Part shown: one piece after another, positions 1 through 64,000 of the stretch
Position numbering within the stretch: the stretch's first letter is position 1
Layout: every line of letters starts with the position of its first letter
Source: Verrucomicrobiales bacterium
Lineage (GTDB): Bacteria > Verrucomicrobiota > Verrucomicrobiia > Verrucomicrobiales > DEV007
Assembly (NCBI GenBank): GCA_012960505.1
Contig: DUBC01000033.1
Coordinates: 1-64,000 of the forward strand
Length of the DNA stretch: 64,000 bases
Direction of reading: 5' to 3'
The notes under the pieces: generated by a model
Told to the model about the DNA's origin: nothing
Seen by the model: the letters and a program-made list of their open reading frames with translations, nothing else
Databases searched by the model: none
Made by a program: the position numbers and the translations under genes

Positions 1-2195
1 AAGCAGACTTTGATAAGGACGGGCTCACTGACACTGAAGAATACAACATCAGAATAATTGATCCGACCAAATCAGATTCTGATAATGATGGTTTAGATGA
101 TTTCACTGAGATCGATGATGGAACAAATCCATCGAATCCAGATACAGACAATGATGGTTTAAATGATGGAGCCGAAATTACGGCAAAAACGGATCCGACG
201 GATCCGGACACAGACGGGGACGGTTACATGGACGGAATTGAAGTAGCTAATGGCAGTGACCCCAATGATGACAACAGCACACCTTCTCCTCTGATGGCCT
301 ATTACGACTTCGAGGGAGATCAAGGAAATACAGTCAAAGATAAAGGATCTTGGGGAAATGATGCTGAAGTGACCCGTCCAGATCAGACTACTCTAGGGAT
401 CGAGGGAGGCGCGCCAGGAGGATCTAGTCCCATCACTGCAGCCCAATTAAATGATGGCCTTCTCAATGTTCCAGGCATTGATCTAACTAAAATCATAAGT
501 GGAGAAGGCAGTTACACTTTTAGCGCATGGCTCAAACCAACTGATCTAGGAGGTGATAAATTCCTCTTCGGCCAAACGGTCCAAGGAATTCATAACGGTA
601 TCCGTAACAACGGATACCTGCATCAGGCTCACTGGGGAGCAGACACGAACGGAGCCACGAACTTGAATGATTATTTAGCTGATGATTTGGACGGATGGAT
701 CCATGCCGCCTGGACATATGACGGTGAAACAGACACTGGTCAGATCTACCTCGATGGTGTTATTGACTACGAAGGTGCTAAAAATGCACCGAACGGAAGC
801 GGAAACCTAATCGTTGGTGGAAGCAATGGTGGAGGTGACAACTTCCGAGGACTCGTTGACGAGGTCGCTATCTGGGAAGATGTCCAGAGTGAAGAATTTA
901 TCGCTAGCCTAGCTGAAGGAGCTAGCCCGTTCCCTGAGAACAATACTGATGATGATAATGACGGATTGCCAGATTTTTGGGAAACAAAGAACGATGTGGA
1001 TGATCCTGAAGCAGACCCTGATCAGGACGGGCTCACGAATGCAGACGAATACGATAATAAAACAAACCCGAACAAAGCCGACACCGATGAAGATGGCTTG
1101 GATGATGGCACTGAAGTCGCCGGAAAATCATCTCCCCTAAGTAAAGACACGGACAATGACGGACTCAGCGATAGCGAGGAAAAAGCTGCCGGCACTGATC
1201 CGACCAAGGATGATACGGACGAGGACGGATACTCGGATTTGAAAGAGATAGAAGTCGGCAGCAATCCACTCAATGCGAACAGCGTGCCTCCAGCACCATC
1301 CATCGACGAACCTCTTTTCTTTTATGATTTCGAAGGCGATGAGGGAAACCTGGTCACTGACAAGGGACAGCGAGGAAACAATGCAGATGTGACGCGGGCA
1401 GAGAAGACTGAGTTAGGAGTTATAGGAGGAGCGCCACAAGGATCTAGCCCTGGAACTGCTATTGAATTCTCTGATGGACTTCTCAATGTTCCTGACGTTG
1501 ATATGGCTGAAATCATCAGTGGCGAAGGCAGTTACACATTCAGCGCATGGCTCAAACCTAGTGACCTCAGTGGTAACAAGTTCCTATTTGGTCAGACAAA
1601 TCAGGGAATTCATAACGGCATTCGTAACGGAGGATTCCTGCACCAAGCTCACTGGGGAGCAGACACGAACGGAGCCACAAATCTCAATGGTTATCTTGAG
1701 GCAGACGAAGATGGTTGGATCCATGCCGCCTGGACATATGACGGTGAAACAGACACTGGCAAGATTTATTTAGATGGTAGCCTTGATTGGGAAGGCAATA
1801 AACGTGCCCCCAACGGCAGTGGCAATTTGATCATTGGTGGACGCAGTGGCGGAGGGGATGGTTATTATGGATTAGCCGACGACATCGCCATGTGGGACAT
1901 GGTACTTGAGCCGGAAGCAATTGAAGAACTCGCATTAGGGGGCAGTCCGATCGGAGCGAATTTGCCATTTCAAATCACATCAATCACCTACGACTTGCAA
2001 TCCGGTGAGATAGAGCTGACATGGGATTCCAAGCCAGGAAGAACCTATTTACTCTTATACAATACCTCATTCGAGAACTGGGACGCAGACATCGATGACG
2101 GTATCGAGTCGGGCGGAGAATCGACAACTTACCGTTTCGAAAATCCGGAAGGACCCGAAGCTAAGGCTCTGTTCTTTAAAGTGATTGAAAACTAA
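1..2195 (+). CDS. LamG / thrombospondin type 3 repeat surface protein (5' end outside window)
   Basis: The reading frame is open from the window edge (first full codon at 3), so the N-terminus and signal peptide are missing; about 730 residues are visible. Order: Asp-rich TSP3-type calcium-binding repeats (DxDxDG loops, bases 3-285), a LamG/concanavalin-like domain (about 294-930), more TSP3 repeats (about 940-1290), a second LamG domain (about 1314-1950), and a C-terminal module of about 75 residues ending FFKVIEN. The two LamG domains are near copies. LamG folds usually bind glycans or protein ligands, so an exported adhesin or glycan-binding role is inferred. No sortase or PEP-CTERM tail is present. 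The closest relative in the window is the protein on the minus strand at 34410-37478, which has the same domain series and the same ending. Confidence 0.85.
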   Translation, partial: ADFDKDGLTDTEEYNIRIIDPTKSDSDNDGLDDFTEIDDGTNPSNPDTDNDGLNDGAEITAKTDPTDPDTDGDGYMDGIEVANGSDPNDDNSTPSPLMAYYDFEGDQGNTVKDKGSWGNDAEVTRPDQTTLGIEGGAPGGSSPITAAQLNDGLLNVPGIDLTKIISGEGSYTFSAWLKPTDLGGDKFLFGQTVQGIHNGIRNNGYLHQAHWGADTNGATNLNDYLADDLDGWIHAAWTYDGETDTGQIYLDGVIDYEGAKNAPNGSGNLIVGGSNGGGDNFRGLVDEVAIWEDVQSEEFIASLAEGASPFPENNTDDDNDGLPDFWETKNDVDDPEADPDQDGLTNADEYDNKTNPNKADTDEDGLDDGTEVAGKSSPLSKDTDNDGLSDSEEKAAGTDPTKDDTDEDGYSDLKEIEVGSNPLNANSVPPAPSIDEPLFFYDFEGDEGNLVTDKGQRGNNADVTRAEKTELGVIGGAPQGSSPGTAIEFSDGLLNVPDVDMAEIISGEGSYTFSAWLKPSDLSGNKFLFGQTNQGIHNGIRNGGFLHQAHWGADTNGATNLNGYLEADEDGWIHAAWTYDGETDTGKIYLDGSLDWEGNKRAPNGSGNLIIGGRSGGGDGYYGLADDIAMWDMVLEPEAIEELALGGSPIGANLPFQITSITYDLQSGEIELTWDSKPGRTYLLLYNTSFENWDADIDDGIESGGESTTYRFENPEGPEAKALFFKVIEN
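294..1950 (+). repeat. Internal duplication of the LamG domain
   Basis: The LamG unit at about 294-930 recurs at about 1314-1950 with an offset of 1020 bp (340 codons). Some stretches are identical at DNA level, for example 627-658 with 1647-1678 and 696-739 with 1716-1759, while the flanking codons differ. Confidence 0.85.
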
Positions 2196-2223
2196 AAGAA
2201 ATTACTGCTACCGCTCGTCATTT

Positions 2224-2460
2224 TTAACGCCCATGTGAGTACAGCCATTTATAAAATTCTGGGTTACTGTAAGTCCGAGTCCATGAGTCATGACCGACTC
2301 CCTTGTATGAAGTGAATTTGATACTCTCATTGCCGGCTTCTTTTAAAGCCTCTACCAAGACCTCGCTTTCCTTTTGCGGCACTGCCTTATCATTCGACCC
2401 ATGATTCATGGTCAGTTGTTCGGGGATTGAAAGCCATGAGCCACTGTTCCCGTTATAATT
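2224..2460 (-). pseudogene. C-terminal remnant of an alpha/beta hydrolase (dienelactone hydrolase / predicted peptidase type)
   Basis: About 78 codons are open between an in-frame stop at 2461-2463 and the natural stop at 2224. The peptide holds the last part of an alpha/beta hydrolase: the acid motif HGSNDKAVP, an ALKEAG helix, and the catalytic-His motif GVGHDSWT followed by a YKWLYSHGR ending. The first two thirds of the enzyme, including the nucleophile Ser, are missing, and I could not recover them in other frames upstream. The remaining intergenic sequence, 2461-2744, holds nothing else I can support. An internal ATG at 2409 could start a 61-residue peptide, but this would not be an enzyme. 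Confidence 0.7.
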
Positions 2461-2744
2461 TTAATGCCCTTCGTAATGCCCTATAAGTTCGGACTGTGTT
2501 GGTCAGGAGAGATCACTGGAAACCGAAACCTTGTCATTGCAGACTGGGGGCGACAGCAAGAGTCTCGAAGAGACATCCCAACTGATTTCGAATCAAGCTC
2601 CTTAAACCAGACTTAGCCACCCTTCCTAGGCTATAAAAACAGAGTTTTTGATCTTACGCTCCCTGACTAATAATTCAAGGAATCTGATTTTCTCTATTTT
2701 AAACTGTTTCGATAATAGATAATGCATCTATAAATGTTCAGATA

Positions 2745-3500
2745 ATGAAGGCGTACATAAGTTATTTGATTTTTTCTTGTTCACTAATTGTTATTCCCGG
2801 TCTATTTGCTAATGAGGCCGCAGATGACAGTAAAAAATCTAATGAAGTATCTGGTCCATCAGTTACATCTCAGCCCAGATTAGAAGAGTGGTGGTTTGCT
2901 AGGCATGCAGAGAATATTGGCAAGATGAGTAAGGGAGAGTTTGATTTGCTGATGCTGGGTGATTCAATTACTCATAATTTTGAGAGTGTTGGTTTAGAGG
3001 TATGGAAAAAATACTTTGAGCCAAGAAAAGCAATTAATCTTGGCTTTGGTGGAGATAGGACAAATCATCTTCTTTGGAGGATTCAACATTTGCCTGTACT
3101 TAAAAAAGCTCCTAAGGGAGCTGTTGTTCTTATTGGAACTAATAACATATGCTGGGGTAGTGATAAGCCTAGACAGGCGGCTGAGGGGGTTAAAGTAATT
3201 GCTAAAAAGTTACATTCAATTTATCCACAAACAGAGGTCCTTGTCCTCGGGCTACTACCTAGGAGGCGTGAATTAACACATCCTCACCGCAAACAAATCA
3301 TTGAGTTAAATTCTTATCTTCCTGAGATTTTGAAGGATATACCAAAGGTTAAATTTCTCGAGATTGGCCCTCATTTTCTGGACGATAAAGGTCACTTGTC
3401 TAAGGAAATGATGCCGGATACAACTCACCCTAGTGAGAAAGGACATGAGGTTTGGGCCAAAGCAATCGAATCAGAATTGATCAGAATGGTAGGTCGTTAA
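2745..3500 (+). CDS. SGNH/GDSL-family esterase (acetylhydrolase-like), exported
   Basis: A 251-residue protein with a signal peptide (hydrophobic core about residues 5-20, likely cleavage after FANEA). SGNH-hydrolase blocks are all visible: GDS with nucleophile Ser74, GFGGDRTN with the oxyanion Gly near 102, GTNN at 131-134, and the DTTH pair Asp225/His228. The sequence resembles the PAF-acetylhydrolase beta/gamma branch. Such enzymes in polysaccharide-degrading bacteria commonly remove O-acetyl groups from sugars; that substrate is inference. It is followed 28 bp later by a small LRR protein on the same strand and preceded by the hydrolase remnant on the other strand. Confidence 0.85.
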   Translation: MKAYISYLIFSCSLIVIPGLFANEAADDSKKSNEVSGPSVTSQPRLEEWWFARHAENIGKMSKGEFDLLMLGDSITHNFESVGLEVWKKYFEPRKAINLGFGGDRTNHLLWRIQHLPVLKKAPKGAVVLIGTNNICWGSDKPRQAAEGVKVIAKKLHSIYPQTEVLVLGLLPRRRELTHPHRKQIIELNSYLPEILKDIPKVKFLEIGPHFLDDKGHLSKEMMPDTTHPSEKGHEVWAKAIESELIRMVGR

Positions 3501-3528
3501 TTGTGTTAGAAAGATACAATATGTTGAT

Positions 3529-4218
3529 ATGAAGGGAGCTTTAGTAGTTTGTCTAGTTCTGGTTAATATTATTTCCCAGGGTTTTGCCGAAGAAAAATCT
3601 TCATATCCGATTGCTAGCCCTTTAGCTAATTTCAAGTGGCGTATTTATAATCCACAATCAGTTAGTACACGTTATGCCATAATCACTCAGTTCATTGCAA
3701 ACAATTCCCTTGTAGTTATACCGGAAAAAATTCATAAAATTTCTGTTAAGAAAATAGACCGAAGTGCTTTTTTTCGATGCAGTGAAATGAGCTACATTAT
3801 TTTTCCAGACACGGTCAATCACATTGGATCGTCCGCATTCAATCGATGCTCTCAGCTTTCCAAGATAATCATTCCTAAAGAGGTTTCAATTATCAGGGCC
3901 AGTACATTTTTCCGTTGTTTCAATCTAAACTCAGTTCAAATGTCTGAAAATGTTTATAGCATTAGAGAATATGCTTTTTCGCATTGCCGTAGTCTCAAAG
4001 AAATAACAATTCCAAGTAAAGTTTCTGTAATCGAGAATAATGCATTTTCTGAATGCCTTAGTCTCGAGAGAGTGGTGTTCCTTGGCAATGCACCTAAAGA
4101 AAACCCGGAAGTATTCCAAAGATCTGAACCTATCATTTATCGTAGTGAAAAATCGAAAGGATGGAAGGAAACCTGGTGCGGTCGTCCTGTAAAAATTATT
4201 ACTGATTCTTCTTCCTGA
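3529..4218 (+). CDS. Exported BspA-type leucine-rich repeat protein
   Basis: A 229-residue protein with a signal peptide (core about 4-18, cleavage after GFAEE likely). Residues about 70-200 hold four to five BspA/TpLRR (LRR_5) units of about 23 residues, with the recurring pattern AFxxCxxLxxIxIPxxVxxI. This repeat type is used in secreted or cell-surface proteins for protein-protein or adhesive contacts. There is no catalytic motif and no sorting tail. It lies 28 bp after the SGNH esterase and 21 bp before the globin gene, so it may share their transcript. Function beyond binding is unknown. Confidence 0.75.
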   Translation: MKGALVVCLVLVNIISQGFAEEKSSYPIASPLANFKWRIYNPQSVSTRYAIITQFIANNSLVVIPEKIHKISVKKIDRSAFFRCSEMSYIIFPDTVNHIGSSAFNRCSQLSKIIIPKEVSIIRASTFFRCFNLNSVQMSENVYSIREYAFSHCRSLKEITIPSKVSVIENNAFSECLSLERVVFLGNAPKENPEVFQRSEPIIYRSEKSKGWKETWCGRPVKIITDSSS

Positions 4219-4239
4219 TTCATTTCATTTTTTGAATTC

Positions 4240-4611
4240 ATGAATGAAGTTTATCAACAGATTGGTGTGGAAGGGTTGAATGCTCTTGTTTGTGCATTTT
4301 ATAAAAAGGTGAAGGGGGATGATTTGTTATCTCCAATGTATCCAAGTGATGACTGGGAGAGTGCCCAAGGGAGATTAGCCGATTTTCTTATCTATCGATG
4401 TGGTGGATCTCAAAAATACATAGAAAAACGGGGGCATCCCCGTTTGCGGATGCGTCATATGCCGTTTCATATAGGCACTGCCGAAAGGGATCGGTGGTTG
4501 AAGCTTATGGGTGAGGCGATGAAGGAAACAAAAGTTGAACCTCCAGCTTCAAAATTATTGGCAGAATTTTTTGCTCAGACAGCAGATTTCATGCGTAACG
4601 CACCGGAGTAA
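4240..4611 (+). CDS. Truncated hemoglobin, group II-like
   Basis: A 123-residue cytoplasmic protein without a signal peptide. It matches the 2/2 globin fold of group II (GlbO type): RLADFL in helix E, a GG turn at 55-56, the segment RGHPRLRMRH with proximal heme ligand His73, the PFHIG segment, then ERDRWL in helix G. Family members bind O2 or NO and act in oxygen or nitrosative-stress handling. The gene ends 10 bp before the probable GTG start of the transporter fusion, so translation may be coupled, although a functional link between the two is not evident. Confidence 0.85.
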   Translation: MNEVYQQIGVEGLNALVCAFYKKVKGDDLLSPMYPSDDWESAQGRLADFLIYRCGGSQKYIEKRGHPRLRMRHMPFHIGTAERDRWLKLMGEAMKETKVEPPASKLLAEFFAQTADFMRNAPE

Positions 4612-4621
4612 AAATTTTTTC

Positions 4622-7246
4622 GTGGCTTCAATTGATAAATTTCGGCAATATATAGGGGTGAGAATTTTTCAGTTAATTATTATATGGACTACATTTTTAG
4701 GTTCTATCGCGGTTGCTGCGGATGATCTCCTGAAATGGGAAAAGTTGCCTGAACTGCCGCCAGGTAATGGGCAAGAAGAGAACCCTGGAGTTGCTGGTCC
4801 ATTTGTAGGAATTCACAACAATGCACTAATTATTGCAGGAGGTGCCAACTTTCCAGGGAAGCCATTATGGGAGACGGACAAGGTATGGCAGGACGAAATT
4901 TATGTACTTGTCAGGGAGGAAGACTCTGAAGGGGACTCGTATACTTGGAAAGATGGCGGTAAACTTCTAAGGCCTCTGGCATATGGAGCTTCAGTTTCTA
5001 CTGATAAAGGAGTCCTTTGTATTGGTGGAGATGATGCTACAAAAGTTTATCAGGAAGTGTTTCTTCTTTCTTGGGATAACGAGAAGAATGAATTAACGCG
5101 TCAGGAATTACCCGGACTTTCTGAGCCCGTCGCCTATGGCGCTGCCACATTTGTTAATGGGATTGTTTATCTTGTCGGGGGGCAGACCGGGAAGTCGCTC
5201 AATACTGCGACTAATAAGGTCTATTCTTTCGACTTAAATAATTTTGAGAAGCAAAAGAGTACTAGTTGGAATGAGCTTCCAGAGATCCCATGGTCATCCC
5301 GTGCCTTTGTCCAAGTGGCTTCCCAACATAACGGTTATGATGATTGTGTTTATGTGATTGGAGGAAGGCGTGAGAAAGGTGACGGTGAGGATCTTTTGTC
5401 TGACGTATGGGAATACAATACACGCAGTAAAGAATGGCGACAAAGAGCAAGCTTTAAGGGGCCTCTGATGGCTGGCACTGCAATCGGATATAAGCAAAGC
5501 CATATCGTGGTGCTTGGAGGATCGCATGGCACTTATTGGGGGAAAGCTGATGATCTTAAGGATGAGCATCCTGGTTTTCTTAAGAAAACATATCTTTATC
5601 ATACCATCACAGATACCTGGATAGAATCAGGAGACAGTCCTGTAAATCATGTAACAACGGTTCCTGTCCTATGGGATGATTCGATTATTATTGCCAGTGG
5701 TGAGGTTCGTCCACGGGTCCGTTCTCCGAAATTATGGAAGGTGACGCCACAAACGAAGAGTAAAGATTTCGGAACAGTAAATTATTTGGTTCTGACTGTT
5801 TACCTGCTCCTTATGGTTTTGGTTGGTTTGTTTTTTGCCAAAAGGAACAAAGGCACTGATGATTTTTTCCGAGGAGGAAAGCGTGTGGTATGGTGGGCAG
5901 CGGGTTGCAGTATTTTTGCGACCATGCTCAGTTCACTGACATTCACCGGATTGCCCAGCAAGGCGTATGCTACTGATTGGGTTTATTTTTTGGCGAACAT
6001 GATGATTCCTGTCGTTGCTTTTGTTGCTGTTTATGTGGCTCTTCCATTTTACCGAAAAATTGATGCGACAAGTGCTTACGAATATCTTGAGAAGCGATTC
6101 AATCGTCGAGTAAGGATGCTGGGCAGTGGTTTTTTTACTTTGTTCCACATTTTCCGTATGGCAGTCGTAATGTCATTGACTGGTTTGGCTTTGGCTTCAG
6201 CAACGCCATTAACTCCTTGGCAGTCTGTGGTTCTCATGGGATTTTTGAGTATTCTTTATTGTACAATGGGAGGTATTGAAGCTGTGATTTGGACTGATAC
6301 GATACAAACCATTGTTCTGCTTGGTGGGGCCGTGATTGCTTTCTTTATGCTTATCAGCGGCGTTAATGGAGGATTCGAGGGATTTCTTTCTATTGCCGGA
6401 GAAGCCGACAAATTTCGTATTGCGAACTTCAATTGGGATATTACAAACGCTCAGGTAGCTGTTTGGGTCATTATTTTGGGTGCTTTAGCACAAAACGTTT
6501 CCGGATACACAGCAGACCAATCAGTGGTCCAGCGCTATATGACAACCCCGGATCAAAAAATGGCAGCACGTTCGATTTGGACTAATGCGGTGCTCAGTGT
6601 CATTGCCAGTGTCCTGTTCTTTGGCCTTGGATCAGCACTCTTTGCTTTCTATGCGTCCAATCCTGTTAAGCTTGACCCGACCATAAAGACTGATCAAATT
6701 TTTCCATTGTTCATTGCAAATGAAATGCCTGTTGGTCTTGCGGGTCTGATCGTCGCTGGAATTTTTGCTGCTGCCCAATCGACCGTGTCCACAAGCATGA
6801 ATTCAACCGCGACCACGCTTGTTACTGATTTTATGAAACCTATGAACATGTGCCGAGATGACCGTCAGTATCTCAAGTCCGCAAGATGGTTAACGATTAT
6901 TATGGGAATTCTTGGGACAGTCTTTGGGCTTTGGTTTCTTAATCCTGAAATTAAGTCGTTGTTTGATGAGTTCATCAAAATTGTGGGATTGATTCTCGGA
7001 ATGCTAGGAGGAATTTTTCTTCTGGGCGTCCTGACAAGAACTGCAAATGCTACCGGAGCAATTATAGGATGCTTTGGTGGAGTTGCAGTTGTTTTATGGG
7101 TTTGGAAGATGACTGATGCCCATGCTTACTTTTATCCGTTCGCTTCGGTAGGAAGTTGTTTTTTGATTGGTCTGATTAGCAGTTACTTTTTTAAAGGTAA
7201 AAGTGAAACTAGGGGGCTCACTATTCACACGATCAAAGAGAAGTAG
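4622..7246 (+). CDS. Kelch-repeat (NanM-like) domain fused to sodium:solute symporter (SSS)
   Basis: About 874 residues from GTG 4622, which lies just past the globin stop and precedes a hydrophobic signal segment (RIFQLIIIWTTFLGS). The frame also has an ATG at 4535, but that would overlap the globin by 77 bp; GTG 4658 is another option. The first ~360 residues form a six-bladed kelch propeller (VGGQTG, VIGGRR and VLGGSHG blades) like N-acetylneuraminate epimerase/mutarotase. From about residue 375 a sodium:solute symporter of about 13 membrane segments follows (TVYLLLMVLVGLFF first; sodium-site-like STVSTSMNSTATT late). In known sialic-acid systems the mutarotase and transporter are separate genes; here they are one chain, so the propeller would sit in the periplasm and feed the channel. 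The sialic acid or related acidic-sugar substrate is inferred. Confidence 0.8.
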   Translation: MASIDKFRQYIGVRIFQLIIIWTTFLGSIAVAADDLLKWEKLPELPPGNGQEENPGVAGPFVGIHNNALIIAGGANFPGKPLWETDKVWQDEIYVLVREEDSEGDSYTWKDGGKLLRPLAYGASVSTDKGVLCIGGDDATKVYQEVFLLSWDNEKNELTRQELPGLSEPVAYGAATFVNGIVYLVGGQTGKSLNTATNKVYSFDLNNFEKQKSTSWNELPEIPWSSRAFVQVASQHNGYDDCVYVIGGRREKGDGEDLLSDVWEYNTRSKEWRQRASFKGPLMAGTAIGYKQSHIVVLGGSHGTYWGKADDLKDEHPGFLKKTYLYHTITDTWIESGDSPVNHVTTVPVLWDDSIIIASGEVRPRVRSPKLWKVTPQTKSKDFGTVNYLVLTVYLLLMVLVGLFFAKRNKGTDDFFRGGKRVVWWAAGCSIFATMLSSLTFTGLPSKAYATDWVYFLANMMIPVVAFVAVYVALPFYRKIDATSAYEYLEKRFNRRVRMLGSGFFTLFHIFRMAVVMSLTGLALASATPLTPWQSVVLMGFLSILYCTMGGIEAVIWTDTIQTIVLLGGAVIAFFMLISGVNGGFEGFLSIAGEADKFRIANFNWDITNAQVAVWVIILGALAQNVSGYTADQSVVQRYMTTPDQKMAARSIWTNAVLSVIASVLFFGLGSALFAFYASNPVKLDPTIKTDQIFPLFIANEMPVGLAGLIVAGIFAAAQSTVSTSMNSTATTLVTDFMKPMNMCRDDRQYLKSARWLTIIMGILGTVFGLWFLNPEIKSLFDEFIKIVGLILGMLGGIFLLGVLTRTANATGAIIGCFGGVAVVLWVWKMTDAHAYFYPFASVGSCFLIGLISSYFFKGKSETRGLTIHTIKEK

Positions 7247-7247
7247 T

Positions 7248-9710
7248 ATGGGGAGAGCAATTAAAATGATTATCAGGTACTTAGTAGCTGTGGTCTTTTT
7301 TAAAGTGACTTCTTTGTGTCTCTTTTCGAGTGAGCACTGGGCATATAAAGCTCCCAAGAAGGCACTGGTTTCTGCTAAGGACTCACAAATAATTGATGTT
7401 TTTGTTCAGGATGCAATAAAAAGACAAGGAGGTAGATTGAAACCTAAGGCACCTAGGCAAACATTAATCCGCAGATTAAGCTGGGACCTCAGGGGGCTGC
7501 CTCCATCACCGGAAGAAGTCATTGAATTTACCAATGATAATTCTACGAATTCTTGGATAAAGATCGTTAATAAGTTCTTAGAATCGCCACACTTTGGTGA
7601 GCGGATGGCACAGAACTGGTTCGATCTTGCCAGATTTGCTGATACTTCAGGCTATGCCGCTGACCGGACCAGGAACGTTTGGCCTTACCGGGACTGGGTC
7701 ATAGACAGTTTCAATAATAATATGCCTTTTGATCAATTCACAGTTGAACAACTGGCAGGGGACATGTTACCAGGATCAACTTCTGAACAGAAACTTGCAA
7801 CGGGGTTTCATAGGCAGGCCATGCAGGCCAAGGGAAATAATCCTCGCAAGGAGGAGTTTCGTATTAAGGGAATCGTTGATAGGCTCAAGACAACCGGAAG
7901 GACTTGGTTAGGGTTGAGCCTTGAATGTGCAGAGTGCCATGATCACAAATACGATCCAATTAGTCAGCGTGATTATTATAGAATTTTTGCAATCTTCAAC
8001 AATGTGCCGCATCTGGGTAGTGGGTATAATACGCACGGGCCTCTCATGAAATATATTCCTAAGGGAACACAAAAAAAGATTAACGCCATTCGTCAGAGCC
8101 TCGAGGGTCGAGTCAAAGGAAAAGAAATTCAGAAGTTTTCTCTTAAAGATGAGTCTCTTATAGGCAATTGGGAAAAGCCTCAAATAATGAAAAACTCAGA
8201 GCCTTTTTCTGAGACTGGAGACTTGACCATTGTTGCTTCTATTAAGACATCCAACTCGATAGGGAACATTGCTTCAAAGTATGACTGGAAGTCAGGTCAA
8301 CGCAGTTATGTTTTTGGAATAGGAGGTGAGGGGGAGAAGAATGCTATTCCAGGGCATCTATTTGCATGGATTTCCGAAAAATCTAAAACCTGGGCCGGGG
8401 CTGAAATTCATGGAAGCTTTCCTGTTAATGATGGTAAAGAACATAAAGTTGCTGTTGTTTTTGATGCAGGTAATCACTTAAAGCTTGTTGTGGATGGGGT
8501 CATTGACCACGCGGCCAGAGTCACTGGCAATATTCCAAAGTCCATTGCAATCAGTAGCCGCCCTTTGGTCATAGGAGCAGGATACGATAATTCTCCGGAA
8601 CCGACGTCCTTTTCATTCGTTGGTACCCTTAAGAATATCAGGATGTATCGAAAGGCCTTTGCATTGCCAGCTTCAAAGGGAATGGAGAAACTTCAGTCAG
8701 AATTAAAATCTTTGATTTCAAAGACCATTGAGGTTCCGATCATGGAAGAGTCTTCAGATCCTAGGGAAACTCATGTTTTAATTCGTGGTGATTATAAGCA
8801 GAAAGGCAATCGCGTATCTCCTGGGATTCCAGAATTTTTACCTCAACCTTCTGCTAAGGACCATATGGATCGGTTGGATTTTGCTAGATGGCTCGTTAGT
8901 GATGAGCATCCTTTAACGGCACGTGTCACTGTGAACTATCTGTGGCAGCATTTCTTTGGTACAGGGATTGTGGCTACTCCAGCTGATTTTGGAGTTAAAG
9001 GCGCATCTCCGGGCGCTCCTAAACTTCTGGATTGGCTCGCTGTTGAATTCGTGCAGAGGGGCTGGGACTATAAGCATATCGTCCGTTTGATCGTGGGATC
9101 TGACGCGTATCAGCAAAAGTCTGTAGGCCTTTCTGATTTTCGTTCTGTTTTCGGATTGATGCCGAGAATGAGATTGCCCGCCGAGCAGATAAGAGATCAA
9201 TTTCTTTCAGCTTCTGATTTATTGGATGCACGGATCGGAGGTCCTTCGATCTTTCCGTTGCAGCCTGATGGTTTTTATGAGGAAAGGGGTCAGAACACGG
9301 GCCAGAATTCAAACTTCACATGGAAAGTTTCAGGGCCTGAAAATAGGTACAGAAAATCGATGTATGTTTACTGGAAGAGGATGGCGCTTCATCCTTCATT
9401 TGCGGCCTTTGATGCACCGACTAGGCAGGTATGCGTTGCTAAACGATCCATTTCCAACACTCCTCAACAGGCCCTGATTACTCTTAATGATCCGATGTTT
9501 GACGAATGTTCGAAGGCCCTTTCGGAAAGGCTAAGTGGTTTTGGTAAAGGCAAGACTGATGAGGGTCTTGACTATGCCTTTATGAAGTGCCTTGGGCGAA
9601 TTCCCAACAATGAAGAGAGGACCAAGTTTCAAGACTTATTAAAAAGTGATGGTTGGTACTCAGTTTGTGTAGTGCTTCTTAATCTTGATGAAGCGCTGAC
9701 CCGAGAATGA
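7248..9710 (+). CDS. DUF1549/DUF1553 protein with internal LamG domain
   Basis: About 820 residues from ATG 7248; ATG 7266 has a better ribosome site (GGGGAGAG at 7250-7257) and gives the same signal peptide. An upstream in-frame ATG at 7203 would overlap the transporter and is less likely. Order: signal peptide, DUF1549 (about 35-245) with LSWDLRGLPPSPEE and a CAECH heme-like motif near 227, a LamG insert (about 305-475), then DUF1553 (about 540-800) with FARWLVS and TVNYLWQHFFG. This family is abundant in Planctomycetota and Verrucomicrobiota and is nearly always next to a DUF1501 gene, as here (4-bp ATGA overlap). The function of the pair is unproven; an envelope role in polysaccharide handling is often proposed. 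Confidence 0.88.
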   Translation: MGRAIKMIIRYLVAVVFFKVTSLCLFSSEHWAYKAPKKALVSAKDSQIIDVFVQDAIKRQGGRLKPKAPRQTLIRRLSWDLRGLPPSPEEVIEFTNDNSTNSWIKIVNKFLESPHFGERMAQNWFDLARFADTSGYAADRTRNVWPYRDWVIDSFNNNMPFDQFTVEQLAGDMLPGSTSEQKLATGFHRQAMQAKGNNPRKEEFRIKGIVDRLKTTGRTWLGLSLECAECHDHKYDPISQRDYYRIFAIFNNVPHLGSGYNTHGPLMKYIPKGTQKKINAIRQSLEGRVKGKEIQKFSLKDESLIGNWEKPQIMKNSEPFSETGDLTIVASIKTSNSIGNIASKYDWKSGQRSYVFGIGGEGEKNAIPGHLFAWISEKSKTWAGAEIHGSFPVNDGKEHKVAVVFDAGNHLKLVVDGVIDHAARVTGNIPKSIAISSRPLVIGAGYDNSPEPTSFSFVGTLKNIRMYRKAFALPASKGMEKLQSELKSLISKTIEVPIMEESSDPRETHVLIRGDYKQKGNRVSPGIPEFLPQPSAKDHMDRLDFARWLVSDEHPLTARVTVNYLWQHFFGTGIVATPADFGVKGASPGAPKLLDWLAVEFVQRGWDYKHIVRLIVGSDAYQQKSVGLSDFRSVFGLMPRMRLPAEQIRDQFLSASDLLDARIGGPSIFPLQPDGFYEERGQNTGQNSNFTWKVSGPENRYRKSMYVYWKRMALHPSFAAFDAPTRQVCVAKRSISNTPQQALITLNDPMFDECSKALSERLSGFGKGKTDEGLDYAFMKCLGRIPNNEERTKFQDLLKSDGWYSVCVVLLNLDEALTRE

Positions 9711-11098
9711 TGCAATTACCGATTGAAATAACGAGAAGAAAATTTCTTGGGCGTTCTCCCATAGGAATCGGATCACTTGCGTTGGGATCTCTCATCGGCA
9801 AAGGGGCGACGGAAAGTAACTTTCAGCATGTAGCTCCCCGTGCAAAGAGGGTCATTTATCTATTTATGTCAGGTGGTCCATCTCACGTTGATACTTTTGA
9901 TCCAAAGCCCACTCTCACTGAGAGGGATGGTCAGAAAGTACCTCAAGAGATAATTAAAAATCATGAGTTTGCTATGATTAAGGAGGCTCAACCCTTGCTC
10001 AAAGGATCTGATTGGAAATTTCATAAGAGGGGTCAGAGCGGAATTGAAGTTTCTGATCTTTTTCCCAAAGTCGGTGAAATAATTGATAATGTATCAGTCA
10101 TTCGATCCGTTTATTCGGATACTTTTAATCACGATCCGGCTGTAATGTTTATGAACACCGGAAGTGTAAGATTTGGGAGGCCCTCATTGGGATCGTGGCT
10201 TTCTTATGGTCTTGGAAGTGAAAATAATGATTTGCCAGCCTTTGTCGTTCTTGCGTCCGGTAAAAATAGGCAACCACTTCTCGATAGTTATTGGGGATCT
10301 GGGTTTTTGCCAGCAGAGCATCAAGGAATCCAGTTTAGGACCAACGGAGATCCCGTTCTCTTCGTCAACAATCCTGAAGAAGTCAGCCGTGAAAAACGGC
10401 GCCGCCAGATGGATTTGATTAAATGGATGAATAATAGACGTTTTGAGAGTGTAGGTGATCCGGAAATCGTAGCCAGAATAGCGCAGTATGAATTAGCATA
10501 CAGGATGCAGATGTCAGTCCCTGAACTAACGGACATTTCTACTGAACCTGAAAGTATTCGAAAATCATATGGCTCAAAGCCTGGAAAAGTTTCTTTTGCC
10601 AATAATTGTGTTTTAGCCCGTAGGCTCGCGGAGAGGGGAGTCCGTTTCATACAGCTGTATGACAAGGGCTGGGACTCACATGGACAAATTGTTAGTGACC
10701 ACACTGAACGTTGTAAGCAGGTGGACCAGCCCATCGCCGCCCTCATTAAAGACCTCAAACAACGTGGAATGCTTGATGATACATTGGTTGTCTGGGGAGG
10801 TGAGTTTGGTAGGACCCCAATGTCACAAGGTTCTGGGAACGGTTATGGTAGGGATCACCATCCTCATGGCTTCAGTATGTGGATGGCGGGAGGGGGAATT
10901 AGGCCGGGCCATGTTCATGGTGCCACTGATGAGTTCGGTTATTTTGCTGCAGAGGATCGTGTCCATGTGCATGATTTAAATGCCACTATTCTTCATTGCC
11001 TAGGTATTGACCATGAGTCTTTAACTTTTAAGCATCAGGGAAGGAATTTCAAGCTCACTGATGAATTTGGAAAAGTTGTAGATAACATAATCTCTTAA
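9707..11098 (+). CDS. DUF1501 protein (sulfatase/alkaline phosphatase-fold), Tat-exported
   Basis: A 463-residue protein with a twin-arginine signal (TRRKFLG, Arg10-Arg11, followed by a Gly/Leu-rich core). DUF1501 landmarks are complete: MSGGPSHVDTFDPKP near residue 54, the SVYSD region, GRRL-like ARRLAERGVRF, WDSHG, VVWGGEFGRTP and GRDHHP, and a C-terminal LGID segment. DUF1501 belongs to the alkaline-phosphatase superfamily, and the conserved Asp/His set suggests metal binding, but no reaction has been assigned. The start codon overlaps the stop of the DUF1549/1553 gene (ATGA), so the two are translationally coupled. A truncated second DUF1501 copy lies at 16609-16923. Confidence 0.88.
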   Translation: MMQLPIEITRRKFLGRSPIGIGSLALGSLIGKGATESNFQHVAPRAKRVIYLFMSGGPSHVDTFDPKPTLTERDGQKVPQEIIKNHEFAMIKEAQPLLKGSDWKFHKRGQSGIEVSDLFPKVGEIIDNVSVIRSVYSDTFNHDPAVMFMNTGSVRFGRPSLGSWLSYGLGSENNDLPAFVVLASGKNRQPLLDSYWGSGFLPAEHQGIQFRTNGDPVLFVNNPEEVSREKRRRQMDLIKWMNNRRFESVGDPEIVARIAQYELAYRMQMSVPELTDISTEPESIRKSYGSKPGKVSFANNCVLARRLAERGVRFIQLYDKGWDSHGQIVSDHTERCKQVDQPIAALIKDLKQRGMLDDTLVVWGGEFGRTPMSQGSGNGYGRDHHPHGFSMWMAGGGIRPGHVHGATDEFGYFAAEDRVHVHDLNATILHCLGIDHESLTFKHQGRNFKLTDEFGKVVDNIIS

Positions 11099-11118
11099 CG
11101 TAATGTTAGTCAAAGAGT

Positions 11119-13863
11119 ATGAGTGATGAGGAAATAGAAAAAAAAGAAAAACACTTAAATTTTATCTTTTATTGTAAAATATTCGGATTTGTTTTTGGAC
11201 TCACTGGTCTAGGGACGTCCTTGCGCGTCTTGATCTTCCTGCTTGGGGTCGGGACTGGCTGGGCCCAAGTGCAACCGATCATCCGCATCGTAGAGATCGA
11301 GCATGACGGCTCCCAACTCATGGTCACCGTAGAGAGCCTTGCAGGGAAAACCCTATCCTACACTTTGCAACGGTCACCGAACCTGTCGCTTGGGTCTTGG
11401 CTCGACCAAGATCATGCCATCCTGTCTGTCCTGAATCCCTCCCGGTTCATCCTGACCTTGCCCCTCGATGACGAGCGCGCCGGTTATATCCGCGTGGTGG
11501 CCAGCTCTGCGTCATCGCCCGTGGCGGTGGTGATCAATGAGATCATGAGCAACAACGAAACAACCGTGGCAGACGGTGATGGAGATTTTCCAGATTGGAT
11601 TGAACTCTACAATGCAAGCGACACCGCTGCCGAATTGACCGGGTATCATCTCAGCGACAACGACGCCAACTTGAGTAAGTGGAGGTTTCCTGCTGGAACA
11701 ATCCTCGATGCAGGCAAATACTTGGTGGTCTTCGCATCAGGCAAGGCAGGGGCCGAAATCCCCGAAGGAGAAACGCATGCGAACTTCAAATTGAGCAACG
11801 GCAATGAACCGGTGATCCTCAGCGATCCTCTCTTGAAGATCGTGGATCGTCTCGATCCCGGCCCTCTCGTTTCCGACAACTCGGTGGGACATGCTCTCGA
11901 TGATTTGGAGACCTACTACGTCTTCCATTCCGGTGAACCCTCTCCCGGAGCTCCGAATCATGATTTCATCGCCGACCCTCCCGAACCATTCGTCCAAGGC
12001 CCGATCTTCAGTGTCCGCGGCGGAGTATTCGACGAATTGGTCACCTTGGAATTGATCCCGCCCCGCGAGGAAGATTTGATCCGCTACACCATAGACGGAG
12101 CAGAACCGTTCAGAGGATCGACGCCCTATAGCGGACCCATCGAACTCACGGAGACCACCGTGATTCGAGCAGTGGTATTGGGAGCCCCCAATAGTCATCC
12201 CGTCACGCATACCTATGTCATTGGCGCTCATCACAGCCTGCCGGTGATGGCATTGGCGGCCGACCCCGAGCACTTCGAGTTCACCGATGGTTACCTGTAT
12301 GGCTTCGGCGACCACATGTTCACCTCCCGAGGTAACATCATTGGCAGTTTTCCCTATAGCTCATCCAATGCCTGGAAACGCGATCGGGAGATCGAGGCCA
12401 GTTTCGAATTCCATGAGCCCAATGAGGGTGGAACTTCACGAATGAACGTCGGAGTCAAAATCTTTGGAGGATGGGGATCTCGAGGCTATCCACAAAAGTC
12501 GATGGCGCTGTTTGCCCGCCGCGAATATGGCTATGGAAAGATCCGTCACCCCTTCTTCCCGGACCGGGCGGTGGATTCCTTTGAGTCGATCGTGCTGCGC
12601 AATTCGGGCAATGACAATCAGAGCACCTGGTTGACGTATCCTCGCCCGCCCATCCATGAATTCAGCGCTCCAGTCGGTCATGGCAGTTACTTTGTGAATG
12701 GCAATTTCACCATGTTTCGCGATGCGATGATGCAGAGCTTGGTGGCAGAGACTGGTCTGGACACCCAAGGCTACCGGCCGACCGTGCTCTACTTGAATGG
12801 CGATTACTGGGGCATTTACAATATCCGCGAAAAATTCACCGAGCACTACCTCGAATCAACTCACAACGTGTCCGCAAATGAGATCGACCTCATTGAGGGA
12901 TATGGCAGGGCCAACACGGGTTCTGCGTCGACTTACAGCCAGATGCGTAGCTTTATTGGAGGAAACTCGATGGCAAATCCGAGTAATTACCGGACCGTCC
13001 AGAATCGCTACCTGAATATTGACAACTTCATCGACTACCATCTCGCGGTCATCTACGGGCAAAACTTCGACATCGGGAACATCAAATGCTGGCGTCGGCG
13101 ATCCAGCAAAGAGGGCCAATTCCGCTGGATGCTTTACGATCAGGACTACAGCTTCAGTCTGTGGAAACCCGACGTCTACCTGCCCGCCATGAGGCGCGAC
13201 TACTCGGACTACGACAACATGTTCGACTTCTACACGAACCCCAGAGGCAGTGGGACCGGCTGGCCCAACAATGGCGGCCGCACCCTGCTCTTTCGCAAGA
13301 TGCTGGAGAACGATCAATTCAAGGAGAGCCTGATCCAACGTTGCGCCGATTTGTTGAACACCTTGCTGGCAAGCGATCGTGTGGTGGCCCGCATCGACCT
13401 CATGGCAGACGCGATTCGTCCCGAAATGGAGCGACACCTGACCCGATGGAGCTGGGCCGGCATTCGAGCGCGCGGCTTTGGCATTCCCCACAAGCAGGAA
13501 GATGAGCCTCTCACCGTCGCCCACTGGGAGCGGAATGTGGAATCCATGCGCGAATTTTCCAGAACCCGACCCGACGAATTGCGACGGGATCTGATTGACC
13601 ATTTTGGGCTCCCCGGGGGCACCGCCACTGTCACCATCACCACCAGTGATTCCAGCAAGGGCACGGTTCAAATCAATACCATCGAGGTGACAGAGACTCC
13701 CTGGAGGGGTCAGTACTTTCAGGACTTTCCGCCGACCCTCACGGCCCTCCCGAAGGCCGGGGCCATCTTTGTCGGTTGGTCCGGAGCGAGCACCAGCACG
13801 GAGACCACAATTCAACTGCCCATCCCGGCCCGGACAGCCTCGGTGACCGCAATGTTTGAGTGA
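11119..13863 (+). CDS. CotH-kinase / lamin-tail domain exported protein
   Basis: Up to 914 residues from ATG 11119. An internal TTG at 11221 gives a compact signal peptide (LRVLIFLLGVGTGWAQ) and coincides with the point where the DNA turns G+C-rich, so it may be the original start. Order after the signal: a ~75-residue module (YTLQRSPNL...YIRVV), a lamin-tail domain (about 135-255, VVINEIMSNN, DWIELYNAS), a chitobiase-like FN3 domain (about 295-365, YTIDGAEP), CotH kinase domain (about 370-830, with QNFDIGNIKCW and LYDQDYSF), and an InlB-like beta module at the end (FVGWSGAS). CotH in spores is a protein kinase; whether these exported bacterial relatives phosphorylate anything is unknown. Codon use is strikingly G+C-rich against both neighbours. 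Confidence 0.85.
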   Translation: MSDEEIEKKEKHLNFIFYCKIFGFVFGLTGLGTSLRVLIFLLGVGTGWAQVQPIIRIVEIEHDGSQLMVTVESLAGKTLSYTLQRSPNLSLGSWLDQDHAILSVLNPSRFILTLPLDDERAGYIRVVASSASSPVAVVINEIMSNNETTVADGDGDFPDWIELYNASDTAAELTGYHLSDNDANLSKWRFPAGTILDAGKYLVVFASGKAGAEIPEGETHANFKLSNGNEPVILSDPLLKIVDRLDPGPLVSDNSVGHALDDLETYYVFHSGEPSPGAPNHDFIADPPEPFVQGPIFSVRGGVFDELVTLELIPPREEDLIRYTIDGAEPFRGSTPYSGPIELTETTVIRAVVLGAPNSHPVTHTYVIGAHHSLPVMALAADPEHFEFTDGYLYGFGDHMFTSRGNIIGSFPYSSSNAWKRDREIEASFEFHEPNEGGTSRMNVGVKIFGGWGSRGYPQKSMALFARREYGYGKIRHPFFPDRAVDSFESIVLRNSGNDNQSTWLTYPRPPIHEFSAPVGHGSYFVNGNFTMFRDAMMQSLVAETGLDTQGYRPTVLYLNGDYWGIYNIREKFTEHYLESTHNVSANEIDLIEGYGRANTGSASTYSQMRSFIGGNSMANPSNYRTVQNRYLNIDNFIDYHLAVIYGQNFDIGNIKCWRRRSSKEGQFRWMLYDQDYSFSLWKPDVYLPAMRRDYSDYDNMFDFYTNPRGSGTGWPNNGGRTLLFRKMLENDQFKESLIQRCADLLNTLLASDRVVARIDLMADAIRPEMERHLTRWSWAGIRARGFGIPHKQEDEPLTVAHWERNVESMREFSRTRPDELRRDLIDHFGLPGGTATVTITTSDSSKGTVQINTIEVTETPWRGQYFQDFPPTLTALPKAGAIFVGWSGASTSTETTIQLPIPARTASVTAMFE

Positions 13864-13995
13864 AGTGACTCGTCTCTCGGAATGCTCAGGAATTGCGCCT
13901 CCTGGAGCTCTGCGTCTCCAACTCTTCGAAGAATTCCAGGCGCGCTTGTGGGTGTCATTTCCAATTCTGACGAAGAATTTCCTCTAGATGGTTTT

Positions 13996-14076
13996 ATGAA
14001 ATTTTCCATTGTACTAATTTTTATAGGTATGATTTTATTGACGCTTAATTATTTTGGCAAAGATAAGAAATTTTGA
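13996..14076 (+). CDS. Possible 26-residue single-pass membrane peptide
   Basis: A short frame starts at the return from G+C-rich to A+T-rich DNA and ends seven bases before the sulfatase. It encodes one hydrophobic helix (FSIVLIFIGMILLTL) followed by the positive tail FGKDKKF, a plausible small membrane protein. The same frame is open upstream to 13882 in G+C-rich sequence, which is probably not coding. No homolog is recognised, and it may be chance. Confidence 0.35.
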   Translation: MKFSIVLIFIGMILLTLNYFGKDKKF

Positions 14077-14082
14077 TCCGAT

Positions 14083-15633
14083 ATGAATTACCAATTGATA
14101 AAAATGAAAATATTTAAATTTAATCTTCTGATAGCGATAATTGCTTTTTTAAATGTGAATGCGGACTCTTCTGAGCGGCCGAACATCATGATTATCCTGA
14201 CAGATGACATGGGGTTTTCTGACCTGGGTTGTTTTGGTGGTGAGATTAATACACCTAACCTCGACTCGCTTGCTTCTACTGGATTGAGATTTACTGAGTT
14301 CTACAATACTGCCCGGTGCTGGCCCACTAGAGCAACTATGTTAAGTGGGAGGTACAGTAACAGGTTGACTCCTTCACAGGTTATTATTCCTCAGATCCTA
14401 AAGGAATCAGGTTACCAGACCGGTATGGTGGGGAAGTGGCACCTTGGAATGAATCCCAAGAAGGACGGACCCATTCAGAGAGGATTTGATGATTTCTATG
14501 GAACCATGACCGGGGCAGGATCTTTCTGGGACCCTTACACATTGACCCGAAACACTGAGCCGACCGAACCTGATGGTAAGGACTATTATTACACTGATAA
14601 AATTGGGACTGAGGCGGTTCGACAAATTGAGTCTTTTGCCAAATCAGAAAAACCTTTTTTCCAGTACGTGGCCTTCACTGCAGCTCATTGGCCAATGCAC
14701 GCTCCTGAGAAATCGATTCAAAAGTATATGAAAATGTATGAAAGGGGCTGGGAAAAATTACGTAACGACCGGTATCAGAGGATGCTGAAAATGGGTATCA
14801 TTGATAAGGAAAAGTGGCCGTTACCTGAGAGAGAGAGTGTGGTCAAAGATTGGGAAACTATTGATCATAAGCCTTGGAGAATTCGCAATCAAGCTATCTA
14901 TGCTGCTATGGTTGACCATATGGATCAGGCCGTTGGCAATATTGTCGATGCGCTCAAAAAAACCGATCAGTTTAAAAATACGTTAATTATTTATTTCCAT
15001 GACAATGGAGCATGTCCCGAGCACTTAGGTGGCAACGGTTGGAATACTGCTAATAATATTCTTGCCAAGGCCAAAAGAGAAGGCAAGGAAGTGGCAGTAG
15101 GGGACAAGTACGATGTGATGATGGGAGGACCGCTCACTTATGGCAGCGTTGGACATAACTGGGCCAGTGCGCAGAACACTCCAATGCGTCGCTATAAAAT
15201 GAATGTGCACAATGGAGGTGCATGTACCCCAGCGATTATGCATTGGCCGGATGGTCTCAAGACAAAGCCAGGTTCAATTACTGAACAAAGAGGCCACGTG
15301 ATAGACATGTTGGCCACTTGCATGGAACTTGCAGAGGCCAAATATCCTGAAGAATTTTCAGGAAAGAAAATTGAATCTCATGAAAGTAAGTCGCTACTCC
15401 CTGTCATTAAAGGTAAATCAGTTAGCCGGGACCACGCCTACATTTTTAATCATGCCGGTACCCATGCAGTGGTGAAGGGTGACTTTAAAATTGTCAGGGA
15501 GGGAAAGCGACCATGGGCACTCTATAATCTGGCCAAGAATAGGACAGAGACAATTAATCTTGCGTCTAAGGACCCAGAGATTGTTAGCAACTTGGAAAAG
15601 ATATGGGACGGAAGATGGGGAAAAAAGAAATAA
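14083..15633 (+). CDS. Exported sulfatase (arylsulfatase type, S1 family)
   Basis: A 516-residue protein; ATG 14083 or ATG 14104 (MKIFKFNLL) both precede a signal peptide that likely ends at NADSS. The formylglycine site is Cys79 in CWPTRATMLSG (pattern CxPxR), with metal ligands Asp41-Asp42 in LTDDMGFSD, the KWHLG motif, and FHDNG downstream. The shape TARCWPTR is common among planctomycete and verrucomicrobial arylsulfatases. It hydrolyses a sulfate ester of an unknown, probably carbohydrate, substrate after Cys maturation by an FGE enzyme that is not in this window. The next gene is convergent. Confidence 0.9.
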   Translation: MNYQLIKMKIFKFNLLIAIIAFLNVNADSSERPNIMIILTDDMGFSDLGCFGGEINTPNLDSLASTGLRFTEFYNTARCWPTRATMLSGRYSNRLTPSQVIIPQILKESGYQTGMVGKWHLGMNPKKDGPIQRGFDDFYGTMTGAGSFWDPYTLTRNTEPTEPDGKDYYYTDKIGTEAVRQIESFAKSEKPFFQYVAFTAAHWPMHAPEKSIQKYMKMYERGWEKLRNDRYQRMLKMGIIDKEKWPLPERESVVKDWETIDHKPWRIRNQAIYAAMVDHMDQAVGNIVDALKKTDQFKNTLIIYFHDNGACPEHLGGNGWNTANNILAKAKREGKEVAVGDKYDVMMGGPLTYGSVGHNWASAQNTPMRRYKMNVHNGGACTPAIMHWPDGLKTKPGSITEQRGHVIDMLATCMELAEAKYPEEFSGKKIESHESKSLLPVIKGKSVSRDHAYIFNHAGTHAVVKGDFKIVREGKRPWALYNLAKNRTETINLASKDPEIVSNLEKIWDGRWGKKK

Positions 15634-15655
15634 AGATAAGAGTTTCTTATTCTGC

Positions 15656-16531
15656 TTAGGACTTGGCTCTTAGAACTTTATCTAAGAACTTAAGGACTCG
15701 TTGTCTGTTCTCGCCCTGATAAAAAACAGTGCCCCCATGCTTTTTATCAGGAAGAACATTCATTTGAACTGAGAGCCCCTTGCTTTTGTAAACCTTAGTT
15801 ATTGTTTCAGACTGATCAATAAGGACAGTTTTATCCTTGTCACCATGAAATATTAATAGGGGAGGATCATCTTTTGTTACGTGGTGTGCTGCTGATGCAA
15901 GCTTGGCAAGTTCTACTTTTTTATCAGCTCCTCCACCAAGAAGATTGTAGACTACGGACCCGACCTCGTTTGCTCTTGAGGGTTGAGTTTTGCTTCTGAG
16001 GATAAAATCAGTTGGTCCGTAATAATCAATGATGGCGGATACGGAGGATGCTTGATCCAAGTTGCCACCAACGTCCCCTTCGAGTCGCTCATTGCCTGAA
16101 GTAGTTCCTATAAGAGCAGCCAAGTGTCCACCGGCACTCGATCCGGCGACGACAATATGTTGGGTCTCATAACCGTACTTACTGGCATTGGCACGTAACC
16201 AGCGGATTGCACCCTTGCAGTCATGCAATTGTGCTGGGAATTTAGCGACTTGGCTAAGTCGATAGGAAATACTGGCTACACTATAGCCGTGCTCGGTTAA
16301 CCATTTGATCTTACAGTCATTTTTTGAGCCTTTCTGCCACCCGCCTCCGTGTATCCATACGACAAGTGTTGATCTTTCATTTTTTGCTGGAAGATACAGA
16401 TCCAATTTTAGGCTATGATCTTTAATTTTTGCAAACTCAATATCTTTGATATTTTTTGCTGTTTCTGCCGAGCACAGATTTAACAGAAAAAAATTAATGA
16501 CTGTCGTGACTGTAATGAGATAGGGATTCAT
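15656..16531 (-). CDS. Exported alpha/beta hydrolase (acetyl-esterase / BD-FAE-like)
   Basis: A 291-residue protein with signal peptide (core about 5-20, cleavage near CSAET). The oxyanion motif HGGGW is at 61-65, the nucleophile Ser132 is in GSSAGGH, the acid is in FHGDKDKTV and the base His in DKKHGGT. This is the carbohydrate-esterase-like branch of the hormone-sensitive-lipase fold used to remove acetyl or feruloyl groups from polysaccharides; the exact ester is unknown. It converges on the sulfatase with 22 bp between stops, and its start lies 77 bp from the end of the DUF1501 remnant on the same strand. Confidence 0.85.
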   Translation of the reverse strand: MNPYLITVTTVINFFLLNLCSAETAKNIKDIEFAKIKDHSLKLDLYLPAKNERSTLVVWIHGGGWQKGSKNDCKIKWLTEHGYSVASISYRLSQVAKFPAQLHDCKGAIRWLRANASKYGYETQHIVVAGSSAGGHLAALIGTTSGNERLEGDVGGNLDQASSVSAIIDYYGPTDFILRSKTQPSRANEVGSVVYNLLGGGADKKVELAKLASAAHHVTKDDPPLLIFHGDKDKTVLIDQSETITKVYKSKGLSVQMNVLPDKKHGGTVFYQGENRQRVLKFLDKVLRAKS

Positions 16532-16608
16532 TTTAGATATTATTAATCAATTGATATCATTGAATTGATATTCCCTCCAATATGGAAAATTTGCGAGCTG
16601 GATCTGAT

Positions 16609-16923
16609 CTAGAGCAGTGGTAAAGGTTCCCCATCACAAATATTAAAGGGTCTGCCCTGCTTATCGTGAAGTACGGCCTTGTGATCGATGCCGAGAGCAG
16701 CGTATACAGTAGCATGGAAGTCAGCGGGTGAGCAGACATCTGAATCCGGTTCAGCGCCTCTGGAATCACTGGCTCCGTAAACTTGTCCTCCACGGATGCC
16801 ACCTCCCGCAAGTGCAACTGAGTAGACTCCGGGATGATGGTCTCGACCACCGTTACCATTAATCTTTGGGGTGCGGCCAAAATCAGTAAGGAAAACTACC
16901 AGCGTTTCATCTAGCATTCCGGT
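16609..16923 (-). pseudogene. C-terminal remnant of a DUF1501 gene
   Basis: About 104 codons between an in-frame TGA at 16924-16926 and the natural stop encode only the end of a DUF1501 protein: MLDETLVVFLTDFGRTP, GRDHHPG, ALAGGGIRGG, the FHATVYAALGID segment and a short tail. The matching region of the intact copy (9707-11098) starts around its residue 350, so about three quarters of the gene are gone. No upstream partner or lost N-terminus is visible next to it. The cut lies about 200 bp from the G+C-rich hflK block. The rest, 16924-17135, shows nothing coding. Confidence 0.85.
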
Positions 16924-17135
16924 TCAGGAAAAGAATACCACATTTAACTAAATAACCCGCTAAATATCATACTTTCGGATTAGGTTAAATTCTATATTCG
17001 TCAGACCAATGATTGCTAGAAAATTGCTTTTCGTCCCGCCGCTGGGTTGGAGGGGAGGAAAAATCAGGCATTAAATTCTGATCGCAGTAGCATCAATGAG
17101 GTGCTATGATTAATTAAGTTCGGATTTAATTCATA

Positions 17136-18206
17136 ATGGACAGCGAAGAATTCCAGCGCCTCAAGGCGGCCCTGCCAAAGCTCCCCAAGTTAAACTGGGG
17201 CATCTTTAAAATCATCTTCCTGGTCCTGGTGGCGCTCGTTGGTATCCTTACCTCCGTCTACACCATCTCCGCCGAGTCCGTCGGCGTCGTGATGCGCTTC
17301 GGGAAATTCTCATCCACGAGTGACCCCGGGCTGAGGATGAAGTTGCCGTTCTTTATTGACCAGATCGAGGAGGTTCCGGTCAGGCGACAGCTCAAGCAGG
17401 AGTTCGGCTTCGGCACCCGTGACGCGACAAACAATTATCAATACGCAAGTGTAAACGTTCAGGAATCAGAAAAATCAATGGTCACCGGCGACAGCAACGT
17501 GGCCCTTGTCGAATGGGTGGTGCAATACCACATCAAGGACGCATATTCTTTCCTCTTCAAGGTACGTAACCCCGACGAGACTCTGCGTGACGCCTCCGAG
17601 TCCATCATGCGTGAGGTGGTCGGGGACCGGACCGTCGATGAGGTCATTACCTTTGGACGACAGGAAATCGAGATCGATGCCAAGACAAAACTGCAGGTGC
17701 TTGTCGACAAGTATGAAATGGGGCTGGGTATTGACTTAATCCAGCTCAAGAGCGTCAATGCGCCTCGCGAAGTGCAGGCCTCGTTCAATGAAGTGGAATC
17801 GGCGAAGCAGGAACTCGAGCAGGCCAAGAACGTGGCCACGGGACAAAAACTCAGTGCCCTTAAGGCAGCCCAGGGAAAAGCGGACAAACTGGTCCTGGAA
17901 GCGGAAGGCTACGCCACACAAAGAATCAACGAGGCAGAAGGCGACGTGGCCCGCTTCAATGCTGTGTTTGAGGAGTATCTCAAGGCACCGGAAGTCACCA
18001 GACAGCGCCTCTACCTTGAAGCGCTGGGGGAAACAATTCCTAATCTAGGACGCAAAATCATCCTTGATGATGAAGCGCAGCAGCTCCTGCCGTTCCTGCA
18101 GATTGACCCCGGTTCAAAGAACTTCAACACACAAAGGGCACCCAAGAACTTCAACACGCAAAGGGCAACCGAGAACTTCAACACGGGAAGGACAACCAGG
18201 CAATGA
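17136..18206 (+). CDS. hflK: HflK-like SPFH membrane protein (FtsH modulator subunit)
   Basis: A 356-residue protein with one N-terminal transmembrane helix (about 24-46, IFKIIFLVLVALVGIL) and a large SPFH/prohibitin domain: ESVGVVMRFGKF, DPGLRMKLPFF, DRTVDEVITFGR, and a coiled-coil region rich in Glu/Ala/Lys (about 220-280). HflK and HflC form a membrane cage around the FtsH protease and adjust its activity. The order hflK then hflC, with an ATGA overlap, matches the classic pair; ftsH itself is not in the window. The C-terminus is unusual, ending in three tandem NFNTxRA nonapeptides. Codon use is G+C-rich compared with flanking genes. Confidence 0.88.
   Translation: MDSEEFQRLKAALPKLPKLNWGIFKIIFLVLVALVGILTSVYTISAESVGVVMRFGKFSSTSDPGLRMKLPFFIDQIEEVPVRRQLKQEFGFGTRDATNNYQYASVNVQESEKSMVTGDSNVALVEWVVQYHIKDAYSFLFKVRNPDETLRDASESIMREVVGDRTVDEVITFGRQEIEIDAKTKLQVLVDKYEMGLGIDLIQLKSVNAPREVQASFNEVESAKQELEQAKNVATGQKLSALKAAQGKADKLVLEAEGYATQRINEAEGDVARFNAVFEEYLKAPEVTRQRLYLEALGETIPNLGRKIILDDEAQQLLPFLQIDPGSKNFNTQRAPKNFNTQRATENFNTGRTTRQ
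18117..18197 (+). repeat. Three 27-bp tandem repeats at the end of hflK
   Basis: Units at 18117-18143, 18144-18170 and 18171-18197 encode KNFNTQRAP, KNFNTQRAT and ENFNTGRTT. The unit length is a multiple of three, so copy number can change without a frameshift. Confidence 0.9.
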
Positions 18207-19210
18207 CAATAGCCTTCCGCATTATTATCGCCGGCCTTGTCATCATCATGGGCGCGTTTATCACCGGCGGTGCCTACACCGTGAAGGAATACAACCAGGT
18301 GGTCATCACGCAGTTCGGCAAGCCGATTGGCGACCCCGTCACGAAAGCCGGGCTGCACTTCAAGATCCCCCTCATCCAGAAGGCAAGACGCTTTGACAAA
18401 CGCGCACTGGAGTGGGACGGCAAACCAAATGAAATGCCCACCAGGGAAAAAACCTACATCGTTGTCGACACTTTTGGCAGATGGAAAATTAAAGATGCTA
18501 AACTCTACCTCGAGAGACTGCAGGAAGAGCGTCGCGCCCAGTCACGCATTAACGACATCCTTGGCAGTAAAACCCGTGGCGCAGTCGCCAACCACAACCT
18601 GATTGAGATCGTGCGCACCACCAAGGATCGTATACCCGAAGTAGAAAACCCTGACCTCGACAACAAGGATGAAACGGAAAATGAAAAGCCGCGCATCGAG
18701 AATAAAAAGCAAGTGGTCTGGAAACCAATCTCCAAGGGAAGATCACTGATCGAACAGGAAATCTACCAGAAGGCAAAGGAGGAATTGGCACCCCTAGGGA
18801 TCGATTTGCTCGATATCCGGTTTAAAAGGTTCAATTACCGCCCCGAGGTCAGCAAGCAGATCTACACCAGGATGACCACTGAGCGCCAGGCAATCGCCAT
18901 GGAGTATCGTGCGGAGGGAAAAGGGGAAGCTGACCGCATCCTCGGTGAAATGGGAAAGGAGCTCCTGCGCATTGAATCGGAAGCCTACAAGCAGGTGGAG
19001 ACCATCAAGGGGGATGCCGACGCCGTGGCAACGGCCACCTACGCCGCCGCCTACAACAAGAGCAAGGAGGCAATTGAATTCTATGAGTTCACCAAGACCA
19101 TGGAACTCTACCGCACTACCCTTTCCTCAGACACCTCCGTGATCTTCTCGACAAAGAGCGACCTGTTCCGCTTCATGAAGGGACACGGCGGAACATCGGA
19201 CAACCAGTAA
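18203..19210 (+). CDS. hflC: HflC-like SPFH membrane protein (FtsH modulator subunit)
   Basis: A 335-residue protein with an N-terminal membrane anchor (about 4-24, FRIIIAGLVIIMGAFI), then the SPFH domain: EYNQVVITQFGKP, KAGLHFKIPLI, the DTFGRWKI strand, GIDLLDIRFKRFNY and the coiled coil around AEGKGEADRI. It ends with VIFSTKSDLFRFMKG, similar to HflC C-termini. An acidic/basic, low-complexity insert (about 135-175, DNKDETENEK) interrupts the middle of the domain. The start ATG overlaps the hflK stop, so the two subunits are made together. Confidence 0.88.
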   Translation: MTIAFRIIIAGLVIIMGAFITGGAYTVKEYNQVVITQFGKPIGDPVTKAGLHFKIPLIQKARRFDKRALEWDGKPNEMPTREKTYIVVDTFGRWKIKDAKLYLERLQEERRAQSRINDILGSKTRGAVANHNLIEIVRTTKDRIPEVENPDLDNKDETENEKPRIENKKQVVWKPISKGRSLIEQEIYQKAKEELAPLGIDLLDIRFKRFNYRPEVSKQIYTRMTTERQAIAMEYRAEGKGEADRILGEMGKELLRIESEAYKQVETIKGDADAVATATYAAAYNKSKEAIEFYEFTKTMELYRTTLSSDTSVIFSTKSDLFRFMKGHGGTSDNQ

Positions 19211-19665
19211 AGGAGAACATCCGGCCATGGTTCCGTCTTTAAGGTTGCAGGATTGCCAATCCTCCACATTAAAGCCGCGCGCGGATTATCTGCAATACGC
19301 TGAATAAAGCATAAAAGAATGGAAAGAAGCGCAATTTCGGAAGGCGTAACCAAAGAGGATGAAGCCCGCGCAAAGTTCCAGAGACAAGGGAGATTTGTTG
19401 AGGTGAGGCATTCTATATTTGGATTTCATATTGAGCTCAGCATAAAGAGTAGTGAAATCATCATTAGAATCCTCATCCTAAAACCCTAACACCCCACCAC
19501 GAACCGACCAATTACAAAATCCACCTAAGATTATAACGGGAACACAAGCTCACGCCTCACGATCCATGAACTATGAGTCAAGGTTGGGGGTTTAGCGGGA
19601 TATTACCCAGAGAATCCGGGTGGAAAGTTTCATTTCTGTTTGTGCTGGACCCAGATTGACAGGGA
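19211..19665. other. Intergenic region between convergent hflC and CotH gene
   Basis: 455 bp without a clear gene. A 56-codon frame at 19319-19489 (+) starts MERSAISEGVTKEDEARAKF but has no recognised family and no good ribosome site. A short AGGATT/AATCCT hairpin near 19246 lacks a U-tract. Composition falls back towards A+T-rich in the middle of the region. Confidence 0.5.
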
Positions 19666-22600
19666 TTAACGGCTGGTCACCTTCAGGCGAATAAATTGGC
19701 GCGTGATGTCTGCAACCGGAACGGAACTCCGGCAGGTGACGTTTTCTGTGCCGTCGGCGTTGGGGATTGAGGCAACAAATGTGATTCCGTCATGACTCCA
19801 ATTGGTGGCGTCAGTGGAAAGCTCTACCTCGTAGAGCACATCATCAGCTGCGAGGTTACGACGGTAAGTGATGGTCAAATACTCGCGTAGCGCACCAATG
19901 CTATCGTCGAACAGGCCGCTGCCGACGACCGGGTAGGATTCCGGACTGGTCTGGGCGTCGCTTGAGCCGAGGGCGTGCTCAAGGAAGCCGGTCAGGCCGT
20001 CGTTGTCATTGTCAATCCCGGGATCACCTGTAAAAGGTTCCGTGGCATCGCTGCTGCCCGGGTTTCCGCCGGGCTCTGTGCTTGATCTCCAATTGCTTGC
20101 CAAGGAGTGGTCGGGTGAGATCTTCGGGCCGATTAGCACCAGCGAATAGCCATTGCCGTCAGGCGCACCTGGCCAGGGGGCTTTGTCGTCATAGCTAAAG
20201 CGCCTGATGTTGGCGCCAGATGCCTCTAGGAGGGCGATCTCCTCACCACTGTTGCTGAGGTTGGTGGCCGAGAAGTCACCCGGGGCGATGTTGATCCCGG
20301 CAGTATCGTGGGTAGCTGCGAATGCATCCTGATCCTTGACGATAACCACTCGGTCGAGCGGGTCGAGGACATAGCCAACAGGGAAAGTGTAGGTAATGCC
20401 GGTCAGCGAGATATCAGTGAGGTCAATTGAGTTGTCCGGGTCTATATTCATCAGTTCAATAAACTCAGTGTCCTCGGAAGTACCTGGAGGGTTATACATC
20501 AACTCGGACACGACGAGGTTGGTGGAGTTGCCCGGGATGCCGACAATAAATTCAGCAGTGGTGAGTGCAGACCACTCGCCATTGCTGAATGTTCTTGCAT
20601 TGACGATTCCGCTTTGGGTCAGGGTGACCCCTGAAGCATCGACGTTGGGACGCGTACCTTTGATTTCCACATCAATACCCAGGTCACTGCTATTTGCGCT
20701 CTGCTGGTGGACTTCCACGGCAAGCACATTGGCACCTTCAACAAGCTCACCATTATCCAGGGTGTAGTCGCCAAGATCAATGAGTTCCCCTTCCGGGTTT
20801 GCTGAACCTTGAGCGAAGTCACCATATTGCTGGTTGCCGAGATTGATGTTACTGCGCTTGATTTCATGGCCGTTGAGATAGAGGATTGCGCCATCATCGC
20901 GGATGACCCTGAGAGTGATCTTGGTGAACAGGTTGGCGTCGGTCACCTGGAATTCCTTACGGAAGTAGGTGGTGGGATGACGGGGGTTTCCTGATGGACC
21001 GACAATCCTGTTAATTTTCCTGCCGTTGATAGTGCCGTAACCGAGGAGTGCCTGCCCGGTTGCCCAGTTGCTGTCGTCGAAACCCGGATGCTTCCAGTCT
21101 GCTGCCCCCCAGCCCGGGTGACCGGCCGTGATCTCGCTGTCGCTCCGGGCGATGCCCGTGTCGAGGTAACGCCACCCGATTTCCTCGAGCCCGACTAGGG
21201 TGGTGACCTTGGTGTCTGCCGAAAGCATACCGGCAGCAGGGTTGATTGCGCCTCCGGTTAGGCGCGGGTCGGAGCCGTTAAGGGTGTAGTGGATGGTCCC
21301 GGCGGGTGCGCCCATGCCAAGGTTGTAGCCTGAAGCAACATTACCGCCATGCCGTGAGAAGGATGGTGGGTCAATGGAGGGGTAGAGGTTGTTGTCGCGA
21401 AGCTCGCGAATAATGGAACGCGAGTCTGATGGATCGTGCAATACCGGGATGTAGTGGTTGACCACATTGTCACGCTCGACTGCCCAGTGTTGCTCGCGGG
21501 TGAAGTAGATGGGATTGTTGAGCAGTGGCGGGTAGTAGTCGGCGTCGATGTTCGTCGATGAACCCGGTGTATTGGCGTAGGAGACGGTTTCCTGAACATC
21601 TCCCCAGCGGGCGGACTCGGCGACAATGGCCTTGTCGATCCGGGCGGCGAGCTCCATGTAGCGCCCGCTTGATCCCTGTTCGCTGATTGCCCCACCGTTA
21701 AACATGTGCTTGTGCACACGGTCGGCAAAGAGCATGCGGAATTCCCCGTTTTTTCGCAGTCGCTGGAAGGGTTCTCCCCCCCCTGATCCCGAGTTGTAGC
21801 GGTTCCAGCTGAATTTATCGAGGGCGATTTCCTGATCCCATACAAAGAAGCGGAACTTACCGTCACCGCTGTTGGAATTTGCCGCAGCATAGCCGTTGTG
21901 ATGCGGCCAGTCCTCCGAGTCCGCATAGTAGTGCAGCAGCATGTAGTCGGCATAATTCTCGACATCGATGTAGGCTCTGGCGGAGTTGTAGACTGAGTTG
22001 TTGGCGATGTTGCCGTTGAGAATACCCATCATGGTATTCCAGCGGGAAGGGGCACTGCTGAGGTCCTTGTTGATGAGCCAATCATCCCTGTCACCGCCGA
22101 GGTGATCGGCAAAGAAGTCATCCTCAAGGCGCTCGGTGAGGTTGTGCAGGCCGAAATAGAGGCCGTTGACGTAGAGATGAACGAAGTTGCCGTGGCTTGA
22201 GGGTTGGCCCATGTCGCGCAGGCTGTCTTTCATCCAGACATCGCGCAGATACTGCGAGTCGTTCGGCCGGTAGCGTCCGGAGGACCATGAAACAAGGGCC
22301 CAGGAGTCGGTGAAGCAGGCGCGCAGGACGAGCTTATTGAATTCCTCGACAGTGGAGTCGGGGAACAGGGGATATCGAAGTTTTGGCCTGCCGACGGCGG
22401 AGGAGAAGGTCAGACGCAGGGAATGCTTGTGCATGCGCGCGGGGCGGCGGCTGGCATTGCCGTGCACCTCGATCTTACAGTTTTCCTGGAACCCGGCCGC
22501 CCCGTCGGGAAGGATGTATTCCACCGAGCAGATCTTCTCGGTGCGGTTCTGGGAGTTGGCATAGATGCCGGTGGAATCAGACATGAAGTCATCGATATCC

Positions 22601-24939
22601 ATGGCAACGGAAACGGTGGGAATATCGAGCAGTGCCTGACGGATGGTGTGGACACCGAGGCCATTGGTATTATTGACCACTCGCGGGTCCATCTGGTAGT
22701 CGGCTGGGATATTTCTGAAGTTGTCGTGACTGCCCCAGGTGGTCGGCCATCCCGGTGGATTTGCTGGCTGTTGGGCGACATCATCCACGAAGATGTAGGT
22801 GTGGGAATCAGCATTGGTGGGTAACCAGTTCGCCATGTAGGCGATCGCACGAAGGTTGTTGGTGGTGGTGATGTCGACTGGTGAATTGTAGATAGTTCCC
22901 GAGCTTGGCGATGGCTCGGAGCCGTCCAGGGTGTAGCGGATGGTGGCACCAGCGGTGGCGGAACTGATGGAGACCTGGAAAGGCGCATCGTAGAAACCGC
23001 GATCAACGCTGAAGCTGGTGTCCCTGACAACGCCTGGATAGGCCGTCGAGCTGTTGGCGCTACCCGGCGTGCTTACCTGGTAGAAGATGGCGATATCGCC
23101 GGCTCCACCACAAGAGATATCAGTGAATTGTCCGGGAAAGGCTGGCGAGAAGGCATGGTCGATTGTTACCCCATCGGGCCTGACAATGGCGAGGTATTCG
23201 CCATCGGCGGAAAGCTGAAAATTGGTGTGCGGGTTGCCAGCGGGATCAATGAGGTCTTTTCCCGAGGCAAAAATCAGAAGATAGCCCTGAGCGGGAATCG
23301 TAATGGGCGGGAAATCCCACTTGGCGGGCTTGGTGGCATTGTCGGTAAGGTGGTAACCGTCAAGGTTTACCGTCTGGCTGTTGGGATTGAATATCTCGAT
23401 CCAGTCCTGGTTATCGCCGAAACCATCCTCGATATCAGTGTCATTGCGCGCGAGGAATTCATTGAGACGCAGCGGCAACAGGGTGTTAGGGAAGTCAGCC
23501 TGGTTGTTCGGGTCACTTCCCTCAGCGATCTCGAGGGCATCGTTGAAACCATCATCGTCACTGTCCGCCTTGGTGGGATCAGTGACATGACCGTTGGCGG
23601 CGGAGACTTCCTCGCCATCGGACAAGCCGTCGGCATCGCTGTCGGTAATGGTTGGGTCGGAACCATGGACGTTGATCTCCTCGGCATCGCCCAGATTGTC
23701 ACCATCGGTGTCGGTATCAACAGGATTGGTGCCGGCTGCCTGCTCCTCAAGGTTATTGAGCCCGTCACTGTCATTGTCGCCGGAGCCGGTGGCGGCAGTG
23801 AGATTATGGAAATAGCCCAGTTCCCAGGTATCATCGAGCCCGTCATTGTCGGTATCGTTGACCAGCTCGACTTGGAACACCTCTTCCAGCCACTCACCGC
23901 CGGCGTCAGTGGTGCGGATGCGGACTGATAGGATGCTCTCACCGGGAAAGCCGGAGAGGTCACGGTCGGTTTCCAGGGTTTCTCCGTTAATGGTGAACTG
24001 TGCGTTGTCACTATCGCCATTGCCGCTTGCCAGCGTGTAGGTGAAGTTGTCACCCGGCGTCGGGTCGATGGTGATCAGGTTGCCGACAGTAGTTCCGATC
24101 GGTGCGCTCCGGGCAAGGATCAGGCTGGAGAGTGTGAGCCCGGAGGGACCGGTTGGCGGTACGCTGGAGGTGATCTCGAAGCCGTTCAGGGCAAAGAATT
24201 GCCGGTGCACACCTTGACCGGCGTTATCGAGCGCGGCGAAGCGCACTACAACGTCATTGGTTCCATTGGCAGTAAAGGAGAAGTTCTGCGTCGAGTCCAG
24301 GTCAACCGGGTTGCCTCCGGCGATGTTCGGGGCAATACCCGGGAGGACCTCATTTTCAGAGGGAGATCCACCGTTGAGGCTGTTGGTGATTTGGCCGTTG
24401 ATTGGTGTGGCAAAGTTGACACCGCCATCGGTGGAGACCTCGATGGTGAAGAAGGAGTTCATGTTTTCCACATCATGGTGGAAGGTGGTCATGTCGTAAG
24501 TTGCACCACTGAGGCCTCCCAGGGTGAGTGTCATGTAGGTGGGCGTCCCGGCGTTACCGTCCCACGAGCCGTTACCGCCGTTGCCGTTGCGGGTGTCAAT
24601 GCCGATCCAGTCGCGCAGCAGGCTCTGGTTGTCGCCTGTCCAGGTGGCTGTCTGGTCGTCGTTACGTTGGATCATTTGCTGAACGCGGTTGTCGGTGCTG
24701 TTGGTCCACTCGGGCAGCACGGTGACTGTTGCCGCACCTGTGCTTGCGAAGGAAGTATTATAGCTGGCGGCGACAAAGGAAGCGATGTTCTCGTGTGAGG
24801 CATTGTAGGCCTGGTAGCCGTCCTCATTGCTGGCTGCGTTCGAGTTGAAATCGATCAAGAGTTGGCCGGACGCAGTGGCGCAGAAGAAGATGGCACACAG
24901 TGCACTAGTAAAAACGGGTTTAACAGAATACTGGGGCAT
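19666..24939 (-). CDS. Giant CotH-kinase / lamin-tail / TSP3 exported protein
   Basis: About 1757 residues from the ATG at 24937-24939, which directly precedes a good signal peptide (MPQYSVKPVF, then a hydrophobic core ending ATASG). The frame is open to an ATG at 25074, but those 45 residues are Pro-rich and precede the signal, so they are probably untranslated. Order: a ~240-residue beta domain whose last ~75 residues are duplicated in the next upstream gene, a cadherin-like segment, TSP3 calcium repeats (DTDGDN, DSDADG), a lamin-tail domain (LNEFLARND, DWIEIFNPN), a chitobiase-like domain (YTLDGSEP), CotH kinase (DSEDWPHHNGY, FVWDQEIALD), a second YTLNGSDP unit, an LTD domain (VVSELMYNPPG) and a C-terminal module ending FIRLKVTSR. 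Role is unknown; extracellular assembly or binding is inferred. Confidence 0.85.
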   Translation of the reverse strand: MPQYSVKPVFTSALCAIFFCATASGQLLIDFNSNAASNEDGYQAYNASHENIASFVAASYNTSFASTGAATVTVLPEWTNSTDNRVQQMIQRNDDQTATWTGDNQSLLRDWIGIDTRNGNGGNGSWDGNAGTPTYMTLTLGGLSGATYDMTTFHHDVENMNSFFTIEVSTDGGVNFATPINGQITNSLNGGSPSENEVLPGIAPNIAGGNPVDLDSTQNFSFTANGTNDVVVRFAALDNAGQGVHRQFFALNGFEITSSVPPTGPSGLTLSSLILARSAPIGTTVGNLITIDPTPGDNFTYTLASGNGDSDNAQFTINGETLETDRDLSGFPGESILSVRIRTTDAGGEWLEEVFQVELVNDTDNDGLDDTWELGYFHNLTAATGSGDNDSDGLNNLEEQAAGTNPVDTDTDGDNLGDAEEINVHGSDPTITDSDADGLSDGEEVSAANGHVTDPTKADSDDDGFNDALEIAEGSDPNNQADFPNTLLPLRLNEFLARNDTDIEDGFGDNQDWIEIFNPNSQTVNLDGYHLTDNATKPAKWDFPPITIPAQGYLLIFASGKDLIDPAGNPHTNFQLSADGEYLAIVRPDGVTIDHAFSPAFPGQFTDISCGGAGDIAIFYQVSTPGSANSSTAYPGVVRDTSFSVDRGFYDAPFQVSISSATAGATIRYTLDGSEPSPSSGTIYNSPVDITTTNNLRAIAYMANWLPTNADSHTYIFVDDVAQQPANPPGWPTTWGSHDNFRNIPADYQMDPRVVNNTNGLGVHTIRQALLDIPTVSVAMDIDDFMSDSTGIYANSQNRTEKICSVEYILPDGAAGFQENCKIEVHGNASRRPARMHKHSLRLTFSSAVGRPKLRYPLFPDSTVEEFNKLVLRACFTDSWALVSWSSGRYRPNDSQYLRDVWMKDSLRDMGQPSSHGNFVHLYVNGLYFGLHNLTERLEDDFFADHLGGDRDDWLINKDLSSAPSRWNTMMGILNGNIANNSVYNSARAYIDVENYADYMLLHYYADSEDWPHHNGYAAANSNSGDGKFRFFVWDQEIALDKFSWNRYNSGSGGGEPFQRLRKNGEFRMLFADRVHKHMFNGGAISEQGSSGRYMELAARIDKAIVAESARWGDVQETVSYANTPGSSTNIDADYYPPLLNNPIYFTREQHWAVERDNVVNHYIPVLHDPSDSRSIIRELRDNNLYPSIDPPSFSRHGGNVASGYNLGMGAPAGTIHYTLNGSDPRLTGGAINPAAGMLSADTKVTTLVGLEEIGWRYLDTGIARSDSEITAGHPGWGAADWKHPGFDDSNWATGQALLGYGTINGRKINRIVGPSGNPRHPTTYFRKEFQVTDANLFTKITLRVIRDDGAILYLNGHEIKRSNINLGNQQYGDFAQGSANPEGELIDLGDYTLDNGELVEGANVLAVEVHQQSANSSDLGIDVEIKGTRPNVDASGVTLTQSGIVNARTFSNGEWSALTTAEFIVGIPGNSTNLVVSELMYNPPGTSEDTEFIELMNIDPDNSIDLTDISLTGITYTFPVGYVLDPLDRVVIVKDQDAFAATHDTAGINIAPGDFSATNLSNSGEEIALLEASGANIRRFSYDDKAPWPGAPDGNGYSLVLIGPKISPDHSLASNWRSSTEPGGNPGSSDATEPFTGDPGIDNDNDGLTGFLEHALGSSDAQTSPESYPVVGSGLFDDSIGALREYLTITYRRNLAADDVLYEVELSTDATNWSHDGITFVASIPNADGTENVTCRSSVPVADITRQFIRLKVTSR
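24176..24398 (-). repeat. Direct repeat copy A (inside the CotH gene)
   Basis: About 223 bp aligns without gaps to 25214-25436 (offset 1038). It encodes the segment from QITNSLNGG to HRQFFALNGFE. Differences are scattered single bases. Confidence 0.88.
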
Positions 24940-24953
24940 GAAGCAAGGGGGCA

Positions 24954-24961
24954 GGGGGGGG
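24954..24961. repeat. Eight-base G tract upstream of the CotH gene
   Basis: A run of eight G (C on the sense strand), with a second five-G run at 24947-24951, lies 14-22 bp upstream of the chosen start of the minus-strand CotH gene. Such tracts can slip. Confidence 0.8.
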
Positions 24962-25061
24962 AGGTTCGTAGGCGTGGGGGTGACAACGTCCTTGAAAAAG
25001 TTTACACTCAAACCTTCCTGATGCCAAGTATTGAGCCGGGAGGATGCACCGTAACAAAAAG

Positions 25062-25098
25062 AAAAGGCCGGCATACCCGATGGGGCAACCGGCCTTTT
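25062..25098 (-). terminator. Rho-independent terminator after the PEP-CTERM gene
   Basis: A perfect 10-bp stem (AAAAGGCCGG at 25062-25071, CCGGCCTTTT at 25089-25098) has a 17-base loop and, read on the minus strand, a tail TTTTCTTTTTG. It lies 34 bp past the stop at 25132 and before the CotH gene start, so the CotH gene needs its own promoter. Confidence 0.85.
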
Positions 25099-25131
25099 GT
25101 GATAAAAATGCGTGGGGTCCAGAAAATACAG

Positions 25132-25494
25132 TTAACGGCGGCGGCGCAGGAAAAGCCCGGCACCGAGCAGGCTGAGTAGAGAGGTAGAGGGCTCTGGGAT
25201 CTGCTGGCCGAGCTGGAAACCGTTCAGGGCGAAGAATTGTCGGTGCACACCTTGACCGGCGTTATCGAGCGTGGCGAAGCGCACTACAACGTCATTGGTT
25301 CCATTGGCAGTAAAGGAGAAGTTCTGCGTCGATGCCAGATCAGCCGGGTTGCCTCCGGCGATGTTCGAGGCAACACCCGGGAGGACCTCATTTTCAGAGG
25401 GAAATCCACCATTGAAGCTGTTGGTGATCTGACCGTATGGCTTCTCGCTAATCAACTTTACTGGCCTAAATCTCATGCTTGTAAACGGGATCAT
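25132..25494 (-). CDS. PEP-CTERM sorting-tail protein, N-terminally truncated copy
   Basis: A 120-codon frame. The last ~25 residues are a standard PEP-CTERM tail: PEPST, a hydrophobic helix SLLSLLGAGLFL and the basic end RRRR, recognised by exosortase (none in the window). Residues about 21-97 are a near copy of the N-terminal domain of the downstream CotH protein. The first ~20 residues (MIPFTSMRFRP) match neither that domain nor a signal peptide, so the front of the gene, including export signal and the first ~150 residues of the domain, was probably lost at a junction near 25437. The strong terminator behind it shows it was once a normal gene. It is probably a pseudogene now. Confidence 0.7.
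   Translation of the reverse strand: MIPFTSMRFRPVKLISEKPYGQITNSFNGGFPSENEVLPGVASNIAGGNPADLASTQNFSFTANGTNDVVVRFATLDNAGQGVHRQFFALNGFQLGQQIPEPSTSLLSLLGAGLFLRRRR
25214..25436 (-). repeat. Direct repeat copy B (inside the PEP-CTERM gene)
   Basis: This is the partner of 24176-24398. Similarity stops abruptly at about 25437, where PYGQITNSF replaces the NGQITNSL context of copy A; this marks the probable breakpoint. Confidence 0.88.
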
Positions 25495-25526
25495 TTTCTA
25501 TGTGGGCGCACTCCATTTTTTAGCAT

Positions 25527-25997
25527 TTATTTTAGAATAGTGTGAGCATAGTCCTCTTGCCCTGAGGCGGTAATATTTTTCTTTGGTGCGAAAAAGAAGA
25601 GTCCTTTTCCATATTTGAGCTGAATAAATTGATGATTATCCTGAGGCCTTCTATGCGCAGGTTGAAGCCTACTCATTTTCTTAAACGCTTCATTGCTAGG
25701 GTTCCCAACAAGTTCAGGAAGAACTGAAAGAACCACTTCACCTTTCAGGTGGCTTAATAAATACAATTTATAAACTTGTTCCACGTTCTTGGTTAGAAGC
25801 GCAAGGGACTGATTGAACGTGCTGATATTAATATAACCATAAGATATGAGACTTTCATCTGACGGAACTCTTTTAAGCAGTCGGCCCTTTTTCTATTTCC
25901 AAAGGAAATATAAAAAAATCGCTAGGGCAGCACTTAATGATAATGCTAATACTAAAAAAAAGTTCTGATGCTTTTCGTCGAATAGATCAACGTCCAT
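25527..25997 (-). pseudogene. Single-pass membrane protein gene split by an in-frame TAG
   Basis: From ATG at 25995-25997 the frame encodes 34 residues: an acidic start (MDVDLFDEKHQ), one transmembrane helix (FFLVLALSLSAALAIFLYF) and WK. It meets TAG at 25893-25895 and then continues in the same frame for about 121 codons to a TAA before 25530, beginning KKGRLLKRVPSDES and including the hydrophobic-basic segment VYKLYLLSHLKGEVVLSVLPEL. The stop falls in the basic stretch expected after a membrane helix, so one 156-codon gene with a Lys or Gln codon changed to amber is the simplest reading. An internal GTG at 25784 could start an 85-residue fragment. No family is recognised. Read-through or a sequencing error are alternatives. 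Confidence 0.6.
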
Positions 25998-26078
25998 ACG
26001 GATACAATAATCTTTGGATTTTACCCGTGTGCTGTTTTAGCTAATTTAAAGTATTGAGCTATTTTACAAAGGTCAGGA

Positions 26079-27536
26079 TTATTCCGTGTCTGTTCGAAAA
26101 GGTCCGGCAGGTAAGCCCTCTTTGTTATACAAATTGGCCTTGGCAGGATTCATTGTAAAACCGTAACGCACAGCCACAGGTTCAGAAATTTCCGTGGACT
26201 CGACAACGACAGTCTGTCCGTCAATTTTGGCATCTGCCCAGACCCATTTGTTATCCTTTCCGGATATAGAAAAGTGTTCAAGTTTCCCATCTTTCACTTC
26301 TGCAGTAGGTTCTAGACCGTTTTTCTTACCAACTATGAGCCCTGATCCGACATGATCGAATGACAGGCGTATTTTATTTCCTTCTACTTTATGACTCTTG
26401 TAAAGGGGTCCTGATGGCACCAAATTCTTTTGTCCATAAGTCTGGTGCAGTGCCCACTGAGCGAGGCGCCAGCCAACATCCTGTTTGTTCTTTGGGTGAA
26501 TATCATTGGCTGCGCCGATATCAGTAATGACTGCCATTCCTGTTCCCGGTATGTCCAGTGCTTGAGTTTGAGCTTCGCGGAGTTTTGCCCATCCATCACC
26601 TCCTTCGGGCTTGTCACTTTCTTTCTGAAAGTTTGCTAATTGGACCCAATAGAATGCCAGATCTTTATTTTGAAAAGCTTTTCTCCATCCATTCACAAGA
26701 GCGTGTTTCTTTTGATAGTAGGTGACTCCTTCGCTTCCATTTGATTCGCCCTGATACCAAATTCCTCCACGCATTGCGAAAGGGATGAGAGGATGAACCA
26801 TTGAATTATAAATCGCAGAAGGGTGTCCTCCGCCTACACGCGTGTCTTGCTTGTAACTTTTAACCTGCTCGGCGATTTTAGATAACTCGGGGACTGATTC
26901 AAAGCCTGCAAGAGTTGTCCAAGGTTCAATTCTAGTACCACCCCAGTTCGAGCCTATCAGACCAACAGGAACCTTCAGATCCTTATGTAAGCGACGTCCG
27001 AAAAAATAACCGACTGCACTGAAATTATTGACTGAATTTGGATCGCATACTTGCCACTGTCCGGCACCTTCATTCTTTGGTAATGGGCTGACTGTATGCC
27101 CAGGAACGTCGAAGAGTCTGATCAAAGGTTGATTTGCGGCGGCGACTTCTTCTTTAGGGTTTATGGATTGCTTGACTGACCATTCCATATTTGATTGTCC
27201 GGAACATATCCAGACCTCGCCGACTAAAACATTATCAAGGTTAATTTTGTTTTTTCCTGATATTGTTAGAGTTGCTCCATTCGCATTGGCCTTGAGTGAA
27301 TCAAGTTTAACCATCCATTTCCCATCATCACTTGCTTTTGCTTTTTTAGTTTGCCCCGCAAATGAAACGGTAACCTCTTCGCCTGCCTCGGCCCAACCCC
27401 AAATTGGAACTGCCATGTCACGTTGTAGGATCATTCCGCTACCGATTACAGGGGGTAATTTTACATCTGCTAGGACAAGCTGACTAAGACAAAGTGCTAA
27501 TACAGTTAAGAGAGAAGCGAAAGACAGTTTTTTCAT
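26079..27536 (-). CDS. Sialate O-acetylesterase-like SGNH esterase
   Basis: A 485-residue protein with a clear signal peptide (MKKLSFASLLTVLALCL, cleavage after VLADV). Residues 28-100 form the beta domain typical of these proteins (PPVIGSGMILQRD, VPIWGWAEAGEEVTV). The catalytic Ser115 is in CSGQSNMEWS, and the Asp/His pair is probably in DIHPKNKQDVG near 345. Other family marks are SNWGGTRIEPW and WYQGESNG. The family removes O-acetyl groups from sialic acids, and in environmental bacteria also from xylan or other glycans, so sialate specificity is not proven. It is the first complete gene downstream of the amber-interrupted gene. Confidence 0.88.
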   Translation of the reverse strand: MKKLSFASLLTVLALCLSQLVLADVKLPPVIGSGMILQRDMAVPIWGWAEAGEEVTVSFAGQTKKAKASDDGKWMVKLDSLKANANGATLTISGKNKINLDNVLVGEVWICSGQSNMEWSVKQSINPKEEVAAANQPLIRLFDVPGHTVSPLPKNEGAGQWQVCDPNSVNNFSAVGYFFGRRLHKDLKVPVGLIGSNWGGTRIEPWTTLAGFESVPELSKIAEQVKSYKQDTRVGGGHPSAIYNSMVHPLIPFAMRGGIWYQGESNGSEGVTYYQKKHALVNGWRKAFQNKDLAFYWVQLANFQKESDKPEGGDGWAKLREAQTQALDIPGTGMAVITDIGAANDIHPKNKQDVGWRLAQWALHQTYGQKNLVPSGPLYKSHKVEGNKIRLSFDHVGSGLIVGKKNGLEPTAEVKDGKLEHFSISGKDNKWVWADAKIDGQTVVVESTEISEPVAVRYGFTMNPAKANLYNKEGLPAGPFRTDTE

Positions 27537-27604
27537 TTTAGTTATTATTAGAGTTTTATGAATCGATTATATTTAGATGAATGAAAACAGGATACTAGTC
27601 CAGT

Positions 27605-28471
27605 TCATATTTTAGGAATTAACGCTTCACCTACTTTTGTAGATGTTCTGAAGTAACCCAGATAGGCATCTTCCATATCAGTGACAAGCCAACTAGCTTT
27701 TGAAAAGGTGTTTTGTTCTCTGGTTCCTCCTGGGGCTATTTCTCCATAAAGCTTAAGTCTGCCATTATATTCCACCCAATAGATCTTCACCTTTTGCTTC
27801 ATTTGGTTGTGAAATATGATGGTTGTATTATCACCTGATATAGACTTTGGAGGTATTTCTCCAGTTGATGCAATCCACTTCAAATCTTCAGAAGGTCTTG
27901 GCGGTGGTTTTTTTTGAGCAACGATCTTATTTAAATCAACTCCTCGGATGATATTTAATTTGGATAATTCTTTTTCTAGTTTCTGAATGCCATCGTCAGT
28001 GACTCCGGTTTGCCAGACGAATAACTGTTTGAGATTCTTGAGATCTTTTAGTTTTTCTAGGCCCTTATCAGTTATCTTTGTTGAGTAAAGGTTCAGGTAC
28101 TCAAGTTGTTGAAGGCCTGTCAGGTAATCGATGCATGCATCATCTACTTGGGTCCTTTCCAAATGCAGTCGTCTCAAGTTTTTCATCCCCTCGATGTGCT
28201 TAATTCCGGCACTTGTTATTTTCGTATCCCTCAAATTCAATAATCTGACATCTTGTAAGTCTTGAGCCGGTTCGAGTCCGTCGTCTTGTAGATCTCTTCC
28301 TCTCAGATGAAACTCAATTCTCCAGCCACCACTATCTGCAGAGGAAATAATCCCACCACTTTCCTTGAGTTTATTGATCGCAGTAGACTCCTTGCCCTGA
28401 GCCCAAATAATGGATGAAAAAATAAATAAAAAAAGCACCCCAAATGGATTAATATTTGGACAACGGCACAT
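27605..28471 (-). CDS. Exported leucine-rich repeat protein with C-terminal VHL-like beta domain
   Basis: A 288-residue protein. A signal peptide spans about residues 8-25 (FGVLFLFIFSSIIWAQ). Residues about 60-165 hold four to five RNI-type leucine-rich repeats (LRRLHLERTQVDD, LEYLNLYSTKITDKG, LKQLFVWQTGVTDDG), the type common in Planctomycetota and Verrucomicrobiota. After a Pro-rich linker, residues about 205-270 read like the von Hippel-Lindau beta domain: TTIIFHNQ, VKIYWVEYNG, GEIAPGGTREQNTF and DMEDAYLGYF. In animals this fold recognises hydroxyproline; its bacterial ligand is unknown. It sits between the acetylesterase and the DUF1080-TIM gene on one strand, with gaps under 70 bp, so co-transcription is possible. 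Confidence 0.75.
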   Translation of the reverse strand: MCRCPNINPFGVLFLFIFSSIIWAQGKESTAINKLKESGGIISSADSGGWRIEFHLRGRDLQDDGLEPAQDLQDVRLLNLRDTKITSAGIKHIEGMKNLRRLHLERTQVDDACIDYLTGLQQLEYLNLYSTKITDKGLEKLKDLKNLKQLFVWQTGVTDDGIQKLEKELSKLNIIRGVDLNKIVAQKKPPPRPSEDLKWIASTGEIPPKSISGDNTTIIFHNQMKQKVKIYWVEYNGRLKLYGEIAPGGTREQNTFSKASWLVTDMEDAYLGYFRTSTKVGEALIPKI

Positions 28472-28506
28472 TTTTTTATTTCACTGCTCCTAAACAACGG
28501 ATCCTA

Positions 28507-29928
28507 TTAGGGCATCCAAATTTTATTCCATGCATTTATGGATCGCTTCAGGTTTTCCCTTGAATCTCCCTTAATGGCATAGCATTGCAGACCGACCGGA
28601 CCATTAAATCCAACACCTTTTAAAAGATTCATTAGTTTGGACTGATCGAAGTTACCCCGGTCAAGAGTCTGTATTAGTTGCTGCCATGAATGGCTACCCT
28701 CTTCAGCGCCACTGATACTTACCTGCCATAAATATGGCGCGGCATTCTCAATGGCTTCTTTCATATTGCTCTTTGGTTCGACCTGCAGGAAATGACAAAG
28801 ATTGAACATGACGCCGACATTTTCCTGGTTTGCCTTTTTGGCAATCCTGACGGCATCACCGATCCGGTCAATATAGAAACCGGCATGAGGATAAAGCACT
28901 ACTTTGAGACCAGATTCCTTTGCTTGACCTGCAATTTCTCTGACAAAATTAACAGCCTCTTCGTCGGTGTTGTTGTTTTTATCTCCTTGAACGTAAAGTT
29001 CAATGACTGTGTCAGTTCCCTTCAATTCCCGGATCAGTTCTGAGATTGCAGGGTCGTAGTTGTGACCATCCTTTTTTAATTTCCCCCCAACATAAAAACT
29101 GAAGACTTTCAGTCCGTTTTTTTTGAAAGTCGACAACCGTTCTTTGATAGGTTCTTTGGATTTTAAATATGCGGAACCAATACCATCGTAACCTAATTCT
29201 TTGAGTGTCTTGGCCTTTTTATTTGCCGTATTAAAATGGACTCCATTATGAAAAGCGAAGAGGAGAGGCCTTGTTTTTACCTTTTCCATTATGGTCAGTT
29301 TTATGTTCTTAAAGTAAACGCTATCTCCATGATTTTGCATTCCAATCCTTCCAATTGTCCGGTGAAGGCCGGGAATTCTTTTCCCATGAACTTTGGCGAG
29401 ATCATCTAGCTTAGTGTCTATGATCTGTTGGCCATTAACCCAGACCATGCACTTTGGACCGACGCAGGTTATTCGAATACTTTGCCACTCACCAGCTGCC
29501 TTGGTAGCGCGGTGGCTGGGTGCTAGTGCCGCATATATTGCACCTGTGAATTGATTTGGTTTAAGATTTTTCCATTTTTCACCCGCATCATCTAGCAATT
29601 GAATCTCGATCCCATCGACATAAGGAATTCCTTCTTTTGGAGCTCTGATAAAAATTCCGCTATTACCGTTCTCTGGAAGATTAAAATCCATACTAAGATC
29701 AAAGTCAGAGAATTCCTGTTTAGTCGCAATCCACTGAGCTCCTTTACCGCCCGTGCACGAAAGTGTTCCGTCTTTCACTTCCCAGTTCTTTGATGCGTCT
29801 CCACCTATCCCTTCCCAGCCATCTAGGTCCTTCCCGTTGAAAAGATCGATAATTCCGGCTTCATTTTTTGCACTAGATAGGGTCAGTGATAGCAGGGTTA
29901 AAAGAAGAACAGTTAAGATGTTAGACAT
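28507..29928 (-). CDS. DUF1080 (3-keto-disaccharide hydrolase-like) fused to TIM-barrel sugar isomerase/epimerase-like domain
   Basis: A 473-residue exported protein (signal to about residue 20, LSSAKNE). Residues about 23-213 are DUF1080/PF06439: IDLFNGKDLDGWEG, GNSGIFIRAP and VDGIEIQLLDD, GRIGMQNHGD. This beta-sandwich family includes 3-keto-disaccharide hydrolases. Residues about 215-473 form a xylose-isomerase-like TIM barrel. The usual metal carboxylates are altered: LYPHAGF where a Glu is expected, NLCHFL in place of IDxxH, and GLQCYA in place of IELEY. Compare the conventional barrel at 37507-38328. The fusion suggests two consecutive steps on one extracytoplasmic chain, probably on an oxidised glycoside; this is inference. 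Confidence 0.82.
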   Translation of the reverse strand: MSNILTVLLLTLLSLTLSSAKNEAGIIDLFNGKDLDGWEGIGGDASKNWEVKDGTLSCTGGKGAQWIATKQEFSDFDLSMDFNLPENGNSGIFIRAPKEGIPYVDGIEIQLLDDAGEKWKNLKPNQFTGAIYAALAPSHRATKAAGEWQSIRITCVGPKCMVWVNGQQIIDTKLDDLAKVHGKRIPGLHRTIGRIGMQNHGDSVYFKNIKLTIMEKVKTRPLLFAFHNGVHFNTANKKAKTLKELGYDGIGSAYLKSKEPIKERLSTFKKNGLKVFSFYVGGKLKKDGHNYDPAISELIRELKGTDTVIELYVQGDKNNNTDEEAVNFVREIAGQAKESGLKVVLYPHAGFYIDRIGDAVRIAKKANQENVGVMFNLCHFLQVEPKSNMKEAIENAAPYLWQVSISGAEEGSHSWQQLIQTLDRGNFDQSKLMNLLKGVGFNGPVGLQCYAIKGDSRENLKRSINAWNKIWMP

Positions 29929-30052
29929 TGTATTATAATTAGAATTTTATCTCTTAATGCCTGAAAATAGCAATGACTATCATAAGTACGCATCATTAAT
30001 CTTTGAACCCGGGAATTCTTAACTGGCCAGATTGTGAGCATCTCACTATAAA

Positions 30053-32632
30053 ATGTTCTTAATGATAAAGGTGATTATTAATGTATGCCCTCTGTTCATT
30101 TTTTCTTTTTGGATAGGTTCTTTGTTAGGGGCACAATCTCTTGGTCCTGAAGAGAATCACCCTCGCCCTTCATACTCCCAGTACTCTGAGAAAGAGATTG
30201 CAGCTCAAGTTGCCGCGGTCCGTAAGAGTAGCCCTCAGATGCATCGTGGAGGTTGGCAATGGGACCGGCTCCTTGAAAGGTACATAGACAGCGCAAGGAA
30301 AGACCCTAATGAATTAAAGATTCTTCGTGCTTATCTGTTGAGTATTCTTGATCGTTATCAGGAAGCAAAGGATAAGGGAGAGGGGATAACATTTACCCTA
30401 TTTTATAATCATAGATCATGGGGAAGTGGTGGAAGGATGAGGATCTACGAGGAACTGATGAAGCAAAATGTGCTTACTGAAGATGAGAAGCGGAATTTCA
30501 GAGCGCTGGTCCTTCACAGTCTCCGAGCTGATTTTAAGGACTATGCTGCGCTGGAAAGAGGAGTCAATAATAGGCCTTATGGGATCAATGGTGGGCCCGC
30601 TATTGCTGTTAGAATGTTTCCTCAGCATCCAAACTCTGTCCGTCATAAGGCATGGCTTGATGCTTTGTGGAGAGAATTAATCGAGTATGGAGACATGACC
30701 GAGACCAATTATTATCCTTATGGTCCGCTTTACCTTCAAGGTCTCATTGACATGGCTTATGGCATGAACAAATTTCAGACTGATAGAAAATTTCTATACT
30801 TTCATTTTCGAAGGTATCTCTATTATGTGCATGGTGGTGGGGTAAGGGGTAACCCGAATTCTAGTGCGAATATTATTCAGGGACAACGTGCAAAAATTTA
30901 TACTGATCCCTGGAATGCTGAATATTATGGCGGCGCTGAGCAGATCAATGATGGGCACGTCTGGTATCGTATGGCAAAAGAATTCAAAGATCCCGAGTTT
31001 CTCTGGGCATCAGAGCAGGTTTGCCTTGGTGGTCGTCCTCCGCAAGGTCATCAGGCTCCTAAAGAGTACCTCGAGGCATATAAGAAAAGATACTTTTGGT
31101 TCATTGAGAGAGGAATCGAACCGAAGGTCCCTCAAGGAGGGTCAGGGATAAGTTATTACAGCCCTCTAAAACATAAGATCCCTGAACGTCTGTATTTGTG
31201 CTCTGGCAGGGAGAGTGGGAACCCCTTCGTGTCCTTTTTCATCTATGACAGGAATAATAATTACATGCACTACTGCGATGATTCTGACGGTAAGCTTTAT
31301 GAATATTGTGTGGACGGTGCAAAATTTCTTCATACGTCCGGCAAGTACACGAGCGGTCGAGCCGGTACCGGTGAAACTGCTTATGATGTGCTGTCTGTAT
31401 TACCGCCTGATATGAAATTTCCCTTGAAGGAGGGATTTGGTATGGATGAACCGACTGGAGAAGCTTGGAAGATGGCTTCGATGTCCATAAAACTGACCCT
31501 AAATTCGAGAGAAGGACCTGACTCAAAGAATTGGAAGTTTGATAATAAAGTAGGATTGTTTCGTCGGACCGATCAGCCCGAACTTGGATACTCTCATGGA
31601 AACATGGATGGTTACTGGCAATTGAATAACGACTATAATCTTAATTCTTTGCGTATTGGTCCGTTCCCATCAGGTACCAAAATTCAAAATTTGAGAATTG
31701 CGGGGCCGAAGGGTGAAAAAATTATAGAGTCCTTCAATTCTATTTCTGATGATCTAGTCATTGAGTTAGTTCAGGGTGAGGGCCGTGTTCAACTCACTGG
31801 AAAGATGCGGGATATCGCCTGCAAGATAGTGAAAGATGGGAGAAGGCCTGGAAAATGTATTGAGGTGGGAAATGTTGGGAAGGATAATGGTATCGCTTTT
31901 GTTTTCAATGACCTTAACGAAAATTTTGACGGGCAGAACGAATTCACCAGAATGTCATATGATTTCAAAGGTAAATCCGAAGGAGGCATCACCCCCAACG
32001 TGAGAACGAATCCTCGCTATTTTACTCCCTTATGGCACCGAGGAGCTATTCTCGTACGCGAAGATCTTCGAGCCGAGAATGAGGGTGAAGACTCTTTCGG
32101 TAAATTCACTATGCGCAATTATTATGGAGCCAACAGCAAATGGTCACGGCAGACTGTTTTGACTGCGGAGGGGTATTTGATCGTTCGTGATCATTATGTG
32201 CCTTGCTCTGACGTGGATGGATACGTTGCATCGCCCTGCTGGTCCATTGCTGTGACGGATCAGAAATCAAAGGATGGAACTCATTGGTTTGATGCTCCTG
32301 CGCGGGACCACGCGTGGTGGCAGAAAAAGAAAAAGAGAGTCATTTTGTATCTTCATCCCCAGAAGGGGCAAGAAATTGGACAGGTCAAGACTCGAACATC
32401 TCAAGACATTGGAGGTGCCAATGTGATGAATACTTTTTCCAAGGCAACTCTCAGATCAGGTGAACCCTTGGTTTGGCTTAGTGTTTTCCGCCCTTACGAT
32501 GAGGGTGAAGACAAAAATAAATTGGCCAGTCAGATTAAGACTCTCGTTGATAATGAAGGGAACGTTTCAGCAAAGATAGGTAATTTGAGAGTTTCCATAG
32601 CCCATGACGGGTCATGGCAGGTCAAAAGATGA
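30053..32632 (+). CDS. Large exported protein, heparinase II/III- or alginate-lyase-like architecture (candidate polysaccharide lyase)
   Basis: An 859-residue protein; ATG 30053 or 30062 both give a signal peptide (core VCPLFIFSFWIGSLLG). The N-terminal ~430 residues are helix-rich with repeated aromatic/His segments (YNHRSWGSGGRMRIYEEL, NYYPYGPLYLQGL, EYYGGAEQINDGHVWYRM), as in an (alpha/alpha) toroid. Residues about 480-850 are beta-rich and include FTPLWHRGAILVRED and MRNYYGANSKWSRQ, GYLIVRDHY, in the style of the heparinase II/III C-terminal sheet. I could not match it to a named lyase family. It stands alone on the plus strand inside a minus-strand cluster and ends 8 bp from the stop of the convergent dehydrogenase gene. 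Confidence 0.6.
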   Translation: MFLMIKVIINVCPLFIFSFWIGSLLGAQSLGPEENHPRPSYSQYSEKEIAAQVAAVRKSSPQMHRGGWQWDRLLERYIDSARKDPNELKILRAYLLSILDRYQEAKDKGEGITFTLFYNHRSWGSGGRMRIYEELMKQNVLTEDEKRNFRALVLHSLRADFKDYAALERGVNNRPYGINGGPAIAVRMFPQHPNSVRHKAWLDALWRELIEYGDMTETNYYPYGPLYLQGLIDMAYGMNKFQTDRKFLYFHFRRYLYYVHGGGVRGNPNSSANIIQGQRAKIYTDPWNAEYYGGAEQINDGHVWYRMAKEFKDPEFLWASEQVCLGGRPPQGHQAPKEYLEAYKKRYFWFIERGIEPKVPQGGSGISYYSPLKHKIPERLYLCSGRESGNPFVSFFIYDRNNNYMHYCDDSDGKLYEYCVDGAKFLHTSGKYTSGRAGTGETAYDVLSVLPPDMKFPLKEGFGMDEPTGEAWKMASMSIKLTLNSREGPDSKNWKFDNKVGLFRRTDQPELGYSHGNMDGYWQLNNDYNLNSLRIGPFPSGTKIQNLRIAGPKGEKIIESFNSISDDLVIELVQGEGRVQLTGKMRDIACKIVKDGRRPGKCIEVGNVGKDNGIAFVFNDLNENFDGQNEFTRMSYDFKGKSEGGITPNVRTNPRYFTPLWHRGAILVREDLRAENEGEDSFGKFTMRNYYGANSKWSRQTVLTAEGYLIVRDHYVPCSDVDGYVASPCWSIAVTDQKSKDGTHWFDAPARDHAWWQKKKKRVILYLHPQKGQEIGQVKTRTSQDIGGANVMNTFSKATLRSGEPLVWLSVFRPYDEGEDKNKLASQIKTLVDNEGNVSAKIGNLRVSIAHDGSWQVKR

Positions 32633-32640
32633 GGTTCTTT

Positions 32641-34344
32641 TTATTTAAAAGTTGCCTCGCTGAAATCTAATTTGTAGATGGTTCCTTTGTCGTATCCTAT
32701 TGCGTAGAGGTTGCCATTACGGTCTTTACCAAAGGCAACGATCCGGTCCGGGCATTGGCCGATTTCTCTTATAGTTTCTAGTTTCCGGTTATTTTGAGTT
32801 AATCCCCATATCTTTTTTGATTGATAATCTGCACAGATATAAACCCCTTCAAAGGAACTCTTTTCATTGGTCTTGGATCGGATCACATATCCCCCAGTGA
32901 TGGAAACGCCATGCGATCGACGGAAAGAGATTATTGGGGCAATGAAATTACTATTCTCTTTCCTGTATTGAGTTGAAAACAGTTCAAAACCCTCATAAAC
33001 GTTCCACCCGTGATTTTCTCCTGAACGAACAATCGTGACTTCCTCGAAACGGTTCTGTCCAACATCACCTACCCACAAATCTCCATTAGTTGAGTCAAAA
33101 CTGAACCTCCATGGTTGACGCAGTCCGTATGCATATATCTCACGAAGGACTTTTTTATTGGGGTGATTATTAAAGGGATTCTCTTTCGGAATTGAATAGG
33201 ATTTTCCAACTCCTTTGTTGTTCACATCGATCCGCAGTATCTTTCCTGAAAATGATTCCAGATCCTGAGCATGGCCTAGCGGATCTTCTTGTGGACCTCC
33301 ATCACCCATTCCAATATATAAATAACCGTCCGGGCCAAACTCTATACCACCTCCATGGTGGAACTGAGTGGCAACTTCAAACTCGAGGATTTTTCTGGTA
33401 GGATTTTCTGAGTCTCTTAGAAAATCTTCAGAGGCAATCCTTTCACCGATGGCCATGCCTCTATAGTTTTCTGCCTTTGTCTCATACATTAAATAATATT
33501 TTCGGTTTTCAGAAAATTCAGGGTGAAAAGCAAAGCCAAGGAGCCCTTCATCATTTGTCACATAGACTTCATTCGGTATGGCAACGAATGGAATTTTCTT
33601 TTCGATACCGTCTTTATTCTTTTTTAATAGGGAAACAGAGGCTCTGCTCTTTTCAACGATGACAAATGCATCGTCAATTGTGGGGTGCTGACCGAACCAG
33701 ATCGGTTTCTCAAGATTAATATTTTTCCCAAAGAAAGGCAGAAGTTTAATTTGTTTGGAAAGTGCTTTTATCTTTTCAGGTGTGCCGTTTTTATTTAGCC
33801 CCTCTGACTGGGGTTGCTTTAGGCTTTCTAAATAAGCGATCAGGTCTGTAAATTCCTGTAATTCAAGTTTAGCGTGTAGCCCGACAGGCATTAAAGAAAC
33901 AGGATTTGTGTACTGTTTCTTAATGTTGGATTTGAGGATAGTAGTAATTTTGTTCCCAAGGTTGGAAAGGGTAATTTCCTTTTTGGTCGTTGATTTCAGG
34001 ATTCCAGTGAACGCTTTCCGATCTTTCGTTTCAATGACAGTAGTATCATAACCTGTCATAATTGAGGCAGAAGGTTCAATGACGGACTTAATAAGGTCAG
34101 CACGCGAGAATTTATCACCCGCTGCAAACAGGTCAGGGCCTACACTCTTCGAACTACCGTCGACAGTATGACACTGAGAACATAAGGCCCTATCACCTTG
34201 AAAGATCTTACGTCCAAGTTCCAGATTACCTTCTTTTCTGGACGCGCTTTCTTGATACTTTTCTATTTTTGTTTTTTCAGCACTGATGGTGAAACTACTG
34301 GGAATCAAAAAGATTCCCAGCAGAATGAGACGGGGAAAGTGCAT
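32641..34344 (-). CDS. Cytochrome c domain fused to PQQ-dependent sugar dehydrogenase-like propeller
   Basis: A 567-residue exported protein (signal core LILLGIFLIPSSF). Residues about 40-175 are a heme-binding domain of the PSCyt3 type with CSQCH (Cys55, Cys58, His59) and a likely Met ligand in SLMPVG. From about 210 a six-bladed glucose/sorbosone dehydrogenase propeller follows: FHPEFSENRKYY, EFGPDGYLYIGMGDGG, KILRIDVN, YGLRQPWRFSFD, WVGDVGQNRFEEV. In soluble aldose dehydrogenases PQQ and calcium bind this fold, and the heme next to it can accept the electrons directly. The sugar is unknown. It converges on the candidate lyase gene, and its start is 65 bp downstream of the stop of the LamG giant on the same strand. 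Confidence 0.85.
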   Translation of the reverse strand: MHFPRLILLGIFLIPSSFTISAEKTKIEKYQESASRKEGNLELGRKIFQGDRALCSQCHTVDGSSKSVGPDLFAAGDKFSRADLIKSVIEPSASIMTGYDTTVIETKDRKAFTGILKSTTKKEITLSNLGNKITTILKSNIKKQYTNPVSLMPVGLHAKLELQEFTDLIAYLESLKQPQSEGLNKNGTPEKIKALSKQIKLLPFFGKNINLEKPIWFGQHPTIDDAFVIVEKSRASVSLLKKNKDGIEKKIPFVAIPNEVYVTNDEGLLGFAFHPEFSENRKYYLMYETKAENYRGMAIGERIASEDFLRDSENPTRKILEFEVATQFHHGGGIEFGPDGYLYIGMGDGGPQEDPLGHAQDLESFSGKILRIDVNNKGVGKSYSIPKENPFNNHPNKKVLREIYAYGLRQPWRFSFDSTNGDLWVGDVGQNRFEEVTIVRSGENHGWNVYEGFELFSTQYRKENSNFIAPIISFRRSHGVSITGGYVIRSKTNEKSSFEGVYICADYQSKKIWGLTQNNRKLETIREIGQCPDRIVAFGKDRNGNLYAIGYDKGTIYKLDFSEATFK

Positions 34345-34409
34345 TCAATTTGAGTAGATCAAGCCACTTAGAGTTGTAGTGGTTTATGGTTTCTTTTCTT
34401 CAGATTTTT

Positions 34410-37400
34410 TTAGTCCTCGTTTTCCATTACCTTGAAGAATATTTTATCCACTCCTCCCAAAGGATTTTCCAGTCCCGGTTCACCTTCGGCCGGATAAACT
34501 GTAAAATCTCCTCCAGATTCGATTGAATCATCAAGGTCAGCATCGAACTCTGTCATGTCCTCGGAGTAATATAGAGAATAGGTTTTTCCGCCTCTAGAGT
34601 TCCATTTGAAGCGGAACGTGTCCTCTTCGGCGTCATATATTATTTCAGTGAATTCGAGAGGAGCGATTCCACCTGCTATGCCCAGTGCCCAATCAATGGA
34701 CTGGCCAATGAGGGTCTTTCCGTCTTCAGTGAAGTTATTGAAAGTACTATCAGTGATACCAAGCATGATCCGCTTAGCTGGTGCCGTACTTCCATCATTA
34801 AGTTCTTCGCCTTCATCCACAATAGTGAGAAATAACCTGCTCGGATCCTCTTTCTCTGCAGCGAGTGATAATGAACCTGGTGCCTGTTGGTCTGTTGACC
34901 ACCAGACTTCGGTCTGACCAGTCGATATGGTCACATCATCACCGACATTAAAACCGGCGACTATTGGATGATCTTCAACTATCGTGATTACATGATCCTC
35001 AGCGACATTGTCTTTGGTCCTTCCTGCAGTGACTTGAAATTCTCCTGCACCATTATCTGCAACAGCTTCTTCCCAGTTAACGATCGGCGTTGTGGAATTA
35101 TGGAATTTATTCCGCATGTCACCTGATCCAGGAGTGGAGGAAATGATAAGTAGGGCATAGTCTGCCTCTTCTCCTGCAATAGTCTGATTGGCCTGTTTGT
35201 AAGTAATATTTTGAGAGCCATATCTTTCTTCAAGGAAGCTCATCACGGTCCCGTCAGCTCCTTGAGTCGCATCGGCTTGGCCACCGATAAATAGTATCGT
35301 CTGCCCTAACTGGGGAAAATCATTTTTATTTGTAGGGTCAGTTCCCTGACTAATTTCTGTGTTGTCATTAAAACCATCCCCGTCCGTGTCTGCCTTGTTA
35401 GGATCAGTTCCACCAATCACTTCAGCACCGTCGAGGATTTCATCTCTGTCGGAGTCCGAATTCAATGGATTCGTATTGGTAACAGTCAGTTCATGTTTGT
35501 CATTTAATCCGTCCTCATCACTATCAGCCTTGTTCGGCTTTGTTCTTGCTTCAAACTCATCGGCATTAGTTAGTCCGTCATTGTCATCGTCTCCTTCAGG
35601 ATCATCGACTCCGTACTTCTCCTCCCATGAATCTGGCAAACCGTCTCCGTCCGCATCTTCCTGCGTCGCACCTATGGGGCTCGCTCCGTCCGCCAGTGCC
35701 TGAATCGTTCCCTCCGGAAGCACTTCTCTCCAGATTGCCACATCATCCAAATATCCATCATATTGCTCACTTCCATTATTCCGTGCACCGAGCAAGAATG
35801 AACCTCCCCCGTTAGGGGCTTGCTGAGCCTGTGGGCCTCCATCAAGTTCGCCGTTCAGATAAATTGCAGCCGTGTCATTGGCACCGTCATAGGTCCATAC
35901 CGCGTGAACCCATTTTTCAGCTTCCAAGGGGGTGATCGCGTTCCAGTCGGCTCCCCAATGAGCGCTATGCAATACGCCCCCGTTGCGGATACCATTATGT
36001 ATTCCCTGTTGAGTCTGGCCCCAGATAAATCCTTGACCTCCGGCCGAGCCGATTGGTTTTAACCAACAGGCAAAGGTGTAGCTGCCATCCTCAAAGTCAC
36101 GAATCATCGAATTCATATCGATATCAAAGAAATCGATATGACCGCCCGTGAAGTTACCCCCAGTCGTTGGGGTGGAACCTGAGGGTGCGCCTTCAACATC
36201 AAAGCTCACTAAACCATCGACTTCACCATTATTATCATTTCCACTCATGTCTTCCGCATTTACTTCGAAGTCCACGTAGAGAAATGGAGGAGAGAGTGCC
36301 CCTTTGCTGTTTTCATCATTAGGATCTGTTCCTCCAACGATTTCACCACCGTCCGCGTAACCGTCACCGTCCGTGTCTGCATTATTAGGATCCGTGCCGG
36401 TATCATCGTTATCAACTAATATCCCGGTATTTGTTTCGACTCCATCGGTGAGACCATCACCGTCCGTATCTGCGTCCCTCGGGTCAGTGCCCGTGTTCGT
36501 GGCACTCACATAAGTCCCTGTATCAGTCTCGACTCCGTCTTCAAGTTCGTCACCGTCCGTGTCCGCCTTAGTCGGGTCGGTCTTAGTCTCCTCGTACTCA
36601 TCTAGGTCCGTTAGACCGTCCCCATCAAAGTCACCAGTACCTGATCCGGGGCCGGGGCCGGCACCCAAACCATTAAGATCTTCAAGGTTATCAACGAGTT
36701 TCTCTTCCCAAGCATCAGGTAACCCGTCTTCATCATCATCTTCGGAAGGGCCTCCAGGAGACATGGCCCCACTGGCAAGAGCAGCGATGTCATTCTCGGA
36801 TAATGCCTCATCCCAAATCGCCAAATCATCAATGTTTCCAGTAAAATTACAGCAGTCAGTGCCCCGAAGAATTCCACCGATCGTGGTCGTGTCCGGAGTG
36901 AATACTTCGATCACACTGTGATCGAACTGCTTATCAAAAACACCATCAATATAAAGATCAAGAATTCCATCATTATCGACCCAGGCCACGTGATGCCAGG
37001 TATCGTCGAACGCTTCACCATTAGAGAATAGGTGTCCTGTCTGGGCTCCGTTCCTCACATACAGGTCAACAGTTCCATCAGAACCATTGTTTTTTGTTCC
37101 CATATTAAAGAGAGGATTATTATTAGTCGACATCGCTTCGGAAAAGATCCGGTCATCAACATTATCTATCGTTCCATCGGCCTGTACCCACATTGACACC
37201 GTGTAGGAAGGAAGGGTCGTAATCGCAATTCCTCCTTCACCATGGTTAATGCTTCCGTAAGTCCCCACAGTCCCATCAAAGGCAACTGACTGTCCATTGC
37301 CTAAAGTGTCGGGTACGGAGTCAGAATAGGTCGCCCCACCAAAGAGTTCTCCATTATTGTCGTTCTCCGATGAATCATTAAAGTCTCCGTCAAGTTTCCA

Positions 37401-37478
37401 ATGACCGATCAGTTCAGCTTGAGCGGGGATCTGAGTTAAAATGAATATGAGGAGGCTGTGGAATAAAAATAATTTCAT
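34410..37478 (-). CDS. LamG / TSP3 giant protein with an embedded DJ-1/ThuA-like domain
   Basis: A 1022-residue exported protein (signal MKLFLFHSLLIFILTQ, cleavage near AQAEL). Order: LamG 1 (about 22-240), TSP3 calcium repeats (about 245-395), LamG 2 (about 398-610, with GIHNGIRNGG as in the protein at 1-2195), more TSP3 repeats (about 615-740), a Rossmann-like segment (about 745-955, beginning TILFIGGQAD, with YALLIISSTPG), and the C-terminal module (about 960-1022) ending FFKVMENED. TSP3 repeats bind calcium; the LamG folds likely bind glycans. The Rossmann-like segment resembles glutamine-amidotransferase-like domains, but no catalytic Cys triad was identified. It is a paralog of the first gene of the window. 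Confidence 0.82.
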   Translation of the reverse strand: MKLFLFHSLLIFILTQIPAQAELIGHWKLDGDFNDSSENDNNGELFGGATYSDSVPDTLGNGQSVAFDGTVGTYGSINHGEGGIAITTLPSYTVSMWVQADGTIDNVDDRIFSEAMSTNNNPLFNMGTKNNGSDGTVDLYVRNGAQTGHLFSNGEAFDDTWHHVAWVDNDGILDLYIDGVFDKQFDHSVIEVFTPDTTTIGGILRGTDCCNFTGNIDDLAIWDEALSENDIAALASGAMSPGGPSEDDDEDGLPDAWEEKLVDNLEDLNGLGAGPGPGSGTGDFDGDGLTDLDEYEETKTDPTKADTDGDELEDGVETDTGTYVSATNTGTDPRDADTDGDGLTDGVETNTGILVDNDDTGTDPNNADTDGDGYADGGEIVGGTDPNDENSKGALSPPFLYVDFEVNAEDMSGNDNNGEVDGLVSFDVEGAPSGSTPTTGGNFTGGHIDFFDIDMNSMIRDFEDGSYTFACWLKPIGSAGGQGFIWGQTQQGIHNGIRNGGVLHSAHWGADWNAITPLEAEKWVHAVWTYDGANDTAAIYLNGELDGGPQAQQAPNGGGSFLLGARNNGSEQYDGYLDDVAIWREVLPEGTIQALADGASPIGATQEDADGDGLPDSWEEKYGVDDPEGDDDNDGLTNADEFEARTKPNKADSDEDGLNDKHELTVTNTNPLNSDSDRDEILDGAEVIGGTDPNKADTDGDGFNDNTEISQGTDPTNKNDFPQLGQTILFIGGQADATQGADGTVMSFLEERYGSQNITYKQANQTIAGEEADYALLIISSTPGSGDMRNKFHNSTTPIVNWEEAVADNGAGEFQVTAGRTKDNVAEDHVITIVEDHPIVAGFNVGDDVTISTGQTEVWWSTDQQAPGSLSLAAEKEDPSRLFLTIVDEGEELNDGSTAPAKRIMLGITDSTFNNFTEDGKTLIGQSIDWALGIAGGIAPLEFTEIIYDAEEDTFRFKWNSRGGKTYSLYYSEDMTEFDADLDDSIESGGDFTVYPAEGEPGLENPLGGVDKIFFKVMENED

Positions 37479-37506
37479 TTAATGGAGTGGTTTTTTTTAA
37501 ATAATT

Positions 37507-38328
37507 TTAGTCGCGAAGTCCGACCTGTTGCATGAGGTCATTCGTTGCGTTGTAGGCTTCTTCGACCCATTCTACGATTTTTGATGGATCAGGTGAGTAT
37601 TCGAGCTCTATTGAAACAGTGCCTTCAAATTCTAGTTCTTTGATGGCTTGGAGATAAGGAGCGAATTTAACGACTCCTCTTCCAGGTGGTAAGTCCCCAT
37701 GAACTTTTCCATCACAGTCGCTGATATGGACGTGAGTGGCTTTATTTTTCAGTTTTTCTAGTTCCGCGGGGGACGTGTCTGCAAGGACCAAATGACTCAC
37801 ATCAATGTTGGCTTGGACGTTTGGCATTGCGCAATCATCAATGAACCGAACCATTTCCGGTATACTGTTAAGCAGGCTCAATCTGAAAGGTTCGAGTTCC
37901 AGAGCAATGTCCAGACCAAGTTCGCCGGCATACTGACCCAGTTCTTTGACTCCCTCGACTCCCCATTCCCACTGAGCTTCTGGTGGAATGACTTCGCGTT
38001 GCCAAATATATTCTCCAAGAACGAGGAGAAGGTTCTTTGAATCAAATTTCTTTGCTAAATCGAGAGATTTCTTTGCCCTACTGATATGATAGTCCCTGAC
38101 AGGATCATTAAAATCAATCAGGCCCGCTGAGACGACCACGGTCGATGTGATAGGGAGGCTGTTTTCTTCGCAGGTGCTTTTAATAAGATTAACTTCATCT
38201 TCAGTAATAGTCATTGCTTCAGTGAAGATATCGACCGCATCAAAGCCTATCCTTGAAATGTGTTCGAGGCCTGTTTTTGTGTCGACTCCTGCCTGCCCAA
38301 AAGCGCTGTTTATGATTCCAAGTTTCAT
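37507..38328 (-). CDS. Sugar phosphate isomerase/epimerase-like TIM barrel (cytoplasmic)
   Basis: A 273-residue protein with no signal peptide. It is a complete xylose-isomerase-like (AP endonuclease 2) barrel with the classical four metal ligands: Glu146 in LELEPF, Asp176 in NIDVSH, His201 in HVHISDCDG and Glu241/243 in SIELEY. Relatives include ketose 3-epimerases, hydroxypyruvate isomerases and inosose enzymes, so the substrate cannot be named. It lies 22 bp downstream of the PhyH dioxygenase gene on the same strand, so the two are probably co-transcribed. Confidence 0.85.
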   Translation of the reverse strand: MKLGIINSAFGQAGVDTKTGLEHISRIGFDAVDIFTEAMTITEDEVNLIKSTCEENSLPITSTVVVSAGLIDFNDPVRDYHISRAKKSLDLAKKFDSKNLLLVLGEYIWQREVIPPEAQWEWGVEGVKELGQYAGELGLDIALELEPFRLSLLNSIPEMVRFIDDCAMPNVQANIDVSHLVLADTSPAELEKLKNKATHVHISDCDGKVHGDLPPGRGVVKFAPYLQAIKELEFEGTVSIELEYSPDPSKIVEWVEEAYNATNDLMQQVGLRD

Positions 38329-38350
38329 TTTTTAGTTAATTTAGTTTTAG

Positions 38351-39184
38351 TTAATTTTCATTGAGGCTTTTTGCGCTCTGGTCGTCTTCGACTAGGTTTG
38401 CAAATTCAGCATTTGATCGTATCGCTTCGTCACGGCCCACAATGAGCACCTGATCATCAGTCACTTTATCTAGCTTTGTGTATGATGGGTGATGGGACTC
38501 TTTGTATGGGTTGTTTGATTTTGCGTTATAGCAGCATATCAGAGCCCATCTCGCTTTGTCAGAAAGATTAGCAGCAGAGCAATGAAGTGTATTTGGGTGA
38601 AAGAACAGCGCATCGCCTGCACTCATTGTGCATTGTACTAACTCTAGCCTATTCTTTGCTTCCTCAACTTGTTCCATATCGGCTCCTGCTTGGTCTCCTG
38701 CAAGAATGTGATTGATGCGACCTATCTTATGCGAACTTTTGAGGACCTGGAGGCATCCATTTTCTTCAGTGGCCTCATCAACGGCTATCATCACACTGCA
38801 GAGGTTAGGAAAGAGGAGTCCATTCTGATACCAATAACCATAATCCTGATGCCATGCCCATGCGCCACCGATCTTGGCATCCTTGAGTATCATTTTGGAG
38901 TGGTAATGGTAGGCTTCGTCTTCCAGTAACTGTTCGACTTTGTCCACGATCCTCTCGGAGCGTGCAATCATTCCATAAATACCATTACCTGGATGATTCC
39001 ATAAAGATAAACGCACGTCATTACCTTCGCCATCATCCATTGTGGATGCTGCCTTGTCCATTGCATGATCATTACGAGCCGTCTCACCGAGTAAACTTAT
39101 TTCTTCTGAACTAAAAAGACATCTTTGAAACACGAAGCCGTCCTCATGATATGCTTCGATATCATGGCTTTGTAAGGTAGGCAT
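38351..39184 (-). CDS. Phytanoyl-CoA dioxygenase (PhyH) family Fe(II)/2-oxoglutarate oxygenase
   Basis: A 277-residue cytoplasmic protein. The iron triad is intact: His112 and Asp114 in WHQDYGYW and His201 in NTLHCSAAN, with the 2-oxoglutarate-binding Arg212 in DKARWAL. The N-terminal EDGFVFQRCLFSSEEI is typical of the family. Substrates across PhyH range from lipids to small polar metabolites and ectoine; none can be assigned here. Its stop is 22 bp upstream of the TIM-barrel epimerase start, which suggests a shared pathway in which a small hydroxylated or sugar-like compound is processed. Confidence 0.87.
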   Translation of the reverse strand: MPTLQSHDIEAYHEDGFVFQRCLFSSEEISLLGETARNDHAMDKAASTMDDGEGNDVRLSLWNHPGNGIYGMIARSERIVDKVEQLLEDEAYHYHSKMILKDAKIGGAWAWHQDYGYWYQNGLLFPNLCSVMIAVDEATEENGCLQVLKSSHKIGRINHILAGDQAGADMEQVEEAKNRLELVQCTMSAGDALFFHPNTLHCSAANLSDKARWALICCYNAKSNNPYKESHHPSYTKLDKVTDDQVLIVGRDEAIRSNAEFANLVEDDQSAKSLNEN

Positions 39185-39422
39185 TTAATTAACGATCTAT
39201 GGATAAAGGTTTCTCCCCAAGTTAACTAATGGGGAATTATCATATTGAGCAATCTGAGACCAATACTCAAGCCCGATTCGTTAGAGAAAAAGGATTCCTT
39301 TCGGTTTTGTTAGTAATTATCCCTAGTTATATAAATGACACGGTGAAGCTAATCATAGGGTTCAAAGTCTTTGATCCGTTCATGCCAAGCCCTGTATAGG
39401 CTCTATAAATTGTAGCTATATA

Positions 39423-40637
39423 CTACTTTCTGGAAAATGGATTTTCATACCAAAACACCCCCAGCTGATCCCGTTCTTCGCAGCAAATTGCATCAAGATC
39501 ACCGTCACCATCAATGTCATGCATGACAACACGGTCATATTTTATTCCTGGCTCTCCTGCAATTTCATGGTCTTTCCATATTTTGTCGGTAGGTGAATTC
39601 GTCCACGAGAGCCACCTCATCCCGGACAGTTCCCCTTTGGCTCCCTCACAACTGAAAACGATATCTTTTTTCCCATCGCTATTAATGTCGCAAACTGCTG
39701 TGCTCTTACCGCCGCCGACTCCCTTTGGTAACGGTATAATATATTCTTTCCATCCTTTCTTTGTTCTTTGGAACCAGATCACTGATTTTGAATCAATGGC
39801 GATGACGTCGATTGATCCGTCCTCATCAAGGTCACCCGTAGAGATGAATTTAATTTCTCTATCGGCTCCGCCGATGTTATGCCTTGACCATTGATTGATG
39901 GTTTTAGCTTCTTTGGTTCCTGGATATTCTAACCAGTACACGCCCCGATCTGGTCCTCTGCGGTCACTGACTAGGACATCCTGATCCCCGTCATGATCCA
40001 TATCTATTGAGATCAATGACATTATCCATCCGGCATCTTGTAACTTATGAAGTTTCCATGCATTCATATTATGAGGATCCTTGGGAGCTTGAAGCCAGCT
40101 CACTGATGCTCCCTTGCCCTTGGAACTCACAATGAGATCATCAGCATTTTCTCCGTCTATTTGCATGGGGAGGGCATACATCCATGATTGTTTTCCTTTT
40201 GTAATCGGTATGGCAGCGGTCTGCCATTTTGTTGCATCTAGATAATCTTTTCCGGATTGAGGTGCCCAGTGTATGAACATAGAACGGGTAGATCCCTCAC
40301 AGGAACTGACTAGGTCCACGGCTCCATCCTTATTGATATCAATAAAGACAGCATCTTCTGGTGACTTGACCTCACCGACAGTGACTGCGGGCCATAACTT
40401 TTTTTCTTGTCCTCTTTGCGGATGAAGGTAGGCCCTGATAATTCCACCCTCTTCCCAACCCGTGGCAATATCCATTAGGCCGTCACTATTTACGTCGAGG
40501 AGCCTGACACCATCAGCACCTTGAGAGCTTTTATCAATGGTATGGATTTTCCATGGATTTCCCCCAATGTCCGCAAAAAGATTGGTGTTCAAAGAGCATG
40601 CAATAATGGCTATGGCTACTTTTAGGTAGTGTCGCAT
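39423..40637 (-). CDS. Exported FG-GAP/VCBS repeat beta-propeller protein
   Basis: A 404-residue protein with signal peptide (core VAIAIIACSLNTNLF, cleavage near FADIG). At least six calcium-binding loops of the DxDxDG type occur at near-regular spacing: DVNSDGLMD, DINKDGAVD, DMDHDGDQD, DLDEDGSID, DINSDGKKD and DIDGDGDLD, each after a hydrophobic strand. This is the integrin-alpha-like propeller often found in secreted binding proteins of these phyla. No enzyme motif is seen. The 238 bp between it and the PhyH gene and the 162 bp before the sialidase-like gene show no further coding. Confidence 0.85.
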   Translation of the reverse strand: MRHYLKVAIAIIACSLNTNLFADIGGNPWKIHTIDKSSQGADGVRLLDVNSDGLMDIATGWEEGGIIRAYLHPQRGQEKKLWPAVTVGEVKSPEDAVFIDINKDGAVDLVSSCEGSTRSMFIHWAPQSGKDYLDATKWQTAAIPITKGKQSWMYALPMQIDGENADDLIVSSKGKGASVSWLQAPKDPHNMNAWKLHKLQDAGWIMSLISIDMDHDGDQDVLVSDRRGPDRGVYWLEYPGTKEAKTINQWSRHNIGGADREIKFISTGDLDEDGSIDVIAIDSKSVIWFQRTKKGWKEYIIPLPKGVGGGKSTAVCDINSDGKKDIVFSCEGAKGELSGMRWLSWTNSPTDKIWKDHEIAGEPGIKYDRVVMHDIDGDGDLDAICCEERDQLGVFWYENPFSRK

Positions 40638-40799
40638 TTAAGTATATTAGCATAATTGTATAGACCTAGTCTCAAGTAATGTTGGGAAAACGAAGGAGGT
40701 TTTGGATGTTGTGGAAGAGTAGGTGTCACGCTACGATCCGAATACGAGACAGGGATTTTGATCTTTTCAAATATCAAGCGGAGCAGTAGATTCTTTTTT

Positions 40800-41948
40800 A
40801 TGAGAAAATATATTATCACATTCTTTTTCTTTCCTTTTTTAGTTATTTCTTCATTTGCGGAAAATAAAATAGAGGGATCAATTGATGCATTCATGGGTGA
40901 TCCTTCTCTGGATATTCAACCGATTTTTATAGGTGAAAGATTTGGTAATATTGTAGTGACAATGGAAGGAACTGTCCTTGCTACTTGGGGGACCAGTCAT
41001 GTGAGGGCCAAGCGGAGTGAGGACGGTGGCAAGACATGGGGCCCTGAAATTGTTATTGCTAAGCCAGGCTTTCAGACTGGTGGTCTAACTGTAAATGAAT
41101 CGAACGGGGATATTTTCGCATTCATTGAGGATCATCATCCACCTGCTCCTATTTCGATATACAAGAGCAGTGATGATGGTAAGTCATGGAAGAAGATTCC
41201 TACTAACATTAAAACTGATTCAAAAGAAAATGCCCCTTCCATGCACATGAATGAACATGGAATTACTTTGCGTCATGGTGAGCACAAGGGCCGACTGATC
41301 CGACCATCTCGGTGGTATGCCGGCAAAAATGATCGTAGTCTTTGGCCTAAGCACTATACAAACGCAATCTATAGTGATGATGGTGGAAAGACTTGGAACA
41401 CTAGTGATCCTTTCCCAGCGAATGGAACCGGTGAAGCCACGTTGGCAGAATTAAGTGATGGTACCATTTATTACAATTCAAGGCGTCATTGGGCCGAGGA
41501 AGGTGCAAATCCTCGGAGGCGTTGGACAGCTACGAGTAAGGACGGCGGTAAGACTTGGAATGATCTCAAGTTTTGTGAAGTTCTTCCTGATGGTCCACAG
41601 AATACAAATTATGGTTGCATGGGTGGTCTGACTCGTCTTGCTGTTAAGGGTCGTGATATTTTGATCTATAGTAACTGTGACAGTGAAGGTGGTCGTAAAC
41701 AGGGAACGGTCTGGGCAAGCTTTGATGGTGGAAAGACCTGGCCTATAAAACGGCTAGTATTCGCTGGTAGCCATGGATATTCATCAATTACATCCGGACG
41801 ACCCGGCACCAAAACTGAAGGCATGATTTATCACCATTTTGAAGGCGGCCCTAAGCGTGGATCGGCCGTTGCAAGATTCAATCTTTCCTGGGTGCTTAAA
41901 GGAAAGTCGACAGGAGATGGGACAGTTCCATCTTGGGTAAATCCTTAA
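40800..41948 (+). CDS. Sialidase-like BNR/Asp-box propeller (GH33-type), exported
   Basis: A 382-residue protein. ATG 40800 is chosen because it directly precedes a strong signal peptide (MRKYIITFFFFPFLVIS, cleavage near SFAEN); an in-frame ATG at 40758 would add a basic extension. Five Asp boxes of the SxDxGxTW type are visible: SEDGGKTW, SSDDGKSW, SDDGGKTW, SKDGGKTW and SFDGGKTW, spread over a six-bladed propeller. The canonical FRIP arginine motif is not obvious; GERFGNIV occupies the place. It may therefore be an exo-sialidase or a related glycosidase. It is divergent from the FG-GAP gene and convergent with the following esterase. Confidence 0.78.
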   Translation: MRKYIITFFFFPFLVISSFAENKIEGSIDAFMGDPSLDIQPIFIGERFGNIVVTMEGTVLATWGTSHVRAKRSEDGGKTWGPEIVIAKPGFQTGGLTVNESNGDIFAFIEDHHPPAPISIYKSSDDGKSWKKIPTNIKTDSKENAPSMHMNEHGITLRHGEHKGRLIRPSRWYAGKNDRSLWPKHYTNAIYSDDGGKTWNTSDPFPANGTGEATLAELSDGTIYYNSRRHWAEEGANPRRRWTATSKDGGKTWNDLKFCEVLPDGPQNTNYGCMGGLTRLAVKGRDILIYSNCDSEGGRKQGTVWASFDGGKTWPIKRLVFAGSHGYSSITSGRPGTKTEGMIYHHFEGGPKRGSAVARFNLSWVLKGKSTGDGTVPSWVNP

Positions 41949-41962
41949 TTATTAGGTAATTT

Positions 41963-43102
41963 TTAGGGGAGTGGAGTGTTCGGAGGAACCGCATTTTCTG
42001 GGTATTTCCCATTAAAGACCATCATCTCTTCTTGTGTTTGAACTTTAACAAAGGATTCGTCAATTTTGCCTTCCCTGCTCTTCACGAGCTTAAGGTCAAG
42101 GTTCAGATGCTTTGCAAGGAAAGGGTAAGCCGCCATCCTTTTTGATAAGCCATAGTCATGTCCTTCACTTTTGAAATGTGCATTTTCTACTTTGCTGGTT
42201 GCTCCGTAAAGATCATAAACATGTTTAATGAAGGGGAATTCGGTTCTGGGTGTCATTTGTGTCCAGTCCTTTCCGTTCGATACAATGAGTTGAGGTTTGG
42301 GTGCGGCTAGAGCAGCGATTTCTGCGTTATTTGTTTTATGTGTTTCGCTCCAGTGAATGGGCATTCCACTCTCACAGACGCAACCCCCAAAGAAGTGAGC
42401 AGAGACCTGACAGACTGGCACGGACACTTTGACCCTATCATCTAGGGCCGAAAGAATAAATGTCTGCGTTCCTCCGCCAGAGCATCCGGTCATTCCTATT
42501 CTATCTGGATCTACATTTGGAAGGCTTAAGACAAAATCAAGAACACGCATACTGTTCCATGTTTGCATTCTAAGAATTTCAGGTGTTCTTCCATGATTCC
42601 AACCAACCTCTTTTGAATCACCGTATCCCATCATGTCATACTGGAAGACCGCAGACCCCATCTTAGCTAGAACCGCGCACCGTGTTTGCCTTGCTGCATT
42701 AAACCTTCCTCCGTGTCCGTGTGGACAAAGGATGCCGGCCAATGATCCCTTGAATAGTGTCGGGCGGTACAGGGTCCCAGTCACGAAATATCCTGGCGAG
42801 CTTTCTATGGCCACATTTTCAGTGCTATACCCTTTGTGGATTTGTTTTTTAACATAGCGTGGGTTCAGTGGCTTGCGATCAGGCAGTTCAGTGAGTTTCG
42901 CTCCTTTCAAAATTCCTTTTATGACAGTAGCTTTCCTTTTTTTCCAACTCTCGAGGTCTTTAGTGCTCTTACGGATAGACTCCAGTTCTGCTGAGGCCTG
43001 ATTCGGTTTTTGAGCGTGTCCTACCCGTAGCTTTGGTTTTGAAAGTAAAATGACAGGGTTGATGAATATCAATAAAGTTAGAATTAATGGAAACGTCTTC
43101 AT
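41963..43102 (-). CDS. Exported acetyl-xylan-esterase-like alpha/beta hydrolase
   Basis: A 379-residue protein with signal peptide (core [15 protein letters not shown]). After an N-terminal helical region, the hydrolase domain shows CPHGHGG (oxyanion region, about 126-132), YDMMGYGDS, and the nucleophile Ser208 in GCSGGGTQ. The acid lies near the LIVSNGKDW segment and His in EGHDYG. The family is widespread in Verrucomicrobiota and Planctomycetota and is usually labelled acetylxylan esterase or prolyl-oligopeptidase-like; the real ester is unknown. It converges with the sialidase-like gene (14 bp between stops). Confidence 0.8.
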
Positions 43103-43392
43103 GTGCTCGTAATAATTATAGAGAATAGATGACCTTAGAATGAAATATTCATCAACGTCAATTGACTTCGTGTATCATGCTCACTGTAGTATTAGGGAGC
43201 AGCTGTATTAAACGGTGATCAAATATGAGTGAATCCGGTCCATAAAAAACATACTACTTTGCTTAGGTTATTGTAGCATGAGATGCCTATTTCTAATAAT
43301 TGTAATCTGATCCTTGAAGAAGACTCAGTATTCATATTTAAATGACTACTAAGCTTTCCTTTCTTAAAACGAATGACTACTGAATTTGCCCG

Positions 43393-45255
43393 ATGATTAA
43401 GAAGATACTTTTGTTTGGTTTTATAATTCCACTGTGTTCATGTCTTAATGTATGTGCCAAGCCGAACATACTTTGGATTTCTGCAGAGGACATTGGACCT
43501 CATTTTGGTTGTTATGGTGATCCGCATGCGATTACTCCCAACATTGATAAATTGTCATCCGAGGGAACCCGTTTTACTAACGCTTATACGACTGCGGGTG
43601 TTTGTGCTCCTTGTCGCAGTGGAATCATAACTGGCATGTATCAGAACAGTATTGGCACCCATCATATGAGGTGCAATGCCGTCCTCCCGTCCTGGCTCAA
43701 ACCTTTTCCAATTCTTCTTAGGGGGTCTGGATATTACTGCACAAATAACTCAAAGACGGATTATCAGTTTTCAAGACCATCGACTAGAGAAATCTGGGAC
43801 CAGAGCGGTTCAAAAGCTCATTGGAAGAATCGAAAGGAAGGGCAACCTTTTTTTGCAGTATTTAATTATACTGGATGTCACGAGAGTGGAATCGCTTCCG
43901 AAGGTAAGTACAAGGCTGTTACGAGAAACCTAAAACCTGAACAGAGGCAGGATCCGTCCAAGTTAGAGACATTGCCTCCGTATTATCCGGACACTTCCGT
44001 GGTCCGTGAGGACTGGAAAAGAAACTATGAACTGATTACAGCAATGGATTCTTGGGCAGGATCTCTTATCAAAGAAATTAAAGATGCTGGGCTTTACGAG
44101 GAAACAATCATATTTTTTTGGGCTGACCATGGTGTGGGATTGCCTCGTGCAAAGCGTTGGCTTTATGGTTCTGGAACACATATTCCTTTGATCGTTCGTG
44201 TTCCGGGTAAGGAGGGAGGACGAGTCGATACGCAATTGGTAAGCTCAGTTGATCTGGGACCTACGGTATTAAACCTAGCTGGGATTGAAGTTCCTAACAA
44301 ATTGCAAGGCAGAGCATTTCTTGGTCAGAAATTATCAGCTCCTCGCCGTTTTGTTTTTGGTGCCAGAGATAGAATGGATGAAAGATACGATATTATTCGT
44401 TCTATTTTTGATGGGCGTTATCGATACATTCGGAACTTTGAACCTTTGAAGCCCTACTATCAGTACATGAATACGCCAGAAAAAGGAGCCACGATGCGTG
44501 AGATAAGGAGAGCCGAGGAGGAGGGATCCCTGACTGAAACAGGCAAGATTTTTTCAACTAGCAAAAAACCTGTCGAAGAACTTTATGATTTTAAGAATGA
44601 TCCACATGAAATCCGCAATTTATCGGGTGATCCTGAGCACTTAGCGATCTTAAAGAAAATGCGTGTTCATTTGGCACAATGGCAATCTGAAATAGGTGAC
44701 ATTGGGCTCATTCCTGAGGCGGAAATCGAAATTAGAGAGAAGAAGTCCGGTTCTAGATTTGAAATTATGAATGGAGAATTATCTAATAAGGATCAAGTCC
44801 AGCGGTTGGTATCAGTTGCTACAAAAGCATCAGAAGGGCCCTCGGCTCTTGGAGAACTGATAAATGCCATTAATGATGATGATCCAGTCATACGTTATTG
44901 GTCAGTGACTGGTATCGGTAATATCGGAGAGGCGGCTAGGGGAGAAGCGTTAAAATTATCGATGAAGGCGATGAAGGATAAATCGCCTAGTGTACGAATC
45001 GCTGCTGCTCGTGCAGTGGCCCGCCTGGGTGATGCGGATGCAGCACTTGAAGTTTTAAGAGAAGAGCTAAAATCTGAGCATCAGTGGGGAAGACTTGCGT
45101 CGGTGATCGTCATTGACGAGATGGAGGAATCGGGCCGAAAAATGGTCAAGGATTTGAAGGAGGTGATAAGTACTAGGCAACCTAATAAATATATTCTTAG
45201 AGTTGCTAACCGAGCACTCAATGATTTGCTCGGGACCGACAACAAGGTCCCTTAA
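43393..45255 (+). CDS. Exported sulfatase (N-sulfoglucosamine sulfohydrolase-like) with C-terminal HEAT repeats
   Basis: A 620-residue protein with signal peptide (core ILLFGFIIPLCSC, cleavage near CAKPN). The formylglycine site is Cys71 in CAPCRSGIITG, so the position normally Ser or Thr is Cys. Metal motifs SAEDIGPHFGCYG and FWADHGVGLPRAKR are of the heparan-N-sulfatase (SGSH) type, as is GTHHMRC. Residues about 470-615 hold HEAT repeats (DDDPVIRYWSVTGIGNIG, SPSVRIAAARAVARLG), likely a protein-interaction scaffold. Its partner at 45299 has the same sulfatase and HEAT layout, 43 bp downstream. Confidence 0.88.
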   Translation: MIKKILLFGFIIPLCSCLNVCAKPNILWISAEDIGPHFGCYGDPHAITPNIDKLSSEGTRFTNAYTTAGVCAPCRSGIITGMYQNSIGTHHMRCNAVLPSWLKPFPILLRGSGYYCTNNSKTDYQFSRPSTREIWDQSGSKAHWKNRKEGQPFFAVFNYTGCHESGIASEGKYKAVTRNLKPEQRQDPSKLETLPPYYPDTSVVREDWKRNYELITAMDSWAGSLIKEIKDAGLYEETIIFFWADHGVGLPRAKRWLYGSGTHIPLIVRVPGKEGGRVDTQLVSSVDLGPTVLNLAGIEVPNKLQGRAFLGQKLSAPRRFVFGARDRMDERYDIIRSIFDGRYRYIRNFEPLKPYYQYMNTPEKGATMREIRRAEEEGSLTETGKIFSTSKKPVEELYDFKNDPHEIRNLSGDPEHLAILKKMRVHLAQWQSEIGDIGLIPEAEIEIREKKSGSRFEIMNGELSNKDQVQRLVSVATKASEGPSALGELINAINDDDPVIRYWSVTGIGNIGEAARGEALKLSMKAMKDKSPSVRIAAARAVARLGDADAALEVLREELKSEHQWGRLASVIVIDEMEESGRKMVKDLKEVISTRQPNKYILRVANRALNDLLGTDNKVP

Positions 45256-45298
45256 CCTCTGATTTTATTTTCAACAAACCGAAACTAATACTGACGTT

Positions 45299-47848
45299 AT
45301 GATTTATTTAAGATTCTTATGTGTGTTCACCTTCTTTCTGATGATGGTGTTCAGGGCCGATGCAGAGTGGATTGAGCTTTTTGATGGTAAGACTACGGAG
45401 GGTTGGAAACCGCGATCTGAGGTCATTTCTTTTGATGCTAAGGGAGGTGAGCTTCATTTACTCTCGAAGACAAACTGTTGGGTCACTACTGAACGTCAGA
45501 TGAGTGATTTTGAGGCAGAGATTGAAGTTCTTATGCCTAAAGAAGAGGGTTTTAATTCCGGATTAGCCTTCCGCTGCATTGGCAATCAGGGTCGTCCGAA
45601 AGGTTACCAGTGCGAGATTGATCAGCAAAAGCCAGCCGGAGTTTATGGGATCGGTAATGGTGGTTGGATTTATCCTGGAAAGGGTCAGGGCAAAGAGTTC
45701 GCTGATAAGATTCGTGGTAATCTTAAGAAAGATGATTGGAACCATTTTAGAGTGAGGGCTGTCGGAGATAGGATCCAAACATGGTTGAATGGAAAGCCCG
45801 TATCAGACATTAAGCATGGGAAAATATTAAAAGGCTATTTTGGTATTCAGCATCATGGGAAGGGAGGAACCGTTCGTTTCAGAAATATTAGGGCACGTGA
45901 AATCTCTAATAAAAAAGTGACGCAAGAAATTCAGAAGAGACCCAATATCTTGTGGATCACGGCTGAGGATATGAGTCCGACACTTGGTTGTTATGGAGAT
46001 AAATATGCAATCACTCCGAACATTGATAAGTTGGCCAGTTCCTCAACAAAATACTCCAATGCTTTCGCGGCTTCTCCTGTCTGCTCTCCTTCAAGGTCGG
46101 TCCTGATTACTGGAATGCATAACGTCTCTACAGGCACTCATCAGATGAGGTCCGGATTTCCTTTGCCGACAGGAGTCAAGGGCTTTCCAGCCCATATGAG
46201 GGAATCAGGCTATTTTACAACTAATAACGTCAAAACAGATTATAACAGCAGTGATGCTCCACGCCTGGTCAAAGAATCATGGGATGAGTCAAGTCCTAAG
46301 GCTCACTGGCGCAATTCCAAGCGCGGGCAAGGGCAACCGTTCTTCTCTGTTTTTAATATTATGACCAGTCACCAGTCCCGTTCAATGGTCTGGCCTTATC
46401 CTGTTTTCAAAAAACATGTTCAATCCAAATTGTCGGCTACTGAAATTCATGATCCTAAGAAGGCTCCGGTCCCTGACTATTATCCTGACACGCCTCTCAT
46501 AAGAAAAACGATTAGCCGGTATTATGATTGTGTCACGGTCATGGATCAGCGGGTCGGTGAAATTATGAGTCAATTGCGCGAAGACGGATTAGCAGATAAT
46601 ACTATTGTTTTTTTCTTTTCTGACCATGGTTCAGGAATGCCTCGTCATAAGAGGTTATTGCATGATAGTGGGATGAAAGTTGCCATGCTGATACATGTTC
46701 CTGAGAAATGGAAGCATCTGCGTCCAACTGCTCCCGGTTCCGCGACGGATCGATTGGTGAGTTTTGTTGATTTTCCACCATCAGTTCTCGGATTAGTTGG
46801 TCTCAAATCACCAAAATATATGCAAGGGATTCCTTTTATAGGCGTTGGCTCTACCCAGAAAAGAAAATTTGTTTTTGGTAATAGAGACAGGGTCGATGAA
46901 GTATTTGATTGTTCCAGATCAGTACGAAACAAGAGATGGTTATACATACGTAATTTTCATCCCCATCTTTCTTGGAACCAGCCGTCAGTATTCTCCGATC
47001 TTGGTGAGATACGTCATGAAATTTCCCGAGTTTTCCGGGAGGATCCTGATTCTTCTAGTGTTGCCCAGAGGCACTATGCCGGCCCCACAAGGGCAACCGA
47101 AGAGTTTTATGATTGTGATGCTGATCCGGATAATACACGTAACTTGATTTCTGGAAAGTTGTCAGATGAGGCTAGCAAAGCATTACAGAGATTACGGTTA
47201 AGCTTAGTTGAACACCGCAATGCAGTAGGAGACCTGGGCGCTTTGCCTGAAAGTGAGATGCGCCGTTGGGTAAAGAATGAAGGCAGCCCAATGAGAGACA
47301 TTGTTATGGGCAAGACGGACCATTCGCCCGACCTCGAGAGGGCATGGTCAGCTGCTGATAAGGTAGGCAAGTCTGATTCCAAGGAACTTTTGAAGCTTCT
47401 TAAAAAAGGAAATGTTAATGAGAGGTATTGGGCTGCAGTTTCTCTTAGAAATGGGCACTTTGATGAAAAGAGCATCCAGCAAAGCGCATTTGAATGGATT
47501 CAGGACGTTGCACCTTCTGTTCGAATTGAGATTGCCGGCTGGTTGGCATTTTTTCCTGAAAAAAGAGAAGCTTCTCTTAATCGATTAGTGAAAGATCTTG
47601 AGCACCCTGACTGGGCAGTCGCTTTGCAAGCGTGTCGTGCAATTGAATTATTAGGCCCAAAGGCAAGGCCGGTCCTAGGAATAATGAAGAAACTTTACGC
47701 GAAGACCCGTCATGAACCTGGAGATAATAATTTTTTCATAGCTTTCTCAAGTGGTGCATTTCTTGATGAGCTTGGGGAAAAAACAGAACCTTGGGATTTT
47801 TCACCAGGGGCCGGGAGTTTCATGCCTGCAAAGAAGAAATCTAATTGA
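45299..47848 (+). CDS. DUF1080 - sulfatase - HEAT triple fusion (exported)
   Basis: An 849-residue protein with signal peptide (core FLCVFTFFLMMVF, cleavage near ADAEW). Residues about 23-202 are DUF1080 (IELFDGKTTEGWKP, FNSGLAFRCIG, DWNHFRVRAVGDRIQTWLNG). Residues about 215-640 are an SGSH-like sulfatase with formylglycine Cys262 in CSPSRSVLITG, TAEDMSPTLGCYG and FFSDHGSGMPRHKR. Residues about 700-815 are HEAT repeats (ERYWAAVSLRNG, WAVALQACRAIELLG). The combination suggests desulfation and cleavage of a keto-glycoside on one chain. DUF1080 in tandem with a sulfatase is known in these phyla, but I do not recall this exact triple order. Confidence 0.87.
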   Translation: MIYLRFLCVFTFFLMMVFRADAEWIELFDGKTTEGWKPRSEVISFDAKGGELHLLSKTNCWVTTERQMSDFEAEIEVLMPKEEGFNSGLAFRCIGNQGRPKGYQCEIDQQKPAGVYGIGNGGWIYPGKGQGKEFADKIRGNLKKDDWNHFRVRAVGDRIQTWLNGKPVSDIKHGKILKGYFGIQHHGKGGTVRFRNIRAREISNKKVTQEIQKRPNILWITAEDMSPTLGCYGDKYAITPNIDKLASSSTKYSNAFAASPVCSPSRSVLITGMHNVSTGTHQMRSGFPLPTGVKGFPAHMRESGYFTTNNVKTDYNSSDAPRLVKESWDESSPKAHWRNSKRGQGQPFFSVFNIMTSHQSRSMVWPYPVFKKHVQSKLSATEIHDPKKAPVPDYYPDTPLIRKTISRYYDCVTVMDQRVGEIMSQLREDGLADNTIVFFFSDHGSGMPRHKRLLHDSGMKVAMLIHVPEKWKHLRPTAPGSATDRLVSFVDFPPSVLGLVGLKSPKYMQGIPFIGVGSTQKRKFVFGNRDRVDEVFDCSRSVRNKRWLYIRNFHPHLSWNQPSVFSDLGEIRHEISRVFREDPDSSSVAQRHYAGPTRATEEFYDCDADPDNTRNLISGKLSDEASKALQRLRLSLVEHRNAVGDLGALPESEMRRWVKNEGSPMRDIVMGKTDHSPDLERAWSAADKVGKSDSKELLKLLKKGNVNERYWAAVSLRNGHFDEKSIQQSAFEWIQDVAPSVRIEIAGWLAFFPEKREASLNRLVKDLEHPDWAVALQACRAIELLGPKARPVLGIMKKLYAKTRHEPGDNNFFIAFSSGAFLDELGEKTEPWDFSPGAGSFMPAKKKSN

Positions 47849-47918
47849 AAGTTTTCTGGCACTGATCAATTTTCATTATTGGCTTTTCCAAGTTCAAAGG
47901 CTTTGGTAAATTTAAGCC

Positions 47919-48950
47919 ATGAATGTTGGTATAGTTGGATACGGTTGGGTCGCTGGAGCTCATATTGATGCACTTAATTCGATTGATGGGATCGAGGTGA
48001 CTGCAGTTTATTCTTCTCGTTCTCAGGATGAGAATGAGCTGTCAAAGAAACATGGTTCATCTATCAAGGCATTCCAGGACCTTGGGGGAATGCTGTCATC
48101 TGATGATATTGAAGTAATTTCGATTTGTAGTTATCCGGACCAACACAAGGAACATGCAATTGCTGCTGCGAGAGCGGGAAAGCATCTTATTCTGGAAAAA
48201 CCACTAGCATTGTCCATTGAAGATTGTTCCGAAATTCGTTCAGCTGTTCTGGAAGCGAATGTTCGAACTTGTGTATGTTTTGAGTGTCGATATTCAAGTC
48301 AGTTCCTTGTAACTAAGTCAGTCATTGATGATGGGTTACTTGGGAAAATTCACTATGGGGAAGTGGATTATTATCATGGTATTGGACCATGGTATGGACA
48401 GTTTCGTTGGAACACCGGAAAAGAGCACGGAGGAAGTAGTTTACTTTCGGCTGGATGTCATGCACTTGATGCGTTGCTCCTTTGTATGGGAGGTGATGTT
48501 GAGGAGGTTAGTTCATATGCTTCGGTTTCAGGAAGCTCTACTTTTTCTGATTACGAATATCCCACGACCACGACCACTATAATGAAGTTCACTGACGGGC
48601 GAGTGGGCAAAGCAACCTCATGCATCGATTGCCTTCAACCTTATTACTTTCATACTCATCTTGTCGGTTCTGAGGGGAGCCTACTGGACAATAAGTTTCA
48701 TTCTGAAAAGCTCTCTACTGACAAAGGTTCTTGGAGTTCCTTATCAATGAAAATGTTGGATTCCGGTGATGTGAGTGACCATCCCTACACGACCCAGTTC
48801 CAGGCGTTCTTTGATTCGATGGCTAAGGGAGAAGAAATGCCACTAACCTCAATCAATGAAGCTTATAAGAGCTTTGAAGTTGTTTTTGCCGCTGACAAAT
48901 CAGTTGAGCTTGGCAGGCCTGTGAAAATTTCAGAAATTAGTGGTGACTAA
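47919..48950 (+). CDS. Gfo/Idh/MocA-family oxidoreductase (cytoplasmic)
   Basis: A 343-residue protein without a signal. The Rossmann motif is VGIVGYGWVAGAH (Gly6, Gly8, Gly12 pattern), followed by the family motif EKPLALSIEDC and a C-terminal alpha/beta domain with GGSSLLSAGCHALDALL, where the catalytic His lies. NAD(P)-dependent oxidation of a sugar hydroxyl is the usual reaction. The end overlaps the start of the PIG-L gene (GTG 48940), and NagB-like follows in turn, so all three form one operon on amino sugars by inference. Confidence 0.88.
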   Translation: MNVGIVGYGWVAGAHIDALNSIDGIEVTAVYSSRSQDENELSKKHGSSIKAFQDLGGMLSSDDIEVISICSYPDQHKEHAIAAARAGKHLILEKPLALSIEDCSEIRSAVLEANVRTCVCFECRYSSQFLVTKSVIDDGLLGKIHYGEVDYYHGIGPWYGQFRWNTGKEHGGSSLLSAGCHALDALLLCMGGDVEEVSSYASVSGSSTFSDYEYPTTTTTIMKFTDGRVGKATSCIDCLQPYYFHTHLVGSEGSLLDNKFHSEKLSTDKGSWSSLSMKMLDSGDVSDHPYTTQFQAFFDSMAKGEEMPLTSINEAYKSFEVVFAADKSVELGRPVKISEISGD

Positions 48951-49734
48951 AAATGCAATCGCAATAGTCGCCCATCCGGACGACATTGAATTTCTCTTTG
49001 CGGGCACGATGCTTCAATTGGCTGCTCGCGGATGGAACCTCCATTATATTACCATTGCCAGTGGCAATTGTGGTTCCTTAGATATGGATGCTGAAGAGAC
49101 TCGGCAAGTTCGTCAGGATGAGGCCCAACGCGCGGCAGCATACTTGGGTGCTAAGTATTATCCTCCTCTATGTGATGATCTAGAGATTGTCTACTCCGTG
49201 GATCTACTCCGGCGCTTGTCTTCAGTGATTCGGTCAGCGGCTCCACATATTGTTCTGACACATTCTCCAGAAGATTACATGGTAGATCATATGGAAACGT
49301 CTCGGTTAGCCGTCACTGCAGCTTTCACTCATGGTATGCCTAACTTTGTTACCGATCCTTCGACTAGTCATCTGGATGAACATCAGACCAGCGTATATCA
49401 TGCCATGCCTCATGGATTGAGGGATGGGCTGAGAAAGAAAGTAATCCCTGAATCGTACGTTGATATTTCGTCAGTCATGGATAGCAAAAGAGTTACTCTC
49501 GCAGAGCATAAGAGCCAGCATTCCTGGCTCGAATCTAGTCAGGGTATGAATTCTTATCTCATGTCTATGGAGGATATGTCCCGTGAACTCGGAGAAATGT
49601 CAGGTAAATTTGATTATGCTGAGGGATGGAGGAGAAGATCTCATCTTGGTTTTAGCCGAACTGAAGAGGATCCGCTTTCAGAAGCTCTCGGAGAATTGTA
49701 CTATTTAAACCCGGAATATAATTTGGATAATTAG
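48940..49734 (+). CDS. PIG-L/LmbE-family N-acetylglucosaminyl deacetylase-like protein
   Basis: A 264-residue cytoplasmic protein starting at GTG 48940 (GTG 48943 is also possible), overlapping the upstream gene by 11 bp. The zinc motif AHPDDIEF lies at about 10-17, with the second ligand His in the HMETS segment after SPEDYMVD. Family enzymes deacetylate GlcNAc-containing compounds. It is 7 bp upstream of the NagB-like gene, and deacetylation followed by deamination of an amino sugar is the natural reading. Confidence 0.85.
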
Positions 49735-49741
49735 ACCTGAA

Positions 49742-50674
49742 ATGGCCAGAAAACTAAGCACAATAGCACCTGAATGGTGGGATTACACTACCCTCGATGA
49801 TGATTTAATTCGTGATGTTGCTTCACTAAGTATGGAGGACTTGGAGCAACTTTCCTGTCCAGGTTTCAAGGTAGTCATGTATGATACTTTGGAAGATTTT
49901 TATTTGGCCGAGGCTCTTGAATACATTAGTGCCTGGCAATCCTCTACCTCTGATAATCCTGTGGGGATATGTGGTCCTATAGGCCCTACAGAACAATTGC
50001 CACTCGTTGCAAGACTCGTGAATGAGCTCAGAGTGGATCTTTCTTCAGCACATTTTTGGGGGATGGATGAATGGTTAGGTGAGGATGGGAGGGAAGTACC
50101 AATTTCACATCCTCTTTCCTTTGAGAGAACTGATAGGGAGCTGTGCTTTGATCGCATTTCCGAGGATTTGCAAATGCCTGAGTCAAATATGCATTTTCCT
50201 GCTGCGGATACTGAGGAGTACATCAATTCATGGGAAGGGGTCCGATGCGCAGTGATGCAGGGGGGGCAGGGTGATATTAAGCATTGGGCTTTTAACGATC
50301 CTCCGCGCCGTGAAGGAGAATATAAGGAATCTCCTCCATCACCCGATCGATACAGGAAACTCTCAACACGAGTCGTGGAACTGCATCCCATTACCTTGGC
50401 GCAGAACGCTAGGACCTCAGGCGGCGGCAATATTACTTTGGTTCCTGAAAAAGCGATCACGGTCGGTCCTGTCCAAACATGGAAATCAGATAAGGTTTCA
50501 ATCTGGCAGGCAGGCACTCATGATAATCCATTTGGTCAGCGGTTGACGGCTTTAATGATTTCTAAAGGCATTGCTGACGCTGCTGTGCCGATGTCATTGT
50601 TGGCGGATCATCCAAATGTGCAGTTCAATTATTATCGGGGCGGCCTAGGAAGTTGTGATGTTGAAATGCATTAA
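49742..50674 (+). CDS. Glucosamine-6-phosphate deaminase/isomerase-like protein (NagB fold, altered active site)
   Basis: A 310-residue cytoplasmic protein. The NagB landmarks are recognisable but changed: [11 protein letters not shown] replaces the usual Gly-rich sugar-phosphate loop, MDEW (Asp109) corresponds to the MDEY of E. coli NagB, and [15 protein letters not shown] replaces GxGxDGHIAFNEP. In the last motif Asp178 and His181 are separated by one extra residue, and the catalytic Glu is Asp186. It may act on a different (for example oxidised or unphosphorylated) amino sugar. It is the third gene of the operon with the oxidoreductase and PIG-L deacetylase. Confidence 0.8.
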
Positions 50675-50731
50675 TCACTAGAGCGTTCGAATTAACAAGA
50701 CACGTTACACTAGTTCGTGATACTGTAAGGA

Positions 50732-52105
50732 ATGGCTAAAAATATTCTGACCCGACGTGCATTACTGGCTGCTTCAGGAGCAGGCACCTCACTCAATATT
50801 CTTCGTTCTGGTACCTTGTACGGTGAAGAGCCTAAGACTTTGGATAAACTGTCAGTGGCTTTTATCGGGATGGGTGGGCAGATTCAGGGGCACGTTGCGA
50901 ATATACTTAATCAGGGGCAGAACGTTGCCGCTTTTTGTGATGTGGATAAGAGACAGATTGATAATTCCAAGAAACGGCACGGGAATAAGGTTAACAAGGT
51001 CAAAGAATATGAAGATTACAGAGAATTGATTGAGAAGGAGAAATCAGTCGATGCAGTTGTAATAGCAACGCCCGACCATTGGCATGCTCCGATCTGCAGG
51101 GCAGCCATGAAGGCGGGGAAACATGTCTATTGCGAGAAGCCACTGACTCATACAATTAAGGAAGCTAGAGAACTTAGAGAACTTACTAAGGCTTCTAAGG
51201 TCGTAACTCAGACCGGCAATCAGGGCAGCGCATCTTCTAATTTACGCCGTAGTATGGAATTAATTGCTGCTGATGTTTTTGGTCCGATCCGCGAGATTCA
51301 TGTTTGGCATCCAAAGCACAATTGGCCAAGTGGTGGTGTCCGACCTGCCGGTTCAGATCCAGTGCCAAAAGGATTGAACTGGGATTTCTGGTGTGGAACT
51401 GCACCTGTGCGACCTTTCAAAGAAAGCATCTACCATCCGGCCAAGTGGCGTGGATGGTATGATTTTGGTAACGGCTTCATAGGCGATTTCTGCTGCCACT
51501 CATTTAACTTAGCCCTCAGATCGCTCAGTTTGGATTATCCTTCTAAGATTTCTTTCACTGGTGAGGGATTGGGTACTGAAACCTTCGCGAAGTCATGCTC
51601 AGTTAAATATCACTTTTCCAAAAACAAGGAGCGATCCCATGATGTCGCATTAAATATTTATACGGGTGGAGGAAAAGATGTTCCACCGGACCATGCTGTA
51701 GAGGCAGCTGTCAAAACTTTCGGTAGCTTGCCTAGGGTAGGTTGTATTTTTATTGGCGATAAAGGAATGCTTTCTTCAGGACTATGGAACTCTCAGTGCT
51801 ATATAAAGATGAACGGAGAAGAGAAGTACATCGGTGAAGGGAATCACGATGCTGCAAAGATCGTTCCCAAAACTATTCCTAGATCAAGGGGGCATATGCA
51901 TGAGTGGGTCGATGCTTGCAAAGGAAAAGGAAAGACCTTTGCTGATTTTGAGCATGGAGGACATCTCACGGAAATCGGCCTTTCCGGAATCGTGGCCTTG
52001 AAGATGCAGAAAGAAATTGAGTGGGACGGGCAAGCGATGAAAGTAAAAGGTCATCCGGAAGCGGATGCTTACATTGGTAAAGAAAATAGAAAAGAATGGC
52101 TTTAG
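50732..52105 (+). CDS. Tat-exported Gfo/Idh/MocA-family oxidoreductase
   Basis: A 457-residue protein with a twin-arginine signal (LTRRALLAASGAG, Arg8-Arg9). The Rossmann motif is AFIGMGGQIQGH and the EKPL motif is in YCEKPLTHT. Further family marks include DHWHAPICRAAM, QTGNQG and GWYDFGNGFIGDFCCHSFN. This exported branch, common in Planctomycetota and Verrucomicrobiota, carries its cofactor across the membrane already folded. It follows the NagB-like gene by 57 bp. Oxidation of a sugar ring hydroxyl in the periplasm is the likely reaction. Confidence 0.87.
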   Translation: MAKNILTRRALLAASGAGTSLNILRSGTLYGEEPKTLDKLSVAFIGMGGQIQGHVANILNQGQNVAAFCDVDKRQIDNSKKRHGNKVNKVKEYEDYRELIEKEKSVDAVVIATPDHWHAPICRAAMKAGKHVYCEKPLTHTIKEARELRELTKASKVVTQTGNQGSASSNLRRSMELIAADVFGPIREIHVWHPKHNWPSGGVRPAGSDPVPKGLNWDFWCGTAPVRPFKESIYHPAKWRGWYDFGNGFIGDFCCHSFNLALRSLSLDYPSKISFTGEGLGTETFAKSCSVKYHFSKNKERSHDVALNIYTGGGKDVPPDHAVEAAVKTFGSLPRVGCIFIGDKGMLSSGLWNSQCYIKMNGEEKYIGEGNHDAAKIVPKTIPRSRGHMHEWVDACKGKGKTFADFEHGGHLTEIGLSGIVALKMQKEIEWDGQAMKVKGHPEADAYIGKENRKEWL

Positions 52106-52112
52106 GTCATAC

Positions 52113-53882
52113 TCATTGAATCCGCTTGAGCATCATTAGGCGAAACTCGAGTGCCGTGTTCCCTGGGATCTTCACGGCACGCAGAGTAAGTTCTCCTTTT
52201 CCTTTATTTAATTTTATTTCCCCTATTTTTACTTCTTTGAAATCCTTCACGTAAGATTCCCGACGCATGACGCGGTCATTCTCTTGGCCTCGATTTTGTA
52301 CTTCGTGAGGCTCGGTAATTGTGTAGCGGAGCTGGGATTGATTGTGACTCAGTTCTAGGACAGTGCCTTCATCTCCTTTTGGAAGTGCATAATGTATTGA
52401 AACTTCATAAGTGCCCGTTGATCCTACCTCACAGTCCCAGGTAATTTTATCTTCGGTACGTTTCCAATTCATAAAATAAGAGCAATTAGGAGCGCGTCCT
52501 GAGCGCTTTATTCCACCATGGGCCACCCCATCCCGTGCAGGGATCTGAGTCCAGGGATAACCCGGGTACCCGATAATGAAGGATCGATTATCTTTACCTA
52601 ATTCGGATAGTACATTTTCCTCCCATTCGGTAACTTTCTTAAGTAGCTGTTTGGTTACTTCGGATTGGGTCTTGCTCACATCGATCTGTTGCCCTGGGTC
52701 CTTGATAAGATCAAACAGTTTTCCTTGGTGATCGAGTCGGAAACGCTGAGTCCGTGCACTGACCTTACCTTTCCAGTGATTAATTAAGGTCCTCTGTTTC
52801 CAGACACTATCTTTCTGTAGTAACAGAGGTTTCAAGCTTCTCCCGTCCAGAGTTTTTTTGCTGGTCACTGGAATGCTTGCGCAATCTGCTAGAGTAGGAA
52901 GTAAATCCATTGCCGAGGCAATCGGTTTAATGAATTTTCCTTTCGGGATATGGCCTGGCCAGCGGATCAGTAAAGGTGAGCGTACTCCGCCTTCATCCGT
53001 CGAACCTTTACGACCTTTCATTCCACCGTTCCAGCGCACGCCATTTGGACCATTATCATGGAAAAAGACCACGATAGTGTCATTTGCAATTCCTCGATCC
53101 TCAATTCTTTTAAGGATCCTTCCAACGTTCCAATCAATGTTTTCACACATCGCTAAAGCACAACGTAAGTGAGGCATATTTTCTCTCCTAGGATCTCGAT
53201 TATGCAGTTTTATTTCTTTGTCCTTGAACTTATCCCACCACTTGTCGGGGACCTGCATTGGAGAGTGGGGAGTGTTGTATGGAACATAGGCAAAGAACGG
53301 TTTTCCTTCCTTGATAGAATTATCTATGAAGGCGATGGCCTTGTTGGTGAAATCGTTGATGCAAAATCCTTCACCTTTTACAACCTGGCCATTGTGTTCT
53401 AGGGGAGGGCTGAAATAATCTCCCCAGTGCCCGGAGCAGAATCCATAAAATTCATCAAATCCACGACCGTTAGGATGGTAAGGATATTGCATTCCATTAT
53501 GCCATTTCCCAAATGCGCCCGTGGCATAACCTGCTGATTTGAATGTATCTGCAATTGTGAGTTCATCCAGATCTAAGCGTTCGCCTCCGGTCGAGGTGCT
53601 ATACACGCCTCCCCTCACATGGTACCTCCCTGTTAAGAATTCTGCACGAGTGGGTGAACATACGGGGCAAACAAAGAAACGATCGAACCGTGCTCCGTCA
53701 TGAGCTAAAGAATCAATGTTGGGAGTGGAAAGATCTTTGTTTCCGTTAAGACTCAGATCGCCCCAACCCTGATCATCAGTTAGGATAACAACGATATTTG
53801 GTTGCTTGGCCTGAATAGTGCAAATTAGTAATAAAAAAAAGAGCCAACGGAACCGTTGTAGAATTTTTATCGTGTGTGTCAT
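52113..53882 (-). CDS. Exported sulfatase (arylsulfatase type) with C-terminal beta domain
   Basis: 589 residues from the ATG at 53880-53882, which directly precedes a signal peptide (MTHTIKILQRF then FLLLICTIQA). A longer frame opens at 53924 but would overlap the propeller gene. Formylglycine Cys75 is in CSPTRAEFLTG; LTDDQGWGD and FFHDNGPNG are metal/active-site motifs. The sulfatase domain ends near 455. The last ~130 residues (GTYEVSIHYALPKG) are a beta domain often appended to these enzymes. It is the last gene of an apparent operon with the CE15-like esterase and the PQQ-like propeller (20 bp and 13 bp gaps). Confidence 0.88.
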   Translation of the reverse strand: MTHTIKILQRFRWLFFLLLICTIQAKQPNIVVILTDDQGWGDLSLNGNKDLSTPNIDSLAHDGARFDRFFVCPVCSPTRAEFLTGRYHVRGGVYSTSTGGERLDLDELTIADTFKSAGYATGAFGKWHNGMQYPYHPNGRGFDEFYGFCSGHWGDYFSPPLEHNGQVVKGEGFCINDFTNKAIAFIDNSIKEGKPFFAYVPYNTPHSPMQVPDKWWDKFKDKEIKLHNRDPRRENMPHLRCALAMCENIDWNVGRILKRIEDRGIANDTIVVFFHDNGPNGVRWNGGMKGRKGSTDEGGVRSPLLIRWPGHIPKGKFIKPIASAMDLLPTLADCASIPVTSKKTLDGRSLKPLLLQKDSVWKQRTLINHWKGKVSARTQRFRLDHQGKLFDLIKDPGQQIDVSKTQSEVTKQLLKKVTEWEENVLSELGKDNRSFIIGYPGYPWTQIPARDGVAHGGIKRSGRAPNCSYFMNWKRTEDKITWDCEVGSTGTYEVSIHYALPKGDEGTVLELSHNQSQLRYTITEPHEVQNRGQENDRVMRRESYVKDFKEVKIGEIKLNKGKGELTLRAVKIPGNTALEFRLMMLKRIQ

Positions 53883-53902
53883 GTAGGGATCAATTGTTGA
53901 TG

Positions 53903-55150
53903 TTACGGATTCAGTTTCCAGCAAACAATTTTCTTATCTGTTCGAGCAAATATGTGTCCTTTATTGTAGGCAGGATGGGCCCATGTCTTTCCGGTAATTT
54001 GTGATCTTGAATGAATCTCAAAACTTTCCTTATTCAGTGTTACGGACAAAAGTTCACCATTTGCGTTGAGTATTAATGCGCGGTCCTGACGCTTTCCATC
54101 ATGGGCCCAGACCAGTGTTGCTTGAGGGTTTTTTCCTGAAGGCGTTACAGTGTGATTCTTAGAATCATCCCAGTACTTTTCCCCAGTTTTTATTTCGAAG
54201 CAGCTCAGACCGTTCGTCCGATCTAGTAAATAGACTAACCCATCTTTCTGAAGAGGTTGTGCCATGAGTCCACGGATATTTTCCTGATCTTCCCATAACA
54301 GCTTAACACTTTTGCCGTCCTTACCTAAGAGGAGGGCCCTTGACCCGTGCCAGTAACCACAGACAAGAACTACGTTGTCATGATAAATCGGCATGGCTAT
54401 TGAGACCCCGTATTTTATTTTGTACGGGAAGGACCAGAGAATCTCACCATTTTCTGGAGAAATTCCCCGGACATTTTCAGGTGTCCATGCAAGCATGATT
54501 TCATTTCCTGCATGCTTTATGAATGCGGGTGTTGCGTAACCTGCAGGATCATTAGAACCTGACCAGATCTTGGATCCGGTGTCAGGATCCAAGGCAATAT
54601 AGCCTCCGCTACTGCTACCTATTTGGTAAATAATAGATTTATTCCATGGTGCGGGAGAAGAAGAGAATCCCCAAATCGGACGCTTTGCACCAAAGGCCTC
54701 TCTACTATCCTTGGCCCATATAACTTTTCCGTTATTCATGTCCAGGCAGTGCATGTGACCGACTGCACCAAAAGTGAAGGCTTTACCATTGTAAATTGTG
54801 ACGGATGCCCTTGGTCCGACATCATAGCTTAGACCTTTATAGTTGGCCTCATATTGATGTTCCCAAATCAGTTCGCCGCTCTTCTCTTCAAAACAGAGTA
54901 TCCTTTCCAGATTTTTATTTTCTGGACGGTCCATTGTATAGACTTTTCCATCCTTAATGGTGATGCCACTGTATCCACCATTTATTTGATGTTCCCATAC
55001 TTTCTTGGGATTATCTATTTTAAGAGGTAGTCCAGGGCAATTCCATATTCCTTGTCCAGTTGAACCACGGAACTTGGGCCAGTCTGCTTCCGCTGTGATT
55101 AGCAGAACCCAACAAAGTATTACGCTAAATTGTGTCTTAATTATTCGCAC
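53903..55150 (-). CDS. Exported PQQ-like beta-propeller protein
   Basis: A 415-residue protein starting at GTG 55148-55150 with signal peptide (core FSVILCWVLLITAEA). Seven to eight WD/PQQ-type blades recur with motifs such as KVYTMDRPEN, GKVIWAKDS, GSKIWSGS, GEILWSF and GEKYWDDS; WPKFRGSTGQG opens the domain as in many exported propellers of these phyla. Catalytic residues of alcohol dehydrogenases were not identified, so a binding or scaffold role is as likely as oxidation. It lies between the CE15-like esterase and the sulfatase on the minus strand. Confidence 0.82.
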   Translation of the reverse strand: MRIIKTQFSVILCWVLLITAEADWPKFRGSTGQGIWNCPGLPLKIDNPKKVWEHQINGGYSGITIKDGKVYTMDRPENKNLERILCFEEKSGELIWEHQYEANYKGLSYDVGPRASVTIYNGKAFTFGAVGHMHCLDMNNGKVIWAKDSREAFGAKRPIWGFSSSPAPWNKSIIYQIGSSSGGYIALDPDTGSKIWSGSNDPAGYATPAFIKHAGNEIMLAWTPENVRGISPENGEILWSFPYKIKYGVSIAMPIYHDNVVLVCGYWHGSRALLLGKDGKSVKLLWEDQENIRGLMAQPLQKDGLVYLLDRTNGLSCFEIKTGEKYWDDSKNHTVTPSGKNPQATLVWAHDGKRQDRALILNANGELLSVTLNKESFEIHSRSQITGKTWAHPAYNKGHIFARTDKKIVCWKLNP

Positions 55151-55163
55151 CGAGCTATTAGAG

Positions 55164-56405
55164 TCATTTTGATTTCAAGTGATGATCAGCAAAATCCATG
55201 AACCTTTTCCAGTCAAAACTTTCGATCGAATGCCCACCTTCTCTTATATGATATCCTACATGGCTATCAATGATGGCTTCCCCTACAGTGGGTGAGTCTT
55301 TAGATTTGAGCGCTTTTTTGCCGAACAGTTCATAGACTTTGCTTGCATGGTAAGCTGATAGATATTCTCCTCGGCCATCGGCCCAAGTATCTTTGACTCC
55401 GCTATGGATGTATACGGGTCTGGGCGCAATGCATGCTATGAGCATGTGTTGATCGACGGGAAGATCATCCTCTTGATCTACAAATTTCCATGCATTTCTG
55501 CAGAGCCAGTAAGGAAAACGAGTGACCATTTTCTTTAGAGTTTCACCTGATTTTCTTCGCCACAGGGCAGCTCCTGCACAACCTGACTGTGCTGATATTG
55601 CCAAAGCAAACCGCTCGTCCTGAGCCGCAGTCCAGAGGGTCGTCTTACCCATCTTTGAATGTCCCATTATGGCGACTCTAGTATGGTCAATGTCATCATC
55701 TTTCTCTAGGTAATCCATTGCGCGCATTGCTCCCCAAGCGCATGCCGAGATGACTCCCCATTCACTGGCCTTAGGGAAACTTTGTCCCTTAGGGTAAAAT
55801 AATTTGTGGATACCATTACCAAAACCAACTTCGTTATGTTTGACAAGGTCTTCATGGTAAACTGCGCAGAATCCATAACCCCGATCAAAAAATTCACCTA
55901 AAGGCCAACCGTTTTTTAGTTTTCCTTTGCGGAAAGGAGACGCATCAAAATCATTTGATCTGGTATTATTAAAACTGTGCTTAAGGAAGGCAGGCGCAGG
56001 GCCCTTAACATCGTTGGGTGAAAAAACAATGAAACGCATTGTTACGTTTCCAATGTCGTTACTAATTTTAATATCAATGTCTTTTCTGGTCGCTTTTCCC
56101 TTCATGAACTTCTCATCCTCCTTGATTACTTTGAAATCAACTTTGATAGGGCTGGAAGGTTCAGGAACGCGTCCGTAAATCAAGTTACTGAAGAGTGAAA
56201 GAATTTGCGGTCTACGGATTTCATTCCATTCCTTAGTCGAGGTTATTTTTTTCCCTTCTGGCGTTACTAGCAATTTTGGGAGATCATAGTGAGGGATCTT
56301 GGCTTCATCGTAATTGACGTCGTTGTCATATTCTTTTGATTCTCTGGACTGAAGGTCAAGGAGAGGCAAAACACATAAGGGGATTGCGAATTTTATTATC
56401 TTCAT
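55164..56405 (-). CDS. CE15-like 4-O-methyl-glucuronoyl methylesterase, exported
   Basis: A 413-residue protein with signal peptide (core IIKFAIPLCVLPLL). The nucleophile Ser250 lies in GHSKMGKTTLW, where CE15 enzymes normally have GCSRxGK. Other family marks follow: AISAQSGCAGAALWRR, FPYWL, LPVDQHMLIACIAPRPVYIHSG, KDTWADGRGEYLS and the catalytic His region GGHSIES. CE15 enzymes cleave ester links of methyl-glucuronate in xylan-lignin and related uronic acid esters. The Cys-to-His change next to Ser may alter specificity. It is the first gene of the operon with the propeller and sulfatase. Confidence 0.83.
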   Translation of the reverse strand: MKIIKFAIPLCVLPLLDLQSRESKEYDNDVNYDEAKIPHYDLPKLLVTPEGKKITSTKEWNEIRRPQILSLFSNLIYGRVPEPSSPIKVDFKVIKEDEKFMKGKATRKDIDIKISNDIGNVTMRFIVFSPNDVKGPAPAFLKHSFNNTRSNDFDASPFRKGKLKNGWPLGEFFDRGYGFCAVYHEDLVKHNEVGFGNGIHKLFYPKGQSFPKASEWGVISACAWGAMRAMDYLEKDDDIDHTRVAIMGHSKMGKTTLWTAAQDERFALAISAQSGCAGAALWRRKSGETLKKMVTRFPYWLCRNAWKFVDQEDDLPVDQHMLIACIAPRPVYIHSGVKDTWADGRGEYLSAYHASKVYELFGKKALKSKDSPTVGEAIIDSHVGYHIREGGHSIESFDWKRFMDFADHHLKSK

Positions 56406-56630
56406 TTGAGTGATTAAGTAGTCCCAATTCTAATGCTTTTGAGGAATCGGGCAAGCATGACGGGATATCTTTTGATTCATTGCGTCAAAAATAAATCCAA
56501 AATTTTAATCAATACGTTTCGATAAAAGTGCTAATCAGTGACTTTCGGGTCGATTATTTGCCTCATTCATAATTATATCGACTAACCCTAACAGTAAACT
56601 ATAATTTTTGAATTACATATTAAAAGTATT

Positions 56631-57737
56631 ATGCGTAAAAATTTTCAATATTTAGTCATTCTACTTTTTTGTAATGTGCTTCTCATTCAGCGAGCGGCAT
56701 CAGAGATTCGTTACTCTTTCATCGTCTCGGCTGATCCACAGTACGTAGCCGAGAAGTCGCCACAGCCAAAGAAGTTGGATCCATTCTCAGAGCAGGCGAA
56801 TTCCCGTTTTGTGAATCTTATGAAATCCTTGGCCGGCACAAAGATTCCCGATTCGTGTGGGGGTGGATTAGTAGATGATAACATACTTGGCATTCTAGTT
56901 GCCGGTGATCTCATTGATAGTGCGGACAAGAATGGTGGCGATTACCCCGCCATGCAACGTTTTGAGTGGGCCCGTTACAAATCTGATTATGGACTGAACG
57001 GTAAGGGTGGAAAGATTCCTTTTTCCGTTTACGAGCTGCATGGGAACCATGATGGCCCACAAGGCGACACATTCATTATCAAAGAAATTATTGAGAGGAC
57101 CCGTGCCCGTGCAGGTGTCGTTAACAGATCCAAGAACGGACTCCATTACAGTTGGGACTGGGGTCCTTTGCATCTGGTAAATCTAGGTATGTTTGTCGGA
57201 GGCGGAGAAGCTCGTCGGGAAGGGCACCACTATGCTCCGCGTGGCAGTTTAGAATTTCTGCAGGAGGACCTTGCCAAGCACGTGGCTGATTCAGGAAGGC
57301 CCGTGATTATTTCTTTTCACTTACACCCCAATGGATCGGAATATGATTGGCCAAAAGAGGATCTGGCCGCTTTCATGAATACGATTCGAAAACATAACGT
57401 GGTTGCTCTTTTTCATGGTCATACGCATGGATCACCTTCGAGGAAGTTACAGTGGAACGGTACACAGTTTGGTAAAAAATTACCGCGGGGAATAGATGTG
57501 TTTAATTGTGATGATTCGGGAGCAGCAAAGACGGACCGGAAAAACCCCGGCAAGGCCGTCGGGATAAAGCACGGATTCCTGTACGTTGAATTAATTGATC
57601 GTGACGGTGACGCGAAGGATGAATTTACGATCCGCTCAGTTGCGACTGATGATAACTGGGCAACGCACCGTTGGGACCGTATCTGGACAAAACCGGCTAA
57701 GATCCCTAGCGCTACTGCGAAACCGAAAGGTTCCTAA
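56631..57737 (+). CDS. Exported calcineurin-like metallophosphoesterase
   Basis: A 368-residue protein with signal peptide (core LVILLFCNVLLI, cleavage near AASEI). Metallophosphoesterase motifs: DPQ at Asp35 (usual DxH, here Gln37 in place of His), VAGDLIDSA, GNHDGP, HLHPNGSE and HGHTHGS. The Gln replacement occurs in some family members and does not by itself abolish activity. Substrate unknown. The 225 bp upstream contain no gene that I can see; the next gene converges. Confidence 0.82.
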   Translation: MRKNFQYLVILLFCNVLLIQRAASEIRYSFIVSADPQYVAEKSPQPKKLDPFSEQANSRFVNLMKSLAGTKIPDSCGGGLVDDNILGILVAGDLIDSADKNGGDYPAMQRFEWARYKSDYGLNGKGGKIPFSVYELHGNHDGPQGDTFIIKEIIERTRARAGVVNRSKNGLHYSWDWGPLHLVNLGMFVGGGEARREGHHYAPRGSLEFLQEDLAKHVADSGRPVIISFHLHPNGSEYDWPKEDLAAFMNTIRKHNVVALFHGHTHGSPSRKLQWNGTQFGKKLPRGIDVFNCDDSGAAKTDRKNPGKAVGIKHGFLYVELIDRDGDAKDEFTIRSVATDDNWATHRWDRIWTKPAKIPSATAKPKGS

Positions 57738-57747
57738 TGGATCGGGG

Positions 57748-59094
57748 CTATTCGAATGAGATTAAAGTCTTACGCTCCTTAATGGGGTACCAGGAATCAA
57801 TTTCTTTAACCAGTTCTGCCACTTTCTTTGGGTTATTCTTAGCGAGGTTCTTTTTCTCGTGAGGATCAGAACTAAGATCAAATAGTTGTGGCCTTTTTTC
57901 GATCCTTGGATGTGTTGATTTGTATCTGTTCACTTCTCCATCATAGGTTAGAAGAAGTTTCCATTTATCCTTAATTGCCCACCTAAAGAGTAGGGTCGAT
58001 TCTGGTTTATTTAGATCAGCAATGTCATGAGCGAAGCTTTCACCAAAGATTGTATCTCTTGATATGGGGTTCTCTTTTACAAGGTGAGGCAGTAGGTTGA
58101 TCCCGGGTAATTTTTCCGGGATCTTTGATCCTGCCGCAGACAGGATAGTTGGTACGAGATCGATACTGCTGACTAATTCATTCCTCTCTGCGGGTTTGAT
58201 TTTGCTTGGCCATCTGAACATGATTGGGGTCCTTACACCTCCTTCGTAAGGGGTCTGTTTGGACCTTGAGTCGTAACCGCCACGCTTTGGGTTTTGGATC
58301 CAGCCGTTATCAGTAACATAGACAATGAGGGTATTGTCACGATCACCACTCTCATCAACAATATTGAGTAATTGGCCACACGTTTCATCGAACCAGTCAC
58401 ACATTGCATAGTATTTAGCGATGTGTATTGATCTGCCTTCCTTAGTGTATTTTTTGAGGAGCCGTTGCGGAGGATTGTGTGGAGTGTGTGGGAGGAAAGG
58501 AGCGTACCAAAGAAAGTAAGGTCTTTTTTCCTCTTTGGCCATTTTAACGAAATCCTCAATGGGCTTCATTCCGGTGCGTCCGATCCTTAGCCCATCGTCA
58601 CCGTGCCGGCCGCCGGGTTCCGGAAACCCTCTGGTCATGCCATGAGTAAAACCTGCTCTTTTAAAATTCCCTTCCCAGTACTTACCGCTCTGATGGCTTA
58701 AGTAATTTTTGGAGGAAAGTAATTCTGGTAATGTATCAAACTTATCAATGAAGGAAATGAGTTGTGTTCGCCTTTCTTTATAGAGTTTTGAATTATGGTT
58801 TGCGTATTTGGGTGAAGGATCATTGCCAGTGATTCCATGAGTCGATGCGTAATGGCCAGTGAGGAGAGTTGCTAGGGATGGTCGGCAAAGTGCGGTTGGT
58901 ACATATCCTCTTTTAAAAAGAACGCTCTCTTTTGCAAGTTTATCAATGTGTGGCGTCTTGATATCCGGATGACCCATGAATCCGTAGTCAGTCCATGCCT
59001 GATCATCCGAAATGATCAGAACAATGTTCGGACTAGAGGCCGTGACGGCCGAAAGCATGGCCAAATAGATAAAGAGTAAAATGCGCATCATCAT
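57748..59094 (-). CDS. Exported sulfatase with CRPSL formylglycine motif
   Basis: A 448-residue protein with signal peptide (core RILLFIYLAMLSAVTA). The conserved Cys70 lies in CRPSLATLLTG; the usual Arg of CxPxR is Leu74, a variant shared by one branch of environmental sulfatases. Metal motif LIISDDQAWTDYG and YVTDNGWIQNP are present, as well as FRWPSKI. Activity depends on whether the maturation enzyme accepts this motif. The gene lies 77 bp downstream of the aquaporin gene on the same strand. Confidence 0.87.
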   Translation of the reverse strand: MMMRILLFIYLAMLSAVTASSPNIVLIISDDQAWTDYGFMGHPDIKTPHIDKLAKESVLFKRGYVPTALCRPSLATLLTGHYASTHGITGNDPSPKYANHNSKLYKERRTQLISFIDKFDTLPELLSSKNYLSHQSGKYWEGNFKRAGFTHGMTRGFPEPGGRHGDDGLRIGRTGMKPIEDFVKMAKEEKRPYFLWYAPFLPHTPHNPPQRLLKKYTKEGRSIHIAKYYAMCDWFDETCGQLLNIVDESGDRDNTLIVYVTDNGWIQNPKRGGYDSRSKQTPYEGGVRTPIMFRWPSKIKPAERNELVSSIDLVPTILSAAGSKIPEKLPGINLLPHLVKENPISRDTIFGESFAHDIADLNKPESTLLFRWAIKDKWKLLLTYDGEVNRYKSTHPRIEKRPQLFDLSSDPHEKKNLAKNNPKKVAELVKEIDSWYPIKERKTLISFE

Positions 59095-59171
59095 AGTTCT
59101 ACATATGTAAGAAGAGAAATCGAGTCTTTTCCTGATTGGGTTTCAATCAAGAATTAGGAATAGGACGATTT

Positions 59172-59927
59172 CTATTTTCGTGAAAAGAGAAAGTTTCCAA
59201 TCCATGCGCCGGTCAACGCTCCTCCGCAAGGTGCAAGGACATAAACTGTGAGCCAGCCGATACCGTTATGGGAGAATGGTACAGTTTCCCATCCGGCAAT
59301 GGCTGAGAAGAATCGAGGAGCAAGGTCTCTGGCAGGATTGAATCCTGCTTGTGTTAGTGGGGCAAAAACACAGATCAAAGTCGTCAGCGCCATTCCGATA
59401 GCGATCGGAGTCATTGGTCCGGGACCTGATTTATTTTCGTTAGCCGTGAACCCGAAAATCACAAGAGCCAATAAGAGCGTCCCTAAAAATTCTGCACAAA
59501 TGGCATTTATATGAGAAACGGATTCGGGATAATATTCTCCGAATATTCTGGCTGTGGCAACACTCGCCGCATCTCCTCTTGTGATGTGTCTTGATTCTTC
59601 GAAAGAGCTGATCTGGCTTTCAAAGAGAAAGAAAACTGCCGATGCTGCAATGAATGCTCCAAGCAATTGGGCTGCAAAGTAACCTGGGATCCGGCGCTTA
59701 GGAAAGTCTGTCTGGAATGCGAACGCGAGTGTGATGGCTGGATTAAAGTGAGCTCCACTGTGATGGGTCGTTAAATAGATCGCGCAGGCAAGGCCCAGTC
59801 CCCACACCGCTGCTATTTGAAAAATTCCTTCCGTTGCATCAGTGGTCACGGAACCGGCAACGATTCCTAGTCCTAAGAAGACCATGATAAAGGTTCCAAT
59901 GACTTCGCTGGCAAACCACTTCGGCAT
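59172..59927 (-). CDS. MIP-family channel (aquaglyceroporin) of the ars operon
   Basis: A 251-residue membrane protein with six predicted membrane helices and two half-helices. NPA boxes are FNPAI at 62-64 and FNPARDL at 197-199; Arg200 and Asp201 indicate the glycerol-type (GlpF) pore, which also passes As(OH)3. It is the third gene of arsR-arsC-channel. In Sinorhizobium meliloti such a channel (AqpS) replaces the ArsB pump: arsenate enters by phosphate transport, is reduced, and arsenite leaves by downhill flow. The same role is inferred here. Confidence 0.85.
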   Translation of the reverse strand: MPKWFASEVIGTFIMVFLGLGIVAGSVTTDATEGIFQIAAVWGLGLACAIYLTTHHSGAHFNPAITLAFAFQTDFPKRRIPGYFAAQLLGAFIAASAVFFLFESQISSFEESRHITRGDAASVATARIFGEYYPESVSHINAICAEFLGTLLLALVIFGFTANENKSGPGPMTPIAIGMALTTLICVFAPLTQAGFNPARDLAPRFFSAIAGWETVPFSHNGIGWLTVYVLAPCGGALTGAWIGNFLFSRK

Positions 59928-59952
59928 AATTATTTATGATTTCTGTTAATAA

Positions 59953-60390
59953 TTATTCTGTATGTGTTGATCGTATTCCTGCGGCGTACGCTTCGAATAC
60001 CAGTTTAATTTCGTCTCTCACTTTCCTGAAAACTTCCATAATTTCATCTTCACTGCCCTCAGCATGAGCCGGATCTTCAAATCCCCAGTGATGTCGATGG
60101 ATCTGACCAGGGTAGGTCGGGCAGGCCTGATCTGCATTACCGCAGATCGTGATGACCGTGTGGATTTGCTGTTCTAGAAAATCATTCATATGTTTCGAAG
60201 TATGATCGGATATATCAATTCTGATCTCTTCGAGTGATGCTATTGCCTTCGAATGCACGTATCCTGAAGGATCTGATCCTGCGCTTGCTACTTCAAGGAG
60301 ATCTGATGCGACATTGCGCAAGATACCTTCAGCCATATGGCTACGGCACGAGTTTCCGGTACATAAGATAAGCACTGTAGGTTTTTGCAT
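59953..60390 (-). CDS. arsC: Arsenate reductase, low-molecular-weight phosphatase type (thioredoxin-coupled)
   Basis: 145 residues from the ATG at 60388-60390, which gives the standard start [17 protein letters not shown]; a longer frame would overlap arsR. The P-loop C(x)5R is Cys10-Arg16. The redox relay Cys83 and Cys90 ([10 protein letters not shown]) matches the Cys82/Cys89 pair of the plasmid pI258 enzyme, which supports thioredoxin coupling. It reduces arsenate to arsenite in the cytoplasm. It lies 10 bp downstream of arsR and 25 bp upstream of the channel gene. Confidence 0.9.
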
Positions 60391-60400
60391 AGATTGTAAA

Positions 60401-60757
60401 TTAGTTAGTGGAAGGACAGCAGGCAGCCGATATGTCCATCTCATGAAGATGCTTTAGATCAGTTCTGAAAGTGGGATCTTCACTGGTCAGATCCTGTAAA
60501 CATTTAAGATTGTTATCGAGGATAGGATTTACCTTCTTTGTGATACGATAAATCATCCAGTTTGCTCGCCTCTCAGATTCGACCAGTCCATGAGACTTTA
60601 GGTAGGCAAGGTGCTTGGATACCTTGACCTGGGTCTCTCCCAATATTTCCTGTAGATGGCAGACGCAAAGAGCTCCATCACTTAAAAGGTTGAGGATTCT
60701 TAAGCGAGTCTTATCGCAAAGGCAGCGATAAACTTGGCACAACTCATCAGAGTTCAT
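60401..60757 (-). CDS. arsR: ArsR-family arsenite-responsive repressor
   Basis: A 118-residue winged-helix protein: [11 protein letters not shown] start, [12 protein letters not shown] with Cys31 and Cys33 in the metal-sensing helix (as in the CVC of E. coli ArsR), the recognition helix [18 protein letters not shown], and the wing ANWMIYRI. A further Cys pair lies near the C-terminus (AACCPSTN), which may contribute to the As(III) site. It heads the operon with arsC and the channel and probably represses it through the palindromic sequence just upstream. Confidence 0.92.
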
Positions 60758-60762
60758 TCAGT

Positions 60763-60800
60763 AATATTCTTATATAAGTATATACCTGTAAAGGAATATT
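60763..60800. promoter_or_regulatory. Candidate ArsR operator
   Basis: A perfect 10-bp palindrome CTTATATAAG (60769-60778) lies between AATATTC (60763-60769) and its inverted copy GAATATT (60794-60800), 6-43 bp upstream of the arsR start. This is the expected position for autoregulation. Confidence 0.6.
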
Positions 60801-60881
60801 GTTACTAATTTGATATGATCTTTCTGTTATTATTCCTGAAAGCCGGATAATAGCCTTAAGGGCTCCTGCCGCATCACAGCC

Positions 60882-62024
60882 TCAGTCTTTGCCTCGATGT
60901 TTTTCAACCCAGGCAGGGTACTCGACTTTCAGAAGATTCTCTGGCCAGCGGCCTCCAATCCATAAGTGGCCGATGCGCTTGGTATGGCTCAGTTCCGAGA
61001 GTTTGTATTTTACGACTCCCTTCTCGATGAACATGGGCCGATCAGTTCCAATCTCGTAGTAGCGTGCCCAGATCGGCGAGGCCTCCGGATCCACAACGAC
61101 TTTCCGGTCCACGCCTCCGGGGAGCGATCTGTCCTCGAAGTTAAGGACGCGGACCCCAGTGATCTTAACTTCTTTGAACCATGTTAACGCGCCTACGATC
61201 GCGGCAATGGTTTCGGGCGAAGGGCTATCGATCGACATCAGGTAGCGGACTACGCCGACGCTCTCGGCTCCGGACAGGGACGGATTCTCGGAGATGCGGC
61301 CCTGAGCCGGCTCTAGAGTCCGCTGGTCATGCTGCTGGCACCAGGCCATCTTCTTTCCGTTCACAACGATCTGGCATTTGAGAATACATTCTCGGCCCCT
61401 CGTCACCGCGGCCTGGATTTTCTTCTGCAGTTTGTCGTCGGCGAGGTCATAAGGCGGTCGGTGGTGCACGACATCGTCGAGGATCGCAATGGCTCCGATC
61501 ATGGCACCATCGTTGAAGGTGATCCGGCTCGAGTATCCTGGCCTGAGCGGATAGAACTGCGGCCAACCACCGCTGGGATACTGTGCTTTCAGCAAGTAGT
61601 GAACACCCTTCAGGAACCCGTCCTTGTACTTCCGCTGACCCGTCGCAGCGTGGACTTTGGCGAGAAAACGTATTTCAGACCAAGTCGCGTCATTGTCCAA
61701 GGTACACGGATACTTGCGCTGCTTCAGTGACTCCTTGTGTTTCTCCCGGTCCTCTTCGCTACGGACATTGATCGCAGCATTTCCGGAGGGATGGATACTT
61801 CCGTCGTTTTTGTACCAACCGCCTAAATCCGACTGAAAGTAGAGGACGTTGTCCCCGATGCGCTTTGCTTCGGAAGTCTTGTACCAGTCTCCTTTCTGGT
61901 TCGCGCAATCACGCCATGAGATGGCACTAGCTGACATGGTAAGGAGCCAGAGGCACGTGACGAGCCCAAGAAAGAGCATTTGTTGTGATGGGCTGAGCCT
62001 CTCTATTGAGATATTTGGTCTCAT
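60882..62024 (-). CDS. PL10-type pectate lyase (PelA), exported
   Basis: A 380-residue protein; either ATG 62024 or the internal ATG at 61979 (MLFLGLVTCLW) leads into a signal peptide that ends near SASAIS. The PL10 domain covers nearly all the rest: QSDLGGWYKNDG, ATWSEIRFLAKV, YPSGGWPQFYPLR, FNDGAM, WCQQHDQRTLEP, and PLWAR-like SPIWARYYEIG. The Asp in NDGAM and the Arg cluster near ARYY are likely catalytic. It cleaves polygalacturonate by calcium-assisted beta-elimination. Codons are visibly G+C-rich versus both neighbours. It is divergent from the following sulfatase. Confidence 0.85.
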   Translation of the reverse strand: MRPNISIERLSPSQQMLFLGLVTCLWLLTMSASAISWRDCANQKGDWYKTSEAKRIGDNVLYFQSDLGGWYKNDGSIHPSGNAAINVRSEEDREKHKESLKQRKYPCTLDNDATWSEIRFLAKVHAATGQRKYKDGFLKGVHYLLKAQYPSGGWPQFYPLRPGYSSRITFNDGAMIGAIAILDDVVHHRPPYDLADDKLQKKIQAAVTRGRECILKCQIVVNGKKMAWCQQHDQRTLEPAQGRISENPSLSGAESVGVVRYLMSIDSPSPETIAAIVGALTWFKEVKITGVRVLNFEDRSLPGGVDRKVVVDPEASPIWARYYEIGTDRPMFIEKGVVKYKLSELSHTKRIGHLWIGGRWPENLLKVEYPAWVEKHRGKD

Positions 62025-62089
62025 ACGTGCATTGTAAAGGTTTGTGTATTGCCTTAGAAGCGATTTCAGCTCACTTTTGCCAAGTACAA

Positions 62090-63664
62090 ATGAAAAGATC
62101 TTACCGTCTATTGATCCTATCGCATTTAATATTTCTGACTACAGTCGCATTTCTTATTGCTTCATTTTCATCGCTCACATTATCTGCTGAGAAAGGCTCG
62201 CCAAATATTCTTTTTATTCTTGCTGATGATTTGGGGTATGGCGATGTGGGTTGTTATAATCCGAAATCCAAAGTGCCGACTCCTCACCTCGATCAGTTAG
62301 CACTTGATGGAATCCGCTTCACTGATGCACACAGTCCTTCCACGGTATGCACTCCTACACGGTATTCTGTTTTGACTGGTCGGATGGCTTTTCGTACGGG
62401 AATGAGAGGTGTTTTTACAGGAGCAGGGGGTCCCTGCATGATTGAGGAGGGTAGGATGACTATCGGGGGAATGCTTCAGGAGCGTGGATATAAAACGGCC
62501 CTTTTTGGGAAGTGGCACGTTGGCATGACTTTCTATGACAAGGGAGGGAAGCCAATTAATAAAAATGGTCTCGAGGCAGTTAAGAGAATCGACTATTCAA
62601 GAGTAATTCCAGACGCGCCGGTTCACCGAGGTTTTGATTTTTTCTATGGTAGTATTTGCTGTCCTACAACTGACTGGCTCTATGCTTTTATAGAAGGTGA
62701 CCGTATTCCAGTTCCTCCAACGAAAATAATTGATCGTGGTCCACTTCCCAAGCATCCATACTCGCAAGATAATCGACCAGGAATGATTGCCCCAGGGTAT
62801 AAGATGGAGGAGATCGATTTGCAGTTTCTTGATAAAAGTTTGACATTTCTTGATCAACATGCCAAGGCCAAGGAGAAGGCTCCTTTCTTTTTATTCCACT
62901 CGACTCAGGCCGTGCACTTACCTTCTTTCCCTGCTGATCAATTCAAAGGAAAAACCAAGGCCGGTCCGCATGGTGATTTCATTTTTGAGCTGGACCATAT
63001 TGTTGGTGAACTTCTCGGGGCTCTTGATAAGCACGGATTTACTGATAATACGCTGGTGATTTTTTCGAGTGATAATGGTCCAGAGGTCCCGACCGTCCTA
63101 TCGATGCGTAATGATCACAAGCATGACGGTGCCAGGCCTTGGAGGGGAGTTAAAAGGGATAACTGGGAAGGAGGCCATAGGGTTCCCTTCATTGCTCGCT
63201 GGCCCGGTAAGATTAAGCCCGGTTCGACAAGCGCTCAGACCCTTTGCCTCACGGATCTAATGGCAACTTGTGCGGCTATTACCGGTGCAAAGATTCCCGA
63301 AAAGGCCGGTGAGGACAGTGTAAACATGCTGCCTGCCCTATTCTCAGAGGATCAGGGTAAACCGATTCGTAAATACACATTGCATCAGACAATCAGTCTA
63401 GCATTGGCCATTCGACGTGGCCCATGGAAGTACCTTGATCACAAAGGATCCGGAGGAAATAACTATACTCGGGCTGGTCGTTGGGGGATGAAACAGTACA
63501 TCGTTCCAGAGAAAGCGCCTCAGGCTCCTGGGCAACTATATAATCTTAACAGTGATCCCGGGGAGACTGAAAATCTGTATTATAAAAATCCAGAAATTGT
63601 TAAGGAATTAAAAGAAAATCTCGAGCAGTTCAAAAAGAGTGGCCGGAGCGCCCCCCTTTCTTGA
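62090..63664 (+). CDS. Exported sulfatase (arylsulfatase type)
   Basis: 524 residues from ATG 62090, which precedes a signal peptide (core LTTVAFLIASFSSLTL). A longer frame from 62006 would run into the divergent lyase gene. Formylglycine Cys87 is in CTPTRYSVLTGR, metal motif LADDLGYGD, KWHVGM and SSDNGPE. The insert FFYGSICCPTTDW is typical of one group of these enzymes. Substrate unknown; the neighbouring pectate lyase suggests a sulfated or acidic polysaccharide. Confidence 0.9.
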   Translation: MKRSYRLLILSHLIFLTTVAFLIASFSSLTLSAEKGSPNILFILADDLGYGDVGCYNPKSKVPTPHLDQLALDGIRFTDAHSPSTVCTPTRYSVLTGRMAFRTGMRGVFTGAGGPCMIEEGRMTIGGMLQERGYKTALFGKWHVGMTFYDKGGKPINKNGLEAVKRIDYSRVIPDAPVHRGFDFFYGSICCPTTDWLYAFIEGDRIPVPPTKIIDRGPLPKHPYSQDNRPGMIAPGYKMEEIDLQFLDKSLTFLDQHAKAKEKAPFFLFHSTQAVHLPSFPADQFKGKTKAGPHGDFIFELDHIVGELLGALDKHGFTDNTLVIFSSDNGPEVPTVLSMRNDHKHDGARPWRGVKRDNWEGGHRVPFIARWPGKIKPGSTSAQTLCLTDLMATCAAITGAKIPEKAGEDSVNMLPALFSEDQGKPIRKYTLHQTISLALAIRRGPWKYLDHKGSGGNNYTRAGRWGMKQYIVPEKAPQAPGQLYNLNSDPGETENLYYKNPEIVKELKENLEQFKKSGRSAPLS

Positions 63665-63808
63665 TAGAGAGATTATAGGGGGCGATGAAAGTGTCATGAT
63701 GCTTTTCCAGAAGAACCTAGTGTAGTCAGAATGTCTACCGGCAGATGGACCCGTATTAGTTATTTTTCAGATTCATTCCAATGAATCAACAGGTTCGTTT
63801 CTTTCCGG
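63665..63808. other. Intergenic region at the right end
   Basis: 144 bp without a recognisable gene. Composition shifts from A+T-rich to G+C-rich near its end; CGGTCAC is repeated twice in tandem at about 63806-63819. Confidence 0.4.
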
Positions 63809-64000
63809 TCACCGGTCACCGGATTGACGCATGGCACCGGTTGCTCCATGACGGGGTCCGGTAGCATGCCCCGCCTTGTTAGCTCCACCTCCCTGGCGAG
63901 TCGCCGTTGCTCCGTCCGACTCAACATCACCGGCCTCGATAAGCTTTACCAACGGAGGATGCTGCAGGGCCTTCGCGGTTACCTGCCCAGTTTTCCCGGG
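63809..64000 (-). CDS. Possible 3' end of an unidentified G+C-rich gene, cut by the window edge
   Basis: 63 codons are open from the window edge to TGA at 63809-63811. The peptide begins PGKTGQVTAKALQHPPLV and ends GAMRQSGDR, which is not a family that I recognise. The last part is low-complexity Gly/Ala/Arg. An open frame this short in G+C-rich DNA could be chance. Confidence 0.3.
   Translation of the reverse strand, partial: PGKTGQVTAKALQHPPLVKLIEAGDVESDGATATRQGGGANKAGHATGPRHGATGAMRQSGDR

Follow-up and report, generated by a model that had tools for sequence, protein, structure and literature searches.

A putative six-gene operon for sulfated amino-sugar use in a Verrucomicrobiales bacterium, with a three-gene core that recurs across phyla

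We describe six genes that follow one another on the plus strand at positions 43393-52105 of a 64,000-nucleotide stretch of Verrucomicrobiales DNA (the window), in the order S1_8-type sulfatase, DUF1080-sulfatase, Gfo/Idh/MocA oxidoreductase (GFO1), PIG-L deacetylase, NagB-like protein and second Gfo/Idh/MocA oxidoreductase (GFO2) (Table 1). The likeliest reading, to which we give about even odds, is that these genes make up a single operon that serves the use of a sulfated N-acetylhexosamine, probably of the GlcNAc type. The cytosolic trio of GFO1, PIG-L and NagB-like is the conserved core, and the sulfatases and GFO2 are a periplasmic front end added on in two related genera. This core recurs in many genomes of several phyla and seems to be undescribed as a unit: no description of the trio was found in a literature search whose coverage lay outside most subscription journals. 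Should the cassette prove to be a route for amino sugars, then a large share of the uncultured glycan degraders would use a GlcNAc-type step that is missed by annotation based on NagA and NagB.

Table 1. Position and assignment of the genes discussed in the text
Feature	Position	Strand	Basis and remarks
DUF1080 + AP_endonuc_2 TIM-barrel fusion	28507..29928	-	Pfam; exported; outlying, pathway membership unproven
Exported 859-aa protein, weak candidate for a polysaccharide lyase of (alpha/alpha)-toroid fold	30053..32632	+	Low-confidence fold matches
Xylose-isomerase-like TIM barrel, ketose 3-epimerase-like	37507..38328	-	PF01261, 1.7e-35; no signal; pathway membership unproven
S1_8-type sulfatase with HEAT repeats, exported	43393..45255	+	PF00884, PF16347, PF13646; gene 1 of the putative operon
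DUF1080 (PF06439) N-terminal to a second S1_8-like sulfatase, HEAT repeats	45299..47848	+	Pfam
GFO1, Gfo/Idh/MocA oxidoreductase, predicted cytosolic	47919..48950	+	Pfam; no signal peptide
PIG-L/LmbE deacetylase, GTG start	48940..49734	+	PF02585
NagB-like protein of the NagB superfamily, 310 aa	49742..50674	+	Profile and fold; no Pfam model
GFO2, Gfo/Idh/MocA, twin-arginine leader TRRALLAA	50732..52105	+	Pfam; BT2158/8tdf-like
S1 sulfatase, convergent, adjoining the 3' end of the operon; not an operon member	52113..53924	-	Pfam

Six genes form one compact unit

A sequence-only reading of this DNA had proposed a dispersed set of oxidative glycoside and amino-sugar genes within 24 kb. Apart from a heparinase-like candidate, discussed below, the enzymes it named are all present, as judged by Pfam for all but the NagB-like protein, which is recognised by profile and fold. 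Six of them are not dispersed: the gaps between them are 43, 70, -11, 7 and 57 bp, with the PIG-L start overlapping the GFO1 end by 11 bp and the NagB-like gene beginning 7 bp after PIG-L, and we accordingly expect the six to be co-transcribed. Scans for promoters and terminators yielded no signal that stood out clearly from shuffled sequence. The complete order is conserved in genus g1 and in one genome of genus g17 (G025, locus L115), and two more g17 contigs retain it up to the contig ends. The S1_8-type sulfatase gene is kept in loci L111-L113, L115, L116, L140 and L141, and the DUF1080-sulfatase occupies the equivalent position in both genera. For the core, this conserved gene order excludes chance. 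Of the amino-sugar pathway suggested earlier, what stands is a deacetylation and deamination module joined to sulfatases and an exported Gfo/Idh enzyme in two genera.

The putative front end combines S1_8-type sulfatases with a BT2158-like oxidoreductase

The sulfatase at 43393-45255 is closest among solved structures to the S1_8A/B/C sulfatases (9bb9/9bbd/9bba, E 3e-76 to 1e-61). SGSH (4mhx) comes only next, at 1e-32, and the earlier label of heparan-N-sulfatase-like is thus a loose fit. Its formylglycine motif CAPCR and the CSPSR of the DUF1080-sulfatase both fit C-x-P-S/C-R; the S1_8 placement was judged from the closest solved structures together with this motif. Both operon sulfatases, which are 36% identical to one another, resemble in subfamily and motif the lambda-carrageenan S1_8A-C enzymes and N-sulfoglucosamine sulfohydrolase, and differ from solved S1_8 enzymes by C-terminal HEAT repeats and, in one case, an N-terminal DUF1080 domain. 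S1_8 sulfatases act on C2 substituents, including N-sulfoglucosamine (PMC12549532; PMC10154612). The convergent sulfatase is only 24% identical to the one at 43393 and is a conserved neighbour in genus g1.

For GFO2, the best NCBIfam model is the BT_2158_fam glycoside 3-dehydrogenase (298 bits over residues 8-440, under the curated cut-off of 750; the NCBIfam scores of the unit's proteins are under equivalog cut-offs), and the closest solved chains are PDB 8tdf/8tdh (E 3e-66, residues 37-443). Assignment to GH109 was rejected, as 2ixa and 6t2b match only the N-terminal part at 1e-9 and 5e-8. DUF1080 (PF06439) is present in two proteins, at 3.6e-51 and 3.3e-33. Some DUF1080 proteins are known as 3-keto-glycoside hydrolases, for example the 3-ketotrehalose hydrolase BT2157 (PMC9007349). 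On these sequence grounds, the front end may plausibly use oxidative 3-keto chemistry.

The likeness to the BT2157-BT2160-type pathway of B. thetaiotaomicron (BT_2158_fam, BT_2159_fam) lies in an exported Gfo/Idh enzyme that resembles BT2158, DUF1080, the TIM-barrel sugar enzymes and the cytosolic Gfo/Idh enzyme. Here, however, sulfatases, a deacetylase and a NagB-like putative deaminase are added, DUF1080 occurs joined to a sulfatase or a TIM barrel and has no free-standing gene in the operon, and GFO2 scores well below the family cut-off. Published operons of TIM barrels and Gfo enzymes carry out oxidation, elimination, hydration and reduction; the TIM barrels eliminate and hydrate, and 3-keto-glucose is then reduced by a Gfo enzyme (PMC10628242). 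The Agrobacterium tumefaciens GlycDH/OGE/HYD/Gfo operon described there shares this logic, but it has neither amino-sugar steps nor sulfatases, and its TIM barrels are homologous to those of the window only at superfamily level.

A conserved core of oxidoreductase, deacetylase and NagB-like protein

Gene neighbourhoods in relatives were obtained by homology-weighted gene calling and tblastn. The trio is common to Verrucomicrobiota, Planctomycetota, Kiritimatiellota and Bacteroidota. Of 73 loci, 39 have PIG-L immediately upstream of the NagB-like gene, and 34 contain PIG-L together with GFO1. The sequence-only reading had made itself depend on co-occurrence of these families in relatives, and its PIG-L/NagB-like part survives: among 142 relatives, 62 have both genes, 6 PIG-L alone, 3 the NagB-like gene alone and 71 neither (Fisher 3e-29, kinship not being corrected for and the genes often being on different contigs). 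GFO1 co-occurs more loosely. A close relative of it is found in 94 of the 142, and GFO1 occurs in 36 relatives that have no NagB-like gene, where the neighbours examined are unrelated, for example a PDH E1-beta-like gene. A strict tie of GFO1 to the trio is thereby ruled out, and its role may be separate. Its residues E93-K94-P95, H181 and D184 are invariant. In most trio loci beyond g1 and g17, the immediate neighbours include no DUF1080, S1_8 sulfatase or GFO2 gene, which argues that the core is independent of all three.

The NagB-like protein belongs to the NagB superfamily by profile comparison. It has no Pfam match, none of 52 family members matches PF01182, and its score against TIGR00502 is 23 bits (cut-off 236.9). 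In a Foldseek search with its AF2 model (pLDDT 88), the top matches were all GlcN6P deaminases (E 5e-15, TM 0.6-0.8). The protein is only 18-20% identical to solved NagB enzymes. The catalytic residues of E. coli NagB are D72, D141, H143 and E148, and its phosphate ligands are R172 and K208. In this numbering, D72, H143 and R172 align with D109, H181 and R224, all invariant; E148 is conservatively replaced by D186, D141 is I179, and the K208 region is rebuilt and cannot be aligned. Because of these last two changes, it is uncertain whether the substrate is phosphorylated. Conservation of the family is strong, with a mean column identity of 82% in 52 sequences and 58-95% identity across the phylum; the gene is single copy and present in 115 of 388 phylum genomes sampled (about 30%; 70 of 199 genera). 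It also occurs in Planctomycetota and Bacteroidota.

In PIG-L, the metal/base motif and the third His ligand are intact: H12 P13 D14 D15 (HPDD), D116 and H117 are invariant in 42 sequences. The nearest solved chain is a diacetylchitobiose deacetylase, and the best NCBIfam model is BshB1, at 98 bits against a cut-off of 182.5. PIG-L is rare in the source genome (2 copies). The same genome also encodes a canonical NagB, which adjoins a PIG-L gene at a second locus; a third locus has NagB, a Gfo/Idh gene and a NagA-like gene. These two loci repeat the amino-sugar theme with other families, although the presence of a canonical NagB also weighs against the reading of the operon given below.

By analogy with NagA/NagB catabolism of GlcNAc, deacetylation would be followed by a deaminase/isomerase of NagB fold. 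The deacetylase here is PIG-L rather than NagA, and the set includes an oxidoreductase. No NagA match over cut-off was found in the source genome. A simple rule by which the trio replaces NagA is nonetheless not supported, since over-cut-off NagA matches occur in genomes with and without the NagB-like gene. NagB and PIG-L functions are also paired in NCBIfam PRK02122.1 (653 positions), which we presume to be a NagB-PIG-L fusion; here the genes are separate, the lineage is distinct and far more conserved, and the canonical NagB lies elsewhere in the genome.

A possible route and its alternatives

Sulfate would be stripped outside the cytoplasm by the two S1_8-type sulfatases, and there exported GFO2 would also oxidise the sugar, probably at C3, after which a DUF1080 or TIM-barrel partner may cleave the keto-glycoside. 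In the cell, GFO1 would turn the keto sugar back to its hydroxy form, or oxidise it; PIG-L would take off the N-acetyl group, and the NagB-like protein would isomerise and deaminate the 2-amino sugar to a ketose and ammonia. If the core is tied in this way to DUF1080 and an exported glycoside 3-dehydrogenase, the recently recognised pathway of oxidative glycan cleavage would reach as far as sulfated amino sugars, and the reason why these genomes carry DUF1080 and Gfo/Idh genes by the dozen would become testable. Counting against the route, no gene for a sugar kinase was identified within the window. A further proposal, which we think rather improbable, is that the NagB-like proteins are a new multi-phylum class of amino-sugar deaminase that works with PIG-L and Gfo/Idh and whose substrate is a 2-amino sugar, either unphosphorylated or in the 3-keto form. 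Such a system would stand beside the NagA/NagB route as an alternative that needs no kinase and is assisted by redox chemistry.

The same core could serve plain amino-sugar use with no 3-keto chemistry, an explanation that is somewhat unlikely but the strongest of those that compete for the core. PIG-L would deacetylate free GlcNAc or GalNAc and the NagB-like protein deaminate it, with GFO1 in unrelated redox or epimerisation and DUF1080 as a LamG-like carbohydrate-binding add-on of the sulfatase. In Bacteroidota, a GH20 hexosaminidase, an MFS transporter and a sugar-type regulator adjoin the PIG-L/NagB-like pair, with no DUF1080 neighbour identified; the neighbours found, which also speak for the route above, point to N-acetylhexosamine catabolism. 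DUF1080 is moreover joined to many kinds of protein in the source genome (39 matches, in open frames of 96 to 1218 aa). The full-length similarity of GFO2, which closes the operon, to 8tdf/8tdh and the BT_2158 model speaks for 3-keto chemistry instead, as does the DUF1080-TIM fusion located in the same region. Quite unlikely is that the trio recycles envelope amino sugars or makes, for example, a bacillithiol-like conjugate, with the sulfatases as incidental neighbours. The single copy and high conservation of the NagB-like gene are unlike typical polysaccharide-locus enzymes, PIG-L matches BshB1 best, and some trio loci lie beside RNase HII or seryl-tRNA synthetase genes. The presence of the NagB-like gene is patchy, however (65 of 142 relatives, and under a third of the phylum sample), and the links to GH20, sugar transporters and a regulator, and the tight sulfatase synteny in two genera, fit this poorly. 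At other loci, a Nuc_H_symport transporter lies near the PIG-L/NagB-like pair.

Heparin or heparan sulfate as the substrate, as the sequence-only reading suggested, is not favoured and has the lowest probability of these readings. S1_8 takes in N-sulfoglucosamine sulfohydrolases (PMC10154612), but its substrates also include 2-O-sulfated galactose and xylose (PMC12549532). The heparinase-like candidate, which we take to be the protein at 30053-32632, has no heparinase or other Pfam match and no PDB sequence match. Its model mostly matched heparinase, alginate and GAG-lyase folds, but is poor (pLDDT 54), so the fold is suggestive at most. With no recognisable lyase and several C2 substituents covered by S1_8, specificity for heparin was rejected. 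The P. heparinus heparin locus has S1_9 and S1_11 sulfatases and GH88 (PMC10154612); the ORFs of the window that were scanned with Pfam gave no match to GH88. Other acidic, acetylated, sulfated glycans would suit the two glucuronoyl-esterase-like proteins (41963, 55164), the pectate lyase (60882) and the BD-FAE and SASA esterases of the region.

Outer genes and genomic background

Finally, the whole 24 kb does not hold as a single pathway: the DUF1080-TIM fusion is restricted to genus g1, and DUF1080 and Gfo/Idh genes (47 matches for the latter) are common in the genome, which makes their presence weak evidence. Two DUF1080 and two Gfo/Idh genes in 24 kb are only mildly unusual (Poisson 0.02-0.03 per such window, this one having been picked after the fact). 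For the outer genes at 28507-41948, it is a substantial possibility, a little short of even, that their association mostly reflects the background of a CAZyme-rich genome, as these counts and the one-genus fusion would suggest. The TIM barrel at 37507-38328, adjoined by a PhyH gene, matches NCBIfam 5-keto-L-gluconate epimerase and psicose 3-epimerase below cut-off. Against mere background, g17 too has SASA, LRR, TIM, BD-FAE, BNR and GCE homologues near its HEAT-repeat sulfatase, DUF1080-sulfatase, GFO1 and PIG-L genes. In two genomes of that genus (G033 and G039), the TIM half of the fusion occurs by itself, at a distance of about 15-16 kb from GFO1.

A compact, conserved six-gene unit

The genome under study is a 4.01 Mb draft; those of its close relatives that have names are Verrucomicrobiales bins from metagenomes, apparently of marine origin. 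It carries six same-strand genes, a putative operon, spaced by 43, 70, -11, 7 and 57 bp. A sequence-only reading had described a dispersed set of 3-keto glycoside and amino-sugar genes. As a whole this observation holds, and Pfam confirms every named family except the NagB-like protein, which was recognised by profile and fold comparison. The layout is compact rather than dispersed for these six genes.

Features of the window discussed in the text
Feature	Position	Strand	Remark
Six-gene unit	43393-52105	+	in the order of the next six rows
S1_8-type sulfatase with HEAT repeats	43393-45255	+	
DUF1080-sulfatase fusion	45299-47848	+	
GFO1	47919-48950	+	Gfo/Idh/MocA protein without signal
PIG-L deacetylase	48940-49734	+	
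NagB-like protein	49742-50674	+	
GFO2	50732-52105	+	Gfo/Idh/MocA protein with twin-arginine leader
DUF1080-TIM fusion	28507	opposite to unit	~13 kb away
TIM barrel	37507	opposite to unit	~5 kb away
Candidate lyase	30053-32632		859 aa
Glucuronoyl-esterase-like protein	41963-43102		near unit
Glucuronoyl-esterase-like protein	55164-56405		near unit
Pectate lyase	60882-62024		near unit

Because DUF1080 and Gfo/Idh domains are abundant genome-wide (39 and 47 matches), their clustering in 24 kb is weak evidence: the Poisson probability for two of each is ~0.02-0.03, in a window picked post hoc. PIG-L has 2 matches genome-wide and PF01182 has 3, the window NagB-like gene not being among the latter. 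Strong evidence against a chance grouping is provided by the comparative data. In the gene-neighbourhood comparison that had been proposed earlier, the six-gene order is retained in genus g1, to which this genome belongs (loci L111-L113 and L116). In a second genus, g17, one contig (L115) has all six genes in that order, and two more (L140 and L141) show it up to the contig limits. The g17 block also retains the SASA, LRR, TIM, BD-FAE, BNR and GCE neighbours within ~20 kb, its TIM barrel being unfused to DUF1080.

The PIG-L/NagB-like pair across phyla

Searching one-genome-per-species contigs with the NagB-like protein gave at least 588 confirmed stretches. The best 80, which are biased towards the window sequence because they were chosen as best matches, come from Verrucomicrobiota, Planctomycetota, Kiritimatiellota, Bacteroidota and Omnitrophota. 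Of the 80, 73 extend 900 bp or more upstream of the gene; among them, a PIG-L orthologue lies immediately upstream on the same strand in 39, and PIG-L and GFO1 orthologues are both present in 34.

The predicted co-occurrence in relatives is borne out for this pair: among 142 relatives, 62 have both genes, 3 NagB-like alone, 6 PIG-L alone and 71 neither (Fisher 3e-29, uncorrected for shared ancestry), and in many co-occurring genomes the two are on separate contigs. GFO1 is more widely spread (94/142); in genus g2 it is present without the pair, beside neighbours that look unrelated. Phylum-wide, the NagB-like gene is found in 115 of 388 genomes, as a single copy each, at 58% identity or more. 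Random mis-binning as the source of the multi-phylum spread appears unlikely, since the Bacteroidota copies form one well-supported group in the tree.

No relevant Pfam model matched any of 52 NagB-like members, and the score against NCBIfam nagB is 23 bits (cut-off 236.9). AlphaFold2 gave a good model from an input of 52 sequences (pLDDT 88). Every top-ranking PDB match to it is a glucosamine-6-phosphate deaminase (E 5e-15, 18-20% identity). In profile alignments, the E. coli NagB residues D72, H143, E148 and R172 correspond to D109, H181, D186 and R224, with D141 replaced by I179 and the K208 region rebuilt. Isomerase/deaminase chemistry is therefore plausible, on a substrate that may or may not be phosphorylated. 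Across 42 sequences, every metal and base residue of PIG-L is kept; GFO1 retains EKP and a His/Asp pair.

Possible oxidative front end and substrate

We class the unit as a variant form of amino-sugar catabolism, for which an oxidative front end is hypothesized. From the pathway proposed earlier, deacetylation and deamination stand in outline and the oxidative part is plausible; heparin was too specific. Among solved structures, GFO2 is closest to 8tdf and 8tdh (E 3e-66, 400 residues), presumably from published work on a 3-keto pathway; among NCBIfam models it scores best against the BT_2158 glycoside 3-dehydrogenase (298 bits, under the 750 cut-off). Fitness data tie the DUF1080 family to 3-ketoglycoside hydrolysis (PMC9007349). 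By analogy, an A. tumefaciens operon (oxidoreductase, two TIM-barrel proteins, Gfo reductase) performing oxidation, elimination, hydration and reduction (PMC10628242) offers possible roles for the TIM barrels and cytosolic GFO1. The closest subfamily of the first sulfatase is S1_8, whose members act on C2 substituents, namely N-sulfoglucosamine, 2-O-sulfo-xylose or 2-O-sulfo-galactose (PMC12549532, PMC10154612); C2 desulfation followed by C3 oxidation would be a reasonable order.

In Bacteroidota-clade loci (L080, L058, L108), among them that of Segetibacter koreensis, the pair adjoins a GH20 beta-hexosaminidase; L080 additionally contains an MFS transporter together with a sugar regulator of the LacI/AraC type. 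Nucleoside-symporter-type MFS transporters lie near other loci, L152 among them, and at L107 (by clustering also at L087 and L103) the NagB-like gene is accompanied by a xylose-isomerase-like TIM barrel and a further Gfo/Idh. Elsewhere in the genome under study, a canonical NagB sits directly beside the second PIG-L gene (L131:7647-9328, G000:C30), and a NagB-type deaminase, a Gfo/Idh oxidoreductase, a NagA-like protein (TIGR00221, 156 bits, without a Pfam match) and an Nramp-type transporter form a row (L132:7139-11171, G000:C36). In the latter, a parallel set, the deacetylase is of another kind, and both sets repeat the theme with other families. Judged by gene content, these neighbours and the two sets point to N-acetylhexosamine catabolism.

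In most of the relatives G010-G141, the TIGR00502 NagB match sits in an open frame of ~620-750 aa, which suggests a NagB fusion, perhaps with PIG-L in the manner of PRK02122.

Pfam and PDB searches found no sequence relatives of the 859-aa candidate lyase. In a model of low confidence its fold is similar to those of GAG, alginate and heparin lyases; the protein occurs mainly in genus g1, and a distant paralogue exists. The glucuronoyl-esterase-like pair and the pectate lyase hint at a uronate-containing substrate.

Other genes of the window

The simple formylglycine motif pattern, present in the other five window sulfatases, was not found in the PF00884 sulfatase at 57748-59094. The TIM-barrel epimerase-like gene adjoins a phytanoyl-CoA dioxygenase-like gene (37507-39184), a pair retained in genus g1 (L139). 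At 4535-7246 lies a sodium:solute symporter whose N-terminal part is a NanM-type kelch domain; PSD1/PSCyt2 and DUF1501 genes follow it (7203-11098). Two large CotH-kinase proteins carry lamin-tail and chitobiase-C-terminal-like domains (11119-13863 and 19666-25074), and two Band_7/SPFH-domain genes lie side by side at 17136-19210.

Follow-up and report, generated by a model that had tools for sequence, protein, structure and literature searches.

A probable heparinase II/III-like polysaccharide lyase from a family absent from Pfam, NCBIfam and the PDB

Complex sulfated glycans from the sea are broken down by Verrucomicrobiota and planctomycetes, which use large sets of sulfatases to do so, yet many of the backbone-cutting enzymes of marine glycan degraders are missed by annotation. 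A gene for an 859-residue protein in a 64,000-nucleotide stretch of a Verrucomicrobiales genome, referred to here as the window, raises the question of whether it encodes such an enzyme. The initial annotation proposed a polysaccharide lyase (PL) with a helical toroid-like N-half and a beta-sandwich C-half that could be assigned to no named PL family. The analysis described below makes it likely that the product is a polysaccharide lyase, secreted or periplasmic, that falls within the heparinase II/III-like superfamily and belongs to a family absent from Pfam, NCBIfam and the PDB. The features on which this assignment is based are listed in Table 1.

Table 1. Features of the candidate lyase gene and of its two flanking genes, in positions of the window; residue numbers refer to the 859-residue protein
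Feature	Position	Strand	Basis or remark
Candidate lyase gene, 859 aa	30053..32632	+	ATG-to-stop ORF; start possibly 30062 (M4)
Probable Sec signal peptide, residues 1-~28	30053..30136	+	Hydrophobic stretch MIKVIINVCPLFIFSFWIGSLLGA; predicted helix 5-28, low pLDDT
Predicted (alpha/alpha) toroid-type N-terminal domain, residues ~35-355	30155..31117	+	AF2; PL12/35/39/17 structural matches from ~35
Predicted C-terminal antiparallel beta domain, first part, residues ~360-460	31130..31432	+	AF2 strands 365-450
All-beta insertion of ~200 residues, ~461-670, splitting the beta domain	31433..32062	+	Missing from the 700-aa paralogue subfamily
Predicted beta domain, second part, residues 673-859	32069..32629	+	AF2 strands 673-858
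N172-N173, predicted carboxylate neutraliser	30566..30571	+	hhalign: N173 on the GNH Asn of PL12 heparinase III
Y223, predicted Broensted acid/base	30719..30721	+	hhalign: on the Tyr of the ExxxxYH (ELxPxYH) motif of heparinase III
H406, predicted catalytic His of the beta domain	31268..31270	+	Sole His in loop; H406-Y432 spacing 26
Y432, predicted second active-site Tyr	31346..31348	+	Invariant in A1; spacing to H406
PF06439 (3-keto-disaccharide hydrolase) + AP_endonuc_2 TIM barrel fusion	28507..29928	-	Divergent neighbour
Cytochrome c + glucose/sorbosone dehydrogenase (GSDH)	32641..34344	-	Convergent neighbour

The open reading frame is real rather than a product of chance, because it has full-length homologues at 56-93% identity and because substitutions are in excess at third codon positions. 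Differences at codon positions 1, 2 and 3 number 43, 29 and 133 relative to the homologue L005 (133 of 205 at the third position) and 68, 37 and 280 relative to L007 (280 of 385), which shows that the protein is under selection. The closest relatives, at 88-93% identity, come from other genomes within the genus, and those at 56-74% are found in marine Verrucomicrobiales, in Roseibacillus/Akkermansiaceae MAGs and in one planctomycete MAG. Four orthologues (L007, L008, L009 and L023) begin at the second methionine, M4, so that the true start of the gene may lie there. The N-terminus, hydrophobic from about residue 5 to 25, is probably a signal peptide and gives the protein a secreted appearance.

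Sequence searches did not connect the protein to any named family. The whole protein has no match in Pfam at E values up to 1, nor do the toroid, the insert and the second part of the beta domain when searched separately at E values up to 10, and NCBIfam likewise contains no match. Neither of the two heparinase families of Pfam, PF16889 (Hepar_II_III_N) and PF07940 (Hepar_II_III_C), is matched by the N and C domains separately at E values up to 10; proteins of these families are lacking throughout the genome of the window, and PF16889 is widespread in the phylum (82 of 241 genomes). Two alignments were used for further comparison, A1, with 25 sequences of close relatives, and A2, a 24-sequence alignment that includes distant relatives. 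Among PDB sequences, phmmer with the protein and hmmsearch with the A1 profile gave no match at E values up to 10; hmmsearch with A2 returned acetolactate decarboxylase and STAT-4 (E 0.03-0.14), which were taken as chance matches. These searches thus detect no sequence similarity to the characterised members of PL12, PL15, PL17, PL21, PL33, PL35, PL39 and PL40 represented among PDB sequences, and no match to a non-lyase family in Pfam, NCBIfam or the PDB sequences. A search of literature titles and abstracts, covering Roseibacillus lyases and new PL families, found no description of the family. The earlier statement that the protein has no named PL family therefore holds against these three resources: the sequence family is probably not represented in them, and the type of enzyme is itself known.

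The predicted structure provides the connection. An AlphaFold2 (AF2) model built from A2 (pLDDT 83.8, pTM 0.86) places helices at residues 46-352 and strands at 365-858; it replaced a model from the single sequence, which was useless (pLDDT 34.7). All of the top 25 Foldseek matches in the PDB belong to the uronate lyase/epimerase superfamily, with E values down to 7e-9, and the leading ones, at E 7e-9 to 6e-4, are PL35, PL12, PL17, DS-epi1, PL39, PL21, PL33 and PL40. Structural alignment by VIA gives a Z of 22.1 for PL12 (5jmf; 486 residues aligned, rmsd 5.8) and of 18.6 for PL35 (8khv; 467 aligned, rmsd 4.1), followed by PL39 (18.4), PL17 (17.2), PL15 (16.2), DS-epi1 (16.0), PL33 (15.3), PL40 (14.7), PL21 (14.1) and PL8 (about 12), at sequence identities of 5-12% across the alignments. 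Foldseek and VIA disagree in their ranking of PL35 and PL12, and for this reason no nearest PL family was selected on the basis of Z. The length of these alignments and their gaps fit the presence of an extra segment within the beta domain. The model and the PDB matches thus bear out the two-part architecture originally proposed, and a fold composed of a toroid and an antiparallel beta domain can be predicted with good confidence. With whole-protein matches to lyases of PL12, PL35, PL39, PL17, PL15, PL33, PL40 and PL21, plus DS-epi1, and with neither a different fold nor a non-lyase family match in evidence, the polysaccharide lyase reading is supported as a prediction.

Profile comparison leads to the same superfamily. 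By hhalign, A2 aligns at 86% with six Hepar_II_III proteins of the same bacterial family, one of which, L064, has a clear heparinase III match in the PDB (E 2e-23), and at 96.9% probability (E 1.9e-10, 238 columns) with a set of 32 such proteins; both reversed-profile controls of the latter comparison scored 0.1%. The close relatives alone (A1) do not reach the heparinases (2.8%). At the level of sequence profiles, these comparisons establish homology to the heparinase II/III-like superfamily, and the protein is one more branch of a fold that already contains several lyase families.

Four residues can be proposed as the catalytic apparatus. Heparinase III uses Asn240 and Tyr294 in catalysis (PMC12088678), and these two residues were assigned to the GNH and ELxPxYH motifs by counting along the alignment of L064 with heparinase III. 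Their predicted counterparts are N173, present in all 25 A1 sequences, and Y223, which is Tyr in 24 of the 25 rows (X in the remaining one) and is replaced by His in two distant relatives, L044 and L045. The counterpart of the heparinase HxHxD loop, NNNYMHYCDDSDG, contains a single His, H406, that is retained in 17/17 long members; the paralogues described below also have a single His in this loop (DEHLD). Cys408 takes the place of the second His in HxH, the register of H406 is ambiguous by about two residues (it falls on different His residues of HxH in hhalign and in MAFFT), and residues 405-408 have pLDDT values below 50 in the AF2 model. Y432 is not conserved in most distant relatives, and all four residues are kept in long homologues down to 56% identity. 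The spacing of 26 between His and Tyr recurs in BtPL33 (H444/Y470; PMC11848413), in GAGase II of PL35 (H401/Y427; PMC12088678) and in Uly1040 of PL40 (H485/Y511; PMC12915356), and also in PL12, as counted by eye on the HepC line of the alignment. An apparatus of Asn, Tyr, His and Tyr is common to PL33, PL35 and PL40 (PMC11848413, PMC12088678, PMC12915356), and we infer the roles of N173, Y223, H406 and Y432 from these correspondences.

Similar comparisons can be extended to the individual families. The PL12 heparinase III enzymes (BT4657, 5jmf/5jmd; Pedobacter HepC, 4mmh) share the toroid and antiparallel beta domain and give the highest Z, and in the profile comparison N173 and Y223 fall on their catalytic Asn and Tyr; however, identity is about 10%, with no match by phmmer or hmmsearch, the spacing from Asn to Tyr is 50 in the 859-residue protein and 54 in PL12, and the beta insert of about 200 residues is an addition. 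The PL35 glycosaminoglycan (GAG) lyases (GAGase II, 8khv; GAGase VII, 8khw), which have the best Foldseek E value and the rmsd of 4.1 over 467 residues, share with the present protein both the paired Asn (Asn191-Asn192 in PL35) and the His-Tyr spacing, but show no sequence match and, at about 580 residues, are too short to contain the insert. The PL40 ulvan lyase Uly1040 (9vtk) has the same fold, with 523 residues aligned and a large beta domain of 413 residues, and the same His-Tyr spacing, whereas its neutraliser pair is Asn-Trp and its identity is 9%. The alginate lyases of PL17, PL39 and PL15, together with PL33, PL21 heparinase II and human DS-epi1, adopt the same two-domain fold (Z 14-18) at 8-12% identity by VIA and have no match at the sequence level.

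By analogy, the protein probably works like the PL12 and PL35 lyases. An acidic polysaccharide would be bound in the cleft that separates toroid and beta domain, where the uronic acid at subsite +1 would have its C6 carboxylate neutralised by N172 and N173, and Y223, together with H406 of the beta domain, would remove the C5 proton and protonate the glycosidic oxygen. The resulting beta-elimination would leave the new non-reducing end as a 4,5-unsaturated uronide, and the insert would aid in binding or positioning the glycan. The neutraliser pair may bear on the substrate. It is Asn-Asn in PL35, with His at the first position in the alginate-active GAGase III and in several alginate lyases (PMC12088678); His-Asn is also found in the distant members L047 and L048. 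Position 172 is occupied by Asn, a feature shared with GAG-active PL35, and not by the His that stands next to the catalytic Asn in alginate-active members; our guess is therefore that the substrate is a marine glycan containing D-GlcA or L-IdoA, perhaps sulfated, rather than alginate, although the pair is only a hint in this direction.

The insert distinguishes the protein from a subfamily of about 700 residues, whose members align as far as residue 458 and resume at about 674, lacking residues ~460-670. One such paralogue, of 707 residues, is encoded on contig C11 (63.2-65.3 kb) of the window's own genome; its identity is about 40-45% across residues ~15-458 and 35% across ~675-858. Distant members of the family (L038 and L044-L048), at 17-25% identity, occur in the same bacterial family, more widely in its class and in other parts of the phylum, with several copies in one genome (G209). 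Because the segment of about 200 residues (with an 'IDNIRLVGPKG'-like stretch) is also found in distant members, the simpler reading of the alignments is that the insert is old and was lost in the 700-residue subfamily rather than gained recently. At L053:7872-11347 in the window's genome (G000), the C11 paralogue ORF overlaps an upstream sulfatase ORF, and similar neighbours are present in L062 and L063; paralogue and sulfatase ORFs also overlap in G041 and are adjacent in G042, the sulfatase in the latter two genomes having been recognised by its similarity to a sulfatase of the window. Since the two genes directly adjoin in several genomes, the link to sulfatases was kept as evidence for the paralogue.

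The surroundings of the 859-residue gene are less informative. It had been placed among sulfatases and a dehydrogenase, which is loosely true: the GSDH gene is indeed adjacent, in a position conserved only in close relatives of the window, but the nearest sulfatases lie 14.4 kb upstream (14083-15633) and 10.8 kb downstream (43393-45255), and their proximity was rejected as evidence because the 4.0-Mb genome contains 87 PF00884 sulfatase matches. A PF06439 relative lies near the lyase gene in 18 of 19 informative loci, which derive from about three lineages only (L010 is the exception; L005 is too short). In Roseibacillus, the PF06439 part alone forms a separate, convergent gene beside the lyase gene, and in the planctomycete MAG the relative is a 645-residue protein. 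Proteins with PF06439 include the 3-ketotrehalose hydrolase BT2157, a proposed 3'-ketolactose hydrolase and the endo-xanthanase/lichenase THTE_1561 (PMC9007349). Because the genome has 39 PF06439 matches, this neighbour carries limited weight, and its co-occurrence with the lyase gene is suggestive only. One KDPG aldolase is encoded in the genome, which is 94% complete and has no match to GH88/GH105 (PF07470).

The fold and residues invoked above would serve equally for a uronate C5-epimerase of the DS-epi1 type, in which reprotonation at C5 replaces elimination. DS-epi1 is matched at a Foldseek E of 7e-7, its Z lies within the lyase range, so that it fits as well as most lyases do, and its apparatus is common to both kinds of enzyme, a point stressed for PL33 (PMC11848413). 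Nevertheless, every other top-ranked solved relative is a lyase, and the setting, with its many sulfatases, esterases and PF06439 genes, is catabolic; an epimerase is therefore very improbable. The departure from HxH at C408, the His in place of Y223 in L044 and L045 and the poorly modelled 405-408 loop, all of which count against a lyase, might instead indicate a weak or inactive enzyme that serves as a glycan-binding protein, with the insert as its binding part. We consider this improbable, since N173, Y223, H406 and Y432 are fully retained down to 56% identity and would be needless for a mere binder.

It is likewise conceivable, if quite improbable, that the protein acts together with its PF06439 neighbour and that their substrate is not a polymer but an oligosaccharide or an oxidised (3-keto) uronide. 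The recurrence of that neighbour, the 3-keto hydrolases among its characterised relatives and the lack of GH88 would all suit such a role, but with so many PF06439 genes in the genome a neighbour of this type is not rare, the loci represent few lineages, and in the literature consulted no member of the fold uses 3-keto substrates. As to the polysaccharide lyase itself, GH88/GH105 is the usual enzyme for unsaturated uronyl products, and its absence counts against this assignment; an exolytic lyase would not need GH88, and the genome's PL10-type pectate lyase faces the same difficulty. The adjacency of paralogue and sulfatase in three genomes (G000, G041 and G042) and the KDPG aldolase count in favour of a lyase.

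A lyase family missed by sequence searches, with N173, Y223, H406 and Y432 as clear catalytic candidates, offers a directly testable target, and the family as a whole can seed a profile with which relatives still lacking a family name could be annotated. A wider scenario, which we regard as possible but doubtful, is that of a new lyase family spread across Verrucomicrobiota and one planctomycete, carrying within its catalytic beta domain a glycan-binding insert that was lost in the sulfatase-linked subfamily; such an enzyme would open a marine sulfated uronic-acid glycan without GH88 and feed a PF06439 partner of 3-keto-glycoside type.

Several other genes were observed in passing. The PL10-type pectic acid lyase (PF09492, E 5e-91) is encoded at 60882-62024 (-), beside sulfatases, in this genome without PF07470. 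At 45299-47848 (+), a single 849-residue protein fuses PF06439, a sulfatase and HEAT-type repeats, and at 4535-7246 (+) a Kelch beta-propeller resembling N-acetylneuraminate epimerase is fused to a sodium:solute symporter; Kelch-symporter-like proteins are also encoded near L046 and L047, two of the distant relatives of the lyase. In one Roseibacillus MAG, the gene upstream of the lyase orthologue encodes a fusion of a glucuronoyl-esterase-like and an FGE-sulfatase-type domain (L012:4736-6631), and genes related to it occupy this upstream region in several other loci. A gene at 27605-28471 (-), kept beside the lyase gene in close relatives, encodes 288 residues in which leucine-rich repeats precede a VHL beta domain (PF01847), which takes its name from a eukaryotic protein; the match, at E 3.5e-7, passes the curated cut-off.
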